DNA of 64,000 nucleotides from a virus (IMGVR_UViG_3300027899_000001:124001-188000); one strand, 5' to 3'. Shown: positions 1 through 64,000, numbered from the stretch's first letter. Made by a program: numbers and translations. The notes: generated by a model not told the origin, from the letters alone.

Positions 1-539
1 CAAAAAAGAATATTATTATCAACTAATTCTCTAAGATTTTCATATCCTAAACATCTTACTTTTTTTGTAAACATTTCATCTTCTGTAAAATAATGTAAGC
101 CTTCTGCTGTCGTAATAATAAGCATATTATTTTTACTTTTAGGATCTACATCATATCTTAATACAGATGCTGAAGTAAAATTACTTAAATGATCTTGGTT
201 AGCTGTTAATAACACTCTATTATTTGAACGATATTTAACTTGTACTGTAGCGGGTTTTCCGTCTATTCCTATACCTTTTCCATCTACTCCAGTATCATCA
301 CTTGTAATGGGAATATATTTTCCTATAGCTATGCGATTATCTGCAGGAGATAATTTAATTAATGCTTCTACAAATAATTCAAATCCATCTCCTTTATATT
401 TTTCAGGCTCATATCTATTAGGAAATAATAATGATTGTTGTTCAAGACGAGTACAAAAAGTTGAAAGCTTTTTTACATTTACTAGTAATCCATTTATATC
501 ATGTGAATTAAATAAAAAAGGATGAATTAAGGTTTCCAT
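1..539 (-). CDS. Mrr/restriction-endonuclease-like protein, N-terminal part (cut by window edge)
   Basis: This reading frame is open from an ATG at 539 to the left edge of the window, so about 179 residues of the N-terminal part are visible. It contains YKGDGFELFVEALI followed about 45 residues later by GIDGKPATVQVKYR. The spacing of an acidic residue and the QVK triad resembles the catalytic core of Mrr-like PD-(D/E)XK nucleases, which in phages are often fused to a helicase. The rest lies outside the window, so a helicase part cannot be confirmed. It is the first of a leftward-transcribed group with the genes at 641-2304. The function is inferred from motif layout only. Confidence 0.55.
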   Translation of the reverse strand, partial: METLIHPFLFNSHDINGLLVNVKKLSTFCTRLEQQSLLFPNRYEPEKYKGDGFELFVEALIKLSPADNRIAIGKYIPITSDDTGVDGKGIGIDGKPATVQVKYRSNNRVLLTANQDHLSNFTSASVLRYDVDPKSKNNMLIITTAEGLHYFTEDEMFTKKVRCLGYENLRELVDNNILF

Positions 540-640
540 TGTTTATGTTTTTAACTTATTCTGTAATGTAAATATAAACAAAATATCCGAAACAAAAAAA
601 TTATTTCGGATATATTTTAACAATTTCTTAATTTTTTTCT

Positions 641-937
641 TTATTTAAGTCTCAATGACATCTTTGCAGCTGCCAAATACGTGTTTGTTACGAATTTCTG
701 CATCATATTAAGATTGTAAATTCTTGCCATATCATCCTTATATCTATTTGCTGCCATAGGACTTACATGAGTAGCAGGGTCATCAAGAATTCGAGTCACT
801 TCAGCTTTTAACTGAATAAGATTATACTTAGTAATGTTTTTAATAAGTGTTTCAAGCTGAGCTCCTACACTTTTCGATGCCGTTACTGTTCTAGTAAGGT
901 CCGGCATGTTTCGATTTAATTTTTTATCTTTATACAT
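641..937 (-). CDS. hypothetical protein, about 98 aa
   Basis: Unrecognised small basic protein. The open frame reaches 973, but its first 12 residues (MFYIYIVIKNKI) lie in low-complexity AT-rich spacer. The ATG at 937, giving MYKDKKLNRNMPDL, is the more plausible start. The body is helical in character, with no cysteine cluster, signal peptide or membrane segment. It lies between two nuclease-like genes in the leftward group, and I cannot assign a function. Confidence 0.6.
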   Translation of the reverse strand: MYKDKKLNRNMPDLTRTVTASKSVGAQLETLIKNITKYNLIQLKAEVTRILDDPATHVSPMAANRYKDDMARIYNLNMMQKFVTNTYLAAAKMSLRLK

Positions 938-1025
938 AATCTTATTTTTAATTACAATGTAAATATAAAACAAAAATCCGACAAATAAAAATATTTATCG
1001 GATTATTTTAACAATTTCTTAATTT

Positions 1026-1517
1026 TTATTCTATAATATACATTTTTACAGAATCTCCAAAGAAATCTGAATGTTCTTTCACGTAATCAAGTATTCTTAA
1101 AAATTTACTTTTATTATTAGGTTTATATGAATCCTCTAATTCAAACTCATATTTTTCTCTACATTTTTTCAACATTTTTACACTTATCCACCATAACTCT
1201 TCTGGATTTTTAGAATTATTTATTATTAAATACTTTGCTTTACTTTGTTCTAAAGAATCGTTTTTATTATTATCTATTACAGTATATGTACTTCCATATT
1301 TTACATCTACAGGAAGTATTAATTTGCCTAAAAACGGTGTTAATTCATCAAATATAAAATAATAATCTATTTTATCATTCATATCTTCTTGCAAAGTTGC
1401 TTCTTCGCTATGAACTATATAACCTCTTTTTCTTAAAAGTTCAATAGCTCTTTTAGCAACTAATGGCTGATTATAAATTCCAAGCTGTTGATCTGCAGTG
1501 CTTCCGTATGTTGACAT
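1026..1517 (-). CDS. putative PD-(D/E)XK-fold nuclease
   Basis: A 163-residue protein. NDKIDYYF at about residue 47 is followed by LILPVDVKYG at about 67-75. The D51...D71-V-K73 arrangement on a predicted strand is the D-(D/E)-x-K pattern of restriction-endonuclease-like nucleases. The region after it (SLEQSKAKYLIINN) is compatible with the rest of such a core. The substrate is unknown; a DNA repair or host DNA degradation role is possible. It is followed leftward by a small helical protein and preceded by a zinc-ribbon protein. The assignment comes from motif spacing only. Confidence 0.45.
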   Translation of the reverse strand: MSTYGSTADQQLGIYNQPLVAKRAIELLRKRGYIVHSEEATLQEDMNDKIDYYFIFDELTPFLGKLILPVDVKYGSTYTVIDNNKNDSLEQSKAKYLIINNSKNPEELWWISVKMLKKCREKYEFELEDSYKPNNKSKFLRILDYVKEHSDFFGDSVKMYIIE

Positions 1518-1524
1518 TTTATGT

Positions 1525-1746
1525 TTATTTGTGAGTACTAAATAATTCTTTTAACATTTCCATAGCGCAATTGTTACAAAATAATACCTTTGTCTTTCCT
1601 CTTATTTCGTCCCATGTAAGATTTTCCTTTACAATCACTCTACACTTATGACATAAGATAGCACCACGCCCACCATTGAATTTAATGATAGGCTTTAACT
1701 TTTTCTTAGTTACAGGATCGTATCTTAATTTGGATAACATAAACAT
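1525..1746 (-). CDS. small zinc-ribbon protein
   Basis: A 73-residue basic protein with CHKC at residues 32-35 and CNNC at 57-60. These are two CxxC knuckles about 21 residues apart that should bind one zinc ion. Such small zinc ribbons are common in phages as nucleic-acid or protein-binding accessory factors. The start could be Met1 or Met3 (MLSKLRYD). It sits tightly between the nuclease-like gene at 1026 and the HD hydrolase at 1765. No specific partner can be named. Confidence 0.6.
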   Translation of the reverse strand: MFMLSKLRYDPVTKKKLKPIIKFNGGRGAILCHKCRVIVKENLTWDEIRGKTKVLFCNNCAMEMLKELFSTHK

Positions 1747-1764
1747 CTAATCTTTATATTATAT

Positions 1765-2304
1765 TTATACGCATAAGTTTTTTCGTTTTATAATTAAATC
1801 TGAAAGTTCTTTTTCAAAATTTGTATTTACTTCTCTTGCCATTGGCAAAACATATTTCTCTGTTTGTTCAAGATACTCTAATATTTTACCAGCAGTATGT
1901 GTATCTAAATGTAAATCAGTAAGGTTACTTATTCTATCTGCACACTTAAGAATTTTTGCATTCTTTGAACCTTTTTCTAACAATCTTTGAAGATATTCTT
2001 CTTTTGTTTCATCTTTAGTTTTTGTAACTTCTAAAACTAAAGTTGCCACTTTATCACCATCACCATCTATGAAACGAATTTCATTAATATTATTATCATT
2101 ATAATCTTCTACAAGATCATGTAATACAGATGCTTTAAGAAGAACTGAGTCATTAAAATATTTATAATCCAATAAAATTCCAAGTGTGGCAAATTGATGT
2201 CTAAATTGATTTCCACCAACTTTACGACTTACACCTATTAATGCCATTGCTTTCATTATATAAGGAGCAAGGACTAAATTTTGTAATGCAAGTAAATTAT
2301 CCAT
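1765..2304 (-). CDS. HD-domain hydrolase, RelA/SpoT-MESH1-like
   Basis: A 179-residue single-domain protein with an HD metal-binding set: H36 (RHQFATLG), H62-D63 in LHDLVEDY, and D123 in KCADRISNLTDL. The HDxxED plus CADRxxNL combination is typical of the RelA/SpoT HD4/MESH1 branch, which hydrolyses (p)ppGpp or related nucleotides. A phage copy could lower alarmone levels during infection, but other phosphohydrolase substrates are possible and there is no synthetase domain. It is the first gene of the leftward group, and the divergent endonuclease gene begins 150 bp to the right. Confidence 0.7.
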   Translation of the reverse strand: MDNLLALQNLVLAPYIMKAMALIGVSRKVGGNQFRHQFATLGILLDYKYFNDSVLLKASVLHDLVEDYNDNNINEIRFIDGDGDKVATLVLEVTKTKDETKEEYLQRLLEKGSKNAKILKCADRISNLTDLHLDTHTAGKILEYLEQTEKYVLPMAREVNTNFEKELSDLIIKRKNLCV

Positions 2305-2358
2305 TTTTTAATATTTAGTATAAGACAAATATAACAACTATTTAACGAATATATAATA

Positions 2359-2418
2359 AAAGATGGTTAGCTTGCTGAAACAAGCAATGGAAAGGTAAAT
2401 AACCACTGTCCCATCTTT
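2359..2418 (+). ncRNA. candidate structured RNA (three-way junction) before endonuclease gene
   Basis: P1 is AAAGATGG (2359-2366) with CCATCTTT (2411-2418). It encloses TTA, a hairpin P2 GCTTG/CAAGC with loop CTGAAA, then AA, a short P3 TGG/CCA with an A-rich loop, and CTGTC. The same layout with different stem sequences and the same linkers (TTA, AA, CTGTC) occurs at 54493-54560 before a homologous gene. That amounts to covariation between two copies. It could be a leader RNA, a ribozyme-like element or a DNA hairpin used in mobility. I do not recognise the family. Confidence 0.5.
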
Positions 2419-2454
2419 AAATATTTATTCAATTAAAATAAAAGGTAAAAAATC

Positions 2455-3255
2455 ATGAAAGAATTTAAAAAAACAGAAGATGGGTTTTTCATATGTGAAG
2501 AATGCGAAAAAATATGCGCTGGAAAAATTGGTTTATCTATGCATATAAATAAATATCACAAGTTACAAAATTATTATGATAAATGGCTAAAAGAAGAAAA
2601 TGAAAGTGTTTGTAAAATCTGTGGTGATAAAACTGAATTTATAGGATTATCAAGAGATAATGGATATAAAACTTATTGTTGTAAAGAGTGTGTAGATAAA
2701 GGTAGATATATACAAACGTGTTTAGGAAATGAAAAATTATATGGAGTAAAAAATCCTTATCAGCGTAAAGATATAAAACAAAAAATAAAACAAACTATCA
2801 AAGAACGTTATGGTGATGAAAATTATCGTAATTATAACAAAATAAAAGAAACATGGTTAAAAAAATATGGCGTAGAACATAATATGTATAATAAAGAAAT
2901 TTATGAAAAACAACAGCAAGCGGGGTTTAATGCTAAAACATATAAGTATAACAATATTTTTTATAGAGGCACTTACGAATTTGATTTTTTAGAAAATTTT
3001 TCGTCATTATTTCCAGATATCATAAATTCTATATCAATTAAATATAATTTTGAAGAAAAAGAACATTATTATTTCCCAGACTTCTTTATTCCATCTTTAA
3101 ATCTTATTATTGAAATAAAATCATCATATTTTTATAATAAATTTAAAGATAAATGTAACGTAAAGAAAGCAGCTGCTATTTCCAACGGCTTTAACTATAT
3201 TATGATTATAGATAAAGATTATTCAGAAATAAATTTATTTTTAAAATCTTCGTAA
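2455..3255 (+). CDS. putative homing endonuclease, zinc finger plus PD-(D/E)XK
   Basis: The N-terminus has a C2H2-like finger (CEEC...H..KYHK, residues 14-35) and a second CKIC...CC-C cluster. Repeats of the type KxKYGVExxxxN follow (residues about 95-150). The C-terminal nuclease core has YFPDFFIPSLN then LIIEIKSSYFY, which gives the D...E-x-K triad. Paralogues lie at 4090, 54597 and 56992. It is a lone plus-strand gene with an AAAGG-type ribosome site (about 2442). Its last 37 bp overlap the 3' end of the convergent ligase fragment, which suggests insertion next to that gene. DNA target unknown. Confidence 0.7.
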   Translation: MKEFKKTEDGFFICEECEKICAGKIGLSMHINKYHKLQNYYDKWLKEENESVCKICGDKTEFIGLSRDNGYKTYCCKECVDKGRYIQTCLGNEKLYGVKNPYQRKDIKQKIKQTIKERYGDENYRNYNKIKETWLKKYGVEHNMYNKEIYEKQQQAGFNAKTYKYNNIFYRGTYEFDFLENFSSLFPDIINSISIKYNFEEKEHYYFPDFFIPSLNLIIEIKSSYFYNKFKDKCNVKKAAAISNGFNYIMIIDKDYSEINLFLKSS

Positions 3256-4022
3256 GTGATAATATCAATATTTTTCTTTTTTGCATTTTTCATTTTACTA
3301 CTTGTTGATGAAAGAGAATCAGTTATAAGATAATTGCAGTTTTTATCTGTTAGTGATACTTCTATAACATTTGAAAATTGTAAAATAAATTCTTCTTTTG
3401 TTTTTGAAATTGGCGAAGGACTTCCTGTCATACAAACTTTTATCGTTCCATTAGGATCATCACCATCTTTTGGTTTATCGATGATAACACCCAATGCTTC
3501 GAGTTCACTTACTGCTTTCTTTATATAGGATACCTTAGACGGTTCTTGAAGCATAGAAACAAGTGCTCTCTCCATACTTGTATAATCTGGAACTAAACCA
3601 CAATATTCTCTTGCAACTTGTTCAGAAAGTTTTCTTCCAACACCATCATATCCCATCATAAGTATTACCTGAGCATATGTAAGAGATTTTATATTTTCAA
3701 ATGCTTCAACAAAAATTTCAAAAGAACGAGAATTATCTTTAATTCCATATTTTTCCATTGAAAATGAACACCTAGTTCTTATTAACTGTAACATATTACG
3801 AACTAATTCATACATGTTATTGAAATCTTCTGCAAAAGGTTCTATAGTTTTTCCACCTATATTTTTAAGATCAAGCATATTAACTGCAGCTCCAAGTTTA
3901 CGAGCTATTACTCCTCCACAATCGGGATTATTACACATTAAATGAATATCATCAAAAGTAAGAGGCTCTCCACATGCAGGACAATATATTGGCATGTATT
4001 TTTGTAATTCTTTATTTATCAT
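3219..4022 (-). CDS. ligA: NAD-dependent DNA ligase, C-terminal fragment (zinc finger, HhH, BRCT)
   Basis: A 267-residue protein matching the C-terminal part of LigA. A four-cysteine zinc finger has C14, C17, C30 and C35. A helix-hairpin-helix region contains LMMGYDGVGRKLSEQ (about 120-135). The end is BRCT-like (about 190-267, KVCMTGSP...). The adenylation and OB domains are in the separate gene at 5111-6262, and an endonuclease gene lies between. No intein residues are visible at either edge, so the two polypeptides would have to assemble non-covalently. Its 3' end overlaps the convergent endonuclease gene by 37 bp. Confidence 0.8.
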   Translation of the reverse strand: MINKELQKYMPIYCPACGEPLTFDDIHLMCNNPDCGGVIARKLGAAVNMLDLKNIGGKTIEPFAEDFNNMYELVRNMLQLIRTRCSFSMEKYGIKDNSRSFEIFVEAFENIKSLTYAQVILMMGYDGVGRKLSEQVAREYCGLVPDYTSMERALVSMLQEPSKVSYIKKAVSELEALGVIIDKPKDGDDPNGTIKVCMTGSPSPISKTKEEFILQFSNVIEVSLTDKNCNYLITDSLSSTSSKMKNAKKKNIDIITYEDFKNKFISE

Positions 4023-4089
4023 AATTATTTATTTTTTATATACAAATATAATCATTTTTTATGAAATAGAAAAATATTTAATAGATTAT

Positions 4090-5064
4090 TTACAATATAG
4101 TAAGATTTTTGTTTGAATCAAAAATCCAAAAATTAAAATTGAACCCTTTGTCTAAACATATTTTGCGTTTTACTAAAATTATTTCATTTTTTTTCTTAAA
4201 TGTCCACCAAGATTTAACTTCTATTATTAAATTTTTAGATTTAATAAAAATATCTGGATAATAACTGTGTATTTTATTGTCATGTTCATATTCTATTTTT
4301 CCAAGATGAGTAAATATTTGATGTTTGCCAACTATTATATCATCTTCATTGTATTTTAATAGTAATAAATCTATCGCCCAATCTTCATATCCTTGAATAG
4401 ATACTTGTTTAGAAGAAAAATTATATATTTTATTATTAAATCCTTGTACATACTCTGGAGATTTAGTATGATGATCGTATCCACATTTCTCAATACTATT
4501 TATTTTAATTTTATCTCTTATTTCTTTAATCCATAAATTACTATTTACATCATATCTTTCTTTACATGTTTTTTTTCCTTTTTCCCAATTAGAAAAATAT
4601 TCATCACCATATAATTTTAATTTTGTTTGTTTTGTTTTTTCCTTTATTTGTTTATTTTGAAAAGTGTATTCTGTTCCATATTTTTCTAAACATGTTTGTT
4701 TTGCTTTTTCATTATTATTATATTTTTCATTACCATATTTAAATAATTTAGTAATTTTTGCCTTTTCTATTCTTTTAGCATAATTAGCGTCAAAAATTTT
4801 GCATTTATTAGAACAATATATTCTATATTCTCTATAACTGTTAAATTCTACTAAATGCCCGCAATATTTACATTTAGGTATATCTTTAATATTATTAATA
4901 AGATGATAAAGTCTCTGTACTATTTTTATTTTATAATTATCAATTATTTGATCATCTAAAAATTTAGTATTAGATAAAAGATAAAGATATTCCTTTTTAT
5001 ATTTTTTACAAATTAATTTACTGGGTTTTCCGTAATCGTAAATTTTTTTAAGTTCTTCAAACAT
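4090..5064 (-). CDS. putative homing endonuclease inside the broken ligase gene
   Basis: A 324-residue protein. It has a CKYC...CSNKC zinc cluster (about residues 66-90), then several KYG-type repeats (LFKYGNEKYNN, CLEKYGTEYTFQN, LKLYGDEYFSN). The PD-(D/E)XK core has YYPDIFIKSKN followed by LIIEVKSWW. It belongs to the same family as the genes at 2455, 54597 and 56992, though its N-terminus differs. It separates the two ligase fragments and is codirectional with them, the layout expected when a homing gene has fragmented its target gene. The 15-nt AT-rich element lies directly upstream (5068-5082). Confidence 0.7.
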   Translation of the reverse strand: MFEELKKIYDYGKPSKLICKKYKKEYLYLLSNTKFLDDQIIDNYKIKIVQRLYHLINNIKDIPKCKYCGHLVEFNSYREYRIYCSNKCKIFDANYAKRIEKAKITKLFKYGNEKYNNNEKAKQTCLEKYGTEYTFQNKQIKEKTKQTKLKLYGDEYFSNWEKGKKTCKERYDVNSNLWIKEIRDKIKINSIEKCGYDHHTKSPEYVQGFNNKIYNFSSKQVSIQGYEDWAIDLLLLKYNEDDIIVGKHQIFTHLGKIEYEHDNKIHSYYPDIFIKSKNLIIEVKSWWTFKKKNEIILVKRKICLDKGFNFNFWIFDSNKNLTIL

Positions 5065-5067
5065 GTT

Positions 5068-5087
5068 TTTATTTTATATATTCAAAG
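5068..5087 (-). promoter_or_regulatory. AT-rich promoter-like element
   Basis: On the minus strand this reads AATATATAAAATAAA, 3 nt before the ATG at 5064. It is one of nine exact 15-nt copies in the window, all just before minus-strand start codons. The TATAAAATA core resembles the T4 late promoter TATAAATA. A promoter role is an inference. Confidence 0.4.
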
Positions 5088-5110
5088 AAATTTTATAACT
5101 AATGTCCAAA

Positions 5111-6262
5111 CTATTCAGGCGAAAAAATAACTTCTTGAATAGCGGGTATGATATCACCTCGTTTACATAAACTAACTATAGTTCCGGGTTGTATATGATT
5201 TTTGATAATATATCCTGCATTATAGCCCGATGCTCTTTTAACAGTTGTACCGGCTAACTGAACAGGTTTTACTAAAACAACTGGACATAATTCTCCGGTT
5301 TTACCTAAATTCCATTCAATACCTATTACAGTTGTAACAGCTTCTTCTGGCACGAACTTTATCGCAACTGCCCAATTCGGGTCATGTTCATTTTCTCCAA
5401 GAAGTTCTCTATATGCATAATCAAATGAAAATACAACTCCGTCAAGACCTAAATCAAATTGTTCACGAAGTCTTTCATTATTTTTCATTACAGTAATATA
5501 GAGTTGTTCTCTTGGAGGTATTATAGCAGAATATGAAGTTGAAAATATAGGATATTCTTTTACAAGTTTTGTAAAATGTGTTATATCTTCATGATATCCA
5601 TCAATTAAAAAATGAAGAGGAACAAGAGTTATTTCGCTTACCTTTTGAACATCAAAATCATCTTTTCCTATAACTCCTGCAACATAATTACGAGCATTTG
5701 CGAAATCTGCAGCATATTTTTCATTAAAAATCTTTTTACTTATTACTGCCTCACATCTAATTTCTGTAAGAGGTGTAGTGTTGTATTCTGAAAGTTCTTC
5801 ATCATAAAAAAGTTCTGGAAGATATTTCCTAAATCTATCAGTAACATCTTTTCCTGTTTTTCCATCTCCACGAGTAAGAACTGCTTCAAGTTTTGGACCA
5901 CGATATATTATATTAATCGCGCTGCCATCAAATTTAGGAGAATAATGAATGTAAGCACTTTCTCCACCTGCAGCTTTAACTCTGGATTCTCTTTTATTAA
6001 ACCAATCAAAGAATTCCTTTTCCATATAATTGGTTACGCCATCTTTGCTTTCAGTTTGAATTTTTGAAAGAGAACGCATGGGATGTGGATGCGGAAAATC
6101 AAAGTCTTTACGTTTTGATCCTACCTGTTCAATGACTTTAGATCCAGCTTCTTTAAGTTCTTTTTCAAGGACATCAAATGCCGAGTCTGTCATTATTGGA
6201 GTTCCTTCGTAATATGCTATTTTAGCTTTAAGATACTGAGTTTCAAGATTTTGAATATTCAT
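5111..6262 (-). CDS. ligA: NAD-dependent DNA ligase, N-terminal fragment (adenylation and OB domains)
   Basis: A 383-residue protein. K110 in SPKFDG is the lysine that would carry AMP (motif KxDG). RGDGKTGKDVT (131-141), EIRCEAVIS (about 168), GLDGVVF and AIKF give the other nucleotidyltransferase motifs, and an OB fold follows, ending RGDIIPAIQEV. The NAD-specific Ia region is represented at the N-terminus (LETQYLKAKIAYYEG). The protein stops exactly where LigA would continue into the zinc finger, which is encoded at 3219-4022. The pair probably reconstitutes one phage ligase for replication and repair. Confidence 0.88.
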   Translation of the reverse strand: MNIQNLETQYLKAKIAYYEGTPIMTDSAFDVLEKELKEAGSKVIEQVGSKRKDFDFPHPHPMRSLSKIQTESKDGVTNYMEKEFFDWFNKRESRVKAAGGESAYIHYSPKFDGSAINIIYRGPKLEAVLTRGDGKTGKDVTDRFRKYLPELFYDEELSEYNTTPLTEIRCEAVISKKIFNEKYAADFANARNYVAGVIGKDDFDVQKVSEITLVPLHFLIDGYHEDITHFTKLVKEYPIFSTSYSAIIPPREQLYITVMKNNERLREQFDLGLDGVVFSFDYAYRELLGENEHDPNWAVAIKFVPEEAVTTVIGIEWNLGKTGELCPVVLVKPVQLAGTTVKRASGYNAGYIIKNHIQPGTIVSLCKRGDIIPAIQEVIFSPE

Positions 6263-6344
6263 ATAAATTTATTTGTTGTAAATATAATACAAATTCTTGA
6301 TATAAAAAAATATTTGGTGACTTATTTAACAAAACATTAACAAT

Positions 6345-6842
6345 TTATTCAGGGAATACGATTTCAATTTTATGTTCTTTAGACATATGACACATACTAC
6401 TTTGAAGAATTTCAAATTGAATAGTAGGGTTTCCGTAATCTGTATCTGTATAAATTTCTATATCTATTGAACCTATAATTACATCATTTATATAATAGAT
6501 ATGTTCTTTTGCATTATCTTCAAATTCTACTATTCTATCATAAATAATTTCAACTTCATCATCTCCTGATACAGTATATGTTATTTTAATTTTGGTTCTA
6601 AATTTGTGATCTGAATAAAATTTAAATCCTAATGGAAAATCACGAAAATATCTATCTTTGTTTTTTGTTAATACACTATATTTAGCAATTTTTACAGTAT
6701 CATGTATATTAAATTTTGGATCAGTTATTGAAAATTTACACTCAGGAATAACCTGTTTTTCAATATTATTATGTTTTAAATATTGAAAAAGTATAATAAT
6801 TGCAATAATTACCAGTGACAATAAAATAAGATTTAATAACAT
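6345..6842 (-). CDS. membrane-anchored hypothetical protein
   Basis: A 165-residue protein with one N-terminal hydrophobic helix (LNLILLSLVIIAIIILFQYL, residues 3-22) followed by a soluble part rich in beta-type sequence. It is probably anchored in the inner membrane with the C-terminal domain outside or in the cytoplasm. No catalytic motif is visible. It is preceded by a tail-fibre-like gene. I do not recognise the family. Confidence 0.6.
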   Translation of the reverse strand: MLLNLILLSLVIIAIIILFQYLKHNNIEKQVIPECKFSITDPKFNIHDTVKIAKYSVLTKNKDRYFRDFPLGFKFYSDHKFRTKIKITYTVSGDDEVEIIYDRIVEFEDNAKEHIYYINDVIIGSIDIEIYTDTDYGNPTIQFEILQSSMCHMSKEHKIEIVFPE

Positions 6843-6871
6843 TATGTTTTTGTAATTTTTTTATTTTCATG

Positions 6872-7546
6872 TTATTTTAGTTTTAATTCGTTAATCTGTT
6901 TTTGTAAATCTCTTATAATTTCTAAAAGAGATAAGTTATTAATCATTATATCTGTTGCTGATATATTACCTTTTACGTTTAAATTGTGTGAAGTATCAAC
7001 TACTACAGAGTATTCATTATAATTTGCAGAAGTTATTCCAAGTATTGGACGATTAGTTAACTTATCATTATAAGTATTTCTACCATCTAAAACAATAAGA
7101 GGAATGTTGGATGACTTATCATTACCAGCTATACCTACAAAATATAACCCTGTATCATTTTCATCACTTCCGATTCCTATTATCTCTGGAATAAATCCTT
7201 GAGATGTGCCATTTCCAAATGAAAATCCAAAAGAACCATCGCCTATATGAAGAGCCGTTATAATCGTATCTTTCGGAATAGCCACATCAATCTTATAATT
7301 GAATAATGGATAACGATTTATGCCAATTCTACCATCTGCATAATATATATCTGTATCCTTAAATTTATTATTGACTATAATATTAAGGCTTAAATCTAAT
7401 TCTGACCAAAAAATATTATTCTTTTTATCTTGTGTAAGATATTGATATGTATCAGTATATGAATATTCTGGAACAATTTCTTTCAATGAAAACAAAGAAT
7501 TGTCAAATATTATTTGATTTAAAATTATGTTTCCTTTATTTATCAT
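6872..7546 (-). CDS. putative virion/fibre protein with C-terminal coiled coil
   Basis: A 224-residue protein rich in Asn, Ile, Gly and aromatic residues, with a beta-structured body (DGSFGFSFGNGTSQGF). The end resembles phage fibre or intramolecular-chaperone tails: ...NLNVKGNISATDIMIN, then the coiled coil LLEIIRDLQKQINELKLK. A trimeric appendage protein is the likely reading. The stop overlaps nothing, but the start overlaps the end of the gene at 7543 by 4 bp, so the two are cotranscribed. Confidence 0.5.
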   Translation of the reverse strand: MINKGNIILNQIIFDNSLFSLKEIVPEYSYTDTYQYLTQDKKNNIFWSELDLSLNIIVNNKFKDTDIYYADGRIGINRYPLFNYKIDVAIPKDTIITALHIGDGSFGFSFGNGTSQGFIPEIIGIGSDENDTGLYFVGIAGNDKSSNIPLIVLDGRNTYNDKLTNRPILGITSANYNEYSVVVDTSHNLNVKGNISATDIMINNLSLLEIIRDLQKQINELKLK

Positions 7547-8310
7547 GAGTTATTTTCTGCAGAAGATTTTTTTCTGATTTTTTTAGGTTTAGGGGGCCAT
7601 TGTTTTATCATTTTTAAAATATTTGGGCACATCTCGTATTCTTCTCTACTTATAAATTTATTAAGTATAGAATGTAAAAGAGTTTTTACGTGTTTATCCT
7701 CAACGATAATTATAGCATTTTTATCTGCATATATAGTAAATGGAGATTTTTCTTGTTTATTATGTAATAAATACTCATATACTTTTTGAGAAAATTTATA
7801 AAATTCATCATTTTCATAAAATTCTTTAGTCTGTTCTTCAGGATTAAATCCAAATAAAACTCTTTTATCATCAGTTGATCCTATTGATATTAATTGAGGC
7901 ATAAACATCGCCTTTTTTTCATAACTTTCTGATGATTGAAATTCAGAAACGATATTTGATGCAGCTTCTTCTATAAGAGTTTTTATTTCATATATGAATT
8001 CTGTATAATTCTTATACAATATTGTATCTGTTGTATTCCAATCTGGATTTAATTCAGAATCATGAAGAAATAATATATGAGAATATATTCCGTTTCTTAA
8101 AATATCTGAAGCAATTCTATTAAAATCTGATGCATCTGTTAATTTAGAAGCATAACCGTATACACACCATGCATTTAATATTTTAAGTAAACGAACTGTT
8201 TTAATTTCTGGAAATTCAGCGAATATATCTATTATTTCCTTTTCAGTAAACACTAAATTTTTTGGTTTAAACTCTTCAATAATTCCGTTTGCGTATAATA
8301 TAAGTGCCAT
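7543..8310 (-). CDS. hypothetical protein with basic C-terminus
   Basis: A 255-residue protein. It opens with MALILYANGIIEEFKPKNLVF and ends in a Lys/Pro-rich tail (WPPKPKKIRKKSSAEN). The middle is helical with no cysteine cluster or nucleotide-binding motif. It overlaps the following fibre-like gene by 4 bp. The short first strand followed by a phage-specific helical body suggests a conserved phage protein, but I cannot name a function. Confidence 0.55.
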   Translation of the reverse strand: MALILYANGIIEEFKPKNLVFTEKEIIDIFAEFPEIKTVRLLKILNAWCVYGYASKLTDASDFNRIASDILRNGIYSHILFLHDSELNPDWNTTDTILYKNYTEFIYEIKTLIEEAASNIVSEFQSSESYEKKAMFMPQLISIGSTDDKRVLFGFNPEEQTKEFYENDEFYKFSQKVYEYLLHNKQEKSPFTIYADKNAIIIVEDKHVKTLLHSILNKFISREEYEMCPNILKMIKQWPPKPKKIRKKSSAENNS

Positions 8311-8319
8311 ATAATATCA

Positions 8320-8979
8320 TTATTTTTCAAACCTTTGTCGGGCTGCATCTGTTATGTGTATATAATGTGCTTTTCCTATAAATTCGTCTAATGTTTTTGC
8401 ATTACAATAACTCATTGCTGACTTAAAATAATCTGTAAAATCTTCTGTCCATTGTTGTAATGTGTATTCAACTTTTTGATATTTTGTTATTCCTTCAGCA
8501 GTAACTAACTTTGTTTTTCCCCAACTTCTTTGTACTGCTTTGGTACTCATTCCTCTATATTTCTTTTTAACAGGAAATCCGTATCTCCAAAGTGTTTCTG
8601 CTATTTTATTATTTATTCGTATTCCCCACAGATAATTAAACCCTGCGGATTCGATTGATTTATTAAAGATTGAACCTATCATTACGTAGTCTGCGCCGAG
8701 CGCGAGCGATTTAATTATATCTGAATAATTCCTCATTCCGCCGTCTGCAACGATTTTAGTTGTAAGTCCATATTGTTTTCTCAATTCATAACATTCAGAT
8801 ATAAGAGATCCTAAAGGATAGTTAATAGCTACGTTTGCAGCAGTTGTACATCCACTATTATGTACAATTACTCCATTTATATTATATGAGTGATTATCTT
8901 CTACTTCTAAATCATATATTTTTCCTTCATATAATGATTTTTTAATAGCGTTAATTTTTACTAATTTAAATGTGTTCAT
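8320..8979 (-). CDS. guaB: IMP dehydrogenase/GMP reductase, C-terminal fragment with split intein-C
   Basis: Residues 1-41 are an intein C-terminal half with block F (KIYDLEVEDNHSYN) and block G ending VIVHN. Splicing is expected at N41/S42. The extein then begins SGCTTAANVAINYP, containing the catalytic Cys of the IMPDH/GMPR loop. Phosphate-binding IVADGGMRNYSDI, ALGADYVMIGS and the YRGMSTKA flap follow. It pairs with 10065-10898 to give about 355 residues after trans-splicing, without CBS domains. IMPDH versus GMP reductase cannot be settled by eye. Confidence 0.85.
   Translation of the reverse strand: MNTFKLVKINAIKKSLYEGKIYDLEVEDNHSYNINGVIVHNSGCTTAANVAINYPLGSLISECYELRKQYGLTTKIVADGGMRNYSDIIKSLALGADYVMIGSIFNKSIESAGFNYLWGIRINNKIAETLWRYGFPVKKKYRGMSTKAVQRSWGKTKLVTAEGITKYQKVEYTLQQWTEDFTDYFKSAMSYCNAKTLDEFIGKAHYIHITDAARQRFEK
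8857..8979 (-). other. split intein, C-terminal half (41 aa)
   Basis: Starts at the gene's ATG and ends with His40-Asn41, followed by Ser as the +1 residue. Sequence features match the fast naturally split intein class first described at IMPDH genes in marine metagenomes (IMPDH-1 type). The partner is at 10068-10367. Confidence 0.85.
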
Positions 8980-8982
8980 TAT

Positions 8983-10014
8983 TTATTGATTTATAAAATT
9001 TATACAATCTAATATTATAGTTTCTTTATTTTTTAAATATTCAGATTCCCATATTATTTTTATATCATATCCATTTTTTCGAGCTTTATCTAATTTAATT
9101 TTTTCATTTTCCCATATTTCGCTTGCATGTAATTTTAAAAATGATAAAGGTATATCATGTGCTTTATATAATTCGGGATTTGCATGAAATTTATCACCAT
9201 TAAATTCTATAATTTTTTTATTATCTTTTACTACAAAATCAAAATTTTTATTAGTTCCACATGCAAATTCGTGATTTAATTCTCCAAAATATATACTTTC
9301 ATATTTATCACATATCTGTTCATAAATTTTCCAAAATATCTGTTGCGATATTTTAGACCAATTTTGTTTATTAATTTTATTAAATTTATGCCAAAATGAT
9401 GTATCAGATAACGTTTGTTTGTATTCTTTATATTTTTTATCTGCTTTTTCTTTTCCTAATTTTTCTATCCATACATCATAAACTGATTTTCCATACATAG
9501 GGTTATTACTTCCGCTTAATGATTGTGATACTTTTTCTCTTTTTAATTCTTTTCTTTTATCTGCTTCTTCTTTTCCATATTTTTTAACCCAAATATCATA
9601 TACAGTTTTTGCATACATTGGATTTTTTTCACCAATATATTTTCCTTTATTTTTTCCTAATAGACTATTATGTAACTTGATACGAGTTTCGGGTTTAACA
9701 ATTTTTCCAGTTTGGGAATCACTTTGTTTTTTTCGGGTTTCATTAGATACAATTTTATGATACATAGGGTTTTTTTCGCCTAATCTACGACAATGTCTAC
9801 AATAGAATTTTTTATTTATATTGGGCAAATTTTGTAAAATAATTTTTTTCCCGCACTCATCACATATAACTATAAATTGGTTGTTAAAAAAATCTTTTCT
9901 TGGTATTTCAACACCATTTTCAGATATTAAAATGTGTTTATTTTTATTTATAATTTTATAAATTATAAATTTTTCATTCTTATAAATTATAGTAGGTATA
10001 ATTTTTTGTTCCAT
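8983..10014 (-). CDS. Vsr-like homing endonuclease with NUMOD3-type repeats
   Basis: A 343-residue protein. It has a CDEC...CRHC zinc cluster (about residues 50-75), then three repeats: GEKNPMYHK, GEKNPMYAKTVYDIW and GSNNPMYGKSVYDVW. These resemble the NUMOD3 DNA-binding motif. The C-terminal domain (FDFVVKDNKKIIEFNGDKFHA...) resembles the Vsr mismatch endonuclease fold used by the homing endonucleases of fractured genes. It sits precisely between the two IMPDH split-intein genes, the known arrangement for this class. It is codirectional with both halves. Confidence 0.8.
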   Translation of the reverse strand: MEQKIIPTIIYKNEKFIIYKIINKNKHILISENGVEIPRKDFFNNQFIVICDECGKKIILQNLPNINKKFYCRHCRRLGEKNPMYHKIVSNETRKKQSDSQTGKIVKPETRIKLHNSLLGKNKGKYIGEKNPMYAKTVYDIWVKKYGKEEADKRKELKREKVSQSLSGSNNPMYGKSVYDVWIEKLGKEKADKKYKEYKQTLSDTSFWHKFNKINKQNWSKISQQIFWKIYEQICDKYESIYFGELNHEFACGTNKNFDFVVKDNKKIIEFNGDKFHANPELYKAHDIPLSFLKLHASEIWENEKIKLDKARKNGYDIKIIWESEYLKNKETIILDCINFINQ

Positions 10015-10064
10015 AGTTTTTAATTTATATATTCATACAAATTATGTATGTATGTATATTGATA

Positions 10065-10898
10065 CTAATACTGAATAAGTAAATGTTTATTTATGTCTAA
10101 ATCTTTCGCAGATATCCATTTAGCATATTCTAATAAATTTTCATCATTAACAATATTTTCATATTCCTTTTCTATTATAAAAAATTCGTGATTTTTTGTG
10201 CATTTTATATCATTAATTTCATAAATTTCTTCATTAGTTTCATATTCAAATTTATTAATTACTTTTTTATATTCATTTGAGTGTGTTAATACTTCATCAC
10301 CAATATCAATATTTTCAATATTTTTTTCTTCTTTTTTTAATTTAATATTTTGTCCAGGAATAAAACAGCCGGTGCCTATTGAAATTCTCACATAATCAGC
10401 TCCAGCATTTCCAAGATTAACAAAGGTTTCTGGATTTGCCACATTACCAACCATTAAAATAAGGTGAGGCCAGTTTTTCTTTATTTTTCCAACTAAAGGA
10501 ATTAACTTACTCATATGGCCATTAGCAATATCTATAAGAACATTAGGATAATTATAAAATGCATCATTATTTAAAGGAACCCAAATATCTGGTCTATTAC
10601 ATTCTTTTTCATAATGTTTTAGTTGTGTTTCTATTTCACATAATCCAAATGATTGAAAATAAGAAGATGTAGCTATAAGATGTTTATCAGAATTTCCACG
10701 AGGAATACATGGAATAATGCCTTGTTCAATATATTTGCCATAATTTTCTTCAGATACAACAGTATCCATAGGACTTGCCATTAAAGGTAGTTTATTATTT
10801 TCAGTATATTTTATTTCGCATTCACTTCTACTTGATATTTCGCTTTCTTCAGCAGGATACAAGACGATATCATTTAAATCGAATTTTAATTCTCTCAT
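10065..10898 (-). CDS. guaB: IMP dehydrogenase/GMP reductase, N-terminal fragment with split intein-N
   Basis: Residues 1-177 are the first half of an IMPDH/GMPR TIM barrel: FDLNDIVLYP, PLMASPMDTVV, VLIDIANGHMSKLI and GADYVRISIGTG. Residues 178-277 are an intein N-half that starts at Cys178 (CFIPGQNIKL), with block B CTKNHEFFI. The split falls two residues before the catalytic Cys of the partner's SGCTT, so neither gene product can be active alone. Trans-splicing with 8320-8979 should restore the enzyme, which balances guanine nucleotides during infection. Confidence 0.87.
   Translation of the reverse strand: MRELKFDLNDIVLYPAEESEISSRSECEIKYTENNKLPLMASPMDTVVSEENYGKYIEQGIIPCIPRGNSDKHLIATSSYFQSFGLCEIETQLKHYEKECNRPDIWVPLNNDAFYNYPNVLIDIANGHMSKLIPLVGKIKKNWPHLILMVGNVANPETFVNLGNAGADYVRISIGTGCFIPGQNIKLKKEEKNIENIDIGDEVLTHSNEYKKVINKFEYETNEEIYEINDIKCTKNHEFFIIEKEYENIVNDENLLEYAKWISAKDLDINKHLLIQY
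10068..10367 (-). other. split intein, N-terminal half (100 aa)
   Basis: Begins at the Cys codon 10367-10365 after ISIGTG and runs to the gene's stop. It contains block A (CFIPGQNIKL...DIGDEVLTHS) and block B with the Thr-x-x-His (TKNH). The C-terminal stretch (AKWISAKDLDINKHLLI) resembles the known IMPDH-1 split intein closely. Confidence 0.85.
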
Positions 10899-10913
10899 AT
10901 TTTTACATATTAA

Positions 10914-10936
10914 AAGTCCTTAGAAATTAAGGACTT
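10914..10936 (-). terminator. hairpin, possible terminator
   Basis: An AAGTCCTT / AAGGACTT stem with a short loop lies between the end of the gene at 10941 and the start of the gene at 10898. On the minus strand it is followed by TTTAATAT, a weak T tract. Confidence 0.5.
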
Positions 10937-10940
10937 ATGA

Positions 10941-11810
10941 TTATTGAATATCTTCAGCTTCCACATTTTCTAAATCTTTACCGGGTTTATTTATTATATT
11001 TCGCAAGATCGGTTTAGTTTCTTTTTCCGGTGTTTTTGGTTTAGATAATATTTCTGGTTCTTCTTCTGATTTTTGTTCTATTTCTTCTTCGCGATCTTCA
11101 TATTCTTCCTGAGTGGTTAATTCCCAATCTTTTCCTAATTTTTTAAGTTCTTTTATAGTATCTTTTGCTGTTATATCCATTATTTTTGACGCACCCGTTA
11201 CAGGATTTATAAAATAGAATTTTTTAGTAATATCTGTTTTATCTACAGGCTTAACTTTTGATATTTCTGGTTCTTTTTCTTCTGGTTCTTCAAATGGTTC
11301 TTCTATAGGTTTTCCATCTACAGTTACTTCTGGTTCTTCTATAGGTTCTTCTATTGGTTCTTCTGGCTTAACTGCAACATCTCCGCCATCAGGCTTATCT
11401 TTAACCATAATAACAGGTTTTCCAGTATCTTCATCCTTTTGAAGAACTATTTCTTTGCTTCTTTGAGATACACTTCTCCAATCTCTTTTTTCAAGATCAT
11501 AAAACGTAGCAACTTTAGGAGATGATGGACGAATTCCTTTAGGATGTTGTTCTCCTGGTATATATTTCATCATCGTAGTCCCCTTTGCAGGACGAACTTC
11601 ACCATCAAGTTTTATGAATTCAAAGTTAACGATTTTATTATGAAGTAACTTACGTAGCTCGGGAACTGTGATTGGTTCTCCGTAAAGTAAGCGATCTAAT
11701 AATAATTCTTCATAAAGATAATTTACAATGACTCTATCCTCAAAAGATTCACATACTCGATTTCCAAAGAGTATCTCGGTCATTATATTTTTTATCAATA
11801 ATTCTGTCAT
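10941..11810 (-). CDS. acidic protein with DUF2693-like (SH3-type) segment
   Basis: A 289-residue protein. Residues about 57-105 (KLDGEVRPAKGTTMMKYIP...VATFYDLEKRDWRS) match the pattern of the small beta-barrel domain DUF2693 seen in many phage proteins. It is followed by long Glu/Pro repeats (EEPIEEPEV...), a second small region (KKFYFINPVTGASKIMD), and an acidic end. The N-terminus (MTELLIKNIMTEILF) has an I-M-T-E stretch. Low-complexity acidic tails and its position next to the signature-motif genes suggest a head or core component. I cannot be more specific. Confidence 0.5.
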   Translation of the reverse strand: MTELLIKNIMTEILFGNRVCESFEDRVIVNYLYEELLLDRLLYGEPITVPELRKLLHNKIVNFEFIKLDGEVRPAKGTTMMKYIPGEQHPKGIRPSSPKVATFYDLEKRDWRSVSQRSKEIVLQKDEDTGKPVIMVKDKPDGGDVAVKPEEPIEEPIEEPEVTVDGKPIEEPFEEPEEKEPEISKVKPVDKTDITKKFYFINPVTGASKIMDITAKDTIKELKKLGKDWELTTQEEYEDREEEIEQKSEEEPEILSKPKTPEKETKPILRNIINKPGKDLENVEAEDIQ

Positions 11811-11834
11811 TATAATTATCTTTATTTATATATC

Positions 11835-12338
11835 TTAAAACTCAGTATCACTAAAATATTTTACGTATTCAGATTTTATAACAAAACTTACACCAAAAAA
11901 ATCATATTCATCTTCAAATGGTTCAGAAGGATGTGTAGTTATTTCTTCAGTCATACAATCTAAAATATTTGCTTTTTTTAATAAGTATTTTGATAATTCT
12001 ATTTTATTTACTGGATTTTTATCTTTGTTAAAATACCTATCTGAATAATACTGAAAATGAAATATATGCTTTCCTAAATCTTCATATACTCTCATATACT
12101 GTAAACAATTACTTGGAGATATTGGTCTAACTCCTTTATCAGGACGATTTGAATCTGTGTATATATAAATCCGTGTGTTACTTATTAAATCATATATTAT
12201 CTTTCTAGACTTTTTAATTATATTAGAAATTCCTATTCCTAAATCATGAACAGGATCTGATTCTTCAGTAAATTTCTCATTTACTGATTCTAATAATTTA
12301 TCTACAATTATATTTACAAATTTCAAAATATTTTTCAT
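11835..12338 (-). CDS. signature-motif protein, possibly a detached polyprotein module
   Basis: A 167-residue protein with the signature SVNEKFTEESDPVHDLGIG at about residues 18-36. The ESVNEKF form preceded by a linker is otherwise seen only at internal modules. The domain after it ends with FVIKSEYVKYF, the same ending (IKPEYxxYF) as modules 2 and 3 of the gene at 12298. It overlaps that gene by 41 bp in another frame. I infer that it was, or still is by frameshift, the fourth module of that polyprotein. The body resembles module 3 (RPISPSNCLQYMRVYEDL versus RLISGPSSLRHLRIFNRL). Confidence 0.65.
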   Translation of the reverse strand: MKNILKFVNIIVDKLLESVNEKFTEESDPVHDLGIGISNIIKKSRKIIYDLISNTRIYIYTDSNRPDKGVRPISPSNCLQYMRVYEDLGKHIFHFQYYSDRYFNKDKNPVNKIELSKYLLKKANILDCMTEEITTHPSEPFEDEYDFFGVSFVIKSEYVKYFSDTEF

Positions 12339-13560
12339 ATTCAGGTTTTATTGTAAATTCAAAATCCCATACAGAAAACTCAGAATTTTTATTTGTGTAC
12401 TTATTAACTTCTGGCGCCATTTGAAAATTTGGTTCTAAAAAGGCGTCCAAATTTGATTCCTTTAATAAATCTTTTATATATTTTATTTTGTTTATTTCAA
12501 TGCCATTAACATCTCTATAGATATTACTAAATAAGCCTATATCTAAAATTAACTTTTCTTCGTTAGATGTATTTAATCTATTAAATATACGTAAATGTCT
12601 TAGACTTGATGGCCCTGATATTAATCTAAGATTTTCTTTACGAATGTCAGAATCGTATACATAAATCTTTTTATTAGTACAATCATCTAAGCATCTTTTA
12701 ATTAATTTTTTAATAGAATTTTTAATAGATACTGGCAGTCCAATTCCTAAATCATGAATTGGATCACCTTCTTCTGTAAATTTTTCATTTACATTTTTAA
12801 TACTTTTAAATAAATCTTGATATTCTGGTTTAATATCATATTCTATGGTCTTATTATCATATCCATAATCTCTTTCTTTTCCAGGAAATATTAAATAAGA
12901 ACTTAATCCTACATTTTTTAATGCTCCATTCATACGTGCTTTTAAATGCCATTTATAATATGATTCTATTATAGCTATAATAAATTTATTGTTTGATATA
13001 TAAAGCGATTTAACAAAAAATTGATTATGTCTATACGCTCTGAATTTTTTTAATTTATCTTTAATCTCTTGAGTATATCCTATACCCATATCAGCAATAG
13101 GATCGCTGTCTTCTGTAAAAGCTTCATTTATACGTACATAGTGTTCTTTTTTAGAGGTATCTATTACGCCTGGATCAGATACCCACCTTGAATCTCCATG
13201 TATTCCTGCCGTTTCATAATCTGGAAATTCTCCTCTACGAATATAGAGATCAGTGCCGTTTCTTCTTGATATACGTGGACCATACATAATTCCAGTTCCT
13301 GAACCTTTTATATAAAGACCTACTTTTTCCATTAATCTTCTTCCTCTTTTTACCTCTGCTTCAGTAAGAAACTGCTTATAATATTTCTGCAGCCACTTAA
13401 GTAAGTCAACATGATCAGGATTAGAAAAATCTATTAAACGATTTATAACTGGTTGGCTTACATAAAAATAATAATAAACACGTTTTGCTCCTATATTCAA
13501 ATCATGAACAGGATCTGATTCTTCTTTAAATTTTTCGTTTATATGTTCTCTTACTATCAT
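12298..13560 (-). CDS. three-module signature-motif polyprotein
   Basis: Three copies of the signature occur: INEKFKEESDPVHDLNIG near the N-terminus, INEAFTEDSDPIADMGIG in the middle, and VNEKFTEEGDPIHDLGIG in the third part. The chosen start at 13560 gives MIVREHINEKF like its paralogues; a longer frame to 13590 exists. Modules 2 and 3 end in the same IKPEYxxxF block, so they are distant copies, while module 1 differs. The start overlaps the stop of the upstream gene as ATGA, so translation is probably coupled. Cleavage at the V/I-N-E sites would release three small proteins (inference). Confidence 0.7.
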   Translation of the reverse strand: MIVREHINEKFKEESDPVHDLNIGAKRVYYYFYVSQPVINRLIDFSNPDHVDLLKWLQKYYKQFLTEAEVKRGRRLMEKVGLYIKGSGTGIMYGPRISRRNGTDLYIRRGEFPDYETAGIHGDSRWVSDPGVIDTSKKEHYVRINEAFTEDSDPIADMGIGYTQEIKDKLKKFRAYRHNQFFVKSLYISNNKFIIAIIESYYKWHLKARMNGALKNVGLSSYLIFPGKERDYGYDNKTIEYDIKPEYQDLFKSIKNVNEKFTEEGDPIHDLGIGLPVSIKNSIKKLIKRCLDDCTNKKIYVYDSDIRKENLRLISGPSSLRHLRIFNRLNTSNEEKLILDIGLFSNIYRDVNGIEINKIKYIKDLLKESNLDAFLEPNFQMAPEVNKYTNKNSEFSVWDFEFTIKPEYEKYFEICKYNCR

Positions 13561-14033
13561 ATCGTTATTCCATGTATTGGTGTTTTGCAAACTGCTAAAA
13601 CATCTTCTGTTGTAAATTTTCCAGGATTACCAGAACATATAAAATGATGTTGAACTTCTAGCGGCGCGTATTTTAAAGAACGTAATCTATTGTTTGCGCA
13701 AGAAAAAGTTCCCCAATAATCATTCGATTCTAATACATATTTTGGACATCCTCTTAATGTTGTTAATTTATTTGATTGAATATTAAATGCTCCTATAACT
13801 GTTCCAAATTGAATGTATGGAGGTAATTCTGAATAAGGCCCAAGTTTTCCTTGTGATAAAAAAACATGGCATTCTTCAACATCTATAGTCAAATCATTAT
13901 TTATTGTGTATTTATTTGAAGGTATTCCCATTTTATCTAACCACTCAATTATCATTTTTTTAGAGCCAATGCCCATATCATGAACAGGATCAGATTCTTC
14001 TGCAAATTTTTCATTTATATATAGTGCTCTCAT
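13557..14033 (-). CDS. signature-motif protein with leucine-rich-like module
   Basis: A 158-residue protein starting MRALYINEKFAEESDPVHDMGIG. Its body has the pattern LPPYIQFGTVIGAFNIQSN..LTTLRGCPKYV...FSCANNRLRSLKYAP...HFICSGN, a short leucine-rich-like repeat set shared with modules at 28630, 30225, 46641, 47471 and 52885. The end (FTTEDVLAVCK) is also shared. It lies in an ATGA-overlapping chain with the genes on both sides. The repeat is suited to protein binding; the partner is unknown. Confidence 0.7.
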   Translation of the reverse strand: MRALYINEKFAEESDPVHDMGIGSKKMIIEWLDKMGIPSNKYTINNDLTIDVEECHVFLSQGKLGPYSELPPYIQFGTVIGAFNIQSNKLTTLRGCPKYVLESNDYWGTFSCANNRLRSLKYAPLEVQHHFICSGNPGKFTTEDVLAVCKTPIHGITI

Positions 14034-14470
14034 ACGACCTCAAAATGTTTATTCCAAATTAAAATATTGGCCTTTTTAGCCCACCATGTCCAGTGTTTTT
14101 TCCAAAAATTGTAATCATAAGAACGAGAAGCAGAGGTATCCCAAGCATTTTTACAATCATCTGGGTCTCCAAATGGAACTGCTTCAATATAGATATTGCC
14201 ATTTTTATATTTTTTAACAGTCATAACTATATAATAAAAATCATTAGCTGTAAGAGTATATCTAACATCACGTTGAGTTTTTTCAAATTCTAACCTATAT
14301 TTATCGCCCTCATCTGCTTTAACATGTGTATATATCATGTATACATCAGTTTTATTATGTATAATATCACTCGGTTTGATATAAGCCCATTTTAATCCTA
14401 TTCCTAAATCATGAATAGGATCACTTTCTTCAGTAAATTTCTCGTTTATGTATTCTTTTACTATTTTCAT
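14030..14470 (-). CDS. signature-motif protein, unique module
   Basis: A 146-residue protein with MKIVKEYINEKFTEESDPIHDLGIG at the N-terminus. The C-terminal part (about 110 residues) is beta-rich with many Trp and Tyr residues and no recognised domain. It is the first gene after the NrdJ terminator and overlaps the next gene by 4 bp. Only the N-terminal signal links it to its neighbours, which fits a shared targeting tag in front of unrelated cargo. Confidence 0.65.
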   Translation of the reverse strand: MKIVKEYINEKFTEESDPIHDLGIGLKWAYIKPSDIIHNKTDVYMIYTHVKADEGDKYRLEFEKTQRDVRYTLTANDFYYIVMTVKKYKNGNIYIEAVPFGDPDDCKNAWDTSASRSYDYNFWKKHWTWWAKKANILIWNKHFEVV

Positions 14471-14485
14471 ATATTCTATTTATCT

Positions 14486-14517
14486 AAAAAACAAAAGCTC
14501 CAATTTCTTGGAGCTTT
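14486..14517 (-). terminator. rho-independent terminator after nrdJ
   Basis: The minus strand has AAAGCTCCA/TGGAGCTTT around AGAAAT, followed by TGTTTTTT. It separates NrdJ from the signature-motif cluster that starts at 14470. Confidence 0.8.
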
Positions 14518-14521
14518 AATT

Positions 14522-17500
14522 TTAGCACTTGGAATATTCGCAGGAATCGCAATGCACACATCCTTCTTCTCGAACTAAATTGCCACCACATTCTGGACAT
14601 TTTTCTTCAAGTTTTTCAATTATATATTTTGAAAGTATTCTTGTTGTAGCAGAACTAAAGGATGTTATATTATCATCAATTTTTCGAATAACTTTTATAA
14701 CATATTGTATTGGTGCTCTTTGTCTTAATAACATTGATGCTGTTAAAGTTAAAGTTCTTTGTTGTACTCGTTCTTCTGCTAATTGAAGATTATCTATTTC
14801 AAACTCACCGTTAATAAATTTGTAATGGCCCTTTTTAACTTTAACAGTTCTTCCGTGTGTATTTTTATCCATTGGTGGATTTTCAAATGCAAATATCTCA
14901 TAAGGCTTTCCTTTATATAAACCTACAATTACAGCAAACTTAATTCCACTTGCAGTTACAACATAATAATCTGCTTTTAATTCTTTAGGACGTTTTGGTG
15001 CATGAACTTCTGAAAAATCGTTTTCTTCTTTTTTGGTTATCAATACTCCTTGTCTTGAACCCTCTCTATAAATCGTACACCCTTTACATCCTGATTTCCA
15101 TGCGTGAAAATAAATTTTATTTACTTCTTCCAAAGATATATTTTCTGGAAGATTATGTGTTACTGAAATACTATGGTCAATCCATTTCTGAATTACTCCT
15201 TGCATTGTAACTTTTTCAATATAATCTATTGTATGAGATTCTGAACCATACCAAGGTGAATCTTTAACAAAACTTTCTACTTCTGCATCAGTTAAACTTT
15301 GTAAAAATTTAAGAGCTCCGTCTTGAGTAAATGTATTATCTGTAGCAGTTGTATACCACTTAATAAATTCAGGATGAAATACATTGTATTCTTGCCATGA
15401 ATCTCCGTTTTCATCTTTATAATCTACTTTGACTCCTGATTCGTTAGGATTTATTTTTCTTCTTCTCTTGTAATAAATCTTAAAAACAGGTTCAATGCCA
15501 GAGGTTGTTCTTGCAAGTATAGCAAGGGAGCCTGTGGGTGCAATAGACAGTGTCGCTATATTTCTTCGACCGTATTTCATATAATCTTTATACTCTGCAT
15601 TATCAAAGTGATTACTGATTACACGAATAATGAAAGGGTTTTGAGCTTCTTTATCTGCATTCCATATTGGAAAACAACCTCTTTCTTTGGCAAGTTGAAC
15701 CGATTCTTTATATGAGTTTACTGCAATAGTTTCAAATACTTTATCAATAAGTGTTGTAGCTTCTTTAGTTCCATATTTAATTCCAAGTTTAGCGAGCATA
15801 TCACCAAGGCCAAGAACTCCAATGCCTGTTCTTCTTCCTTTTCTTAAAACTTCAAGAACTGTTGTCCATACTCTTAATTCTGTTTGTTTTAAATAGAGTT
15901 CTTCTGGGTCACTATTTATTTTGGATATAATAGCCAATATCTTCTCTTCTTCCAATGACACGAGATCATCCATGAGTCTCTGTGAGACTCGAGCCGCTTT
16001 TGCTAATACATTAAAATCAACTTTTGCATTTGATTTATAAGGATTGGATACTACATTATTAAGATTTATAGATAATAACCTGCATGAATCAAATGGTGAC
16101 AGAGGTACTTCTCCGCAATTTTTTACACATATACCCGATGATGTTACAAATAAAGAATCTTCATAATTAGTTATAACGTGATAATTATGATTATCATCAA
16201 CTGTTATATTATAAACATCTTCATATCCATAAAATTCAATCGATTCAACTTTATGATTATTAGCAACTTGATTTCTAAAATTATCAAATGTAGTAAATCT
16301 AAATTCGTTTTCAATTTTTTGAGGATAGCCATTTTCTTTAGCATATTTTCTCCATCCATTTCTAGTAAGCTTTCCTTCTTTTTTAAATAATGTTTTTCCT
16401 GCTGCAATTAAATCGTCATTTGTATACGGGATATATCTTCCATTTTTTTCACCGGGATGAGAAGCAAATGATTGTTTGAATTCATCTGACATTTTATGAT
16501 AAGGATTTTTATCTCCTCTCATTCTTGCTGCATGAAATTCTATATGTTCATCACGTAACATTTTTACTAAATTTTCTGGACGATCATTTTTATTATTAAA
16601 ATCATAATGATGTATAGAATAAAGTTTATGATCAGTTTGTTCATCTTGATTAAAAAATTCATAAATTAGATGATATTGTCTTCTATTTCTAAAATTTCCT
16701 CCTGACATTTTGACTCCAGTTCTTGATACTTGTCTATAACCATTAGCGTCAAATGAATAGAAAGGTATTAAAGATTCTCCTAAAGATAAATCTTTTAATT
16801 GTTTATAATCTAATTTTGATGTTAAAATTTTATGATCGGGTGTTGCAATAAGTTCTGAACCATCATCCAATTTTAATTTCCATACTTCTGCTTTTTTCTT
16901 TGTTAAACGAGGATTTCTTGCCCATTTAATTTCAGTTTTTCCAGTTATTGGATTTGTAGAATATACTGGCACATCTAGTCTTTCATCAGTTAATTGTTTT
17001 ATTGATACCGCGTTTCTTCCATCAGCAGTTGCAATTAAAGTATTTCCTACAATACAAGGATTCGTTCCTTTAGTTGTAAAGCCTTCATCAGCATAACAAT
17101 CTGCTGGAGATTCTTTAATAATGTTATCCCAAAAGAGAATACCCGGCTCGGCATTTTTATGAGCTTGTTTAATTATTAAATCCCACAGTTCCTTTGCCTT
17201 AACTTTCATTATATAAGAACCGTCATCTCTTTTATATAATTTATTGTAAACCATTTGTTCTAAGAATACTGGTTGGTCATCAGTTATAGGCCATCTTAAA
17301 ATATAATCTGCATCTGCTTCAACTGCATGCATAAATTCATCAGTTATTTTCACAGACACATTTGCTCCTGTTACTTTTGTAAGATCATCCTTTTTTGTAA
17401 TAAATTTAGGACTATCTGGATGAGCGATATGCATAGAAATCATAAGTGCTCCACGTCTTCCATCTTGTGCAACTTCACGAGTAGAATGAGAATATCTATC

Positions 17501-17986
17501 CATAAATGATATTGAACCTGTCGATGTTTGAGCAGCGTTATTAACTTTAGCTTGTGAAGGTCTTAAGCCTTCAAGTGTTATTCCAACTCCTCCTCTACGT
17601 TTCATTAACTGAACCATAGATTCGTCTATATTAAAAATTCCTCCATAAGAATCTGCTCCATTATCTATAAAAAAGCAATTTCCTAAAGATGAAATCTGGT
17701 GTTTATTTCCTAATCCAAAAAGTATTGAACCTCCAGGAATGCAATACTTAAAGTGTTCTAAATGTTCTTTTATTGTTTCTCTTGTTAGAGCGTTAGGATA
17801 GTTCATTTCCATTCTATGAAATTCGTCTATCATTCTTGTTATTGTTTCTGTTGGGTGGCCTTCTTCCCATTTGCCATTGTTTTTAAGGGCGTACTTCTTT
17901 GCCCACACGTCGGAGGCGAGAGAGTCATTTTCAAAATAAGACATTCCCGCCTCTACTAACTGTTTTTCAGTATATTCAGTACTCAT
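14522..17986 (-). CDS. nrdJ: class II (B12-dependent) ribonucleotide reductase with an intein
   Basis: An 1154-residue precursor, about 841 residues after removal of a 313-residue intein. NrdJ features are SSLGNCFF (substrate-site Cys), the junction NP|CGEVPLSPFDSC carrying the radical Cys and its Glu, SIAPTGSLAIL near the active site, and a C-terminal zinc ribbon (CPECGG...CDSCEYSKC). That ribbon is typical of adenosylcobalamin-dependent enzymes. The intein sits immediately before the radical Cys, so the precursor is inactive until spliced. The enzyme makes deoxynucleotides without oxygen or a small subunit, which fits an anaerobic habitat. A terminator follows. Confidence 0.92.
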   Translation of the reverse strand: MSTEYTEKQLVEAGMSYFENDSLASDVWAKKYALKNNGKWEEGHPTETITRMIDEFHRMEMNYPNALTRETIKEHLEHFKYCIPGGSILFGLGNKHQISSLGNCFFIDNGADSYGGIFNIDESMVQLMKRRGGVGITLEGLRPSQAKVNNAAQTSTGSISFMDRYSHSTREVAQDGRRGALMISMHIAHPDSPKFITKKDDLTKVTGANVSVKITDEFMHAVEADADYILRWPITDDQPVFLEQMVYNKLYKRDDGSYIMKVKAKELWDLIIKQAHKNAEPGILFWDNIIKESPADCYADEGFTTKGTNPCIVGNTLIATADGRNAVSIKQLTDERLDVPVYSTNPITGKTEIKWARNPRLTKKKAEVWKLKLDDGSELIATPDHKILTSKLDYKQLKDLSLGESLIPFYSFDANGYRQVSRTGVKMSGGNFRNRRQYHLIYEFFNQDEQTDHKLYSIHHYDFNNKNDRPENLVKMLRDEHIEFHAARMRGDKNPYHKMSDEFKQSFASHPGEKNGRYIPYTNDDLIAAGKTLFKKEGKLTRNGWRKYAKENGYPQKIENEFRFTTFDNFRNQVANNHKVESIEFYGYEDVYNITVDDNHNYHVITNYEDSLFVTSSGICVKNCGEVPLSPFDSCRLLSINLNNVVSNPYKSNAKVDFNVLAKAARVSQRLMDDLVSLEEEKILAIISKINSDPEELYLKQTELRVWTTVLEVLRKGRRTGIGVLGLGDMLAKLGIKYGTKEATTLIDKVFETIAVNSYKESVQLAKERGCFPIWNADKEAQNPFIIRVISNHFDNAEYKDYMKYGRRNIATLSIAPTGSLAILARTTSGIEPVFKIYYKRRRKINPNESGVKVDYKDENGDSWQEYNVFHPEFIKWYTTATDNTFTQDGALKFLQSLTDAEVESFVKDSPWYGSESHTIDYIEKVTMQGVIQKWIDHSISVTHNLPENISLEEVNKIYFHAWKSGCKGCTIYREGSRQGVLITKKEENDFSEVHAPKRPKELKADYYVVTASGIKFAVIVGLYKGKPYEIFAFENPPMDKNTHGRTVKVKKGHYKFINGEFEIDNLQLAEERVQQRTLTLTASMLLRQRAPIQYVIKVIRKIDDNITSFSSATTRILSKYIIEKLEEKCPECGGNLVREEGCVHCDSCEYSKC
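16118..17056 (-). mobile_element. HNH-containing intein in NrdJ (313 aa)
   Basis: The intein runs from Cys311 (CIVGNTLIATADGR) to Asn623, where CVKN is followed by Cys as the +1 residue. Splicing block B is visible (ELIATPDHKIL), as is block F (YNITVDDNHNYHVI). In the middle is an HNH-type core (SIHHYDFNNKNDRPENLVKML...H) with GDKNPYHKM, a NUMOD3-like repeat. So the homing domain is HNH rather than the common LAGLIDADG type. It looks intact and able to splice. Confidence 0.88.
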
Positions 17987-18055
17987 TTTATATTAGAAAG
18001 TTTATTTTAGTTTGGTATAGAATATATATAAGTCATTAACATTCCTTAACAGACA

Positions 18056-19531
18056 TTATGCAATAAAAGTGCTAGCAGTTGACTTCCTTTTATTTAGAAT
18101 TTCTTTCAATGCTTCTGCTTCTTTTTCTGCTATAAATGATAGTTTTTTAGACTGTCTTCTTTGAGTATAATATTCAGTTAAAATTTCTGGAAGTAAAGGT
18201 TCATAAGATGCATCAAAGACTGCGCCGCTTGATGTTTTGATTTCTGTGTTCTTTGGAATATATGATTTATCTTTCTTTATGAAATTTTCAATGGATAACT
18301 TAAACTGTCTCATTATTGAGGGATAAAGAGACGCAAAGTCAAAAGATGCAACCCAAGGATAAAGATTAGGAATTGGTTGAAAAACAAAAGCTCCTTCATA
18401 AGATTCTCTATCTTTTTTATCTTCTCTTTTTGGAAAAATTTGGCCTCTTTTATATGCATATCTTACTAAAGTTGCTTCTAAAGTAAAGATAGGTGAAAAT
18501 GCATCCATTGCCTCAACTCTTGTGATATTTGCTAATCCTAAGAATGTTCCCATAGTTTTTAACTTTGTATCTAAAAGTTCTACAAGAACACTGTCTATGG
18601 CATTATAAAATACGTATTGAGGAAAATCTTTTTGATATTGTTCTTGAAGTGTGCCAGGATATTTTACTTTTCTAACTTCTAATGCTTCTTCTGATACAAA
18701 ATCTAATGTATCATTTTCTTTTACTTCAATAGTTCTATCCCATTTTTGATATATTGACATATAATCAACAATAAGTTTATGTTGAGGCAACATTATAACC
18801 ACATCAGCATTTTTATCTTTAATTTTATGTTCATACCATTGTCCTGTTGGAGATAACCAAGATACATCTAAATTAAGTTTTTTGCATCTATTCATTAAAT
18901 ATCTCCAATCATATCCCCAAAAGTTCCAGCCTGTTATAAGTGGAGAAACTCTAACATAATTATAAAGAAAATCATAAAGCATATCTGCTTCATTTGCATG
19001 GTATTTATAAATAAAGCGATATTTTTTTCCAAATTTCTTAACATGATCATTTATATTTTTTTCAATTGTTTTACAATCTTCTCCACTTAATATCTTACTT
19101 CCGAAGACTGTTATATCAGGATATTGAGAAAAAGCTACTGTAGTTACTTTATTTTGTGCAGTTTCAGGATCTGCAAATCCTTCATCTGTTACCTCTACTT
19201 CAATATCTGCTACTGAAAGCTTAGGCATATTAGGTTCAAATAAATGTGATGTAAGTTCTTCACCAGCATCTATAAAGAATTCTTGAGTTCTATATCTATT
19301 AAGAAATTGTGTCGGAACTTTTCTTACTGGCTTAAAATCCCAAGATTGCAATCCTTGAACTGCTCCGCCTCTTTGAGCATACATATACATATACTGTTGA
19401 TTAGCCGGAATGTTTAATTGTGTAAACCCAATCATTCCATCTTTTTTTACATATGATATGATAAATTTTTGAGGTCTCTGTTCTATATTTATAATCATTT
19501 CTTTTGTATTTTGTATTATATGTATTGACAT
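18056..19531 (-). CDS. family B DNA polymerase, exonuclease and palm N-part only
   Basis: A 491-residue protein. It has exonuclease motifs Exo I (VADIEVEV), Exo II (GWNFWGYDWRYL) and Exo III (YNAIDSVLV), and polymerase motif A (DFASLYPSIMRQF). It then stops at ...NKRKSTASTFIA, before motif B (KxxxNSxYG) and motif C (DTD). No continuation is seen in the next gene, which is nrdJ, so the C-terminal half must be elsewhere or lost. It resembles T4 gp43, and splits of gp43 near this point are known in some T4-like phages. Replicative function would require a partner fragment. Confidence 0.85.
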   Translation of the reverse strand: MSIHIIQNTKEMIINIEQRPQKFIISYVKKDGMIGFTQLNIPANQQYMYMYAQRGGAVQGLQSWDFKPVRKVPTQFLNRYRTQEFFIDAGEELTSHLFEPNMPKLSVADIEVEVTDEGFADPETAQNKVTTVAFSQYPDITVFGSKILSGEDCKTIEKNINDHVKKFGKKYRFIYKYHANEADMLYDFLYNYVRVSPLITGWNFWGYDWRYLMNRCKKLNLDVSWLSPTGQWYEHKIKDKNADVVIMLPQHKLIVDYMSIYQKWDRTIEVKENDTLDFVSEEALEVRKVKYPGTLQEQYQKDFPQYVFYNAIDSVLVELLDTKLKTMGTFLGLANITRVEAMDAFSPIFTLEATLVRYAYKRGQIFPKREDKKDRESYEGAFVFQPIPNLYPWVASFDFASLYPSIMRQFKLSIENFIKKDKSYIPKNTEIKTSSGAVFDASYEPLLPEILTEYYTQRRQSKKLSFIAEKEAEALKEILNKRKSTASTFIA

Positions 19532-19562
19532 AAAAAAAGTTTAATCGACTTGATTAAACTTT
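19532..19562 (-). terminator. rho-independent terminator
   Basis: The minus strand has AAGTTTAATC/GATTAAACTT with loop AAGTC, followed by a run of T. It lies between the gene ending at 19574 and the polymerase start at 19531. Confidence 0.75.
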
Positions 19563-19573
19563 TGTTAATTGAT

Positions 19574-19939
19574 TTAATTTTCAAAAGGATGTGTTTCTAA
19601 ATATTGAATCATTTCTTCTATTGTATGAAATGTAAATACAGGAATTTTTAGATTTTTTGCGTGAATTTCTTCTTTATCAGCACCCATACTCGTTATTTCT
19701 TTTTCATTTTTAATTGGTTTAATTCTGATCATAACATCACAACAAGACAGAAATTCAAAATCAAGTGTTAACCAATCCTTTTCAGGACGGGGATGTCTCA
19801 TATGTTGAAAATGAGTAAGTAATGGAGTATATGGAGCATATCCTCGAGTTATAAGTTCTTCTGCTATGTCCATCTGTAAATTTACATTTTCATCTTTGTC
19901 TCCATTTGTATATGGAGAAGCTATGTATACTTTTACCAT
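19574..19939 (-). CDS. nucleoside 2-deoxyribosyltransferase-like (DUF4406-type) protein
   Basis: A 121-residue protein opening VKVYIASPYTNGD, followed by ELITRGYAPYTPLLTHF, DFEFLSCCDVMIRI and GADKEEIHAKNLKIPVF. This order matches the nucleoside 2-deoxyribosyltransferase-like fold, in which phage members may salvage or remodel nucleosides. The catalytic Glu is plausibly in KEEIHAKN. It is adjacent to dUTPase and RNR, so a nucleotide-metabolism role is consistent. The exact substrate is unknown. Confidence 0.7.
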   Translation of the reverse strand: MVKVYIASPYTNGDKDENVNLQMDIAEELITRGYAPYTPLLTHFQHMRHPRPEKDWLTLDFEFLSCCDVMIRIKPIKNEKEITSMGADKEEIHAKNLKIPVFTFHTIEEMIQYLETHPFEN

Positions 19940-19943
19940 GTAA

Positions 19944-20171
19944 TTATGAATTTAATTGTTGAGGTTTTTCTTTTACTTTTTCATCAACTAATACGCCAAG
20001 ACCGGTAAGAGTTTCATACGCTATTATATAATTGAGGGGTAAACTTTCTGGTTTATTGCCCGTGTTAGCTAAAATTATATCTAACATTGATTGAAGTGAA
20101 TTCTGACATACTGGATTATCATAACGATATTCCTTTTCTACTTTTGCTAATTTTTTTAAATCTATTCTCAT
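19944..20171 (-). CDS. hypothetical protein, 75 aa
   Basis: A small, mostly helical protein (RIDLKKLAKVEKEYRYDNP...). It lies between the dUTPase and deoxyribosyltransferase-like genes with a few bases of spacing, so it is cotranscribed with them. It has no cysteine motif, signal peptide or membrane helix. I cannot assign a function. Confidence 0.55.
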   Translation of the reverse strand: MRIDLKKLAKVEKEYRYDNPVCQNSLQSMLDIILANTGNKPESLPLNYIIAYETLTGLGVLVDEKVKEKPQQLNS

Positions 20172-20183
20172 ATTTTTTAATTT

Positions 20184-20699
20184 TTAATTTTTATCTGTTG
20201 AACCAAATCCATCTGCTCCACGAGTTGTTTCCATTTCATAAAATTCTTTTGGAGTTTTATTTTCATCAATATGTATAGTTGATGTATAAATAGGTAATTC
20301 TAAGAATTGTAATATTTTTTGTCCTGGAAGTATTTCACAAGATCCATGTCCAGTGTATATAAGACTTAAATGAATTTCTCCTTGATATTCATAGTCTACG
20401 ACTTGAGCCCCAAATATTAATCCTAGTTTTGTTGCAACTCCTGATTTATTTGCAGCAACAAGTGCTCTATCAGGAGAAGCTAATTGGCAATGAATACCCG
20501 ACGGTATTAATACTCTTTGTCCAGGTTCAAGAATTATACTAAATTTACTAATATTTACATCGGAATTTTTTTCTTTAAGAACATTGACAAATTCTGGCGT
20601 AAATTCTGGAACATAAAAATCTATTCCTGCATCATATTTATTTGCTCTACTTGGAGATTTAACTTCTCTAGTCTTTAAAAATTTAATTCTTTCTATCAT
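20184..20699 (-). CDS. dut: dUTP pyrophosphatase
   Basis: A 171-residue protein with all five trimeric dUTPase motifs: DAGIDFYVP, NKSGVATK (Ser-x-x-x motif 2), GAQVVDYEYQGEIHLSL with the uracil-binding region, PGQKILQFLELPI, and the C-terminal P-loop-like RGADGFGSTDKN. It hydrolyses dUTP to dUMP and pyrophosphate, keeping uracil out of DNA and feeding dTMP synthesis. It contains an extra segment of about 20 residues after motif 1 (EFTPEFVNVLKEKNSDVNIS) compared with the shortest family members. It is first in the group leading to the polymerase. Confidence 0.93.
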   Translation of the reverse strand: MIERIKFLKTREVKSPSRANKYDAGIDFYVPEFTPEFVNVLKEKNSDVNISKFSIILEPGQRVLIPSGIHCQLASPDRALVAANKSGVATKLGLIFGAQVVDYEYQGEIHLSLIYTGHGSCEILPGQKILQFLELPIYTSTIHIDENKTPKEFYEMETTRGADGFGSTDKN

Positions 20700-20834
20700 A
20701 TATTATCTTTTAAATATTATATTATAAGTCTTTAAAAAGTTTTTAATATTCGATAAGTATTTTCAAAATTATACTATTTGTATATTCAGCTATGTCATGT
20801 GTTAAATAGGTAATCCAGATTCACAAAAAATGAT

Positions 20835-20842
20835 TATATTTG
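20835..20842 (+). promoter_or_regulatory. Bacteroidota-type -7 promoter box
   Basis: TATATTTG matches the TAnnTTTG -7 element of Bacteroides primary-sigma promoters and lies 40 bp before the plus-strand gene at 20883. No clear TTTG -33 box is seen at the right distance. TATAAATA sequences just downstream could instead be late-type elements. Confidence 0.4.
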
Positions 20843-20882
20843 TTATAAATATTATAAATACTAACTAAAATTATTAAAAATT

Positions 20883-21344
20883 ATGAAAAAATTTATCTTT
20901 ATGGCATTACTTTTAGTAGCTATTAGTATTGCATCTTTTGCAAAGGACAAAGAATTTATTGCTGAAGGTAAAACATATTCAGCAGTTGGAGACTATAAGA
21001 TTGAAATGGCTGATGCACCTGCCATTGTTAATGGAGAAGAACTTAAAGCATATGTTATAAGTTATCAAAATTCTCCTTTAGAAATCACTGTTGCTATTAA
21101 ACAAGAAAAAAAATGTAAAAACTTTATTGTTCTTTCACAAAAATTATGTGTTAAATACGTTTGTAATAAAAAGTATTTTGGAGTAGAAAAACTTAATATG
21201 AAAGATGATGGATATGAAACTTCTGATAATTCTTTAAATAAAGAAGAATATTATCATCAAAGAATTATAACTTCTGGTGGAAACTCAGAATTAGACAATA
21301 CAAGATTAATAGCAGCATATTTTCATGCTCTTATTAAAACTTAA
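20883..21344 (+). CDS. secreted/periplasmic protein, phage moron candidate
   Basis: A 153-residue protein with a clear signal peptide (KKFIFMALLLVAISIASFA|KD). The mature part of about 134 residues has two cysteine-containing stretches (KKCKNFIV, KLCVKYVC). It is a lone plus-strand gene in a minus-strand region, with its own promoter-like box and a strong terminator, the usual layout of a moron. The mature domain is unrecognised. Superinfection exclusion or envelope modification is possible but not shown. Confidence 0.65.
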   Translation: MKKFIFMALLLVAISIASFAKDKEFIAEGKTYSAVGDYKIEMADAPAIVNGEELKAYVISYQNSPLEITVAIKQEKKCKNFIVLSQKLCVKYVCNKKYFGVEKLNMKDDGYETSDNSLNKEEYYHQRIITSGGNSELDNTRLIAAYFHALIKT

Positions 21345-21364
21345 AACTTAAATAAAGAATTTAG

Positions 21365-21391
21365 AGGGTGTATTAAATATGCACCCTTTTA
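21365..21391 (+). terminator. rho-independent terminator
   Basis: An AGGGTG/CACCCT stem followed by TTTTATTTGTTTT. It ends the plus-strand secreted-protein gene and abuts the stop of the convergent gene at 21389. Confidence 0.75.
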
Positions 21392-21610
21392 TTTGTTTTC
21401 TGTTTTTTCTTTTTCACTAAATGCTATTGCGAGAGCTTGTTTCTGGCCAGCCTTTGTTCTTGGAACTTTTTTCTTTGATTTACCTATATGTTGTTCACCT
21501 TCTTTCCAGTGATGCATTACTTTTTCAAATTTTTTGTCACCTTTAGTTTTCTTTTCTTTTTTAGCTTCATTAAGAAACTCGTCTAAATTTTGATTAACTA
21601 AATTTTTCAT
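21389..21610 (-). CDS. small basic DUF6496-like protein with head-type N-terminus
   Basis: A 73-residue protein. The N-terminus NLVNQNLDEFLNEAKKE contains L-N-E followed by Ala, which matches a T4-type prohead cleavage site. The rest (FEKVMHHWKEGEQHIGKSKK...AGQKQALAIAFSE) resembles DUF6496 proteins. These are small and lysine-rich, with a conserved K-Q-A-(I/L)-A-I-A-x-S-E end, and are found in bacteria and phages. A DNA-associated internal head protein is plausible. It heads no obvious operon and follows the gene at 21622. Confidence 0.6.
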   Translation of the reverse strand: MKNLVNQNLDEFLNEAKKEKKTKGDKKFEKVMHHWKEGEQHIGKSKKKVPRTKAGQKQALAIAFSEKEKTENK

Positions 21611-21621
21611 AGTGTTTTAAT

Positions 21622-22779
21622 TTATTTATTTTCATTCATTTGTTGTGAAAACTCATCAAATGTAATAATTTCATGTTCAAACTTTTTTGTAGTTATAGCG
21701 TTTTGATTTCCCTTTTCTTTTTTCGTTTTAAACGGAGATGTTTTTCCACCTTTTAACATTTTACCTATTGTAGTATTATCATTGTGTGGATTAGTGTTCT
21801 CTTCTTCTATCTTTTTAGGACGTTTTTTAGCAACAGTTTTCCTTTTTTTCTTAGGATTTGGTGATTGTGTATATGGTTTCTTATTTATAGAATTACCCCA
21901 ATTATCTCCAGAGCCTGTTGATGATGTACCTGTCATTTGAGCTCCAGTTGTAGCTGCCATAGAAGCTGGTGCTCCTGTACCCATTCCTGGTGTAGCTCCG
22001 GCTCCCATCATTTCACTTACTGTTCGTGCTTTCATATTTGAATTTTTATTTTCATTTTTTTGAACTATTACATTTCTTAAAAATCTTGATTGAAAAAGTT
22101 CATCTTTATCTCCTTTTCTAATCGTAATATATCTTCTATAATATCTATTTAATATTTGCCAATATTCTTCCTTTAAAATAGAACTCTTATCTTCCTTATC
22201 TGCTATAATTTCATTTAAATCATCTACTTTCAATATATGAGGAGCAACTTCATAAAGCCATTCAGCAAAATCCTCCCAAGTATCAAAAGTTCTTTTAGCA
22301 TATACGCCTATTCCTAAATCTTTAATAGGATCTGAATGTTCTGTAAATTTTTCATTTACACTTGAGTTTTGTTTTTTCTTTAAGATTTTTAAAAATTCTT
22401 TAAAACTATTATAAGTATTAGGAGCTAATAGTTTTTCAGATATTATTTGTTTGCTAATTTGTTTTAAATCTAAGTCAATTCTATCTAATAAAAAGAATGC
22501 CTGATCAAAATATTTTTTCCAAATTAAATTTATAAAAAGATGTCTTCCTTGTTCTTCTTTATCAAATTGATTAGTAGACATAAAGTAATCTGCAAAATCA
22601 TATCTATTATGAACTAAAAGATATCGTAATGTATAGTATCCTCCTGCATTTTCATCATTTTTTAACCCATGATATCCTCTATATTTGTCTAAAGCCCGTT
22701 TCATTCCAATACCCATATCATGAACAGGATCAGTATCTTCAACAAACTTTTCATTTATTTTAAGCTTTTGCATTTTCAA
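21622..22779 (-). CDS. two-module signature-motif polyprotein with Pro/Lys-rich tail
   Basis: A 385-residue protein. Signature copies are KINEKFVEDTDPVHDMGIG at the start and VNEKFTEHSDPIKDLGIG at about residue 142. Module 1 is helical, ankyrin-like in feel (YTLRYLLVHNRYDFADYFM). Module 2 has the FAEWLYEVAPHILKVDD...YITIRKGD pattern shared with 32844, 45560 and 50974. A low-complexity region (GAGATPGMGTGAPAS...) and a basic NPKKKRKTVAKKRPKK stretch follow. It overlaps the HAD gene by 20 bp. Confidence 0.65.
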   Translation of the reverse strand: MKMQKLKINEKFVEDTDPVHDMGIGMKRALDKYRGYHGLKNDENAGGYYTLRYLLVHNRYDFADYFMSTNQFDKEEQGRHLFINLIWKKYFDQAFFLLDRIDLDLKQISKQIISEKLLAPNTYNSFKEFLKILKKKQNSSVNEKFTEHSDPIKDLGIGVYAKRTFDTWEDFAEWLYEVAPHILKVDDLNEIIADKEDKSSILKEEYWQILNRYYRRYITIRKGDKDELFQSRFLRNVIVQKNENKNSNMKARTVSEMMGAGATPGMGTGAPASMAATTGAQMTGTSSTGSGDNWGNSINKKPYTQSPNPKKKRKTVAKKRPKKIEEENTNPHNDNTTIGKMLKGGKTSPFKTKKEKGNQNAITTKKFEHEIITFDEFSQQMNENK

Positions 22780-23308
22780 TCAATCTTGTTTTTATGCCTC
22801 TTATAGATTGCGCTAGTCTAATATTAGCAGGATCATCATCAAAGAAAGTAATTTCATCGTATTTAGTCATAAGTTTACGAAGAATTTTACGCTTTTCTTC
22901 TGCAATGTTTATATCTCCTTTATCATCACCTATTGTAATAATATGTTCCAATTCAATCTCAATTCCGTGTTTCTTTAGAAATTCATAGATATAAGATTTA
23001 ACTGCTTTACTTCTTGCTGTAAGTATGTAAATATCTGATGTGGTTCTATCTTCTCTAATTGCATTACTTATATTTCTTAATATAGGCCATGCATTATGTT
23101 TCTTAGCATTAAGTATTAAATCACCATTCACGAAATCAGAAAAATCTAATTTATCACCGGGTTTCTTAATATAAAAATTATATTCTTTAGGTGTTATAGA
23201 AGTGACAAATGCTCCCCTATTGTAAATATGAATTTTTGCATCTGTTTTGACAAGAGTCTCATCAAAATCAAAAATGTACGCTTTCTTATATATTGTCTGT
23301 GCTCTCAT
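22760..23308 (-). CDS. HAD-superfamily phosphatase
   Basis: A 182-residue protein with the HAD motifs: FDFDETLVKTD (nucleophile Asp, motif I), ILTARSKAVK (motif II Thr), a lysine around KGDINIAEEK, and FFDDDPANI (motif IV). It could be a 3'-phosphatase of the T4 PseT type or a nucleotidase; a kinase domain is absent. The N-terminus MRAQTIYKKAY resembles the start of signature-motif genes (MRAxxIxEKF), but the cleavage Glu is replaced by Lys and the SDP-GIG part is missing. It lies in the signature-motif chain. Confidence 0.75.
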   Translation of the reverse strand: MRAQTIYKKAYIFDFDETLVKTDAKIHIYNRGAFVTSITPKEYNFYIKKPGDKLDFSDFVNGDLILNAKKHNAWPILRNISNAIREDRTTSDIYILTARSKAVKSYIYEFLKKHGIEIELEHIITIGDDKGDINIAEEKRKILRKLMTKYDEITFFDDDPANIRLAQSIRGIKTRLIENAKA

Positions 23309-23310
23309 AA

Positions 23311-23784
23311 TTAATAACGTAATAAAAATTGTTTTGTGTTAAATTGAATGACAGCTTCTATCGTTCCTATAAATTGTTTCATATTATCTTCAGATTTATA
23401 TTCATCTTCATTATATTCATATTGAAATGTTCCTATTTTTCCAGCACTTGTATTATATAATTTAAATATACATATTTCTTCATGTGCTCCCGATGTTCTA
23501 AATTTGCTATTATGTATTAATCTTCCTTTTCTTATAACATTTCTAATTTCACTTATATTAGCAACTCTATTATTTTGTGTATCAGCAAGAAAATATACAT
23601 GACCTAAAGGCAAGTTAAACGCTTTTAATACTCTTTGCACCCAATCATTATCCATGCCGCCCATTTTACCATTAAATAATTCTGCACTTTTTACCTGTTC
23701 TCTTAGTTTTTTTAATCCTATACCCATATCATGAACTGGATCTGATTCTTCTCTAAACTTTTCGTATATATATTGAGCTTTCAT
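23311..23784 (-). CDS. signature-motif protein, unique module
   Basis: A 157-residue protein starting MKAQYIYEKFREESDPVHDMGIG. Here the residue before the invariant Glu is Tyr rather than Asn. The C-terminal body (WVQRVLKAFNLPLGHVYFLADT...FKLYNTSAGKIGTFQYEYNE) is alpha/beta. It resembles the gene at 46207 (FFELPLSDVYYIGDEGE...IRKLYNNKKELFKGFI), so these two form a pair. The function is unknown. It overlaps the upstream gene by 4 bp. Confidence 0.65.
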   Translation of the reverse strand: MKAQYIYEKFREESDPVHDMGIGLKKLREQVKSAELFNGKMGGMDNDWVQRVLKAFNLPLGHVYFLADTQNNRVANISEIRNVIRKGRLIHNSKFRTSGAHEEICIFKLYNTSAGKIGTFQYEYNEDEYKSEDNMKQFIGTIEAVIQFNTKQFLLRY

Positions 23785-24137
23785 TCTTCTATAAAAATTT
23801 TTTCATCTCCTGTAGAAAAATATTCATTATCTTCTTCACTAATAAACGCAAAATTTGAAGAGGTTTCAATAGATTTATTTGTAGTATCATCTGTAAAATG
23901 AAATCTAACAGATTTTACAGGAAATGTATAATTTTTTTCTGGACTATTCCATCCACCTTTATGAAATTTTCCTGATACTTTTTTTCCTTTGAATTGTGAT
24001 ATCCAATCTCTCCATTCTACATAAGCAACTCCTAAAATATCATGGTGTACTTTTCTAGGACTTACTCCCCCAATTCCCATGTCATGAACAGGATCTGATT
24101 CTTCGTCAAATTTCTCAAATATACCATGTGCTCTCAT
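23781..24137 (-). CDS. signature-motif protein, unique module
   Basis: A 118-residue protein with MRAHGIFEKFDEESDPVHDMGIG. The body (WISQFKGKKVSGKFHKGGWNSPEKNYTFPVKSVRFHFTDD) is a small beta-type domain. It is distantly like the second module of 45560 (FIKGLPGKTITGVFEGSKKSLTFKI). It is the first gene after a terminator and is preceded by the AT-rich element at 24147. Confidence 0.62.
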   Translation of the reverse strand: MRAHGIFEKFDEESDPVHDMGIGGVSPRKVHHDILGVAYVEWRDWISQFKGKKVSGKFHKGGWNSPEKNYTFPVKSVRFHFTDDTTNKSIETSSNFAFISEEDNEYFSTGDEKIFIEE

Positions 24138-24146
24138 TACATGTAT

Positions 24147-24170
24147 TTTATTTTATATATTCAAAACAAA
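24147..24170 (-). promoter_or_regulatory. AT-rich promoter-like element after terminator
   Basis: The minus strand carries the exact 15-nt AATATATAAAATAAA, 9 nt before the ATG at 24137. It directly follows the terminator hairpin at 24171-24188, so it marks a transcription-unit boundary. Confidence 0.5.
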
Positions 24171-24188
24171 GGGAGCACTAAGGCTCCC
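24171..24188 (-). terminator. rho-independent terminator
   Basis: A GGGAGC/GCTCCC stem followed on the minus strand by TTTGTTTTG. It ends the gene at 24214. Confidence 0.78.
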
Positions 24189-24213
24189 TCGCTATCGTAA
24201 TTAAGTTTGAAAA

Positions 24214-26199
24214 TTATTCTTTTTCTTTCTTTTCGTCGTCTTCGTCTTCATCTTCTTCGTCATCTTCATCTTCAACTTTAGTATCATCATCTTCACCTAT
24301 ACCTGAAAAATCAATTTCACTATCATCTACTTCTATTGGAGCTGCTGATGTTGTTTCTTCTGGTCCTGCTTCACCTTCTTCTGGAACTTCTTCCATTTCA
24401 ATTTCTCCACCAAACATTTCAGCTACATCTACGCCCTTTTCTTCTAACCAAGTTTTAAGAGTAGGCCATGATTCTGCAGAAACTTTTATCTTATTTTCTT
24501 CAAATTCAGTTGTTGCTTCTACGGGTTCTTCTCCTTCTGCAGGAACCTCTTCTGTAGGTTGATCTGTTAATTCTGGAGCTTCTTCTCCTTGATCACCTAA
24601 ACTAAGATCATCACTTGCTCCTAAATCTTCTTCTGGTTGTTCATCATCTGCCTCATTCATCGATTCTTTAACATTTCCTTCTGGAGCGGCAGGAACTTCT
24701 GCACCTTCTACAGGTTCTTCTGCTGGAACTTCTTCTGGAGTTTCTTCTGGCATTTCCGGTTCTTCAACTTCTGCAGGAACTTCAGTTTCTGGAGCTTCTA
24801 CTGGAACTCTTTCTGCTTGAACACCAAGTTCTGAAAGTTCATCAATTGCTGAATCAACATCGTCTACTGTAATAATAAATTCAGTTATTTCAACTTTTTC
24901 AACATTATCTTCTTCAGGATTTTCTTCTGGTACTTCACCTTCTGGTGTTTCTTCTTCACCTTCAACATTTTCAAGATCTTCATCTTTTAATTCATCTTCT
25001 TCATCAGCTTCTTTTTCAGCTTCAAATAAATCATATGAAGCAGTATTTTTAGCTTTAAGATTTTCAATTAATTTTTTCATTTTATCTTTAATAGCTAAAG
25101 ATTCATTTGATTCATCATTAAGACCCGGGCGTCCTTTATCTTTAAAATCATATTTACGAGGATCTTCTTCTGGACGATTAGCATCATTATCTAAATCATC
25201 TTCATCTTCACTATATTCATTAAGTTCTTCTTCATCTTCATCGTCCATGTCTTCATCGTCCATGTCTTCATCGTCCATGTCTTCATCATCAAGATCTTCG
25301 TCATCAAGATCTTCATCATCTTCTGGATAATCTTCATCTTCTGGAAGATCTTCTCCTATATCTTCAATATCTTCATCATCTTCAAGTTCTTCATCTTCGA
25401 ATTCTTCGTCTTCAAGTTCTTCATCTTCTCCTTGCGGAGTTTTCCAATATGTTAAAACGATTTTTTCGTCATCTTCTTCATATTCAAATTGATCTGTTTC
25501 AGCATGATCTCCTGCTTCTTCAGCACCATTGAATCGATTTTCATCAAATTCTACTTCATCTGCAGGACCTTCATCATCCATATCTTCATCATCAAGATCT
25601 TCATTTCCTTCATAATCGCTAGCTTCCATATCTTCATCTTCTACTTCGTCTAGATCATCATTATCTTTATCATCATCGTCCATAGATTCTTTAACAAATC
25701 TTCCTCTTAAACTTTCATTCTTCATTTTATTAGGAATATCTGCATATTCATCTTCTGAATATTCTTCTTCTACTTCTTCAGATTCAACATTAGCAGCTTT
25801 TCCTCTTTCTGCTTTGAATCTATTATCTTTTTTAGCTTCATTAACAACAGTATCATTTACAGATACAAATTTATTAACTAATCTTTGTCCGATATTAGAT
25901 AGCTTAAAATACGTAACGCCATTTCTACTTTCAGTAACAAAGTATTTGGCGTTTCTTTTAATAAACATATTTGCAGCAGCTGGAGTTGAACCGCCTTCTT
26001 TAAGACCTACGATAAATCTTTTAAGATCTATTTTACTTACTGATGCGTTTTCAGCTACAAATGATAATACCTGATTACGTAAAGGAGCATTTGTGCCTGC
26101 TGTTATTGTAGGTCTCATGCCATATTTACGTTTCAACGTTATAGAATTTGATTCGCCTAAATACTCACTAAGTGTTTTGGGAACATACATTTTTTTCAT
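24214..26199 (-). CDS. large acidic low-complexity protein, candidate prohead core/internal protein
   Basis: A 661-residue protein. The first 130 residues look folded and basic (YVPKTLSEYLGESNSITLKRKYG...), with L-G-E|S as a possible prohead-protease site. A winged-helix-like stretch follows (SKIDLKRFIVGLKEGG...YFKLSNIGQRLV). The remaining 500 residues are dominated by Asp, Glu and Pro, including five-residue DEDMD repeats. Long acidic proteins are typical of scaffolds or DNA mimics. Its place between signature-motif genes supports a head role, but this is inference. It is bounded by a terminator on the 3' side. Confidence 0.6.
   Translation of the reverse strand: MKKMYVPKTLSEYLGESNSITLKRKYGMRPTITAGTNAPLRNQVLSFVAENASVSKIDLKRFIVGLKEGGSTPAAANMFIKRNAKYFVTESRNGVTYFKLSNIGQRLVNKFVSVNDTVVNEAKKDNRFKAERGKAANVESEEVEEEYSEDEYADIPNKMKNESLRGRFVKESMDDDDKDNDDLDEVEDEDMEASDYEGNEDLDDEDMDDEGPADEVEFDENRFNGAEEAGDHAETDQFEYEEDDEKIVLTYWKTPQGEDEELEDEEFEDEELEDDEDIEDIGEDLPEDEDYPEDDEDLDDEDLDDEDMDDEDMDDEDMDDEDEEELNEYSEDEDDLDNDANRPEEDPRKYDFKDKGRPGLNDESNESLAIKDKMKKLIENLKAKNTASYDLFEAEKEADEEDELKDEDLENVEGEEETPEGEVPEENPEEDNVEKVEITEFIITVDDVDSAIDELSELGVQAERVPVEAPETEVPAEVEEPEMPEETPEEVPAEEPVEGAEVPAAPEGNVKESMNEADDEQPEEDLGASDDLSLGDQGEEAPELTDQPTEEVPAEGEEPVEATTEFEENKIKVSAESWPTLKTWLEEKGVDVAEMFGGEIEMEEVPEEGEAGPEETTSAAPIEVDDSEIDFSGIGEDDDTKVEDEDDEEDEDEDDEKKEKE
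25241..25285 (-). repeat. three perfect 15-nt tandem units
   Basis: The unit TCGTCCATGTCTTCA occurs three times head to tail and encodes DEDMD repeats on the minus strand. Imperfect copies flank it. It is a coding low-complexity expansion. Confidence 0.85.
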
Positions 26200-26275
26200 A
26201 TTATTAACATTAATTTTATTTTTATAGTTTATATATTCATATACAAAATAACACTTTGAACATTTTTTGTAACAT

Positions 26276-27370
26276 CTATTTTAAATTAAAATATTTAAAA
26301 TATTCATCTTTAATCTTCCAATAATATATAATATTATCTATTGTGTTTTTATACCCATACACCTTTTTAGTTAAACCCGGTTGAAAAATAAGATACTCTA
26401 ATAATCCCATTTCTTTTAATATATCAGTTATATGTTGCAAAGCATCTTTATGCGGCATTTCTTTTCCAAACAAAATAAGATGTCGTTGTATATCAAACGC
26501 ATATTGATATGATCCAAAATGATTTTTATTTACCTGCCATAATTTTCCTAATTTATTTTGTATAACATGTTCAATACCAATTCCCAAATCAGTAATTGGA
26601 TCCGATTCTTCAGAAAATTTCTCTTGTAAATATGGCTTTTTGGGCTTAAATGGTTTTACTTCTATATAAAAAAATTTCTTTAGCGCATAAATAACTTTAT
26701 CAAGTTCTATCTTATCGCCCCTTCTAATGATTAAATCATTTATTGTATCTTCAAATATTTTTTGTATATCTTCTTGATTATCAATATCTTTATTTACAAT
26801 ATGTTTTAAAACTTTAAAAACGGCAAATGCTTCATTTGTAAATTTTTCATTTCCATAATAATGTATAGCAGACTCAATTGAATTTATTCCACCTTCTCTT
26901 TTAAGTTCCTTTTCCCAGAATTTTTTTATGCCTATTCCTAAATCAGCGATTGGATCTGATTCTTCTTCGAATTTTTCGTATACTTTTCGTCTTTTTGGCT
27001 TAACAGGATTTATAATTATATGAAAATATTTATCTAAACACTCAGCTATTTTTTTAAGATCTATATATTCATCACTACTATATCTATAATATCTGTTTAT
27101 AGCTTTTTCATATTGATATTGAAGATCTTTTGATTCAATAGAACCTTGTTGTATAACACCTTCTAATACTAAATATACTACATAAATTTCTTCGCCGTAT
27201 TTATCTGTTCCATAATACTCTTTTGATAATGTTCCGACACCCTTTCTGCCCATATCATAATAGGCAGTTCTCCATGATTTTAATAGATATTCTTTTCCAA
27301 TACCTAAATCATGGACAGGATCTGTCTCCTCAGAAAATTTTTCGTTTATATGTTCTTTAATTATCTTCAT
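26276..27370 (-). CDS. three-module signature-motif polyprotein
   Basis: Signature copies are INEKFSEETDPVHDLGIG, VYEKFEEESDPIADLGIG and LQEKFSEESDPITDLGIG. The start at 27370 (MKIIKEHINEKF) is chosen by analogy with paralogues; the frame extends to 27430. Modules 1 and 2 are relatives of each other (...FEDTINDLIIRRGDKIELDKVIYALKKFFYI versus ...YEKAINRYYRYSSDEYIDLKKIAECLDKYFHI) and of module 1 at 52885. Module 3 ends like 12298 modules (YWKIKDEYFKYF). The residue before the invariant Glu is Asn, Tyr or Gln, which fits a protease-site rule. Confidence 0.7.
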   Translation of the reverse strand: MKIIKEHINEKFSEETDPVHDLGIGKEYLLKSWRTAYYDMGRKGVGTLSKEYYGTDKYGEEIYVVYLVLEGVIQQGSIESKDLQYQYEKAINRYYRYSSDEYIDLKKIAECLDKYFHIIINPVKPKRRKVYEKFEEESDPIADLGIGIKKFWEKELKREGGINSIESAIHYYGNEKFTNEAFAVFKVLKHIVNKDIDNQEDIQKIFEDTINDLIIRRGDKIELDKVIYALKKFFYIEVKPFKPKKPYLQEKFSEESDPITDLGIGIEHVIQNKLGKLWQVNKNHFGSYQYAFDIQRHLILFGKEMPHKDALQHITDILKEMGLLEYLIFQPGLTKKVYGYKNTIDNIIYYWKIKDEYFKYFNLK

Positions 27371-27626
27371 GAGTTTTTGCATAACGATCATGGCCAGCTT
27401 TCCATGCTTTATGCAATGGTGTTCCCACATTTATACTATGTGAAATCGTTTTTCCTGCTAATCCAGATAAAAACATTTTATTTATAGTTTTACTTTTATC
27501 CAATTTTTCTGGATCTACTTTAGCATAATAATTATATACTTTAGTTAACTGTGCCTCATTTTCATTAAGAAATTCATCAAGAGATTCTGCTATGAAATTT
27601 TCTTTTTTATTAACATTTTTTTCCAT
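27357..27626 (-). CDS. small protein with head-type N-terminus
   Basis: An 89-residue protein. The N-terminus KKENFIAESLDEFLNENEAQL has I-A-E|S and L-N-E|N, both fitting an (I/L)-x-E cleavage rule, and resembles the start of the protein at 21389. The remainder (YNYYAKVDPEKLDKSKTINKMFLSGLAG...) is helical with no known motif. Its 3' end overlaps the next gene's start by 14 bp. Confidence 0.55.
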   Translation of the reverse strand: MEKNVNKKENFIAESLDEFLNENEAQLTKVYNYYAKVDPEKLDKSKTINKMFLSGLAGKTISHSINVGTPLHKAWKAGHDRYAKTHEDN

Positions 27627-27646
27627 TTTCTTATATATTATTTTTA

Positions 27647-28615
27647 TTACAATATTTCATTATTATTAATATAATCTTCAAACGTTGGTATTTTGTGTAA
27701 AGATTCTTTTACTTCTTCTTCAGGTTCTTCAACATGATCATTAAATTCTTCTTTATTTATTAATTCTGCTTCGTCATAATTTTCTCTTAAGAAAGCAACA
27801 ATATCAAATTCATCCCAATCAGGATCGTAATTAAGCTTCTCAAATGTTCCTGATTCACCATCAGTTACTTTTGCTCTCCAATCTCCTTTATCAAATAGTT
27901 TGTATATTTTTCCTGTAAAATCTCCATCTGCATCTTTTATTTCAACATAAAATACTTTATCTTCTTTTATATCATCATGAACATCTGTAACATCTTCATC
28001 ATTTTCATCCTCAATTTCTTCGTGTTCTTCTTCGTCTTCATCTTCTTCATCTGTGTAATCAAGAATATCATCAGTTTCAATATTTTTATCTGATGGTTCT
28101 AATCCCATATCTTCTAATCTATCTGCCCATTCAGGATCTAATTCATTTTTATTAATACCTAATGTATCTCCATCTTCATCTTCAACATAAGATAAATTCT
28201 CTGAGTCCATATAATTTTTAAGTTCTTGAACTTCTTCAGGATCTGCATTTTCAGTATTAAATGTTTCTTCGTTTATATTTTTAATTCTTAATATATCAGA
28301 ATATGATTCGACTGTTGGTGGATTGCCTTGAGCATTTACAGGACGACCAGTTGTATCAACAGCTCCAGTATTTGCTGCAATTGTGTTGGGCTGTGGTTTA
28401 GCGCCAGTAGTCTGAGCCTGTGCTTTCTGCGTTTGTTGTTGTATCTTAGCACGTTGTTGATATTTAACAAGAGCATCATTTCTTTTTTTAGCTAATAGAT
28501 TTTTTAGTTTCAAATCTTCTTGATTATACCATGTTTGTATACCTAAAAGTTCTTTTGCTAAAACATCATCACCTGTAGTAATTTCGTCTTCGTTAAGATG
28601 ATATAAATTTTTCAT
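27647..28615 (-). CDS. acidic hypothetical protein, candidate head component
   Basis: A 322-residue protein. The N-terminal third is Gln/Ala-rich and helical (NLLAKKRNDALVKYQQRAKIQQQTQ). A linker and a strongly acidic central region follow (DYTDEEDEDEEEHEEIEDEND), then a small beta domain (VFYVEIKDADGDFTGKIYKLFDKGDW). The end LHKIPTFEDYINNNE resembles other head-protein termini in the window. No enzymatic motif is seen. The composition and neighbours suggest a scaffold or internal head role. Confidence 0.5.
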   Translation of the reverse strand: MKNLYHLNEDEITTGDDVLAKELLGIQTWYNQEDLKLKNLLAKKRNDALVKYQQRAKIQQQTQKAQAQTTGAKPQPNTIAANTGAVDTTGRPVNAQGNPPTVESYSDILRIKNINEETFNTENADPEEVQELKNYMDSENLSYVEDEDGDTLGINKNELDPEWADRLEDMGLEPSDKNIETDDILDYTDEEDEDEEEHEEIEDENDEDVTDVHDDIKEDKVFYVEIKDADGDFTGKIYKLFDKGDWRAKVTDGESGTFEKLNYDPDWDEFDIVAFLRENYDEAELINKEEFNDHVEEPEEEVKESLHKIPTFEDYINNNEIL

Positions 28616-28629
28616 TTTATATAATTTAT

Positions 28630-29091
28630 TTAAGTTGTTACTTTTCCGCCTACGTTACATTTTTCACGCACCGTTTCTTCTGTAAATATTGTTTTATTAT
28701 CTTGACATAAAAAATCTCCTGATACTTCTTTTGGACAATAATCTAAAGATTTTAATCTATTTCCGCTACAATCAAAATATCCTTTAACGATCTCAGGACA
28801 TCCTCGTAATGTTGTCATTTTTGTTTCAGAACAATCAAATGATTTACTTTCTTTAAAATTAATATAATCTGGAAAGTTTCCATTCATTTTTACTCTTCCA
28901 AATTTTACATCGTCGTTTAATATTAATGTGTAATCTGAATTAATTTTAATATGTTTATTAAATGTAATTTCATCTACTTTAAATTTTGCAAACCACTTTT
29001 TAATTAATGTTGGTAATCCCACATTTAAATCCCATATAGGATCGCTTTCTTCTATAAATTTTTCATTAATATATTCTCTAACAATATTCAT
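28630..29091 (-). CDS. signature-motif protein with leucine-rich-like module
   Basis: A 153-residue protein starting MNIVREYINEKFIEESDPIWDLNVG. The body repeats the pattern FPDYINFKESKSFDCSETKMTTLRGCPEIVKGYFDCSGNRLKSLDYCPKEV in pieces of about 20 residues. It ends FTEETVREKCNVGGKV. It is the closest relative of 47471 and 13557. The AT-rich element lies 7 nt upstream at 29099. Repeat sequences of this type usually bind proteins. Confidence 0.68.
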   Translation of the reverse strand: MNIVREYINEKFIEESDPIWDLNVGLPTLIKKWFAKFKVDEITFNKHIKINSDYTLILNDDVKFGRVKMNGNFPDYINFKESKSFDCSETKMTTLRGCPEIVKGYFDCSGNRLKSLDYCPKEVSGDFLCQDNKTIFTEETVREKCNVGGKVTT

Positions 29092-29114
29092 TAAAGACTT
29101 TATTTTATATATTT

Positions 29115-29468
29115 CTATTTTTTCCTCATATGTTTTTTTACATAGTCAAATGAGTGTTGATGTCCACCTGTTATTAGATATAAAATTATATCGTTATCTT
29201 TTTTACCATCAATCGCCATTTTTAACACGCCCTCTTCTATTTTAGCTTTTTTATCATCTATTAAATATTTAACAAGTTTAAAATTATTGGCAGAAACTGC
29301 CATCCATAAAAAAGTTTCGTCTGTAAGTGCACTTATTGCTTTATCTGATAAGTGAAATCGTTCTTTAGCTAATTTTATAAGTTGGTTTTTCATTCCTATA
29401 TTCATATCTTCAATAGGATCTGATTCTTCTTTAAACTTTTCATTTATATGTTCCCTGACTAATTTCAT
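29115..29468 (-). CDS. signature-motif protein with ankyrin-like module
   Basis: A 117-residue protein. MKLVREHINEKFKEESDPIEDMNIG is followed by one to two ankyrin-like repeats (DETFLWMAVSANNFKLVKYLIDDK, EGVLKMAIDGKKDNDIILYLITGG). It is related to 58148 and to the first module of 30225. It overlaps the upstream gene start/stop by 4 bp. A protein-binding role is likely. Confidence 0.65.
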   Translation of the reverse strand: MKLVREHINEKFKEESDPIEDMNIGMKNQLIKLAKERFHLSDKAISALTDETFLWMAVSANNFKLVKYLIDDKKAKIEEGVLKMAIDGKKDNDIILYLITGGHQHSFDYVKKHMRKK

Positions 29469-29734
29469 ATTCTCACTTTATATTTTACAAATAAATCGTA
29501 ATATTGTTCAGGTATACTATAGTAACGATCTTCATCCATCATATCTTTAGGAATTGTCATCATATAAACTCCGGCTTCTGTAACTCCCCCATATTGCGCA
29601 TTACATCTATGTTTCATCATAGTAATGCTTCCTAATTGTCCAACATCATATTTATCAAATTTTACAAGAGTTTCTGTATTGAATCCATCTTTATAGTATT
29701 TTTTACCACCAACTGTAACAGGAATTTTATCCAT
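29465..29734 (-). CDS. protein lacking the signature, possibly 5'-truncated or frameshifted
   Basis: From the ATG at 29734 the frame gives 89 residues ending YSIPEQYYDLFVKYK, like the IKPEYxxYF ends of modules at 12298 and 11835. The frame stays open upstream to about 29889 with protein-like sequence (NNPCHQTGSHDLSTAQIY...) but no ATG. It meets the end of the gene at 29878, whose stop is in the neighbouring frame. So it may use a non-ATG start, be reached by frameshift, or be a broken second module. Confidence 0.5.
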   Translation of the reverse strand: MDKIPVTVGGKKYYKDGFNTETLVKFDKYDVGQLGSITMMKHRCNAQYGGVTEAGVYMMTIPKDMMDEDRYYSIPEQYYDLFVKYKVRI

Positions 29735-29877
29735 AAATCCTATAAAAACATAAATATTATTTTCACTTTCTTCTTTTATTTGTTTTCTTGTTCTTCCTAA
29801 TTTTTTAATGTATATTTGTGCAGTAGATAAATCATGAGATCCTGTTTGATGGCAAGGATTATTCCAATTAATATCAT

Positions 29878-30225
29878 CTAATCCATTTTAATAATTTCCA
29901 ATATTTCATCTTTATCTACATTGTTAGCAACAGCTTCATCTATAATATCTTTTATATCTTTTTTTGTATAATGCACATCTTTTAAAACTTGTGCCTTTTC
30001 TTTAGGAAAATGTTTTATTTGAACATCAATAAAGTCTTCTTTAGATTTACTTTTCCATCCTTTTTTGAAGAATGTATAATCATCACGGAAATCAACATCT
30101 TCTTCAGTTAATCCTATTTTCTTAAGATCAGCAAGAATTTGATTCTTTTTTCCTATATTTAAATCTTGAATCGGATCCGATTCTTCTTTAAATTTTTCGT
30201 TTATATGTTCTCTTACTTTTTTCAT
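29878..30225 (-). CDS. signature-motif protein, unique module
   Basis: A 115-residue protein with MKKVREHINEKFKEESDPIQDLNIG. The body is helical and lysine-rich (KKNQILADLKKIGLTEEDVDF...DIKDIIDEAVANNVDKDEIL) with no known domain. Its start overlaps the end of the upstream gene by 1 bp. Its stop is followed by open sequence in another frame that continues into the gene at 29465. Confidence 0.6.
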   Translation of the reverse strand: MKKVREHINEKFKEESDPIQDLNIGKKNQILADLKKIGLTEEDVDFRDDYTFFKKGWKSKSKEDFIDVQIKHFPKEKAQVLKDVHYTKKDIKDIIDEAVANNVDKDEILEIIKMD

Positions 30226-31040
30226 TAATATGCGCTAAATCTTAATTTTCCTTTTATTTGACAATATTTTCTAACTGACGTACGAAAAGTGGGTTTACCG
30301 TGTGCTGCGTTATAAAAAATTACATAATCACCATCCACTATTTTTGGTCCATTTATTTTAATAGTTCTTAAATTATCAAAACAACAAGCAAATCTTCCAC
30401 GTATATAATTAAATTTTATATAACTGGGAAGCCTACTTAAATCTTCATAAGATATATCTATATCGTCCTTTGAATCTAACGTTAAATCATTATTTATTAT
30501 AAAATCTCCGCCTTCAACTACTTTTCGTTTTGTAAATTCTTTTATCCAATCATTAATTTGTCTTGGCAATCCTATACCCAAATCATAAATAGGATCTGAT
30601 TCCTCAACAAATTTTTCAGCTAATATATTTTTTTCTTTTAATTTTCGTATACCCATCAAAAGATCATTACACGTTTCATCTAATCCTCTTTTTCTAAGTT
30701 CTTTAAGCGTCTGTTTAACATCAGCGCCATTGTCTATTAAAAATTTGCATCCTTTCCAATTATGATCGTATGCACAATTACCTAAAAAATATCCATAAGA
30801 TTTAGAATGTGATGCGTTTATATCTACTAATTTAGAATCTAATAAAAATTTTGCAAAAATATATTCATTATTACTTAAGCATATTTCAAACATAGAATCG
30901 TAATGTTTACCATTTACTAACTCACGTCTGCCTTTTTTTATTATATAGTCTTCAATTTTAGCTAACATTCCTATACCAAGATCACGAATGGGATCTGATT
31001 CTTCAGCAAATTTTTCGTTTATATGTTCTTTTACAATCAT
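30225..31040 (-). CDS. two-module signature-motif polyprotein (ankyrin-like, leucine-rich-like)
   Basis: A 271-residue protein. The first signature is MIVKEHINEKFAEESDPIRDLGIG, followed by ankyrin-like repeats (SMFEICLSNNEYIFAKFLLDS...GYFLGNCAYDHNWKGCKFLIDNGADV). The second signature is NILAEKFVEESDPIYDLGIG at about residue 137, with Ala before the Glu. It is followed by the leucine-rich-like module (LPSYIKFNYIRGRFACCFDNLRTIK...). It joins two module types that occur as single proteins elsewhere, which indicates shuffling. It abuts genes on both sides. Confidence 0.68.
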   Translation of the reverse strand: MIVKEHINEKFAEESDPIRDLGIGMLAKIEDYIIKKGRRELVNGKHYDSMFEICLSNNEYIFAKFLLDSKLVDINASHSKSYGYFLGNCAYDHNWKGCKFLIDNGADVKQTLKELRKRGLDETCNDLLMGIRKLKEKNILAEKFVEESDPIYDLGIGLPRQINDWIKEFTKRKVVEGGDFIINNDLTLDSKDDIDISYEDLSRLPSYIKFNYIRGRFACCFDNLRTIKINGPKIVDGDYVIFYNAAHGKPTFRTSVRKYCQIKGKLRFSAY

Positions 31041-32827
31041 TAGTCGTTAATTGCTTTTAATAATTGACCGCTCCAATATCTATACTCTGAAAAAATAGTA
31101 TCATATAAATTATGAATAGAGCTGGGTGTAAGTTCCAAAAATAATGATGGATTATTATCTTCAATTGAGCGAAAAGCTGGAAGTCTATCTTCATTTTCAA
31201 GTTCACCAACATTGAATTTATCTTCAACATTTAATCTTCCACCCATGATTTCTTCTTCAAAGAACAGTTGAATAGTTATTTCAGATTTCTTACCTGCATC
31301 TGTAATAATCACAATGGGTTCAAAATCTGGACGACAATATTGAAATACTTCTGTTATATTCCAAGAATCAAGTAATCCAAATCCTGGAATAAGAGCATTA
31401 TTATCATTCATTAGAGCTTGCATTTGCGCTTTTACAGTTTCATCTGAAGCATGAAAATCTTTTCCTTCTATTCTAAATTTATTACTTATACAAAATAAAA
31501 TAACAGGAGCTTTCCACATTTGATTTATTCTGATAACATTTGTCATCTGAGCAACTGTAAAAGGCTCAAATGTTGTAATATAAACTGCACATGGTTTTTG
31601 ACCTTTTGCAACATCTCGTATTTTAGGTTCAAATGCTTTCTGAATTGATGCTATAACTCTCATGTTATCTACATCAGTAGGGTTTCTTTTCTTAAATGCA
31701 TCAACTACTATATTTTCTGAACGAGCTTCATTCAACATATAATAGCCTTCGCCTTCTTGAAATTTATTAGTGTAATTATTTATTAATGTAACATATGAAT
31801 TGAATTTTTCAACAATCATTTCTGTTAATAATCCATAAGACTTTTTATACTTTCTAAATGAAGATAATATAACTTTAAATAGTGCTTCATATATTGGAGC
31901 TTTTTCAATCCATTTTAATGTTTCTTCATTAGTAATAAATTTTTTATTTAATTTTCCATTATGTCCAAACTGAGGAGGCATTAAATATTTTGAATCTATT
32001 GTTTCGTTTACAGTTTTAATATCACAATACTTATTAAATATATCACAAACAATATTTATATACCTTTCATCTTTAGAATCTGCTTCTAATATTGGAAAAT
32101 TATATCCACTCATAAATGTATTTAAGTCTGTAATTATTATATCATATACATCTCGTGATTCATTTTCTTTTTCATATGCTTCATTAAGAAGTTCAAATTC
32201 ATATGATATAATTTGAGCTAATTTATCTTTAGATTTAATGACGATTCCTTCTATGATATCTTCTCTTGAATATACATTATGAAGAGTTTTTTCAATCATT
32301 TTTGCAAATGTCATGGTTTCTCCTTCATATTGTTTTGTATCATATGCAATAAGAAGTTTCTTTTGTTCTTCATTCAATTTTCCTTCAAATAATACAGGAG
32401 GTCTTCCCATACACAATACAGAAGCCCATTCTTTAACTGTATTATAATCAAAAGATTCTGATACTTTATCACCATTTCTACGAGTTACATCTGTAAGAAT
32501 ATACTTTGGAAGTTTTGAATATGGAATTCTTAAAGGTCTTTCAACTGGAGTATAATATAAACCAAAGAATAATCCTTCAGGAATTTGTGCATCTTTAGTT
32601 ATGATAGGAATTTCAAGCATAGCGCTCTCATAAATATCGGTGAGAGTTCTATCTATTAAAGTAATTGGACTATTATCTTTTTTATAAAAGAGAATTTCAT
32701 CTCCCTTTTTTTCAAAGATTAAACGATAAGTGTCAATTTTTTCGGTAATAACGACATCTTCATTTAATAAAGAATCTACGTATTTTTGTCCTTTTCGTTC
32801 TAAGACTTTTGATAACGTGTTTAACAT
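31040..32827 (-). CDS. RNA-ligase-like nucleotidyltransferase fused to degenerate cytidylyltransferase-like domain
   Basis: About 595 residues from the preferred ATG at 32827 (MLNTLSKVLERKG); a longer frame reaches 32890. The N-terminal half has EKIDTYRLIFEKK (candidate AMP-lysine motif I), FYKKDNSP and EGIVIKSKDKL (motif IV), like RNA or DNA ligases. The C-terminal part (about 400-530) has VYITTFEPFTVAQMTNVIRINQ, which aligns with the NMNAT-like GSFKPMHIGHVNMIRR at 43659, but the HxGH is lost. It may be an RNA repair enzyme or a virion-packaged protein. Catalytic activity of the second domain is doubtful. Confidence 0.6.
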   Translation of the reverse strand: MLNTLSKVLERKGQKYVDSLLNEDVVITEKIDTYRLIFEKKGDEILFYKKDNSPITLIDRTLTDIYESAMLEIPIITKDAQIPEGLFFGLYYTPVERPLRIPYSKLPKYILTDVTRRNGDKVSESFDYNTVKEWASVLCMGRPPVLFEGKLNEEQKKLLIAYDTKQYEGETMTFAKMIEKTLHNVYSREDIIEGIVIKSKDKLAQIISYEFELLNEAYEKENESRDVYDIIITDLNTFMSGYNFPILEADSKDERYINIVCDIFNKYCDIKTVNETIDSKYLMPPQFGHNGKLNKKFITNEETLKWIEKAPIYEALFKVILSSFRKYKKSYGLLTEMIVEKFNSYVTLINNYTNKFQEGEGYYMLNEARSENIVVDAFKKRNPTDVDNMRVIASIQKAFEPKIRDVAKGQKPCAVYITTFEPFTVAQMTNVIRINQMWKAPVILFCISNKFRIEGKDFHASDETVKAQMQALMNDNNALIPGFGLLDSWNITEVFQYCRPDFEPIVIITDAGKKSEITIQLFFEEEIMGGRLNVEDKFNVGELENEDRLPAFRSIEDNNPSLFLELTPSSIHNLYDTIFSEYRYWSGQLLKAIND

Positions 32828-32843
32828 AATTTTAGATTTTAAT

Positions 32844-33194
32844 TTATATTTTTTTAGTAATTGGGTGTTCTTTTTTTCTTTGGTGATCAATAATATATTG
32901 TCGTAAAGAATGGTACTGAGGAGAAGCTTTTTCTCTATTAATAGTTATATATTGTTCACAATATTCTTGTAACATTTTTGCATAATCAGTAGTAATAAAA
33001 TGAGTAGAATCAGTAGATATTAATAACATTCTATTATCAACTTTACATACTATTGGAATAATATCATATAGCCATTTAACAAGATCCTCGATAGATTTAA
33101 AATCACGCACGTGAAAAACACCAATACCCATTGTTTGTATAGGATCGGGATCTTCTAAAAATTTCTCCCCTAAATATTCCCTAACTTTTTTCAC
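32844..33194 (-). CDS. signature-motif protein, WLY/ITIR-type module, GTG start
   Basis: A 116-residue protein; the start codon is GTG (33194-33192). The signature is divergent: YLGEKFLEDPDPIQTMGIG, with Gly before the invariant Glu. The body (FKSIEDLVKWLYDIIPIVCKVDN...YAKMLQEYCEQYITINREKA) is the same module as 21622 module 2, 45560 module 1 and 50974 module 3. The AT-rich element and a terminator lie directly upstream. Confidence 0.65.
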   Translation of the reverse strand: MKKVREYLGEKFLEDPDPIQTMGIGVFHVRDFKSIEDLVKWLYDIIPIVCKVDNRMLLISTDSTHFITTDYAKMLQEYCEQYITINREKASPQYHSLRQYIIDHQRKKEHPITKKI

Positions 33195-33207
33195 GTATTA
33201 TTACAAT

Positions 33208-33227
33208 TTATTTTATATATTCAAAAC
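33208..33227 (-). promoter_or_regulatory. AT-rich promoter-like element after terminator
   Basis: An exact copy of the 15-nt element, 13 nt before the GTG at 33194. It lies immediately after the terminator at 33230-33249. Confidence 0.5.
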
Positions 33228-33229
33228 AA

Positions 33230-33249
33230 AAGGAGCCGTTGAGCTCCTT
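33230..33249 (-). terminator. rho-independent terminator
   Basis: An AAGGAGC/GCTCCTT stem with a short loop, followed on the minus strand by TTTGTTTTG. It ends the unit that includes 33272 and 33439. Confidence 0.78.
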
Positions 33250-33271
33250 GTTAGAATTTTAGAATTTAATA

Positions 33272-33433
33272 TTATTTTTTAGTTTGTTTAGGTGGTTTAG
33301 TATCACGTTTAAATCCTAAAGCAAGTGCTATAAGTTTTATTGCTTCCCATCCAATAAGTCCTAACATAAAGAAAACAAATAGATATACGGGAATAAGCCC
33401 AGGTTTTTGAAAAATTTGTAGAAGTTGATCCAT
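33272..33433 (-). CDS. small single-pass membrane protein (53 aa)
   Basis: A reading frame from ATG at 33433 gives MDQLLQIFQKPGLIPVYLF and continues through a hydrophobic segment (residues about 13-40, FVFFMLGLIGWEAIKLIALALG) to a basic tail ending KPPKQTKK. It sits between a terminator and the gene at 33439, with only 5 bp to that gene. Size and topology are compatible with a holin-like or other small membrane protein, but nothing identifies its job. Confidence 0.6.
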   Translation of the reverse strand: MDQLLQIFQKPGLIPVYLFVFFMLGLIGWEAIKLIALALGFKRDTKPPKQTKK

Positions 33434-33438
33434 TTTAT

Positions 33439-33984
33439 TTACTTTTTAACTTTAATAATATATTTCTTTTTAGGTTCAATACTTTCTCTTAGTTCTTTAT
33501 TAATAGTTTCATTAAATTCATTAAGAGATTTTACAAAAGCTTCACTAATTATAGATGTGATCATATCAGGTGTTAAGATATCTCGTAAACTTGATGCATT
33601 AAGTTGTTTATACATTTCGTCTATAACATCATACAATTTATATTTAAGGTCTGATTGTCTTATAGTTTCGTTAATAACTGCATAAGATTTTTCTTTTAAG
33701 AAATTTTTCTTTTGAACTGCAGTAGAATTCTCATTTAAAGTCATTGAACGCTTAGTAAGGAATTTTTCTCCTTTTTCACTAATACCTTCTTCGTCATTCC
33801 AATAATAGTTGAGCTCTGTTAAGAAAGACATCTGAGACTCTTCATTAAGTTCGTGAACAGAATTAAGACCATAGTGCTCAAGCATTGCGCTATAAACTTT
33901 CTTAAAACCGTCTAATACCTTGTTTTCCTGAAGTATTTCAGCTTCATTAACTTTCTCTTTATATTTTTCAGAAAATTTCTTCAT
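33439..33984 (-). CDS. helical protein, candidate prohead core/internal head protein
   Basis: A 181-residue protein, mostly helical. The N-terminus KKFSEKYKEKVNEAEILQENKVL contains V-N-E|A and L-Q-E|N, candidate prohead-protease sites. Further L-N-E and I-N-E triplets occur at SLNEFN, TLNENS and VINETI. It ends with a basic tail (EPKKKYIIKVKK). The AT-rich element is 10 nt upstream. The sequence resembles a scaffold or core component in character; no family was recognised. Confidence 0.5.
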   Translation of the reverse strand: MKKFSEKYKEKVNEAEILQENKVLDGFKKVYSAMLEHYGLNSVHELNEESQMSFLTELNYYWNDEEGISEKGEKFLTKRSMTLNENSTAVQKKNFLKEKSYAVINETIRQSDLKYKLYDVIDEMYKQLNASSLRDILTPDMITSIISEAFVKSLNEFNETINKELRESIEPKKKYIIKVKK

Positions 33985-33994
33985 ATGTCAATAA

Positions 33995-34012
33995 TTTATT
34001 TTATATATTCAT
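33995..34012 (-). promoter_or_regulatory. AT-rich promoter-like element
   Basis: An exact copy of the 15-nt element on the minus strand, 10 nt before the ATG at 33984. The remaining divergent intergenic region to 34198 is AT-rich, with TATTTATATATC-like runs and no clear additional gene. Confidence 0.4.
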
Positions 34013-34198
34013 CTCTTTTTGTGCCATTGTGCAAAAATAAATGATAAGATATATTTTATTTATATATCTATATAACTTAAAAGTCTATTTAATTTAAAAC
34101 ATTAACAATAATTTAATTCTTGAGTGATAGTTTGGCATACTTTTAGATAGTAGACAGTATATAGAGTCTTTTATAAACTTAAATAAATATAATAAAAA

Positions 34199-35284
34199 AT
34201 GAAAAAATTATTTATTGTTTTCGTAATGTTCTTTTTCTCAATTATTCTAATAGGACAAGATATGTCTGATTATGAAAGATATGTAATAGAAAAAGAAAAA
34301 GCAGAAATACGTGCAATGAAAGATACTGTAAGACCAGTAGAATCGGTACAGATTGTGCATGATACTGTATATGTAAAATCAGAAGAACAACCCATTGTTG
34401 TTAATTACTATGATGATGACCCCTTTTATTATAGTCATAATATAGGAATGTTTTATCATGGTGGATTTAATTATTATATGTATGCAGATCCTTATTATTG
34501 GTATATGAGTCCTTATGTAGGATTTGGGTGGGGATATGATAATTTCTATTTCGGTTTTGGATGGGGGTATCCTTATTATGGTTATGGCTATCCCTATTAT
34601 GGTTATGGATATCCTTATTATCCATATTATGGCTATCCTTATTATGGCTATGATTATGGACATTATGGACATGCTAATCATGGTTCAGGTATGTTAGGAT
34701 ATCATAGTTATGGTAGTTATCCTGGACACTCTAGTAGTGGATCTACAAACTATAAAAATTATAGTAGTGGAAAAGTTTATTCGTCTGGAATGTCTAATAA
34801 CACATTTTCAAGTAAATCTAGCACAAGAACTACACAGCAATCTACACAACAATCTACTAGAAGAGCTTCTAATTTTGCATTCAGTAAAAATAGTTACGCT
34901 AATAGATCAAGAACTGCTACACAGCCTGAAAATAAACCAGTGTATAATAAATCTAATAGATCATATACACCGAGTTACACACAACCTAGCACTCGTACAC
35001 GTCCGCAATATAATAATAGTAGAGCAACTACTCAACAAAGAACTATGAAGAATTCTTATCCTACACAATCATCAAGATCATATTCAACGCCTAAAAGTTC
35101 ATCGAGTTCTGGATCAAGAAATTTTTCAAATAGTAGAAGTTCAAATTATTCTGCACCGTCAAGAAGTTCATCACCTTCTTATTCAGCACCAAGAAGTTAC
35201 AGTAGTGGATCGTCTTTTAGTGGAGGAGGAAGTTCATCATCAAGATCTTCAGGATCAAGTGGTGGAAGTCATGGAAAAAGATAA
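34199..35284 (+). CDS. secreted Tyr/Gly-rich and Ser-rich protein
   Basis: A 361-residue protein. A signal peptide (KKLFIVFVMFFFSIILIGQD) is followed by a short charged region (YVIEKEKAEIRAMKDT). Next is a Tyr/Gly/Pro-rich repeat zone (PYYGYGYPYYGYG), then a Ser/Thr/Arg-rich tail ending SGGSHGKR. Similar low-complexity secreted proteins are common in Bacteroidota genomes, so a host origin is likely. It stands alone on the plus strand with a terminator. An outer-surface or biofilm-like role is conceivable but not shown. Confidence 0.65.
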   Translation: MKKLFIVFVMFFFSIILIGQDMSDYERYVIEKEKAEIRAMKDTVRPVESVQIVHDTVYVKSEEQPIVVNYYDDDPFYYSHNIGMFYHGGFNYYMYADPYYWYMSPYVGFGWGYDNFYFGFGWGYPYYGYGYPYYGYGYPYYPYYGYPYYGYDYGHYGHANHGSGMLGYHSYGSYPGHSSSGSTNYKNYSSGKVYSSGMSNNTFSSKSSTRTTQQSTQQSTRRASNFAFSKNSYANRSRTATQPENKPVYNKSNRSYTPSYTQPSTRTRPQYNNSRATTQQRTMKNSYPTQSSRSYSTPKSSSSSGSRNFSNSRSSNYSAPSRSSSPSYSAPRSYSSGSSFSGGGSSSSRSSGSSGGSHGKR

Positions 35285-35287
35285 ATT

Positions 35288-35314
35288 AAAAGGGGGTTAA
35301 ATACTCCCTTTTTT
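35288..35314 (+). terminator. rho-independent terminator
   Basis: An AAGGGgGT/ACTCCCTT stem followed by TTTTTT just after the stop of the secreted protein gene. It overlaps the end of the convergent gene at 35313. Confidence 0.72.
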
Positions 35315-36251
35315 ATGTTTTAGAGGCTCCAGGCCTTGGTCTTGAACTTGGTCTAATTGTTGGTTTTCGAACTGGGGTCGGGCGGCGCGTTAGTGTAAAC
35401 TTTTTTTTTCCGCCACAGTTACAGCCTTCATTTAATAAAGGTTTTATTAAATACTCTTCATTTAATGCATCTTCAATATGATATGCTAAAAATGTATTTT
35501 CTTTAATATAAGGCTGTATCTTTTTAAGTGTTTCAAAATCTCCTGCTTCTATAGCTTTATCAACTTCATCTCTAAGTTGATTTTTACCCATTTCTGCATA
35601 ATTTTTTGGTTTAGGAACTTTTTGTAATTCTCTACTTTGTCTCATTGCTGCTGCAAGTTTAGGATCTTCTTCCATTTCTTGTTCTCCACCCAGTTTTTGA
35701 TCACTTACAGCATTTCTATCTTCTACTTCAGGAATAGTTAATTCTATAATTGCATAAATTATATTATCTCTATTTTCTTCTAAGTATTCTTTTTCAATAC
35801 CATGATATTTTCTTAATGCAGTGAAAAATTTATCTATATTCGCATCAAAGAAATCATGTAAAATATCAGCTTGTTCTTCAAAATCTAATCCTTCTTCTGA
35901 ATCACCTTTAAGTTTTAATTCATTAACCACCTGTGAAAATTCACGTGTATTAATCCATACTTCTAAATTATTAAATGCAGCTTTAGCAATATCTTTTATT
36001 TCATATTTGCTATAACTTTCAAAAATTGAATTCATTTCATATAATTCGTCTTTCATATCAATATTTATATTTTGATTTTCACTAACACGATGAAATATTT
36101 CACGCATTACTTTATCTTTATTTTTTATAAAATACTCATATTCTTCACCAGATACTCTTTTTTCAAGAATTTCAGGCACATGTCTTAATCTTATACCCTG
36201 TTTTAACATATGTATAATTATGTGTATCAAATGAGTATAATGATCTTTCAT
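35313..36251 (-). CDS. hypothetical helical protein with basic Pro/Arg tail
   Basis: A 312-residue protein. A long helical, acidic body (residues 1-190) is followed by a linker and a segment NYAEMGKNQLRDEVDKAIEAGDFETLKKI. The triplets ALNEEYLIKPLLNEG near the C-terminus fit the (I/L)-x-E rule. After a CNCGGKKK stretch it ends in a basic, Pro/Arg/Thr-rich tail (RRPTPVRKPTIRPSSRPRP). The tail could be released by the prohead protease. This is speculative; the family is unrecognised. Confidence 0.5.
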   Translation of the reverse strand: MKDHYTHLIHIIIHMLKQGIRLRHVPEILEKRVSGEEYEYFIKNKDKVMREIFHRVSENQNINIDMKDELYEMNSIFESYSKYEIKDIAKAAFNNLEVWINTREFSQVVNELKLKGDSEEGLDFEEQADILHDFFDANIDKFFTALRKYHGIEKEYLEENRDNIIYAIIELTIPEVEDRNAVSDQKLGGEQEMEEDPKLAAAMRQSRELQKVPKPKNYAEMGKNQLRDEVDKAIEAGDFETLKKIQPYIKENTFLAYHIEDALNEEYLIKPLLNEGCNCGGKKKFTLTRRPTPVRKPTIRPSSRPRPGASKT

Positions 36252-36263
36252 ATAAAAATATAA

Positions 36264-36285
36264 TTTATTTTATATATTCTAAAAC
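36264..36285 (-). promoter_or_regulatory. AT-rich promoter-like element after terminator
   Basis: The 15-nt element on the minus strand, 12 nt before the ATG at 36251 and directly after the hairpin at 36290-36309. Confidence 0.5.
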
Positions 36286-36289
36286 AAAA

Positions 36290-36309
36290 AGGAGAAGTTA
36301 TCTTCTCCT
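36290..36309 (-). terminator. rho-independent terminator after uvsW-like gene
   Basis: An AGGAGAA/TTCTCCT stem that overlaps the TAG stop of the helicase gene, followed on the minus strand by TTTTTGTTTT. Confidence 0.78.
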
Positions 36310-37843
36310 AAAATGTTACTTTAAATCTTTTATATGGAAATCCTTTATCTTTATATATACGTTCACGCTCACGAGCGTGACGCATCAAGTAGTTTACTTT
36401 TTGAAATTTATGAGTTCCATATTCAAAATTGTCACAAAAATCTATGACAGTAATAATTTCTTTTCCTTCTAGTAATCGCATTCCTCGTCCAAGAATTTGT
36501 CTTACAATATATTCTGATTTATTTGATTCTACAATAAAAATATTATGAACATTATGTATAGATATTCCTTCTGAAAAAACTCCGATACTTGCAACTATTA
36601 TAATATTTTCAGTTTCTTCCATTTGTTTTTTGAAATATTCTCTATTTTCTGCTTTGGTTCCACCGTCAATATAATAAACAATTTTATCTGTATTTTCCTT
36701 TAACCAATTAAATATATTTCTTCCGTATTCATTTTTAATATCGGAGAACAATACTAATGAATTTTTTGTTGTTTTAGAAATCGTATCACAAATGTATCTT
36801 AATCTTTTATGATTAGATCGTATTATATCCTTTTCAAGATTAAGAAGTTTTACTCCATCCTTTTCATCTGCAGCTACATTACGAAGATTATATAATTTCT
36901 TTTTCATTTCTTCTTCAAGGTAATCCATTTCAATACCTACTACTTTTACCGGTGTGGCAAAATTTGCAGCTATAAGGTCTGCTGATTTAACAAGATAAAC
37001 ACACGGTCCTAAATATGATTGAACTGTAAATGAATCAAGAGATCCTTCTTGAGGAAGTGTTCCTGTCATACCCACACAATATTTAGCATTAAATGATTTG
37101 ACAAGAATTTCTTTAATTGAAGATGCACGTGCATGATGAGTTTCATCTATAAATACCACATCAAATTTAGAAAAGTATTCTAAGTCCTTCTTAGACAAAG
37201 ATTGAAAAGTACCAAATACTATATTAGCATCGTCTTTGCTATCTTTCTTAGCTCCTCCAAATACACTCTGTGACTTCCAGATTGGCTTCTTACCACAATC
37301 TTCTTCGTATTCATAAAACTCTTCTTCTGTTTGAGTTACAAGACTTATATTAGGCACGACATATAACATTCGCTTAGCATAACCTTTATCAAATAGATAA
37401 CGAAAGAGTAAAAATGCCATAAGAGTTTTGCCGCCTGATGTGGATATTTCTTCAGTACAGAATTTATATTTCAATACACGAGATACACCTTCAATTTGAT
37501 AATCACGAGGTTGTTTTTCAGATTCTTCAAAATACGTATTAACCCATTCTACAAATAAAGATTCATCATAATCTTTATCATAAAGATGTTCTATGCCCTC
37601 TATTTCAAGATTAAAATAATACTGTTTAGCAAGTTTTTGAACTTCATTCCATAAACCAATAGGAATTCTTCCATATCTATCAACAAATTTTGTTTCAAAA
37701 CTTTTAGGTTGATTAGATTTTGAACGTATCGCGCCCCAATTCATAACACGTTTTGTAAAGCTTGACTCAATTTGCTCATACTCTAATTGTGTACTATCAA
37801 CTACTACTAAAAATTTATGTGAATCATCAACTTTAAGTCTCAT
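36308..37843 (-). CDS. uvsW: UvsW-like superfamily 2 helicase
   Basis: A 511-residue protein. Helicase motifs in order are EISTSGGKTLMAFLLF (I), VVPNISLVTQ (Ia), VVFIDETHHA (II, DETH), GMTGTLPQ (III), ...VLFSDIKNEYG (IV), IVASIGVFSEGISI (V), and RQILGRGMRLLEGKE (VI). The layout and length match T4 UvsW, a recombination and branch-migration helicase that also unwinds R-loops at origins. The N-terminal ~110 residues are the substrate-binding part. The gene overlaps an HNH endonuclease gene by 11 bp at its start. Confidence 0.85.
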   Translation of the reverse strand: MRLKVDDSHKFLVVVDSTQLEYEQIESSFTKRVMNWGAIRSKSNQPKSFETKFVDRYGRIPIGLWNEVQKLAKQYYFNLEIEGIEHLYDKDYDESLFVEWVNTYFEESEKQPRDYQIEGVSRVLKYKFCTEEISTSGGKTLMAFLLFRYLFDKGYAKRMLYVVPNISLVTQTEEEFYEYEEDCGKKPIWKSQSVFGGAKKDSKDDANIVFGTFQSLSKKDLEYFSKFDVVFIDETHHARASSIKEILVKSFNAKYCVGMTGTLPQEGSLDSFTVQSYLGPCVYLVKSADLIAANFATPVKVVGIEMDYLEEEMKKKLYNLRNVAADEKDGVKLLNLEKDIIRSNHKRLRYICDTISKTTKNSLVLFSDIKNEYGRNIFNWLKENTDKIVYYIDGGTKAENREYFKKQMEETENIIIVASIGVFSEGISIHNVHNIFIVESNKSEYIVRQILGRGMRLLEGKEIITVIDFCDNFEYGTHKFQKVNYLMRHARERERIYKDKGFPYKRFKVTF

Positions 37844-38408
37844 GATTATGTTTTATTTTCTTTTTTCCAAAATTAGGATTATTTTTTCCCAATTTTGATA
37901 ATCTTATATTTTCTTTATGTTGTTCAGAAAATTTCATTCCCTTACGTCCTTCTGATATATGTTGTTTATGTAATTCGCTTTTTTCTTTTCCTAACATAAT
38001 ATCACTTACATTTTTCTTTTGTTCAATTGTATGATTTTTATCTTTCCAATAATGTGAATGATTGTCTTTAATTTTCTTTTTTGTTTCTTCTGATTTAGGA
38101 GTAATGGACATTAGTTCTTTAGCAAATTTATAATCCCTTGAAGAAACAACATAACCATTTACTTTACTAAATGTCATTCTAAAAAATGCTTCAACTATTT
38201 TATCATTTTTAGGATAAATAAATGTTAATAATTTATGACATAAATAGTGTTCTTTAGCTGTCAACAATACTTTATTCATATCATTATCTGGCCCTCCTAA
38301 ACATTTAGGCTTTATATGATGTGATTCATAATAAATTCCATTATGCTTAATTCTATTTTCGGATTTAGCCGTTTTAATTATATTATCGTATATTTTTTTA
38401 TGATTCAA
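37833..38408 (-). CDS. HNH homing endonuclease
   Basis: A 191-residue protein. NGIYYESHHIKPKCLGGPDNDMNKVLLTAKEHYLCHKLL in short gives the HNH core: HH, Asn, then H at the end. A basic segment with HISEGRKGMKFSEQHKENI and SKLGKNNPNFGKK (NUMOD3-type) follows. It is a paralogue of 39847 and 49902. It is inserted between the helicase and the SLOG-type gene with overlaps of 11 and 4 bp. It may be a free-standing homing gene targeting the neighbouring locus. Confidence 0.85.
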   Translation of the reverse strand: MNHKKIYDNIIKTAKSENRIKHNGIYYESHHIKPKCLGGPDNDMNKVLLTAKEHYLCHKLLTFIYPKNDKIVEAFFRMTFSKVNGYVVSSRDYKFAKELMSITPKSEETKKKIKDNHSHYWKDKNHTIEQKKNVSDIMLGKEKSELHKQHISEGRKGMKFSEQHKENIRLSKLGKNNPNFGKKKIKHNHET

Positions 38409-38806
38409 TTTATTATTATGACTGGTTTATTTAATTTTTTAGCTTTACCTATAGTATCATTAGTTCCATTTGAGATATGTCCTGCTGGAATGAATGCTAA
38501 TAATAAATTACATTCTTCAGCAATAAAACTATTACGTTGAAAAAATTGACTGACATGATAAGGTTGTCCATAAAACTCTTTAGGTTTTCCTGAGTATATA
38601 TTCCACTCTGTATGAGCTGGATTATATTCTACATATTTCAATCCTTTTTCTAAAGCAACTATCTTTCCTAAGTAATCTGCACCCTTAGCACCACCACTTA
38701 TGATACATATATCATTTCCATATTTTTCTATACATTTGTCAACAGCAGTTTCAACAGATAATTTATCTGTATATAATCTTGAACCAACTATTCCTATTGT
38801 TATCAT
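38405..38806 (-). CDS. SLOG/DUF2493-like nucleotide-binding protein
   Basis: A 133-residue protein opening TIGIVGSRLYTDK, followed by IISGGAKGADYLGKIVALEKG, RNSFIAEECNLLLAFIPAG and TIGKAKKLNKPVIII. This is the pattern of the SLOG (YspA/DUF2493) Rossmann-like family, which is thought to bind nucleotides or nucleotide-derived ligands. Phage copies are common and their role is unclear. It lies in the recombination gene set, with 4-bp overlaps on both sides. Confidence 0.72.
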   Translation of the reverse strand: MITIGIVGSRLYTDKLSVETAVDKCIEKYGNDICIISGGAKGADYLGKIVALEKGLKYVEYNPAHTEWNIYSGKPKEFYGQPYHVSQFFQRNSFIAEECNLLLAFIPAGHISNGTNDTIGKAKKLNKPVIIIN

Positions 38807-39267
38807 TTACCACGAGCTATATTTTCAATTTCAACGCGTTTCGGGATGGCAAATATTATGTTATCTAACGTTGCAATAGTACGATCTATAAATTTTGAAT
38901 GATTATCTAGCATTGCTCTTTTTTCTACTAAATCTGCTAAATCTACTTGTATTCTATTATGCTTTGTAGATTCTGTAGGATATCTTACTTGTGATTTATT
39001 TGTATAATAATCATGTTTTTCTGCATATGATTTATTATATGTTTTATTTATCCCTATCATTAAAGATACAAGATAATGATAATATTCAACTGCTCTTTGA
39101 CGTTCTGTATAGAGTGTAGTCATAAGTTCAGGAATTTCAAAGATTTTTTTCATTTGTGCAGACATAGTTGCAATCTTCTCAGACCATTCTAAGCGTTCAC
39201 TAGCAAATCTATCTTCTAAAGATTCTTCTGGCTTTATATTGGGGTTTATATTAAAAAAATCAGACAT
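38803..39267 (-). CDS. UvsY-like recombination mediator (tentative)
   Basis: A 154-residue protein. It has LEWSEKIATMSAQMKKI in a helix, a central Tyr/Lys-rich part (SYAEKHDYYTNKSQVRYP), and an end FIDRTIATLDNIIFAIPKRVEIENIARGK. That end resembles the C-terminal helix-turn of T4 UvsY (…AIKSRGFAIKH…F…G). UvsY loads UvsX on gp32-coated DNA. Adjacency to the UvsW-like gene and to the gp32-like gene 3 kb away supports this. The identity needs a profile search. Confidence 0.5.
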   Translation of the reverse strand: MSDFFNINPNIKPEESLEDRFASERLEWSEKIATMSAQMKKIFEIPELMTTLYTERQRAVEYYHYLVSLMIGINKTYNKSYAEKHDYYTNKSQVRYPTESTKHNRIQVDLADLVEKRAMLDNHSKFIDRTIATLDNIIFAIPKRVEIENIARGK

Positions 39268-39432
39268 TTAAAATAATTTAGTTGATACGTCAGTAATTTT
39301 CTTTTTATGTTCTATTATCTTTATACTCTTAGGCTTCTTATTTGTTTTCAATTTCATATCAACATTGAATATAGGAATATCTTCCTGATCATCAAAAGTA
39401 AATGAAAGTTTTGTGGTTAATTTAGGTTTCAT
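39268..39432 (-). CDS. small basic protein (54 aa)
   Basis: The frame runs from ATG at 39432 to TAA at 39268-39270, directly next to the start of the gene at 39267. The start overlaps the stop of the upstream gene (TGA at 39429-39431) as ATGA. Sequence begins MKPKLTTKLSFTFDDQED and is Lys-rich with KSIKIIEHKKKITD. Tight coupling on both sides makes it likely to be real. Function is unknown. Confidence 0.65.
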   Translation of the reverse strand: MKPKLTTKLSFTFDDQEDIPIFNVDMKLKTNKKPKSIKIIEHKKKITDVSTKLF

Positions 39433-39830
39433 TTTTTTATATTGTAGGCGTTTAATGCGTCTTTGTAATAACTGTTTATAGATTTTAGAATATATCTAAA
39501 CGTTTTGCTTGAAAAATGATATTTATATTTTTTTGCTACTTTTAATCCTTCTACCCACGCTTGATATTCAATAAGCATTTGATCATGATTTACCATTATT
39601 TCAAATGCATCAGAAATTAAAGTATGCCCAATTTCATGAAAAAATGCTGCTGTCTTTAATTCTTTATCTTCATATAATCCTAAAATAACATCTTCATCTC
39701 CAATAACATACGCATTATTCACTAAATCAGTTTTATTTATATCATATTTCTTAGAATATCTTATTATGTTATGCTCAGTTATATTTATCAAATTAAGATT
39801 ATAGTCATTGGCTATTTGTTTTATCTTCAT
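39429..39830 (-). CDS. HEIGH-type zinc metalloprotease-like protein
   Basis: A 133-residue protein. FFHEIGHTLISDAFEI (about residues 63-78) carries HExxH with a later Glu (YQAWVEG at about 91), which is the zinc-site set of ImmA/IrrE-like peptidases. The N-terminal part (YDINKTDLVNNAYVIGDEDVIL) matches their usual beta-sheet lead-in. In other mobile elements such proteins cleave repressors. Whether this one is active is unknown. It is cotranscribed with the recombination genes. Confidence 0.65.
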   Translation of the reverse strand: MKIKQIANDYNLNLINITEHNIIRYSKKYDINKTDLVNNAYVIGDEDVILGLYEDKELKTAAFFHEIGHTLISDAFEIMVNHDQMLIEYQAWVEGLKVAKKYKYHFSSKTFRYILKSINSYYKDALNAYNIKK

Positions 39831-39846
39831 TGATAGATCGTTTTAT

Positions 39847-40533
39847 TTATATATCGATCTTTTTTAATTTACATTTTTCTCCGTGCCATTTTTTATAATT
39901 ACCCGGGTCAAATTCTTTTTTACAATATTCACATATTTTTTTCATATTTCGTATGGGTGCCCACCCATCTTTTTTATACATTCCATTTTTATTTCCGCTA
40001 ATAGATTTTCCAATTTGTTTTTTTGTTTTTTCTGTATGAAATAATCCAATGTGCGAAAATTTCATCATATGAATAGTTTCATTAGTATAAACATTACATT
40101 TTCCTTTATTCCATGGAGAGTTTCCTTTCATATGTTCTTTCCATTCTTTAGAAAATTTTTTTCCTTTATTAATATTCTTATATTTTTTTCTTGTTTCTTC
40201 AGATATTGGCGTATTTTTTCGTAAATATACTGCATATTCATAATCTTTTGAAGAAACAAATTTTCCATCTTTTTTACTACATGCCATATAATGAAATGCA
40301 CAAGCAATATTTCTATTTCCTTTATAAATATATGTTAATAATTTATGACACACAAAATGTTCTCTTGCTGTTAATAGAACAAGATTATCTTGTTCGTTTG
40401 ATCCGCCTAAACACTTTGGAAGTATATGATGATTTTCATAATATACATAATTAGCATTATCTTTTTTTAATTTTTCTCTGTTTTCTGATTTTGCTTTTTG
40501 AATTATACTATTGTATGCTCTTTGATAATTCAT
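39847..40533 (-). CDS. HNH homing endonuclease
   Basis: A 228-residue protein. YYENHHILPKCLGGSNEQDNLVLLTAREHFVCHKLL in parts gives the HNH core. NUMOD3-like segments follow (KGKKFSKEWKEHMKGNSPWNKGK and SGNKNGMYKKDG). It ends with a zinc knuckle, CEYCKKEF...WHGEKC. It is a close relative of 37833 and 49902. It separates the metalloprotease-like gene from the primase gene, and its upstream region has no distinctive structure. Confidence 0.85.
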   Translation of the reverse strand: MNYQRAYNSIIQKAKSENREKLKKDNANYVYYENHHILPKCLGGSNEQDNLVLLTAREHFVCHKLLTYIYKGNRNIACAFHYMACSKKDGKFVSSKDYEYAVYLRKNTPISEETRKKYKNINKGKKFSKEWKEHMKGNSPWNKGKCNVYTNETIHMMKFSHIGLFHTEKTKKQIGKSISGNKNGMYKKDGWAPIRNMKKICEYCKKEFDPGNYKKWHGEKCKLKKIDI

Positions 40534-40552
40534 ATCATTAATATTAATTTTA

Positions 40553-41659
40553 TTAAATATCTAACATATCTAATGGATCATTTGAAAAATAATTTTCAAA
40601 ATTAGGAAGTTTAATATTATTTTGTTTTGACCATATTAATATATCATTAATATCCCATTTTTTTCTATAAGGGGCATTTATATCTCTAAGAAATTTTTCC
40701 CATAAAAATACTTCATCGCCATCATTAATATGTTCTATTGATCTATTAATACCTGTATCATCTTTATCATATAAATATTTTAATTGTATGTCTAACGGAA
40801 ATGTTTTATTAGCACCAGTATTTGCTATTGAATTTGGAATTAAAAATGAGTCAAATGGTCCTTCTAAAAGTATTATCGATTTAGAATAATCTAATAAACA
40901 TATATTAAATATAGAAGAAATCGTATCAATTTCTTCGGGTATCAAAGAAGAATTCATATTAAGCATTTCATATATTTTACTTAATTTATATGTTAAATAT
41001 TTTGTGTTTCCATAAAATAATCTTTTTTGCATACCAAGTATTTTTCCAGATTGGGTCAAATTTAATATAAATAAATTGTTTTCTTGCATATTATATAAAA
41101 ATTTTTCTTTATTAAATTGTAATCTATTGTTTAACCATCTTTGTATATTTGTGTTATCTATATTACTTAAATTTAATTGTTTACATAAATAATTTTTATC
41201 TATGGCGTATTTGTCTATTGCATCCATATCTAAAAAAAGTGACATGTCATACTTTATATTAGAATGGGAAGAAAAATCTTCAATACCTTTTGCTATATAG
41301 TTTATAACACTTAAATCTAAATTAATTTTATAATCAGTAAAAAACTGATCAATTCTTTTTGCTTCTCCACAATTGTGGCATTTAAAAAAATGAGCATATT
41401 TGCCCCTTAAGATAAAGTTGCCTCTTTTCTTATAATTACTTTTCATACTATCACCGCAAATTGGACACGCAAACGAAATACGATCAACATAAGGACGTAT
41501 TTGTTGCTTACCAAAATTTCCCGGAAATCTTTGTTCTAAAATAGGTTTTAATAATGATATAAGATGCTGTCTATATTCTGATTCAGATACGACATCATCA
41601 ATATTAGAAAGGGAAGAGTCGAAACTAATCCCTTTCGTTATATCAATGTTTGTTTGCAT
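40553..41659 (-). CDS. DnaG/gp61-like DNA primase
   Basis: A 368-residue protein. The zinc finger is CPICGDS...CHNCGEAK (residues about 70-100). The Toprim region is SIILLEGPFDSFLIPNSIANTGANK, followed by YDKDDTG, which holds the acidic metal-binding residues. The region between carries ILGMQKRLFYGNTKYLTYKLS, as in phage primases. The length matches T4 gp61 (about 340 aa). A separate helicase gene is not in the window. It lies 2 bp from the gp32-like gene, so the two are coexpressed. Confidence 0.8.
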   Translation of the reverse strand: MQTNIDITKGISFDSSLSNIDDVVSESEYRQHLISLLKPILEQRFPGNFGKQQIRPYVDRISFACPICGDSMKSNYKKRGNFILRGKYAHFFKCHNCGEAKRIDQFFTDYKINLDLSVINYIAKGIEDFSSHSNIKYDMSLFLDMDAIDKYAIDKNYLCKQLNLSNIDNTNIQRWLNNRLQFNKEKFLYNMQENNLFILNLTQSGKILGMQKRLFYGNTKYLTYKLSKIYEMLNMNSSLIPEEIDTISSIFNICLLDYSKSIILLEGPFDSFLIPNSIANTGANKTFPLDIQLKYLYDKDDTGINRSIEHINDGDEVFLWEKFLRDINAPYRKKWDINDILIWSKQNNIKLPNFENYFSNDPLDMLDI

Positions 41660-41660
41660 G

Positions 41661-42659
41661 TTAGATGCTGTTAAGTGCGTCGCTTAAATCTCCAAATCCC
41701 CCATCATCATTATTATTTAAATTTGGAAGATCGAGATTAGGAAGAGAATTAAGTCCACTTCCAAGGTTTAAATCATCAAGATTCAAATCTGATGCAGTTA
41801 TTCCTGTTCCTGTTGGTGGAGTTTGTTTTCCAGGAGTACCTGCTGGTGCAGATTGTGAAGGATTATTTCTTATATCTGCATAAGCTGCTGATGGAATTTG
41901 TCCAGTTACTGCAAGAATAACTTGATTAACATAATCATGCATTTCTTGATCCCACTCTTTAAATGCATATTTTGTAAGATCTGGACTTTGTTCCTTTAAG
42001 AAATTGAATACAACCTCTCTTGAAGTTTTATCATTAATTGGAAGTAATTTTCCAGTTTTCTCATCAGGAAGTAAAAGAGGAATTTTCTTATCAAGAAATC
42101 TTGATTGATCATAGTTATTAAATCCTGCAGCTTTTGTTATAACGAGTGCAAAAGCTTTTCCATCTAAAAGATCAAATGGTTCATGTGGTTCACCTATTAC
42201 AGGTTTCTTTTCAGCTTCAATTTTTTCAAAAATTTTCTTTCCAAATTTCCAAATCATAAGTTTTCCTTCAGCTTCTTTATTTTGATCGTCTTTAACGATC
42301 TGTACAACTGCTGTGTATAAATGCTTACGACTAAAAATTTCAGATTTCTTTTGTTCCTGAATTGATTCAGATTTACGAAGCTTGAAAAACATATCCTGAA
42401 GAACAGAAGGTTTTCCAACTGAAGATGGACAATCTACAAGTCTTCCTCTATTAGTTACTGGGTCTACCAACCAGCATACCCATTTGTCACTAATTGAGTG
42501 TTGTGGATCTTGCCACCATGTTACGAAACGAATAATTGATTTATAAATACCATTTTGGCCTTTTGCGGCATCGGGCTGATATTCGCCTGTGTTTTTTAGG
42601 TCTTTGCCCATCTCTACATTCGGATGAAAGAGAGAATTTAAGTCATACTTGTTTTCCAT
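41661..42659 (-). CDS. gp32-like single-stranded DNA-binding protein
   Basis: A 332-residue protein. The OB-fold core has NGIYKSIIRFVTWWQDPQHS, WVCWLVDPVTNRGRLVDCPSSVGK, and AVVQIVKDDQNKEAEGKLMIWKFGKKI, aromatic-rich as in gp32. The C-terminal third is Pro/Gly/Asn-rich, with an acidic end (NNNDDGGFGDLSDALNSI) that would recruit replication partners. It binds ssDNA during replication and recombination. The zinc site of T4 gp32 is not evident. The 163-bp gap to the right (42660-42822) holds the likely promoter region and no gene. Confidence 0.8.
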   Translation of the reverse strand: MENKYDLNSLFHPNVEMGKDLKNTGEYQPDAAKGQNGIYKSIIRFVTWWQDPQHSISDKWVCWLVDPVTNRGRLVDCPSSVGKPSVLQDMFFKLRKSESIQEQKKSEIFSRKHLYTAVVQIVKDDQNKEAEGKLMIWKFGKKIFEKIEAEKKPVIGEPHEPFDLLDGKAFALVITKAAGFNNYDQSRFLDKKIPLLLPDEKTGKLLPINDKTSREVVFNFLKEQSPDLTKYAFKEWDQEMHDYVNQVILAVTGQIPSAAYADIRNNPSQSAPAGTPGKQTPPTGTGITASDLNLDDLNLGSGLNSLPNLDLPNLNNNDDGGFGDLSDALNSI

Positions 42660-42822
42660 AGTTTTTAAGAATTTTAGTTAATTAGTAATTTTAGTAATGA
42701 GAATTTAAAGCGCTTTAGTACTCTTACTTGTATTATATATTAATGAAAATATATTAAGTTTTATTAGTTAATGTTAATAAATTGTTAATTTTTTGATGAT
42801 ACGGAGTATAATCGAGAGGATT
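42660..42822. other. intergenic region without a gene
   Basis: 163 bp between the ssDNA-binding protein start and the nucleotidyltransferase end. It is AT-rich with ATTAATG-like runs. I see no ORF, tRNA or clear terminator; it is likely the promoter region of the gp32-like gene. Confidence 0.5.
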
Positions 42823-43662
42823 TTATAGTTGTGCGATAATGCGTAACGCGTAATCCTTTTCTGAACCTTTTGGTGTATCTACTTCTCCTGATTTTACAGA
42901 CACCATAGATCTAAATACACCCTTAACTCTATTAAGAGAACGAGGATTTTGAAGGTTATTTTTAATATCAGAAACAAGAGATTCAAAGGATTTATTAAAA
43001 TAATAATCACTTAAAAGAGATTCTACTATACTCCATTTAGTTGTCTTCCAAATATCTACACTATCTAATGTCTTAAAATCTGGTGTTAAATCTACTCTAC
43101 GAAGAGTTAACGCTGAGGAACTTAGATTAAATTCATATTCTTGATTCTTCGCAGGTTTAGGGAGATTTGGAAATTTATTCAAAACTCTTGGATTTTCTAA
43201 TACTACAGTTTTTATTAAACCTAACATAAGTCCTTGTTTAATTGCCGGGAGATTTAAAAATTCTAATTTAAAATTAGTTTCATCTGAAGATAAAGAGATT
43301 ATATTATCAATCTGAACAAATCCGTTTCCATTTTCTATAGGATATAATATCGTAATAATTTCTCCAGAACTTAAGAATTTTTTTCCATTATATTTAACAC
43401 TCTTAAAAGGAACTATTAAATCATCAGGAAGAGATGATACAAATTCTCCAAAATCTTTTTTAACTCTAATCTTATCGTTAGATTTTAATTCAACTATTAA
43501 ATCTATATCTCCAAAATCAGTTTTATTGGAAGTGTTATATGACCCAGATATCACTGAAGTTTTATAATTTCTATATTCAGATAACACATTATCTTGATAA
43601 TGTTGAATTGTAGATTCTACATCTTCTCTTGAAATTCTATTTCCGCCGGCGCTCCCGCTCAT
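42823..43662 (-). CDS. nucleotidyltransferase-fold protein (Pol beta-like)
   Basis: A 279-residue protein. SVISGSYNTSNKTDFGDIDLIVEL gives the GS...DxD motif of Pol beta-type nucleotidyltransferases, with the third acidic residue probably in FVQIDNII. The rest is alpha/beta without a clear domain. It overlaps by 4 bp the multi-domain gene at 43659, whose C-terminal part has a similar GSAGKKDISGDIDLAL motif. The two may act together. The substrate is unknown; tRNA, nucleotide or protein modification are all possible. Confidence 0.6.
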   Translation of the reverse strand: MSGSAGGNRISREDVESTIQHYQDNVLSEYRNYKTSVISGSYNTSNKTDFGDIDLIVELKSNDKIRVKKDFGEFVSSLPDDLIVPFKSVKYNGKKFLSSGEIITILYPIENGNGFVQIDNIISLSSDETNFKLEFLNLPAIKQGLMLGLIKTVVLENPRVLNKFPNLPKPAKNQEYEFNLSSSALTLRRVDLTPDFKTLDSVDIWKTTKWSIVESLLSDYYFNKSFESLVSDIKNNLQNPRSLNRVKGVFRSMVSVKSGEVDTPKGSEKDYALRIIAQL

Positions 43663-45563
43663 TTTCTGAATTTATATAAGTTTGAATCTTCTGGTAAAAA
43701 TTTACCTTGTAATCCTAATCTATCTTGATTTTTAATCCAATACTCCTGTAACATAGTTGGAATATCTGTTCTTGTCGAATCTAATATCTTTAAGTAAATA
43801 TCGTAAATCTTATATAACTCAGATTGCGAAAGGTTTTTAACAAGAAACTCTCGAAGTTTATAAAAGTTATTAAGTGTTTCTCGAGTTAAAGTATCTCTAA
43901 AATTATATAACTTATTTAATAATTCTATTACTTCAGTAGGATTAGTCGCATCATATTCTGTAGTTTCTGAATTATATACTCCAGAACCATGACGGAAAGT
44001 TCTTTTCTTATTTGCGAATAGCGCTACTATTAACTGAGTTCTATGTAATCCTTTCACATTACCCTCATAAGATTCTGAGTGATAACTAAAAGTTAACCAA
44101 TCCATGTTTCCAATATTCACATCTATCTGAACATCTTTACCAACTTTCTGTCCTTGTTCATTATATTGTGGAAAACAACAGAATATAGTTCCAGCGCCAG
44201 AGTTCTTAGGATCAGCGAGTAACCCTTTAGCGATTAGTTTATCTACAATTATTTTCACCATTGAACCTAACTTAAGTTGTTTTTCAGACGCTGAGCGAGC
44301 GCGTTTCTTCTTAAGTTCGTATACTTCTGTGAATTCTTCAGGACTTATTCCCCAATCATCTAATTTAACTTCGTTATTCTCAAATATAGTATCTTCACTA
44401 AGCGCTAAATCTATATCTCCTGAAATATCTTTCTTTCCCGCAGATCCGAGTAATTTAAATTCGAAATCAACGTTTGGAAAAATAAAATTAAGTTTCTTTG
44501 TGAATCTATCCATAGTTGGTGGAATATCTTCTCGTTTAATAGGTCCTGTACCATCAAAAATATTACCCCCTTCAAATAATCGAGGAGTAAAAGATTCTTT
44601 AATATTTTGTGTATTTTCTTTAATTGCGCGAGAAATTTTATTATATACGCATTTTTCATTTTCACAATAATACGCCCAATAACTACTATCTTCACGAATT
44701 TCATATTTAAATCTTCTAAATGATGAATCATCATATTCTCCTACTATATTTTCTATGTTATATTTTACTCCCTTTACTTTATAATAAGCGCTCTTTTTAT
44801 GTATAGAAAATTCTTCCTTTTTTGGAATATAAATTTTACCTCCAAATTTTTGTTTAAGTTTATATAGAGCTGCGTGTAGAGGATTTCCTATACCTAAATC
44901 ATGAATAGGATCTGATTCTTGTGTAAATTTCTCGTTTACTGATTCTGTAATAACGTTTTTAGTCATATCCCAAATAGTTTCTACTATCGATTCTCTTATT
45001 CCGGGATAATTGGTTTTAAAGTTTCCATAATCATCGTTTAAAATATCTTGACGTAATATAGTTCCAGATATTATTTCTCCTTCATTTTCATCTGTACGAC
45101 CTTCATATCTAATTGGAGATATATCTATCGGAAGTTCTATAACTTTAACATCTGGGTGTTTTAGATGATAATATTTTCCGGTTTCAAGATGATCTTTAAC
45201 GAATTTAGTAACTCTGCCATAATCAGTATCTTTTTCTGAACCACCCATCGCATAAACTCCCGGTTGCGCTGCTTCTATAAACTTATACGCTGCCAACACA
45301 GGAACTTTAACTTCTTCTACACTAACATTATGTAAATCTTCTAAAAGTAATAAAGCGATCTGTACAGCCTCTACTGGAGTTATTCCATTACGAACGCCTG
45401 AACCTATAAAAATTCTAACTTCTTTAACTTTCGGATTTTCTACATAGCGCCTAATCATATTTACATGACCTATGTGCATAGGTTTAAAACTTCCAGGTAA
45501 TAACACGGTTATTCCTTCGTTTATATTTTCGTTTAACCAACTTATATATGATGAAAATTTCAT
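43659..45563 (-). CDS. NMNAT-like domain plus signature module plus nucleotidyltransferase domain
   Basis: A 634-residue protein with three parts. Residues about 17-205 are a cytidylyltransferase/NMNAT-like domain (LPGSFKPMHIGHVNMI, then SGTILRQDI). Then SVNEKFTQESDPIHDLGIG at about 210 opens a short module of about 110 residues. The last part has a Pol beta-type motif (LLGSAGKKDISGDIDLAL) and QIDVNIGNMDWL. The N-terminus has ISWLNENINEG with I-N-E|G. Prohead-protease cleavage would separate enzymes from tag. Packaging of nucleotide-modifying enzymes is inferred. Confidence 0.7.
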   Translation of the reverse strand: MKFSSYISWLNENINEGITVLLPGSFKPMHIGHVNMIRRYVENPKVKEVRIFIGSGVRNGITPVEAVQIALLLLEDLHNVSVEEVKVPVLAAYKFIEAAQPGVYAMGGSEKDTDYGRVTKFVKDHLETGKYYHLKHPDVKVIELPIDISPIRYEGRTDENEGEIISGTILRQDILNDDYGNFKTNYPGIRESIVETIWDMTKNVITESVNEKFTQESDPIHDLGIGNPLHAALYKLKQKFGGKIYIPKKEEFSIHKKSAYYKVKGVKYNIENIVGEYDDSSFRRFKYEIREDSSYWAYYCENEKCVYNKISRAIKENTQNIKESFTPRLFEGGNIFDGTGPIKREDIPPTMDRFTKKLNFIFPNVDFEFKLLGSAGKKDISGDIDLALSEDTIFENNEVKLDDWGISPEEFTEVYELKKKRARSASEKQLKLGSMVKIIVDKLIAKGLLADPKNSGAGTIFCCFPQYNEQGQKVGKDVQIDVNIGNMDWLTFSYHSESYEGNVKGLHRTQLIVALFANKKRTFRHGSGVYNSETTEYDATNPTEVIELLNKLYNFRDTLTRETLNNFYKLREFLVKNLSQSELYKIYDIYLKILDSTRTDIPTMLQEYWIKNQDRLGLQGKFLPEDSNLYKFRK

Positions 45564-46207
45564 TTAGTTATATAATATTTTTCGTATTTTTTTATAGTAT
45601 GTTTAATTCCAATAGTATCTATCAAGATTACTTCTGTTCCCATTCCGTAACTAGCTGAATCTGCTATTTTAAATGTTAGAGATTTTTTACTTCCTTCAAA
45701 AACTCCAGTTATTGTTTTTCCCGGCAAACCTTTTATAAAATATAACCACTCTTCATAACCATCATCTGCATTTATAATACTTCTAATAGTGTTTTCAGAA
45801 AGTTCATAAAAATTTACAACATCTACTCCTATTCCCATACTACTAACAGGATCAAATTCTTCTTCAAATTTTTCGTTAACTTTTTTATATAATTTATCTT
45901 TAACAAGTTGTTTAAATTCATCAACCCATAATGTATCAACTCGCATACCTCGTATTGTTACATATTTGCGTATAAATGCCATTATTTGCACATAATAATC
46001 ATGATTTATAACACATTCACCCGGATCTTTTAAAATATCTTCTATTTTTTCAAGATGTAATAATATTGCCGCATTTTTATATAACCATTTATGAAGATCT
46101 AGATAATTATTAAAATCTCTTTTCATATATAATCCTATGCCCATATCTCTTATAGGATCAGAATCTTCTACAAATTTCTCGTTAATATGTTCTCTAACTA
46201 CTTTCAT
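45560..46207 (-). CDS. two-module signature-motif protein
   Basis: A 215-residue protein. Module 1 (MKVVREHINEKFVEDSDPIRDMGIG) has the KRDFNNYLDLHKWLYKNAAILLHLEK...YVTIRGM pattern shared with 21622, 32844 and 50974. The second signature is divergent, KKVNEKFEEEFDPVSSMGIG at about residue 114. It is followed by a beta-type domain resembling 23781 (GKTITGVFEGSKKSLTFKI). It overlaps genes on both sides by 4 and 1 bp, so translation is coupled. Confidence 0.65.
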   Translation of the reverse strand: MKVVREHINEKFVEDSDPIRDMGIGLYMKRDFNNYLDLHKWLYKNAAILLHLEKIEDILKDPGECVINHDYYVQIMAFIRKYVTIRGMRVDTLWVDEFKQLVKDKLYKKVNEKFEEEFDPVSSMGIGVDVVNFYELSENTIRSIINADDGYEEWLYFIKGLPGKTITGVFEGSKKSLTFKIADSASYGMGTEVILIDTIGIKHTIKKYEKYYITK

Positions 46208-46644
46208 TAAAATTTTCTCTCATGTAATTTTGTATGATACGCCATTTGAATATCACCTAAATAATAAATATAATCACTGCGTGACGCTTCTGTTAGTGTA
46301 GCAATTTTTCCAAATTCTGTAATAAATCCTTTAAATAATTCTTTTTTATTATTATATAATTTTCTTATTTTTAATTGTTTTTTATTATTTACAGTAAATT
46401 GTTTTATTTCTTCTTTCATAAATCCTTCAAATTCACCTTCATCACCTATATAATACACATCTGATAAAGGAAGTTCAAAAAAATTATGTATTAATTTCTT
46501 TTCATGTGGACTTAAAACTAATGATCTGTTAACACCATGTTTTTCAATTTTTGGTGCGATACTGTATATTCCTATACCCATATCATGGATAGGATCAGAT
46601 TCTTCTTTAAATACTTCGTTAATATATTCTCTTACTAATTTCAT
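46207..46644 (-). CDS. signature-motif protein
   Basis: A 145-residue protein with MKLVREYINEVFKEESDPIHDMGIG, where Lys after the invariant Glu is replaced by Val. The body (LIHNFFELPLSDVYYIGDEGEFEGF...IRKLYNNKKELFKGFITEFGKIATL) is related to 23311. The function is unknown. It overlaps the upstream and downstream genes by 4 and 1 bp. Confidence 0.62.
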   Translation of the reverse strand: MKLVREYINEVFKEESDPIHDMGIGIYSIAPKIEKHGVNRSLVLSPHEKKLIHNFFELPLSDVYYIGDEGEFEGFMKEEIKQFTVNNKKQLKIRKLYNNKKELFKGFITEFGKIATLTEASRSDYIYYLGDIQMAYHTKLHERKF

Positions 46645-47474
46645 TTTTGTAGTGGAGCATTTAATTTCATTGATGTAATTACATCGCCTTTTACTTCACA
46701 ACGGCTTCTAATCTCTTCTTCTGTAAATTCTACATCGTTACCAACTATTACATAATTTCCACCAATATATTTTGGCATTCCTTCTAAAGATTTCAAACGA
46801 CATGTATAAACTGCAAAATTTCCACCAACGTGTCTAGGAAAACCTTTTAATGTTGTTATTTCTCCTAAAATTATTACGAATCCTAATTTTGTTTTATTAA
46901 ATTGAATATAATCTGGAAAATCTTGAAAATTTTTGCCTATAGTATAAATTTCATCATAAAGGTCAATAGTTCCGTCTTGTCTTATTTTATATCTTTTTAT
47001 CTCATGTTCTTTTAACCATTTCTTAATTTTAGGAATTACACCAATACCTAAGTCTTGTACAGGATCAGAATCTTCTATAAATTTTTCATTTACAGATTCT
47101 TTTAATTTGTCTATTTCTTCTGGTTTAGGAATCTCAAAATGTTCTAAAAACTTTTTTCCTGATAATGTTAAATATTCATCTCCGACAAACACAAAATCTG
47201 GGAACCTGAACCATTTTGGAAATTTCTCATATGTAACTAAATTTAATTTAATTTTTCCTTTAGGTGTAAAATTTATTTCTTTAATTACACAATAAGAATC
47301 AGGAGTAATATGAAAATTAGAAACAGGATATTGAGGAACTCTAGGTTTTATACTTTTTTTACATCTAATAATATCACCGCGCTTTAGTTTATGAAATATA
47401 CCAATTCCTAAATCATAAATAGGATCGCTATCTTCAACAAATACTTCATTAATATATTCTCGTACTATATTCAT
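46641..47474 (-). CDS. two-module signature-motif protein with leucine-rich-like second module
   Basis: A 277-residue protein. Module 1 (NIVREYINEVFVEDSDPIYDLGIG) is a small beta domain (KRGDIIRCKKSIKPRVPQYPVSNFHITPDSYCVIKEI) resembling an SH3-like fold. Module 2 begins ESVNEKFIEDSDPVQDLGIG at about residue 128. It has FPDYIQFNKTKLGFVIILGEITTLKGFPRHVGGNF...GNDVEFTEEEIRSRCEVKG, the leucine-rich-like pattern. It sits in an ATGA chain. Confidence 0.66.
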   Translation of the reverse strand: MNIVREYINEVFVEDSDPIYDLGIGIFHKLKRGDIIRCKKSIKPRVPQYPVSNFHITPDSYCVIKEINFTPKGKIKLNLVTYEKFPKWFRFPDFVFVGDEYLTLSGKKFLEHFEIPKPEEIDKLKESVNEKFIEDSDPVQDLGIGVIPKIKKWLKEHEIKRYKIRQDGTIDLYDEIYTIGKNFQDFPDYIQFNKTKLGFVIILGEITTLKGFPRHVGGNFAVYTCRLKSLEGMPKYIGGNYVIVGNDVEFTEEEIRSRCEVKGDVITSMKLNAPLQK

Positions 47475-47947
47475 GTAGTTCTTATCTTATCTTTTGCTAT
47501 TTTACAATATTTCTGTACGTATTCTCTTGTAAATCTTTTTTTATTACCACCACACATAAATTTTTTGCCAATAATTTCTGGACAATATTCTAATGAAGTT
47601 AATTTATTAAATCTGCAATCAAAATCGCCAGTTACTATTTTAGGACATCCCCTAAGAGTTGTCATATTACAATTACATATTATAAATTCTCCATCTATTT
47701 TATTAAAATTTATATACTCTGGAAAATTTCCGCAATTATCTGGAAGCGCAGTAAATCCTTGGCAATCTATAGTGCCATCGTTATTTATAGTGTAATTTCT
47801 AATTCCATCACACTGATTATTATTAGATATTCTATTTATCATTCCTATCCATTTTTCAATTTTGTGTATTATTCCTATACCCATATCTTGTATAGGATCT
47901 GATTCTTCTGAAAATTTTTCGTTGATATGTTCTCGGACTATGTTCAA
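47471..47947 (-). CDS. signature-motif protein with leucine-rich-like module, TTG start
   Basis: A 158-residue protein. The start codon is TTG (47947-47945), reading (M)NIVREHINEKFSEESDPIQDMGIG. The body repeats FPEYINFNKIDGEFIICNCNMTTLRGCPKIVTGDFDCRFNKLTSLEYCPEIIG in pieces. It ends FTREYVQKYCKIAKDK. It is closest to 28630. It is first in the 42.8-47.9 kb unit, with the AT-rich element 6 nt upstream at 47954 and a terminator beyond. Confidence 0.68.
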   Translation of the reverse strand: MNIVREHINEKFSEESDPIQDMGIGIIHKIEKWIGMINRISNNNQCDGIRNYTINNDGTIDCQGFTALPDNCGNFPEYINFNKIDGEFIICNCNMTTLRGCPKIVTGDFDCRFNKLTSLEYCPEIIGKKFMCGGNKKRFTREYVQKYCKIAKDKIRTT

Positions 47948-47953
47948 AGCGAT

Positions 47954-47970
47954 TTTATTTTATATATTTA
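47954..47970 (-). promoter_or_regulatory. AT-rich promoter-like element after terminator
   Basis: The 15-nt element on the minus strand, 6 nt before the TTG start at 47947 and next to the terminator at 47977-48002. Confidence 0.5.
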
Positions 47971-47976
47971 AGAAAA

Positions 47977-48002
47977 AAGGAGATAATTTATTTTATCTCC
48001 TT
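47977..48002 (-). terminator. rho-independent terminator
   Basis: An AAGGAGATA/TATCTCCTT stem followed on the minus strand by TTTTCTTAAATA. It ends the methyltransferase unit. Confidence 0.75.
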
Positions 48003-48011
48003 GTGTTATTA

Positions 48012-49214
48012 TTATATAATTTGAATTTCTGGAAACATTACTATAATCTTTCCTTTATATCCATCGTTTCTTAATGATTCTATAATATAATCTTTAAAAT
48101 TATGAGCCAATATCAAAATATAATCAGGAAATTTTGTTTTAAGAATATCTCTGCTAAAAACTTCTATTCCTGTTCCAGGCACGAATTTTCCTTGTTTTTC
48201 AAGAGTATCATCTATAATAAAATCAATTGTATTATAATCTAATTTACAGGTATTTAAAAATACACAGCCTTTAATTGCAGCACCAAATCCTGCAATTTTA
48301 ACGTTTTGTTCTTTTAATCCTTCAAAGAATGATCTAAAATATTCTATTTTTAAATCAATGCTCATGCCCCAATTGATACAATATTCTTTATCTATAAACT
48401 TTTCAAGATTTAAAAATGATTCGATTGTATTATCAACAAGATCTTTATTTTTTGAAATTATTAATCTTAATGTTCCTGTATGTATATCATGATAAGAAAC
48501 ATTTATAACATAAAGGCCTTCTTGTTCAACTAATTTTTTTACTGCAGTTAAACAATAATAATATACATGCTCATGATATGCTTGATCATAGAAATTGTTA
48601 ATAAAAGTAGACATAAGATAAGGAAATTCTAAGCACCATATTCCTTCTTCATCTAAATTATTATAAATTCCTTTTACAAAAGATCTTAAAGGGGGAGTAT
48701 GCTGAAATACATTTGTAGAAGTTATTAACTTTGCAGTTTTTGGCAAAATTGTAGCTTCATTAAAATATTTGTTGATATATGTTATATTATTTTTTTGATT
48801 TATATCTACAAAACTTTTACTGCATTCTACATTAACATATTCTAAATCGGAATATTTTTTTCTAAATTGCAAAAGTAAACTACCATCATTACCTCCTATA
48901 TCTGCTATTAACGATCCTCTTACAAGATTAACATAATCTGTAACAAAATCTGCCATTTTACTACAGTGTTCAAGATATGGTTTACTTATACTTGAGTGAT
49001 ATAGATAATTAAGATATATGTCATCAGAATTTACAGTTTCAGTAAGAGATACTAGTTTACTATCAGGAAAAAATTGAAGAACCATAGGATACTTTTTAAT
49101 CTTTAATGATTCTTCGCGAGTTGAACTTAAATTTCCTTCAATGGGAATCATTCCCAAATCAAGAAACGCAAATTTATCGGCACTACTAGTTATAGGACAT
49201 ACTTCTATTTTCAT
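48012..49214 (-). CDS. SAM-dependent C-methyltransferase (sugar-modifying type)
   Basis: A 400-residue protein with the three-part layout of nucleotide-sugar C-methyltransferases. The N-terminal region (VCPITSSADKFAFLDLGMIPIEGNL) corresponds to the Methyltransf_13 zinc-binding domain but has lost most cysteines. The central SAM-binding domain has LIADIGGNDGSLLLQF. The C-terminal Methyltransf_14-like domain has KIAGFGAAIKGCVFLN. It may modify a phage or host glycan or DNA hypermodification sugar. The catalytic base region (YHEHVYYYCL) is present. Target unknown. Confidence 0.75.
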   Translation of the reverse strand: MKIEVCPITSSADKFAFLDLGMIPIEGNLSSTREESLKIKKYPMVLQFFPDSKLVSLTETVNSDDIYLNYLYHSSISKPYLEHCSKMADFVTDYVNLVRGSLIADIGGNDGSLLLQFRKKYSDLEYVNVECSKSFVDINQKNNITYINKYFNEATILPKTAKLITSTNVFQHTPPLRSFVKGIYNNLDEEGIWCLEFPYLMSTFINNFYDQAYHEHVYYYCLTAVKKLVEQEGLYVINVSYHDIHTGTLRLIISKNKDLVDNTIESFLNLEKFIDKEYCINWGMSIDLKIEYFRSFFEGLKEQNVKIAGFGAAIKGCVFLNTCKLDYNTIDFIIDDTLEKQGKFVPGTGIEVFSRDILKTKFPDYILILAHNFKDYIIESLRNDGYKGKIIVMFPEIQII

Positions 49215-49239
49215 AATTAATGTATTTAAATATTCTATG

Positions 49240-49887
49240 TTAAATTTTTGATAAAGTTTTTAACATATCTATTAATTCTGGTTGTGAGTGACAATCTGTC
49301 TTAGCGTTTGGGGGTCTATATGATACATGTGTCCATACTCCAGGTTCTCCTTTTAATGCTCTTGGAGATACATCCCACATATCTTCATTATATGTTAATG
49401 GAATATTATATATCATGTGCCAATACAATATTAATTCTCCCGCTGTTTGAATTTGAGCATTTGTATATTTTTCATAATATTTATATCCTCTAAATCCATC
49501 AGGATAATATTGTGTAGTAACATATACTTCATTTCCATAAAAAGTTTTAAACTTTCCATTATTTCCAGGTGTAAGCCAACCCCAATTATCAATTTCTATT
49601 CCTATTGAATGCCTATCTAAATTATGATTTCCTGCTGCTAAATGATATGCCCAATATTTAGATGAAAAAAGTTGCCAAGGAACTCCAGCTCTATCTATAA
49701 TAATTGCAGTTGCAACTCGATCTTTCATTCCTTCCCACGTTGAAATATCTCCGTTAACGCCATCTCCAGAAACTGTATGATGTAATACAATTTGCTTTTT
49801 TTCAAAAGTTTCTTGAAAATAATGGCTTTCATCGAATTGTACAGTTTCTATTTTTCCAAGGTCAATTGGTTTTAAATTATTCCACAT
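49240..49887 (-). CDS. N-acetylmuramoyl-L-alanine amidase-type endolysin
   Basis: A 215-residue protein. IVLHHTVSGDG gives the first zinc His of the amidase_2/PGRP fold. RAGVPWQLFSSKYWAYHLAAGNHNLDRHSIGIEIDNWG is the typical core, here quoted in parts: YHLAAGN and IGIEIDNWG. H and C ligands near the end are HVSYRPPNAKTDCHSQPEL. It should cleave the bond between MurNAc and L-Ala, as in T7 lysozyme. It has no signal peptide, so a holin or spanin system would be needed. Confidence 0.85.
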   Translation of the reverse strand: MWNNLKPIDLGKIETVQFDESHYFQETFEKKQIVLHHTVSGDGVNGDISTWEGMKDRVATAIIIDRAGVPWQLFSSKYWAYHLAAGNHNLDRHSIGIEIDNWGWLTPGNNGKFKTFYGNEVYVTTQYYPDGFRGYKYYEKYTNAQIQTAGELILYWHMIYNIPLTYNEDMWDVSPRALKGEPGVWTHVSYRPPNAKTDCHSQPELIDMLKTLSKI

Positions 49888-49901
49888 TTTAATAAATTAT
49901 T

Positions 49902-50552
49902 TTATGATTTATATGCAACTTTAAGCGCTTTATACTTTAATTTTTGTTCTTCTTTAATTTTATATCTTTGCATTCCTATTTTAGTGCCTTCTTTTATTCT
50001 TTCTATTTGTTCTAGTGTGCGTTTTTTACCTCTGTGTGAATCGTTTAATTTTTTTTGATGTTCTTCACTTCGTTTTCTTCCTTTCATGTATTCACTATGT
50101 TTTTTATTTTGTTCTTCTGAATGAATTTTTCCTTTATGGGATTTTCTATTTTTTTCAACTGTTTCTAAAGAATGTTTTCTACCTAAATTAATTATACTTA
50201 TTTTTTTTCTTGTTTCTTCTGACACTGGAATTAATGATTTTAATTCTCTAGCATATGCATAATCTTTTGATGATATATTATGTTTTCCAGATTTATCCCA
50301 AGTCATTCTACAAAATGCATTTGCTATTTTTCTATTTCTTTTATAAATATATGTTAACAATTTATGACATAGATAATGTTCTCTAGCAGTTAATAAAACT
50401 AAATTTTCTTCGTCATTACTTCCACCTAAACATTTAGGTAATATATGATGTTTTTCGTAATAAACATAATTTGCATTATCTTTTTTTAATTTAATTCTAT
50501 TTTCAGATTTTGTTTTCTGAATTATAGAATCATAAACTTTTTGATGATTCAT
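49902..50552 (-). CDS. HNH homing endonuclease
   Basis: A 216-residue protein with YYEKHHILPKCLGGSND and LTAREHYLCHKLLTYIYKRN as the HNH core, closely matching 39847. A highly basic tail with three short repeats follows (GRKHSLETVEKNRKSHKGKIHS, GRKRSEEHQKK, GKKRTLEQIERIK). These are NUMOD-like DNA-contact segments. It lies between the amidase and a small gene at 50555. It looks intact. Confidence 0.85.
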   Translation of the reverse strand: MNHQKVYDSIIQKTKSENRIKLKKDNANYVYYEKHHILPKCLGGSNDEENLVLLTAREHYLCHKLLTYIYKRNRKIANAFCRMTWDKSGKHNISSKDYAYARELKSLIPVSEETRKKISIINLGRKHSLETVEKNRKSHKGKIHSEEQNKKHSEYMKGRKRSEEHQKKLNDSHRGKKRTLEQIERIKEGTKIGMQRYKIKEEQKLKYKALKVAYKS

Positions 50553-50554
50553 TT

Positions 50555-50881
50555 TTATTTATTATATAATATTTTAAGAGCCTTGTTAAATCTAGATGTA
50601 AACTCAAATCCTTCATCGCCTCTTACAATAAATCCCAATTTTAAATAAAGAGCTATCATAGTAGCAGAAGTTTCTTTAACTTCATCTATACAGTCTTTTA
50701 TTTCTATATCACTTAATATAGGAGTTCCTCCTGTATCTATCTTTTTATTTATTCTTCCTTTAATACTGATATATAACAATTCTCTTGTCATTAACGGCAG
50801 AGTTAAATAAGTATCAAAATCCCCATTTTTAATTCTTTGTCCAATTTTATTTAAGAACACATCATTATTTACATTTTTCAT
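50555..50881 (-). CDS. hypothetical protein, 108 aa
   Basis: A small helical protein (NNDVFLNKIGQRIKNGDFDTYLTLPLMTRELLYISIKG...). It contains no cysteine cluster or membrane helix. It is followed by an HNH gene 3 bp away, and its upstream region is shared with the divergent gene at 50974. No family was recognised. Confidence 0.55.
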   Translation of the reverse strand: MKNVNNDVFLNKIGQRIKNGDFDTYLTLPLMTRELLYISIKGRINKKIDTGGTPILSDIEIKDCIDEVKETSATMIALYLKLGFIVRGDEGFEFTSRFNKALKILYNK

Positions 50882-50973
50882 AAGTTTATTTTTATTGTAT
50901 TTATTTATATTTTGTATATATTATGACCGAATTAAATAATTTAACAATACATTAACAGAGATAAATAGAATAT

Positions 50974-52164
50974 ATGAAAATAGTACGAGAACATATAAAT
51001 GAAAAATTTTCTGAAGAATCTGATCCTGTACATGATTTAGGCATAGGCATAATACATGCTATTGAAAAATTCTGTGATAAACACAGAAAAGTGATAATGC
51101 CTACTTATGAGTGTGATGAAAAAGATATTATGCTATTAATATGTGTTGATAGAAAAAAGCATGATTATGTAGAAGATTTATTAAAATTAGGAGCTAATGT
51201 ACATACAAGCGCTGGAATACATCTGGGTAATGAAGATCTACCTGTTAGATACGCAATATGGAACAATGATTATGAAATGACAGAATTATTATTAAAATAT
51301 GGAGCATCTATAGAAAACGCATTTGATGAGGATGTTCTTGAACTTATAGAAACTGGAGATTATATGGGTGGAAAAAAAAGTAAAGAATTAATAGACTTAG
51401 TAAAACAACATTTAGAAAAACCAGTAAATGAAAAATTTTCTGAAGAATCAGATCCTATATATGATTTAGGAATAGGAATAATTACAAAACTTAGAAAATT
51501 TTTAAAAGATCATCACTGCGATAATTTTGATTTACGTTATAAACCTGATCAAGATAAAGCTCTTTCTTTATGTGTTAAAACCAATACTCCAGATTTTATA
51601 CAGTATTTAGTATCATTGGGAGCAGACCCTAATTTTAGTCCTGAAGATAAAGATTTTGGGTTATATTTAATGAATGCTGCATACGTAGAAGATTGGGAAG
51701 TTTGTAAAGCTTTAGTTAATAGCGGAGCAGATTTAGATAAAACTATAACATGTTCGATAGATAGACAGACTCCGATAACTTTAAAAAATCTTGAAAGATT
51801 TAAAGAAATGATAGAAAATCCTATAAATGAAAAATTTTCAGAAAAATCAGATCCTATTAAAGATATGGGTATAGGTTTATATACAATAAGAAATTTTGAA
51901 AATTTAAATGAAATAGCAGAATTTATCATATCTATAATGCCATATATTTTAAAAACACATAAAATTCCTGAAGATATTATACATTCTGAGGCTTTTATAC
52001 TAAAACAAAAATATATTAAACCTCTTGATAATTATATTTATAAATATATTAGATTAAATAATGAAGAAATAACATCAGCAATAGATTATAAATTATTTGA
52101 AAATATGTTAAGTATTTTAGCAAAAAGAGGCTTTAAATATCCTAAAACTAAATTCATACATTAA
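50974..52164 (+). CDS. three-module signature-motif polyprotein on the opposite strand
   Basis: A 396-residue protein with three signatures: MKIVREHINEKFSEESDPVHDLGIG, VNEKFSEESDPIYDLGIG and INEKFSEKSDPIKDMGIG. Modules 1 and 2 are ankyrin-like (YVEDLLKLGANVHTSAGIHLG; FIQYLVSLGADPNFS...CKALVNSGADLD). Module 3 is the WLY/ITIR type (FENLNEIAEFIISIMPYILKTHK). It is the only family member on the plus strand in the window, with its own short upstream region. The three copies are nearly identical at the tag, which suggests recent duplication. Confidence 0.75.
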   Translation: MKIVREHINEKFSEESDPVHDLGIGIIHAIEKFCDKHRKVIMPTYECDEKDIMLLICVDRKKHDYVEDLLKLGANVHTSAGIHLGNEDLPVRYAIWNNDYEMTELLLKYGASIENAFDEDVLELIETGDYMGGKKSKELIDLVKQHLEKPVNEKFSEESDPIYDLGIGIITKLRKFLKDHHCDNFDLRYKPDQDKALSLCVKTNTPDFIQYLVSLGADPNFSPEDKDFGLYLMNAAYVEDWEVCKALVNSGADLDKTITCSIDRQTPITLKNLERFKEMIENPINEKFSEKSDPIKDMGIGLYTIRNFENLNEIAEFIISIMPYILKTHKIPEDIIHSEAFILKQKYIKPLDNYIYKYIRLNNEEITSAIDYKLFENMLSILAKRGFKYPKTKFIH

Positions 52165-52246
52165 CAAAAAATTAACAAAATTAACAAAACCCTAACGCTG
52201 ACATCCATATAACTGAAGACTAAAGCCCTCTAGGAATGCAGATACT

Positions 52247-52888
52247 CTAGACTAAACACTGAATTTCCTCTTTTTTCAATATAGTTTGTATTACCCAATA
52301 CGCATCTACAAGATCATCTACATGTTCTATCCAATTCCTTCCTCCTTTTTTCATGAAAATTTCTCGTTTTTCAAACAATTTTAAACGAAACTTACAATGA
52401 GGTGGTCCTGAACGAATAAATTCGTCGATCATCTCAGATTTTCCCATTCCTTTTTTTGCACAACCAGCTATACTTTTAATTGTAATAGGAGAATAAGTAT
52501 ACATATGATCTAATGAAACATATTGGGAAAGTTCATTCATCAATATATATTTGTAACCACCTAATTGTATTCCAGAATCTCCTCCCGATCCATAAGATAA
52601 CCCTTCAAATGCGAGATAGGTATCTCCATTAAAGTAACACTTAAGTGATTCAGTGATAAGATTTGAAAGGTATCTTGCGTTTTCTACTTCCCAACGCATT
52701 TTGGAAGTTAATCCTAATTCATGTTCTTTATTATCTATACGATCAATTATAGTTATACCAGATTCTCTAAAAGTTTTAATAGATTTGTCAGAAATTGAAT
52801 ATGGCCAACTCATAAAAGAATATTTGCCATTTGAAAAGATGCATGCCGCTGGTTTATTTATTGAAAAATCGAATCCAATTATATTCAT
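52247..52888 (-). CDS. RuvC-like Holliday junction resolvase
   Basis: A 213-residue protein. The RNase H-fold acidic set is IGFDFSINKPA (first Asp), LAFEGLSYGSGGDSG (Glu), and VDDLVDAYWV (last Asp pair) with AKKGMGKSEM before it. This matches RuvC-type crossover junction nucleases found in phages. It probably resolves branched DNA before packaging, as gp49 does in T4. It overlaps the gene at 52885 by 4 bp. Confidence 0.75.
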   Translation of the reverse strand: MNIIGFDFSINKPAACIFSNGKYSFMSWPYSISDKSIKTFRESGITIIDRIDNKEHELGLTSKMRWEVENARYLSNLITESLKCYFNGDTYLAFEGLSYGSGGDSGIQLGGYKYILMNELSQYVSLDHMYTYSPITIKSIAGCAKKGMGKSEMIDEFIRSGPPHCKFRLKLFEKREIFMKKGGRNWIEHVDDLVDAYWVIQTILKKEEIQCLV

Positions 52889-53667
52889 TTATCTTTAAGT
52901 GTTAATGCGTGAAAATCATGATAGTCAGGATAATGATAAGTAAGTATGTTAACTAATCTTACTGCACATTTTTTACGTATATCTTCAAATGTAAAATCAG
53001 GAATAATATCAGTATAAATAGTTAAAGTTCCTCCTACATAATCAGGCAAATATTTTAATTGGTTTTTAGTTTTAAATACACAAGAAAATTGTCCTGTTAT
53101 TTTTCCAAATTTAATATAAGACGGCAAGTTAGTATTTTCTAAAGAAGAAAAATTTACATATTCTGCATTTATCTTTAAATCTTTACTTATATTTTCGCCT
53201 TTAATAAAACCACGTTTTCTTAATTCTGTTACAAAGGAATCAATTTTTTGCCTAATGCCTATACCCATATCATGAATAGGATCAGAATCTTCTGTAAAGG
53301 CTTCATTTAATGGATCTACATTGATATAAAAATGTTCTTTAAGAACTTCTGCAACTATTTTTCTAGCTTTTAACATATCTTTTTTTGTGTCATTTATATG
53401 AGAAAATGCTCGGCATGAATTATTGAAAGCAATTTGAACTGGTATATTTCTAATAGCATCTGAAATAGTAAATGACGCTATAGCAGCATATTTATGTTTA
53501 TAATAAAAAGAATATTTAGAAAAAAATTTTTCTACAAACTCTTCGGGATTTTTATTTATTTTTTCATTTTCAATTTTCCAAAAATTTATTAAACCTATTC
53601 CCAAATCTTTTATTGGATCGCTTTCTTCTGTGAAAATTTCGTTTATATGTTCTCTAACTAATCTCAT
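52885..53667 (-). CDS. two-module signature-motif protein
   Basis: A 260-residue protein. Module 1 begins MRLVREHINEIFTEESDPIKDLGIG and is related to 26276 modules 1 and 2 (helical, ending VAEVLKEHFYINVDP). Module 2 begins LNEAFTEDSDPIHDMGIG at about residue 122. It is leucine-rich-like (LPSYIKFGKITGQFSCVFKTKNQLKYLPDYVGG...FTFEDIRKKCAV). The second tag has Ala after the Glu. It lies in the chain with 4-bp overlaps on both sides. Confidence 0.66.
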   Translation of the reverse strand: MRLVREHINEIFTEESDPIKDLGIGLINFWKIENEKINKNPEEFVEKFFSKYSFYYKHKYAAIASFTISDAIRNIPVQIAFNNSCRAFSHINDTKKDMLKARKIVAEVLKEHFYINVDPLNEAFTEDSDPIHDMGIGIRQKIDSFVTELRKRGFIKGENISKDLKINAEYVNFSSLENTNLPSYIKFGKITGQFSCVFKTKNQLKYLPDYVGGTLTIYTDIIPDFTFEDIRKKCAVRLVNILTYHYPDYHDFHALTLKDK

Positions 53668-54440
53668 GCGTATTTTCCCATATCATTTGCTAACATATCA
53701 ACTAAATCACTTACGTATCTTGGGCTTTTATTATACTCATTTTTATATTTTCTTCTAAGATAATTTTTAATATCATCGTCGTATATCATACTTTCTGCTG
53801 AATCATGAATATAAGAATATGCATCATCATCGTCATCAATACTATGTTTTATATCAATGACAGCGCCCTTTATCATTTTTTCATATTCTCGTTTGGTCAT
53901 TATCTTTTCTTTTTCTCGATAGCCTCTTTGTCTTTGTTTAGGAATTATCTTTCCATTTTGTTCTAACCAATCTGAAGCAACTAATTTCTTTTTTCCAGAT
54001 TTATCAATAACTGTTACAAGATCGTATTTATAACTATGGTCTTCTACCTTAATTATATGGTAATGATTATCTTTTGTTTCCACATTCATTCCTTTTCGGA
54101 ACTTACTTACTTCATTAGCTTCGTTTAAAGATTCTTTAAGAGCTCCTTTATCTTGAAATATTTTTTCTAATGCAAGATAATGAACAGATCCTTTAGGAAC
54201 ATATCCTTCATAACCAAAATCATCAGTTAAATCATTATTTTTACAATGAGCAAACCAAAATTCATCTTGACTTTTTATACATCCCCTTCCTGCATCAGGA
54301 ATCCATACTACATTCTTTTTTATAGGATGTTTTTCTCCAAATTGTTCAAGTGCTTTTATTTTATCACGAAGATCAAACCAATAAGTTACACTTCGATAAT
54401 CTTTTGCTTTTAATTTTTCGTTAAGTAATTTTGCTCTCAT
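53664..54440 (-). CDS. hypothetical protein with head-type N-terminus but no signature
   Basis: A 258-residue protein. The start MRAKLLNEKLKAKDYRS matches the first part of the signature proteins (MRAxxLNEKF) with L-N-E|K, but the SDP-GIG part is absent. Inside, KGMNVETKDNHYHIIKVEDHSYKYDLVTVIDKSGKKKLVASDWL looks like a small SH3-type domain. The C-terminus is acidic/helical (DDDDAYSYIHDSAESMIYDDDIKNYL). The AT-rich element lies 12 nt upstream at 54453. It may be an ancestral or decayed form. Confidence 0.55.
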   Translation of the reverse strand: MRAKLLNEKLKAKDYRSVTYWFDLRDKIKALEQFGEKHPIKKNVVWIPDAGRGCIKSQDEFWFAHCKNNDLTDDFGYEGYVPKGSVHYLALEKIFQDKGALKESLNEANEVSKFRKGMNVETKDNHYHIIKVEDHSYKYDLVTVIDKSGKKKLVASDWLEQNGKIIPKQRQRGYREKEKIMTKREYEKMIKGAVIDIKHSIDDDDDAYSYIHDSAESMIYDDDIKNYLRRKYKNEYNKSPRYVSDLVDMLANDMGKYA

Positions 54441-54452
54441 TAAAAATAATAA

Positions 54453-54470
54453 TTTATTTTATATATTTAA
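54453..54470 (-). promoter_or_regulatory. AT-rich promoter-like element
   Basis: An exact copy of the 15-nt element on the minus strand, 12 nt before the ATG at 54440. Confidence 0.4.
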
Positions 54471-54492
54471 TAAAAAATATAGATATATAAAA

Positions 54493-54560
54493 TATAGTAG
54501 TTAGATTAATGTTTCAGCATTAATCAACATTCGGATAGAATAAAATGCTGTCCTACTATA
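54493..54560 (+). ncRNA. candidate structured RNA, second copy
   Basis: P1 is TATAGTAG (54493-54500) with CTACTATA (54553-54560). TTA follows P1. P2 is GATTAATG/CATTAATC with loop TTTCAG, then AA, a short P3 CATT/AATG, and CTGTC before P1'. The linkers TTA, AA and CTGTC are the same as in the element at 2359-2418, although both main stems differ in sequence. It precedes the endonuclease at 54597 by 36 bp. This is strong two-copy covariation, but the family is not identified. Confidence 0.52.
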
Positions 54561-54596
54561 ATCTATATATTTTAATTAAAATAAAGGATAGAAATA

Positions 54597-55538
54597 ATGA
54601 AAGAATTTAGAAAAACAAAAGATGACCTTTTTATATGTGAAGAATGTGAACGAACATTTGCATCTTATCAAGGTTTACGAAATCATATTAGGCATTCACA
54701 TAAACTAATATCTCAAAAAATATATTATGATATTTACAGAAAAGAAGAGAACGAAGATAAATGTAAAATTTGTAATAATGATGCGCCTTTTATATCATTA
54801 TTTTATGGATACAAACCTGGGTGTTGTAAAAAACATATAAATTTATATTCCTATAAAAAGAAATCTCAAAAAATGAAAATTAAATATGGAATAGAAAATC
54901 AATTTCAAAGAGCTGATATAAAAGAAAAAATGAAAATAACAAATATTAAAAAATTAAATGTAGAATATCCTTCACAATCAAAAGAAGTAGTATTAAAAAT
55001 CAAAAAAACAAAGAAAGAAAAATATAATGATGAAAATTATAATAATACTGAAAAACGAAATAAAACTACACAAAATAAGTATGGATATAGTACTGTATTA
55101 AAAGACAAACAAAAAATGAAAATTTCTATACTTAATAAATATAATGTAGAAAATGTTATGCAATGTCCTGAAATTTATAAAAAACAACAAATGTCTGGCT
55201 TTTTATCTAATAATTATAGAAATACTGATATTTATTATAGAGGGTCATATGAATTAGATTTCTTAGAAACATTTTATGATAAATATCCTGATATTATTAA
55301 TGGGCCTGTAATTAAATATAAATTTAAAGGAAAAAATAGAATATACTTTCCAGATTTTTACATACCTTCTTTAAATCTTATAATTGAGATAAAAAGTTTG
55401 TATTATTATAATAAATATAAAGATAAGTGTTACGTAAAAGAACGCGCAGTAATTAATAACGGTTATAGCTATAGTTTAATTTTAAATAAAAATTATAAAA
55501 ATTTTAACGAGCGAGAGCATAGCCCATTGCAGCAGTAA
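54597..55538 (+). CDS. putative homing endonuclease, zinc finger plus PD-(D/E)XK
   Basis: A 313-residue paralogue of 2455, with the same opening MKEFRKTKDDLFICEECERTF and C2H2-like finger (C..C...H...H). KYGIENQ/KYNVENVM repeats and the core YFPDFYIPSLN...LIIEIKSLYYY follow. Ribosome site AAAGGA is at 54583. Its last 35 bp overlap the 3' end of the convergent gene at 55504. Both this gene and 2455 therefore sit just beyond the stop of a minus-strand gene, preceded by the RNA-like element. Confidence 0.72.
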   Translation: MKEFRKTKDDLFICEECERTFASYQGLRNHIRHSHKLISQKIYYDIYRKEENEDKCKICNNDAPFISLFYGYKPGCCKKHINLYSYKKKSQKMKIKYGIENQFQRADIKEKMKITNIKKLNVEYPSQSKEVVLKIKKTKKEKYNDENYNNTEKRNKTTQNKYGYSTVLKDKQKMKISILNKYNVENVMQCPEIYKKQQMSGFLSNNYRNTDIYYRGSYELDFLETFYDKYPDIINGPVIKYKFKGKNRIYFPDFYIPSLNLIIEIKSLYYYNKYKDKCYVKERAVINNGYSYSLILNKNYKNFNEREHSPLQQ

Positions 55539-55830
55539 CAAGACGACTTGTCATTAATTTTCCTAATACTCCTGTTTCTTCTATTCCAAGAACTTTACAA
55601 ATAGCTTTTCCAATTGCTGGACCAGCAAGAGCGCCAACACCGGCTCCTAATAAACCTGTGAAAATTCCTTCGTCTATTTCTTCGCCCTTTTCAAGTTTAT
55701 CTACAATAAGATTATAAGTTCTTTCAGCTTCTTGAATTTGAGTAGCAGTTAATCCTTTAATATCTTCAGATTCAAATATCTTTGAAGTTGTTGAATATTT
55801 TAAATCGTTATATGTCGGAAATTTTTCCAT
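55504..55830 (-). CDS. Gly-rich membrane protein
   Basis: A 108-residue protein. The N-terminal half is helical and charged (LTATQIQEAERTYNLIVDKLEKG). The C-terminal half has glycine-zipper-like hydrophobic segments (GIFTGLLGAGVGALAGPAIGKA and TAAMGYALA). Such segments often insert in membranes and form oligomers. It could be a pore or holin-type protein or a head protein. The 5' end is overlapped by the next gene's 3' end by 31 bp. Confidence 0.5.
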   Translation of the reverse strand: MEKFPTYNDLKYSTTSKIFESEDIKGLTATQIQEAERTYNLIVDKLEKGEEIDEGIFTGLLGAGVGALAGPAIGKAICKVLGIEETGVLGKLMTSRLVTAAMGYALAR

Positions 55831-56357
55831 GATAATATATTTTTATTTATATATTCTTTATTTAGCGTCCATATAATTGTTTTTTTAATGCTATTTGTTT
55901 TTTTTAATTCTTTTTGTAATTGTTTTATTTTATCTGATAAATATCTTTCACTTCCATAACGTATTATGTCTAATTCTCTAATTATTGGTTTTAAATTATT
56001 TGGAAGAGAATAAAGTGGACCCGCAGTATCATCAGCCTGAGATATTACAAACCAACCTATTTCTGGTTTTAAATTAGTTAATGAATGTTCTGCTATTATG
56101 TCTTCTGCTGCTTCAACAGATTCTGCGAAATAAATATCTATGTCTTCAAAATCAGAATCCCAACAAGTTATATAGTAAATATCATTAGAATCTCCTGATG
56201 TCATAGATATTTTATCATAATCAAATTCTGTATCATATCTTTTATCAATTATATGTATAAATTGTTCTATAATTTCTTCGGGTTTAATACCAATGCCCAT
56301 ATCTTTGATAGGATCTGATTCTTCTTTAAATTTTTCAGTTATATATTGTGCTTTCAT
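55800..56357 (-). CDS. signature-motif protein, unique module
   Basis: A 185-residue protein with MKAQYITEKFKEESDPIKDMGIG, where the residue before the invariant Glu is Thr. The body (IIEQFIHIIDKRYDTEFDYDKISM...YYITCWDSDFEDIDIYFAESVEAAEDI...IGWFVISQAD) is alpha/beta and acidic. It then has a basic helical end. No family was recognised. It overlaps the tail-tube-like gene by 4 bp. Confidence 0.62.
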   Translation of the reverse strand: MKAQYITEKFKEESDPIKDMGIGIKPEEIIEQFIHIIDKRYDTEFDYDKISMTSGDSNDIYYITCWDSDFEDIDIYFAESVEAAEDIIAEHSLTNLKPEIGWFVISQADDTAGPLYSLPNNLKPIIRELDIIRYGSERYLSDKIKQLQKELKKTNSIKKTIIWTLNKEYINKNILSWKNFRHITI

Positions 56358-56941
56358 AGATCATTACTTGATATTCCTGCGGTACTCATCGAATTATCTA
56401 ATCTTCGACTTATTTTATATCTATTGTATGTTAGATTTAATGTAAATGTATTAAAATCGGCAGCATTCGTTGCATAGCTTATATTAAATTGAGATAACGC
56501 GTTAGGAACTATTTTTTGAAATTCAAATGCAAGTAATTCAAATCCATGATGATCGAGAAAACTAATATACATTGATGGCCAGAAAGGATTTGTTTCATAA
56601 TATTGTTGAAAATATTCTATTTGTTCAAATAACATCCAATATGTAATAAATCCTTCAGTTAATTTAAAAGTTACTGTAATATTTTTATCAAGTATAGGTT
56701 CAAGTTCTTTTCCTCCACGATATTTAATTTGAAACATTGTTTGTGGTTGTATAGCTCCACCTAAAATAACTTCAGGAAATGTAACAGCTTGAACAGATGC
56801 ATTAAAAAAATCTTCAAGAGATTGATATTGTAATTTTAATCGTTTAACAACAGGAGTCCATCTTTCTCTTATTTCTGGATAAAAGAAATCTTTAGGAAAC
56901 CATATACTAAATTGATTTAGCTTACTATTAAGTATTGACAT
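56354..56941 (-). CDS. putative tail tube or baseplate-associated protein
   Basis: A 195-residue protein. It has FSIWFPKDFFYPEIRERW near the start, FPEVILGGAIQPQTMFQIKYRGGKEL, ITYWMLFEQIEYFQQY, and an end FELLAFEFQKIVPNALSQFNISYATNAADFNTFTLNLTYNRYKI. The last block resembles the strand pattern of T4 gp19-like tail tube proteins, in which the polypeptide turns back with an F-x-L-x-Y motif. The role is inferred. It is the first minus-strand gene before the plus-strand endonuclease at 56992. Confidence 0.5.
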   Translation of the reverse strand: MSILNSKLNQFSIWFPKDFFYPEIRERWTPVVKRLKLQYQSLEDFFNASVQAVTFPEVILGGAIQPQTMFQIKYRGGKELEPILDKNITVTFKLTEGFITYWMLFEQIEYFQQYYETNPFWPSMYISFLDHHGFELLAFEFQKIVPNALSQFNISYATNAADFNTFTLNLTYNRYKISRRLDNSMSTAGISSNDL

Positions 56942-56991
56942 TTTAAAACTTTTTTAATATATATCTATATAATACTATAATCTATATATTT

Positions 56992-58137
56992 ATGAAGAAT
57001 CCGATTAAAAATCAAAACAACGAATTTATATGTGAAGAATGTAATAAAACATATATCAAATTAGATGGATTATCCAAACATATTGGTGTTATTCATCAAA
57101 ATAAAAAAGAATATTACGACAAATATCTAAAAGAAGAAAATGAAGATATTTGTCCCATATGTGGAAATAAAAATCCATATTTAAATAGATGGGACAGAGG
57201 ATATAAGAAAACCTGTTCAATAAAATGTGCTAATATATTAAGACATCAATTACAAGCAAACACACTATTAAAAAAATTTGGTGTAGAAAATGTTATGCAA
57301 ATAAAAGAAGTTAGAGAAAAATATGAAAATACATGTTTTGAAAAATATGGTGTTAAAAATGCTATAGAAAATAAAGATGTTAGAGAAAAATCAAAACAAA
57401 CTTGTTTAAAACATTTTGGAGTTGAAAATCCATTGCAATCATTAGAAATACAGACACGAGGAAGAAAAACAATGAAAGAAAAATATGGAGCCGAATATAC
57501 TTGGCAATCTGAATCCCTTATGAATAAAGTTAAAGAAATAAATATAAAAAAATATGGGGTTGAGTGCCCTTCTCAAAACGAAAAAATAAAAGAAAAAATT
57601 AAAAAAACAACAAAGGAAACCACAGGATATGAATATAATTTTCAAAATAAAGAATTAATGATAAATTCTATGTTAAATAAATATGGTGTTGAAAATATAT
57701 CTCAATTAGAAGAAACACAAAATAAAATAATAAAAACAAATCTAGAAAAATATGGAGTTACTCACCATTTTCAAAACAAAGAGATTTTTTTAAATGCTCA
57801 GAAAAAAGCATTTAAAGTGTTTCAATTTAAAAATACAAATATTTGGTATCAAGGTTCTTATGAATTAGATTTTATTAATAAATATTATGATAAATTTCCA
57901 GATATACAAAGAGGCCCATCAATTCCATATAAATTAAATAATAAAAATAGAATATATCATGCTGATTTTTTTATTCCATCATTAAATTTAGTTATCGAAT
58001 GTAAAAGTAGTTATTATTATAAAAGATTTAAAAAACAAGATATTGCAAAGAAAAAAGCCACTATTTCTAATGGCTTCAAATATATTATGATAACTAATAA
58101 AAAATATAATAAATTCATTAAATTATATTGCGCTTAA
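56992..58137 (+). CDS. putative homing endonuclease, zinc finger plus PD-(D/E)XK (largest copy)
   Basis: A 381-residue relative of 2455 and 54597. It has the CEECNKTYIKLDGLSKHI...H finger and a CPICGN...C-C cluster. About seven tandem repeats follow of the form KFGVENVMQ, EKYGVKNAIEN, KYGAEYTWQS, KYGVECPSQN and KYGVENISQ. The core is YHADFFIPSLN...LVIECKSSYYY. Here PDF is replaced by ADF. Unlike its paralogues it has no RNA-like structure upstream, only ACTATAATCTATATAT shared with the region before 54597. Confidence 0.7.
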   Translation: MKNPIKNQNNEFICEECNKTYIKLDGLSKHIGVIHQNKKEYYDKYLKEENEDICPICGNKNPYLNRWDRGYKKTCSIKCANILRHQLQANTLLKKFGVENVMQIKEVREKYENTCFEKYGVKNAIENKDVREKSKQTCLKHFGVENPLQSLEIQTRGRKTMKEKYGAEYTWQSESLMNKVKEINIKKYGVECPSQNEKIKEKIKKTTKETTGYEYNFQNKELMINSMLNKYGVENISQLEETQNKIIKTNLEKYGVTHHFQNKEIFLNAQKKAFKVFQFKNTNIWYQGSYELDFINKYYDKFPDIQRGPSIPYKLNNKNRIYHADFFIPSLNLVIECKSSYYYKRFKKQDIAKKKATISNGFKYIMITNKKYNKFIKLYCA

Positions 58138-58147
58138 TATATTCATG

Positions 58148-58618
58148 TTACATTTCTTTATTTATTTTATACAATTCTCTTCCGTGAGCTTTAAGTTTCT
58201 TTGCCAATTGTCTACTTGTAAACTCTTCAGCGCCATTATCTTTTAATAATTTAATCATATCTTCATCTTCATTACTTTTTGCAGTGTTTAGGATGCCATA
58301 GTGTATAGAAAGATGTAAATTTGCTCCTTTTTCTATTAGCCATTTTGCTAATTCTAAATTTTTATTAAGAACTACCCACTCTATAACTGATCCTCTATAC
58401 GCATTTATATCTGCGCCGTTTTCAATTAAATATTTTACATAATCTTCTTTATTTTGTTTAGCACAGTATAATAAACAAGTATCAATATCAACATAATCTG
58501 ATTTTGTAAGTTTTTTTACAAATTCTTTTATTTTATGCATCATTCCAATATCCATGTCTTTTATTGGATCCGATTCTTCTTTAAACTTTTCGTTTATATA
58601 TTCTCTAACTAATTTCAT
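58148..58618 (-). CDS. signature-motif protein with ankyrin-like module
   Basis: A 156-residue protein with MKLVREYINEKFKEESDPIKDMDIG. Three ankyrin-like repeats follow: TCLLYCAKQNKEDYVKYLIENGADI, GSVIEWVVLNKNLELAKWLIEKGANL, GILNTAKSNEDEDMIKLLKDNGA. It is the clearest ankyrin member in the window. It overlaps the structural gene at 58615 by 4 bp, which links the tag family to the virion gene block. Confidence 0.7.
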   Translation of the reverse strand: MKLVREYINEKFKEESDPIKDMDIGMMHKIKEFVKKLTKSDYVDIDTCLLYCAKQNKEDYVKYLIENGADINAYRGSVIEWVVLNKNLELAKWLIEKGANLHLSIHYGILNTAKSNEDEDMIKLLKDNGAEEFTSRQLAKKLKAHGRELYKINKEM

Positions 58619-60393
58619 TTGGTTTTTAATGCTGCATTTTCGCTTGTTAGCTGTGTAACTGTAGCTTCTAATTCAGCTATTTTAGTTTGTAAATCTGTAA
58701 CTGTATATAGACTATTATAATTTGCTATTATTTGATCTTGATTAGAGATATCATAATAAACTCCTTCATAAAATGTGTATGAAGTTCCATTAGGATTTTT
58801 AATTATAATAGAATACTTGTTATTCGTTTGTTGTTTCAATTTAAATAATTCATCTTCAGTTAATTTAAATTCAATTTCTCCTATTGTTGTATTCATATTT
58901 GAAGAATATGTTGGAGGTCTTTCAAGTTTACTTCCATCGTCAAATTTAAATAATAATGCATAGTTATACGCACCAGATAAATCAACATTTATTTTGTTAT
59001 TATTTGAGTCAAGTTTTTCAAATTTAAATTTATAATCTGAATCATATGATTTTAAGAATAATGGTCCTGTTCCTGCAGGAAATACTTCATTGAAAGCATT
59101 TAGTAATACTGTTGTAGTATCATAAAATACTTTAACATATTTAGTTTTTTCAAGGCCCGATCCCATATTTATATTCGGTTTTTCTGCTTCTATTCTATTA
59201 AATATTTTATAGGGTATTAAATTATCTACATTTAATCTAGTAAATCTTAATCCATATTTTTTAGGATTTGGCGAAGAAAATGATGCTTTTCTAATAATTT
59301 GAGTTCCATCCATTCTATTTGTTAATCTACATGTATATTGAATTGTATAAGATGCATCAATATCAGCATTTCTAAGAATAGGACGAAAATAATTTGCAAT
59401 TGAAAAATCTGCATCTTGAGTAAAAGAATATTTTTGTGTTAATAATGATGTTCCTCCAGCGCCTGCTAATTGTTCATATACAGAAATTTCATGAATAATT
59501 ATCCATTTACTTGTTCCCATTCCATATATGTCTACAAATGAATTATAATTATCATTTGGATTATTTGAAGTGTATAATTTTATTCTTCCACTTTCAATAT
59601 CACCCATATAATTTCCTATTATTAAATTATTCCATGTAGCATAATACTCTATATAATCTCCAGCAGTTGATTCAGCAATAAAACAATTAAAATTATCTGC
59701 AACACTTGATACTGGAAGTTGAACATTTATTATTTCATCTACAGTAAATTGATTACTAACGATATCAAATATTGTACTATATGTAGCATATACATCACTT
59801 AAAGATGTAATTTGAAGTGCTTGTCCTAAATCTGTAGCTACATCTCCGCCTAATGCTTGAACGCAAGGAACTTTAAATTCTATATATTTATCATAAAATC
59901 TGTTTCCGAGGAACAATGTATTAGTTGCAAATTTTATAACATTAGTTCCAAATGTTTGCGATTGTTTTGCATATGTAAAGTTTGCTAAATCAACTAAAGC
60001 ACCAGCTGTATCAAGTGCTCTCAATTGAAGAAGAAATCCACCTATATCATCAAAATTATATCCCGATACAATATGAATTTTAACAGTATCATAAGTATAT
60101 GTTGTAGTAGTTGTAGGAGTAACAGAAGTAAAATAAGGAGGATATGTAGTTAAATACACAGAAGCATCAAAAAACCAAGTAGTTCGCTGAGAATTAGTAG
60201 GTACTGAATTTAAGGGTAAAATATTATTTGTTCCACCTAAAGCAGCATCTCCTTCATAAAAATATTTAGTTCCAAGTGTTGTTACAACAACACTGGCCGA
60301 TGTTAATGATGTTTCAACAGCATCTTTATTGAATTCGTATTCAAGAAGAAGAAAATCATTTAATTGGATATATTTACTTATATTTGATGCCAT
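58615..60393 (-). CDS. virion structural protein with C-terminal coiled coil
   Basis: A 592-residue protein of beta-type sequence rich in Thr, Asn and Tyr (NNILPLNSVPTNSQRTTWFFDASVY...). It ends in a coiled coil (DLQTKIAELEATVTQLTSENAAL). It resembles a tail or appendage protein with trimerising C-terminus. No enzymatic motif is visible. It is in a leftward operon with 60415-63979, separated by short gaps. Confidence 0.55.
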   Translation of the reverse strand: MASNISKYIQLNDFLLLEYEFNKDAVETSLTSASVVVTTLGTKYFYEGDAALGGTNNILPLNSVPTNSQRTTWFFDASVYLTTYPPYFTSVTPTTTTTYTYDTVKIHIVSGYNFDDIGGFLLQLRALDTAGALVDLANFTYAKQSQTFGTNVIKFATNTLFLGNRFYDKYIEFKVPCVQALGGDVATDLGQALQITSLSDVYATYSTIFDIVSNQFTVDEIINVQLPVSSVADNFNCFIAESTAGDYIEYYATWNNLIIGNYMGDIESGRIKLYTSNNPNDNYNSFVDIYGMGTSKWIIIHEISVYEQLAGAGGTSLLTQKYSFTQDADFSIANYFRPILRNADIDASYTIQYTCRLTNRMDGTQIIRKASFSSPNPKKYGLRFTRLNVDNLIPYKIFNRIEAEKPNINMGSGLEKTKYVKVFYDTTTVLLNAFNEVFPAGTGPLFLKSYDSDYKFKFEKLDSNNNKINVDLSGAYNYALLFKFDDGSKLERPPTYSSNMNTTIGEIEFKLTEDELFKLKQQTNNKYSIIIKNPNGTSYTFYEGVYYDISNQDQIIANYNSLYTVTDLQTKIAELEATVTQLTSENAALKTK

Positions 60394-60414
60394 TTTATAT
60401 TTTTATTTTATTTA

Positions 60415-61245
60415 TTACCAACTATATATGCTATATTGAAAACTAGGTCCTACAACCCAGCCAAATTTGCCACTTGTTATATCCCAGCCACTTGTTGTTC
60501 CAACTCCTATACTCCATCCATTAAACCAATGTTTCTTTTTAGTAAGTGTTTTTACCCAAGGATTAGAATTAGGGTCTATTAATACACCTTCCATTTGTTT
60601 TACACTAAATCCTGGATAATTACTTTGTATAAACACTCTTAACATTTTATCTTCAACTTTTTGTCCCCAAGTCAAATCTATTTGAGTTAATCTTTTTGTT
60701 AATTCTGTATCTATATGAGCTAATTCAAGAGTATCTTTTCTTAGTACACCTATGTAAGTTTTTCCTTCAAATATATCATAATTTGTTGAATCATATTTAT
60801 ATGTTAAAGACCAAGGAGCAACATAAGTGTTTTCATCAATTTTTAGTAGTTTTGCAATTTGTTTATCTTTTTCTACAAGATGTTTTCTTAAAGTTGCAGA
60901 ATCTTGTTGTAATAGAACTATTGAATGATTAAGAGAAAGAATTCTTCCATCTTGTTCTTGAATTTTATCCCACAGTTTTCTATTAAGAGTTTTAAGTTCT
61001 TTTTCAGTTGCAATATACCCTGCAATTGAAACAATTATTTCGCCGTTTCTTTTTCTTTCAGTTTTCAGAGAATCTGTCATTGCGTGCATGTTTTGATCTG
61101 TTTTGCTAATATCTTGCTTAAGATTCATAATTCGATTACACGTAATTGCACCAAATATTATCAATAAAATTATAACTGAAATAGCGAAGAACGGACTATT
61201 TAAGAATTTCCAAATTTTTGTTAATGTTTCTTTAAAGGTTGCCAT
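60415..61245 (-). CDS. membrane-anchored coiled-coil protein, spanin-like candidate
   Basis: A 276-residue protein. A single transmembrane segment (FAISVIILLIIFGAITCN, about 20-37) is followed by a coiled coil (residues about 40-135, LKQDISKTDQNMHAM...LVEKDKQIAKLLK). The C-terminal part ends WFNGWSIGVGTTSGWDIT...GWVVGPSFQYSIY. Proteins with this architecture occur in Bacteroidota phages and could span the periplasm, as a unimolecular spanin does. It lies amid structural genes and is about 11 kb from the amidase. Confidence 0.5.
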   Translation of the reverse strand: MATFKETLTKIWKFLNSPFFAISVIILLIIFGAITCNRIMNLKQDISKTDQNMHAMTDSLKTERKRNGEIIVSIAGYIATEKELKTLNRKLWDKIQEQDGRILSLNHSIVLLQQDSATLRKHLVEKDKQIAKLLKIDENTYVAPWSLTYKYDSTNYDIFEGKTYIGVLRKDTLELAHIDTELTKRLTQIDLTWGQKVEDKMLRVFIQSNYPGFSVKQMEGVLIDPNSNPWVKTLTKKKHWFNGWSIGVGTTSGWDITSGKFGWVVGPSFQYSIYSW

Positions 61246-61259
61246 ATTTTTATTATTTA

Positions 61260-63089
61260 TTAAGCTGTATATAAATTAACGAATCCTAAAAATGATCCTC
61301 CTGCAGTAACAGTAAATGAACTAGAATATACATCGTTACCAGAACCTGCTACACCACTCCATGATTGATTACGAGGTCTTAATATTTGTGTTGAATTTGC
61401 TGGATCTATATAAACACTCATTGTATCTGGATACCCTTGATTATTTCCTAAATTAAATCTATATGTTCCTGGCACTGCTGGAACTGTAGTAAATATATAT
61501 GTTCCATTTTGAAGAGGCGTTATAGACATAGCCGTACTATATGTAATCCACGTAATACCGCTTAATTGTTCTACAGTAACTCTTCCTTTATATCCATTGT
61601 AAGGTCCTGGTGTATCTGCCCAATATGCAGTTAATTCAATATTTCCAGTTGAAGGAGCAGTTCCGGGTTGTGAAACCCAGAACCCACGTGCTGTTCCTAT
61701 AGTAGGAGTAAATCTAATTAAAATATCTCTATCAGATGTTCCACTATATGCACTAACTAAAATAGATACATCATGTGGAGCTGACCAATCAGATCTTAAA
61801 CGAGCAGGTTGCGGGTTAGCTGGTGACCAAGTAAGCCAGCTAGTTCCATGACCATAATCAATTTTTGAAACACTATATGAATAATTAGATGATACTTCAA
61901 CATTAAATCCCCATGCAGAAGATGGGCAACGTACTGTAAACCATGAAGGATTTATCTCTCCGCTAACATCAATCATAAATGTTGATATTACAGCATCAGT
62001 AAGTGCTATTCTTTTTGATTGTCTTTGCCACCCTCTTTCATATACGTCAAGATACGCATGATAAAGTTTATCTGTATCTAATCCTGTTATCAATACAGAC
62101 CCACTTGATTCAATTTCTCTAAAAACTAAAGAAGATGGATTTTGTTGAATATCAAAAGCAAAAGATTTATTACTTATTGATGCATCTACATGAATATTTA
62201 AATCTGCTTTTATTACACCAGGATCATATCCATCTATTAATCTAGTTAAATCCCAATATATTGATACTTCAGCAGTTCCATTATTTGCATAATATAAGTA
62301 TGAAGAAGTGTCTGTACTACTATATCCATCATCATAAGTAAAAACTGGATCAACTAAATGATTCATTTTCATTTCATAATTAGTTAATACAGTACCTTCT
62401 AATGTATTAGCATTAAAGAGATTATTTACATCTTTTGTAACTCTTAATGAACTAACATCAAATGTTATATTAACATTTCGTGTTAACCCATTTATATCAG
62501 CATTTCCTATTCTAAAAATATTATCATTAATATCTCTTACTATTGCGATAGCTCTTATATCATCACCATCTGCTGAAGAAAATAAACTAAATGCATTATA
62601 TTGAAAATTTTGATCTATATTTGTAAATTCTATTCTTGTAAAATATTTAGGAATAATTCCATATATTTCAGATGGATAATTAGCATACGGTTGAGCTACA
62701 GTAGTCATTACATTATCTATAATATATCTAGGATTTGTATTGCTATATCTAGAAGCACCATTAATTGCAGTTTCTCCACTATCAGTGAAATATCCTGATA
62801 TGTTTATAGACATAGTAGTTTCAACATACGTGTCTCCAATTATTTCATAAATTCTTCCTTCTGAAGATATAAAAAGATCCCCATCTTGATATGTTCTTCC
62901 GTTTGGTAAAGGCACATCAGCACCAGACCATATCATATAATTGCCTAATATTTTTCCTTCAATGACAGTTCTACTAGTATCTGGATCAATATCTGAAAAA
63001 TACATAGATAATCCTGTACTACCTGCAGATCCATCTGCTCCTTGTGTTCCGTATCCTGGTAATCCAGGTGCATAATTAAATTTTGCCAT
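61260..63089 (-). CDS. virion/fibre protein with collagen-like start
   Basis: A 609-residue protein. It opens FNYAPGLPGYGTQGADGSAGSTG, a collagen-like Gly-x-x stretch. SGADVPLPNGRTYQDGDLFISSEGRIYEI follows, which is typical of phage fibre or appendage proteins. The remainder is a series of beta-type domains with repeating Ig-like sequence (FTVRCPSSAWGFNVEVSSNYSYSVSKIDYG..., YWADTPGPYNGYKGRVTVEQL...). It probably recognises or decorates. The AT-rich element at 63095 is 5 nt upstream. Confidence 0.6.
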   Translation of the reverse strand: MAKFNYAPGLPGYGTQGADGSAGSTGLSMYFSDIDPDTSRTVIEGKILGNYMIWSGADVPLPNGRTYQDGDLFISSEGRIYEIIGDTYVETTMSINISGYFTDSGETAINGASRYSNTNPRYIIDNVMTTVAQPYANYPSEIYGIIPKYFTRIEFTNIDQNFQYNAFSLFSSADGDDIRAIAIVRDINDNIFRIGNADINGLTRNVNITFDVSSLRVTKDVNNLFNANTLEGTVLTNYEMKMNHLVDPVFTYDDGYSSTDTSSYLYYANNGTAEVSIYWDLTRLIDGYDPGVIKADLNIHVDASISNKSFAFDIQQNPSSLVFREIESSGSVLITGLDTDKLYHAYLDVYERGWQRQSKRIALTDAVISTFMIDVSGEINPSWFTVRCPSSAWGFNVEVSSNYSYSVSKIDYGHGTSWLTWSPANPQPARLRSDWSAPHDVSILVSAYSGTSDRDILIRFTPTIGTARGFWVSQPGTAPSTGNIELTAYWADTPGPYNGYKGRVTVEQLSGITWITYSTAMSITPLQNGTYIFTTVPAVPGTYRFNLGNNQGYPDTMSVYIDPANSTQILRPRNQSWSGVAGSGNDVYSSSFTVTAGGSFLGFVNLYTA

Positions 63090-63094
63090 GTTGG

Positions 63095-63110
63095 TTTATT
63101 TTATATATTT
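63095..63110 (-). promoter_or_regulatory. AT-rich promoter-like element
   Basis: An exact copy of the 15-nt element on the minus strand, 5 nt before the ATG at 63089. Confidence 0.4.
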
Positions 63111-63979
63111 TATTTTTCAAAGAGTGTAAACTTAACATAATAAGAATAATTTAAATTCTTAGGAATTGTTATCAAATATTTCCAATCTTTATTTTCAAAA
63201 GATAATTTAGTTGTATAATTTATTTTTATATTTTCTGAAAATTGAGTATCATATGTATAATATAATAATGAAGTAGCATAACTTTTTGTATAAAGATTTA
63301 ATTTAATTTTACTAATGCTTATGTTATAATATGAAATGATAGTGTCATTAATATAAGAATTTATAATTGCGTCTGTTGCTGCTAATCCTGCCCAGTTATT
63401 TAAAAATAGTTTGTTATCTTTAAATAAATTAGATATAATTTTAGTTAAATTATAACTTAAAATATAATTATTAGTATCAGTTATAACTGAAGCTACTGTT
63501 ACATCAAAGGAATCTAAAACTAAATAATCTGGAAGTTTTATTAATTTTGATCCAAAAAATGATGGTAATTCTAAAGATGATTCATAACCATTAATTAATG
63601 TAGATTCTTGTAATGTATAATAATTTGCATCCCAAAGAGCATTAAATACATTAAATTCTTCTTTATAATCAATAGCATTGGCAGCGCTAACATCTGTTTC
63701 AGAAACTCTAGTAGTAACTTTATTGTACCATAATTGATCAATATTTTTATATGAACGTAAATTTGTATTACTTAATGTAAAATCAAGATTCAATATATCC
63801 ATTAAATCTTTGTCTTCGTTAGATTTAAAATCTAATATAGAATCAAATTTAGGTGTATACCAGCCATTATATGTTGTTAAATTATTAAATTGTCGCGGAG
63901 TATTTAATGCAAAATAAAATGGACACGTTTTAAATGTAAGATTATCATATATTACATTTTCTCTAATAATATACGCCAT
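63110..63979 (-). CDS. putative virion structural protein
   Basis: A 289-residue protein with a beta-rich, Asn/Tyr-rich sequence (FALNTPRQFNNLTTYNGWYTPKFDSILDFKSN...). It has no signal peptide or catalytic motif. It is grouped with the fibre-like genes at 58615 and 61260. It probably belongs to the tail or baseplate; no family was recognised. Confidence 0.5.
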   Translation of the reverse strand: MAYIIRENVIYDNLTFKTCPFYFALNTPRQFNNLTTYNGWYTPKFDSILDFKSNEDKDLMDILNLDFTLSNTNLRSYKNIDQLWYNKVTTRVSETDVSAANAIDYKEEFNVFNALWDANYYTLQESTLINGYESSLELPSFFGSKLIKLPDYLVLDSFDVTVASVITDTNNYILSYNLTKIISNLFKDNKLFLNNWAGLAATDAIINSYINDTIISYYNISISKIKLNLYTKSYATSLLYYTYDTQFSENIKINYTTKLSFENKDWKYLITIPKNLNYSYYVKFTLFEK

Positions 63980-64000
63980 AATGTAATCATTTTCATTATT

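Follow-up and report, generated by a model that had tools for sequence, protein, structure and literature searches.

The prohead protease of bacteriophage T4, gp21, cuts after (L/I)-x-E, and the leaders of the T4 internal proteins are 10-19 residues long; in the leader of IPIII, positions 4 and 7 serve targeting, and positions 8 and 10 processing (PMC9026906). Among T-even phages, homology between the internal proteins Ip1-3 is limited to this N-terminal leader, and the proteins inhibit distinct restriction enzymes (PMC12373910). In the T4 record AF158101, IPII and IPIII both start with the leader MKTYQEFIAE↓A (arrows mark known or proposed cuts). Here we describe a short protein tag repeated throughout the genome of a giant phage. 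We propose that it is a bipartite head-loading and processing signal, and that the proteins behind it are packaged, trimmed by the prohead protease and probably injected; we give this reading a probability of roughly 0.83, and it is an inference from sequence, made without virion proteomics or cleavage data.

The window analysed is a stretch of 64,000 nucleotides, positions 124001-188000 of a 405,016-base phage record. A sequence-only reading had reported the tag (I/L/V)xEKFxEESDPIxDLGIG in 33 copies in 22 reading frames, two of which, 11835 and 43659, held their sole copy internally. A tag profile of 24 columns, built from 21 window tags, returned exactly 33 matches in 22 open frames between 11835 and 58618 (31 canonical and two degenerate; Table 1), with the same two internal cases. 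Motif and count therefore stand as first given; the extent does not, as the tag occurs genome-wide and is preceded by a conserved leader outside the part originally written down. Across the whole 405-kb phage the profile matches 88 times in about 62 frames, and a strict core pattern finds 82 copies in 62 frames, 13 of them with two to five copies. Single-genome E-values go down to 2.9e-17, and 257 Gb of bacterial and archaeal genome sequence contain nothing that fits a degenerate DNA pattern of the tag, so these matches did not arise by chance. In frames 32844 and 47471 the tag lies 5' of the first ATG, and an upstream non-ATG start is thus needed. Frame 11835..12338 seems to be a tandem duplicate split off from 12298..13560. 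The first domain of 43659..45563 is nucleotidyltransferase-like in our own reading, without a Pfam match, and the product of 33439..33984 is a candidate prohead-core protein whose role is inferred only.

Table 1. Tagged open frames and two untagged neighbours in the window (positions counted from its first letter)
Frame	Strand	Tag copies	Leader, cargo or remark	Basis
11835..12338	-	one, internal (12231-12299)	module homologous to third module of adjacent 12298..13560 gene	
12298..13560	-	three: 13489-13557; internal 13078-13146, 12739-12807	leader MIVREHINE↓KF	
13557..14033	-	one: 13965-14033	leader MRALYINE↓KF; leucine-rich-like domain	profile, AlphaFold2
14030..14470	-	one: 14396-14467		tag profile
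21622..22773	-	two: 22705-22773, 22306-22377		tag profile
23311..23784	-	one: 23716-23784	leader MKAQYIYE↓KF	tag profile
23781..24137	-	one: 24069-24137	leader MRAHGIFE↓KF	tag profile
26276..27430	-	three: 27296-27367, 26930-27001, 26576-26647		tag profile
28630..29091	-	one: 29017-29088	leucine-rich-like domain	tag profile
29115..29468	-	one: 29394-29465	ankyrin-like cargo	tag profile
29878..30225	-	one: 30151-30222		tag profile
30225..31040	-	two: 30969-31037; internal 30570-30638 (ILAE↓KF)	ankyrin-like, then leucine-rich-like module	
32844..33191	-	one, degenerate: 33120-33191	tag 5' of first ATG of frame 32844-33131; non-ATG start needed	
33439..33984	-	untagged	candidate prohead-core protein; five [ILV]NE in 181 residues, p=3.8e-6 vs proteome	
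43659..45563	-	one, internal: 44886-44957, before second domain	other leader type MKFSSYISWLNE↓NINE↓G, without SDPI half	
45560..46207	-	two: 46133-46204; degenerate 45827-45895		tag profile
46207..46644	-	one: 46570-46641		tag profile
46641..47474	-	two: 47400-47471, 47040-47108		tag profile, AlphaFold2
47471..47944	-	one: 47873-47944	tag 5' of first ATG; non-ATG start probable	
50974..52164	+	three: 50977-51048, 51409-51477, 51808-51876	two ankyrin and one WLY/ITIR-type module	
52885..53667	-	two: 53593-53661, 53257-53325		tag profile
53664..54440	-	untagged	leader alone, MRAKLLNE↓KL	
55800..56357	-	one: 56289-56357	leader MKAQYITE↓KF	tag profile
58148..58618	-	one: 58544-58615	ankyrin repeats	tag profile

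The tag has two parts, a leader ending in [ILV]-x-E and a following (K)FxEESDPIxDMGIG, the consensus after the leader glutamate being K-F-x-E-[ED]-S-D-P-[IV]-x-D-[ML]-G-I-G. Leaders are 8-13 residues long with a mode of 10 (MKLVREHINE), almost always end in [ILV]xE where the tag is N-terminal, and take three main forms: M[KR]AxxIxE (8 residues), MK[LI]V[RK]E[HY]INE (10) and MxKFxSYKxWLNE (12-13). Placed beside the T4 leader MKTYQEFIAE, also of 10 residues, MKLVREHINE has M1, K2, E6, I8 and E10 in common with it. In some N-terminal tags inserted residues change the spacing from E to F and the leader usually retains its [ILV]-x-E (IDE↓RMGF, INE↓TMGF, IHE↓AIGF, INE↓QLSKF), from which we conclude that the SDPI part is an element distinct from the cut-like site; the product of 53664..54440, with a leader alone, likewise indicates that leader and SDPI half are separable. 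Internal copies have an unrelated linker in place of the leader: P1 is E and P3 is [ILVM] in 115 of 115 internal tags (25 from this phage, 90 from other viruses), and P4-P11 carry only 0.5-1.6 bits of information, compared with 4.3 bits at P1.

Modules have evidently been shuffled, repeated and split, as in frames 11835 and 12298 and in a relative whose four variant-tag copies lie between ankyrin arrays, and the tag might accordingly be a relic of recombination, that is, DNA conserved for module shuffling in which the protein sequence is incidental. Synonymous codon identity between tag copies, however, is 0.646 against 0.638 predicted from genome codon usage, and their median DNA identity is 74%; this marks the tag as old or saturated and as maintained by selection on the protein, which largely refutes such a relic and leaves it scarcely credible. 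Recent copying of the tag is ruled out by the same codon analysis.

Behind the tag, the phage's own 82 modules form 36 clusters by sequence, including 17 singletons, which bears out the earlier view that unrelated domains are fronted by one signature. The modules are mostly around 110 residues long, and ankyrin is the only cargo type that Pfam clearly recognises. Since a folded region always follows the tag, it could in principle belong to one known family as the first part of its domain, yet the families that Pfam finds among the cargo are ankyrin only, a PHROG search gave no family representing the tag, and the tag sequence was absent from the literature searched. AlphaFold2 also places it outside the fold. 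In the model of the 13557..14033 protein, residues 1-19 (spanning the leader, the cut site and the greater part of the tag) have a pLDDT below 50 and the domain one of about 97; the two-module 46641..47474 protein gave a weaker model (mean 65), in which residues 1-25 and 126-144, which hold both tags, fall below 50. A single domain spanning the tag and the region downstream, which the sequence-only reading had named as a refutation, is thus not what the models predict, the downstream domains being unrelated, and membership of one known family is highly improbable. The tags appear instead to sit in predicted disordered linkers, as an exposed protease site requires, and this prediction, together with the invariant internal [ILVM]-x-E, gives the multi-tag proteins the look of polyproteins that are cleaved within the prohead. 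A Foldseek search with the leucine-rich-like model returned no significant match. Depletion of [ILV]NE within the cargo, expected if the protease reaches it, was weak and not significant (observed/expected 0.73-0.84, p=0.32), and is therefore left out as support.

The phage encodes a T4-type head set. Its major capsid protein (590 residues) is of the Gp23 family (4.0e-30), and directly upstream of the capsid gene lies the gene for a 781-residue protein in which a gp21-type protease is fused to a scaffold-like tail and which matches PF03420 at 2.1e-17 (above the cut-off), the PHROG head maturation protease at 6.1e-40 and the T4 gp21 structure PDB 5JBL at 1.5e-4; Tenacibaculum phage PTm1 has an annotated scaffold-protease fusion of comparable kind. 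The catalytic His and Ser motifs of gp21 (GELxHP and S-S-R) are retained, as GELDHP/SISSRA against GELNHP/GVSSRG. The site [ILV]NE, in which the scaffold part is rich, occurs 10 times in this protein against an expectation of 0.96 (p=8e-8), and [ILV]NE is also the most frequent site in the tag. The capsid protein has the site HALNE↓A, the equivalent in T4 gp23 being FLTE↓A, and capsid relatives keep it as [IL]NE even at identities as low as about 30%. Among untagged proteins of this phage the N-terminal enrichment of [ILV]NE is weak overall, although a few clearly carry the leader alone. In two distant phages, three of four comparisons of N-terminal site enrichment were not significant, the exception being [ILV].E in a 436-kb phage (p=1.5e-4). 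T4-like leaders such as MKLRRYGQFINE↓S occur in the distant phages tested in this way.

That the tag is a targeting or processing signal and not a shared enzyme, as had been suggested, finds support here and the comparisons point to both functions, given that the leader matches the T4 capsid targeting sequence in length and form and that the [ILV]xE at its end is the T4-type prohead-protease site, present also in the capsid and scaffold proteins of this phage. We suggest that the leader, of some 8-13 residues, would bind the prohead core as the T4 capsid targeting sequence does and draw the protein into the growing head, where the T4-type protease would cut after [ILV]-x-E, remove the leader and leave KFxEESDPIxDMGIG as the mature N-terminus. 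In multi-tag proteins, a cut at each internal tag would free modules of about 110 residues with identical mature N-termini, so that these would be polyproteins matured in the capsid. The mature proteins may then remain with the DNA and probably be injected, most likely as counter-defence or takeover factors. Homology and sequence features underlying loading, cleavage and polyprotein formation are observed, whereas loading and cleavage themselves are putative, and injection, like the counter-defence or takeover role, is inference throughout.

The tag could alternatively be a non-structural targeting signal that sends proteins to a replication compartment, a membrane or a host complex within the infected cell, with E-K-F a motif and not a cut site. 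Its most conserved stretch, FxEESDPIxDMGIG, follows the proposed cut and must therefore act on the mature protein, and many of the cargoes are interaction repeats such as ankyrin, both of which would suit such a role. Left unexplained are the retention of [ILV]xE when its distance to F varies, the presence of the same site in capsid and scaffold, the agreement of the leader with the T4 signal, both in length and at key residues, and the proteins with a leader alone; we consider intracellular targeting unlikely. The strong conservation of 14 residues past the proposed cut also counts against head loading, which alone does not require them. This SDPIxDMGIG half is new, T4 offers no counterpart that would explain it, and its function after cleavage is unknown; our preferred guess is a handle for head retention or ejection. 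Building on the head-loading reading, a more specific version, which we hold only tentatively and at slightly less than even odds, is that one gene encodes up to five different small effector modules (up to eight in relatives) connected by tagged linkers, that the protease separates them inside the capsid after loading, and that the shared N-terminal KFxEESDPIxDMGIG is an undescribed retention or ejection address.

In IMG/VR contigs the degenerate DNA pattern matched 87 stretches. Leaving aside contigs of the same phage, we examined 44 that bear the tag; every one also carries untagged genes related to this phage, and the tag is thus confined to one giant-phage clade. Those tag-bearing contigs that extend to head genes have T4-type ones: the protease in this phage itself and in 3300037486_000738, the capsid gene in 3300037486_000465, and both in 3300037104_000773. 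In one relative, whose capsid protein is 70% identical, a single frame of 1,276 residues holds successive ankyrin arrays preceded by the variant tag SDDLTKDLGIG, with LxE ahead of each of the four copies. Among named phages, the Prevotella Lak phages are closest in capsid protein (48%). A profile search of seven named records (Lak-C1, T4, PTm1 and four other huge phages) gave no tag match, nor did a short tblastn query, of an insensitive type, in cultured phages. For most close capsid-protein relatives no tag was seen in their partial contigs, and in several of these its absence is uninformative because the contigs are incomplete.

Tagged cargo turns over rapidly: only 4% of 158 tagged modules of relatives have a counterpart in this phage at 50% identity or more over 70% of their length, compared with 52% of 466 untagged neighbours. 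Host-facing genes behave in this way, and the T-even internal proteins offer a parallel. No cargo has a convincing match to a known anti-defence protein, and with PADLOC one family matches seven cargoes, apparently through their ankyrin repeats, with three further single weak matches. T4 internal proteins are described as basic, and the cargo modules are basic as well (net charge per 100 residues +2.4, against 0.0 for other small proteins, p=3e-4), as they might be if they were loaded into the head as structural or DNA-condensing proteins rather than as injected effectors. The mature charge is neutral, however, once the acidic tag is included, and neither the very rapid turnover nor the 36 unrelated clusters are like structural parts; a structural or condensing role is improbable, though it remains the rival that we would discard last.

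If tagged proteins are indeed loaded into the head, the head cargo of an entire clade of uncultured giant phages can be read off from a single motif: about 62 frames here and another 160 in relatives, of which almost none belong to a known family. It would be an enlarged version of the carriage of a few injected internal proteins by T4; as those few are specific restriction-enzyme inhibitors, large numbers of candidates for injected counter-defence proteins could then be listed by computation from this clade. In addition, the retained SDPIxDMGIG half would offer a new handle on how proteins stay in, or exit, the phage head.

Several known systems share parts of this arrangement. The Dar proteins of phage P1 are counter-defence proteins carried in the head and injected, with signals different from the tag described here, as far as the available part of the source on them goes. 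The ejection proteins of phiKZ and SPN3US (proteases gp175/gp245) are similar in that giant phages cut many head proteins after a short xxE with a gp21 relative, but their propeptides are long (111-130 residues in SPN3US, with the motif AxE) and lack a common small tag; with leaders of 8-13 residues and a T4-type capsid, our phage does not fit that type, and its capsid genes are closer to those of T4, Lak and Tenacibaculum phages than to those of phiKZ or SPN3US. The Prevotella Lak phages are likewise huge; they have a T4-type capsid protein related to the one here, with [KIL]xE bordering the propeptide, and differ in that no tag was found in the Lak-C1 genome. The T4 proteins IPI, IPII, IPIII and Alt agree most fully, with a leader of some 10 residues that closes with (I/L)xE, unrelated small bodies with nothing in common but this leader, a T4-type protease and capsid, and variable gene content. 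Differences from T4 lie in scale (three to four internal proteins there, about 62 frames here), in the leader types (MRAKFIYE, MKLVREHINE and MKFxSYKxWLNE as opposed to MKTYQEFIAE), in the repeated internal tags that suggest polyproteins, and in the conserved 14-residue motif after the cut, where the T4 proteins have none. Leader length and ending, a gp21-type protease with a gp23-type capsid, and unrelated bodies behind a shared leader are thus all as in T4, and only the absence of conservation after the cut is not matched; because FxEESDPIxDMGIG is conserved there, we regard the tagged proteins as a T4-like working variant and not as plain members of the T4 internal-protein system.

In the window, we read 3219-6262 as an NAD-dependent DNA ligase in split form (see table). 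The protein encoded at 8320-8979, which adjoins further interrupted genes, has at its start a sequence resembling the C-terminal end of an intein (IYDLEVEDNHSYNINGVIVHNS). The ribonucleotide reductase large subunit (14522-17986; 1,154 aa; PHROG 1.5e-105) exceeds the usual length and possibly contains an insertion. A repeated family of zinc-finger-like proteins of 250-380 aa, starting MKEFxKxxxxFICEEC and in many cases encoded on the opposite strand, is accompanied by numerous HNH-like ORFs (NHHIxPKCLGG); both groups are probably homing endonucleases.

Putative split-ligase and MKEFxKxxxxFICEEC-family features
Feature	Window position	Remark
MKEFxKxxxxFICEEC family	2455-3255, 54597-55538, 56992-58137	about ten further genome sites
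Ligase, C-terminal zinc/OB part	3219-4022	our reading
ORF separating the ligase parts	4090-5064	
Ligase, N-terminal part	5111-6262	our reading

A nucleotidyltransferase-like protein (43659-45563) has a leader of the type MKFxxYxxWLNE and adjoins a distinct polymerase-beta-like nucleotidyltransferase (42823-43662; Pfam 0.003, below cut-off). Outside the window, at G000:C1:278804-279730, the phage record has a second capsid gene of the Gp23 type (PF07068 3.1e-22), which at 308 aa is shorter than the first. Its neighbours are glycosyltransferase-like genes, and the main head genes lie far away.

Variant tags (LLEKFSEESDDLTKDLGIG) separate the ankyrin arrays of a 1,276-aa polyprotein in the relative 3300005573_000060 (viral contig stretch L160:10849-14679). 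The distant relative 3300042261_002385 (436 kb; stretch L128 and others nearby) lacks the tag and carries T4-like leaders, for example MKLRRYGQFINE and MKYLHKFLHHLNE, each followed by S across the proposed protease cut point. The presence of such leaders in tagless distant relatives suggests that leader-directed packaging predates the SDPI half of the tag.
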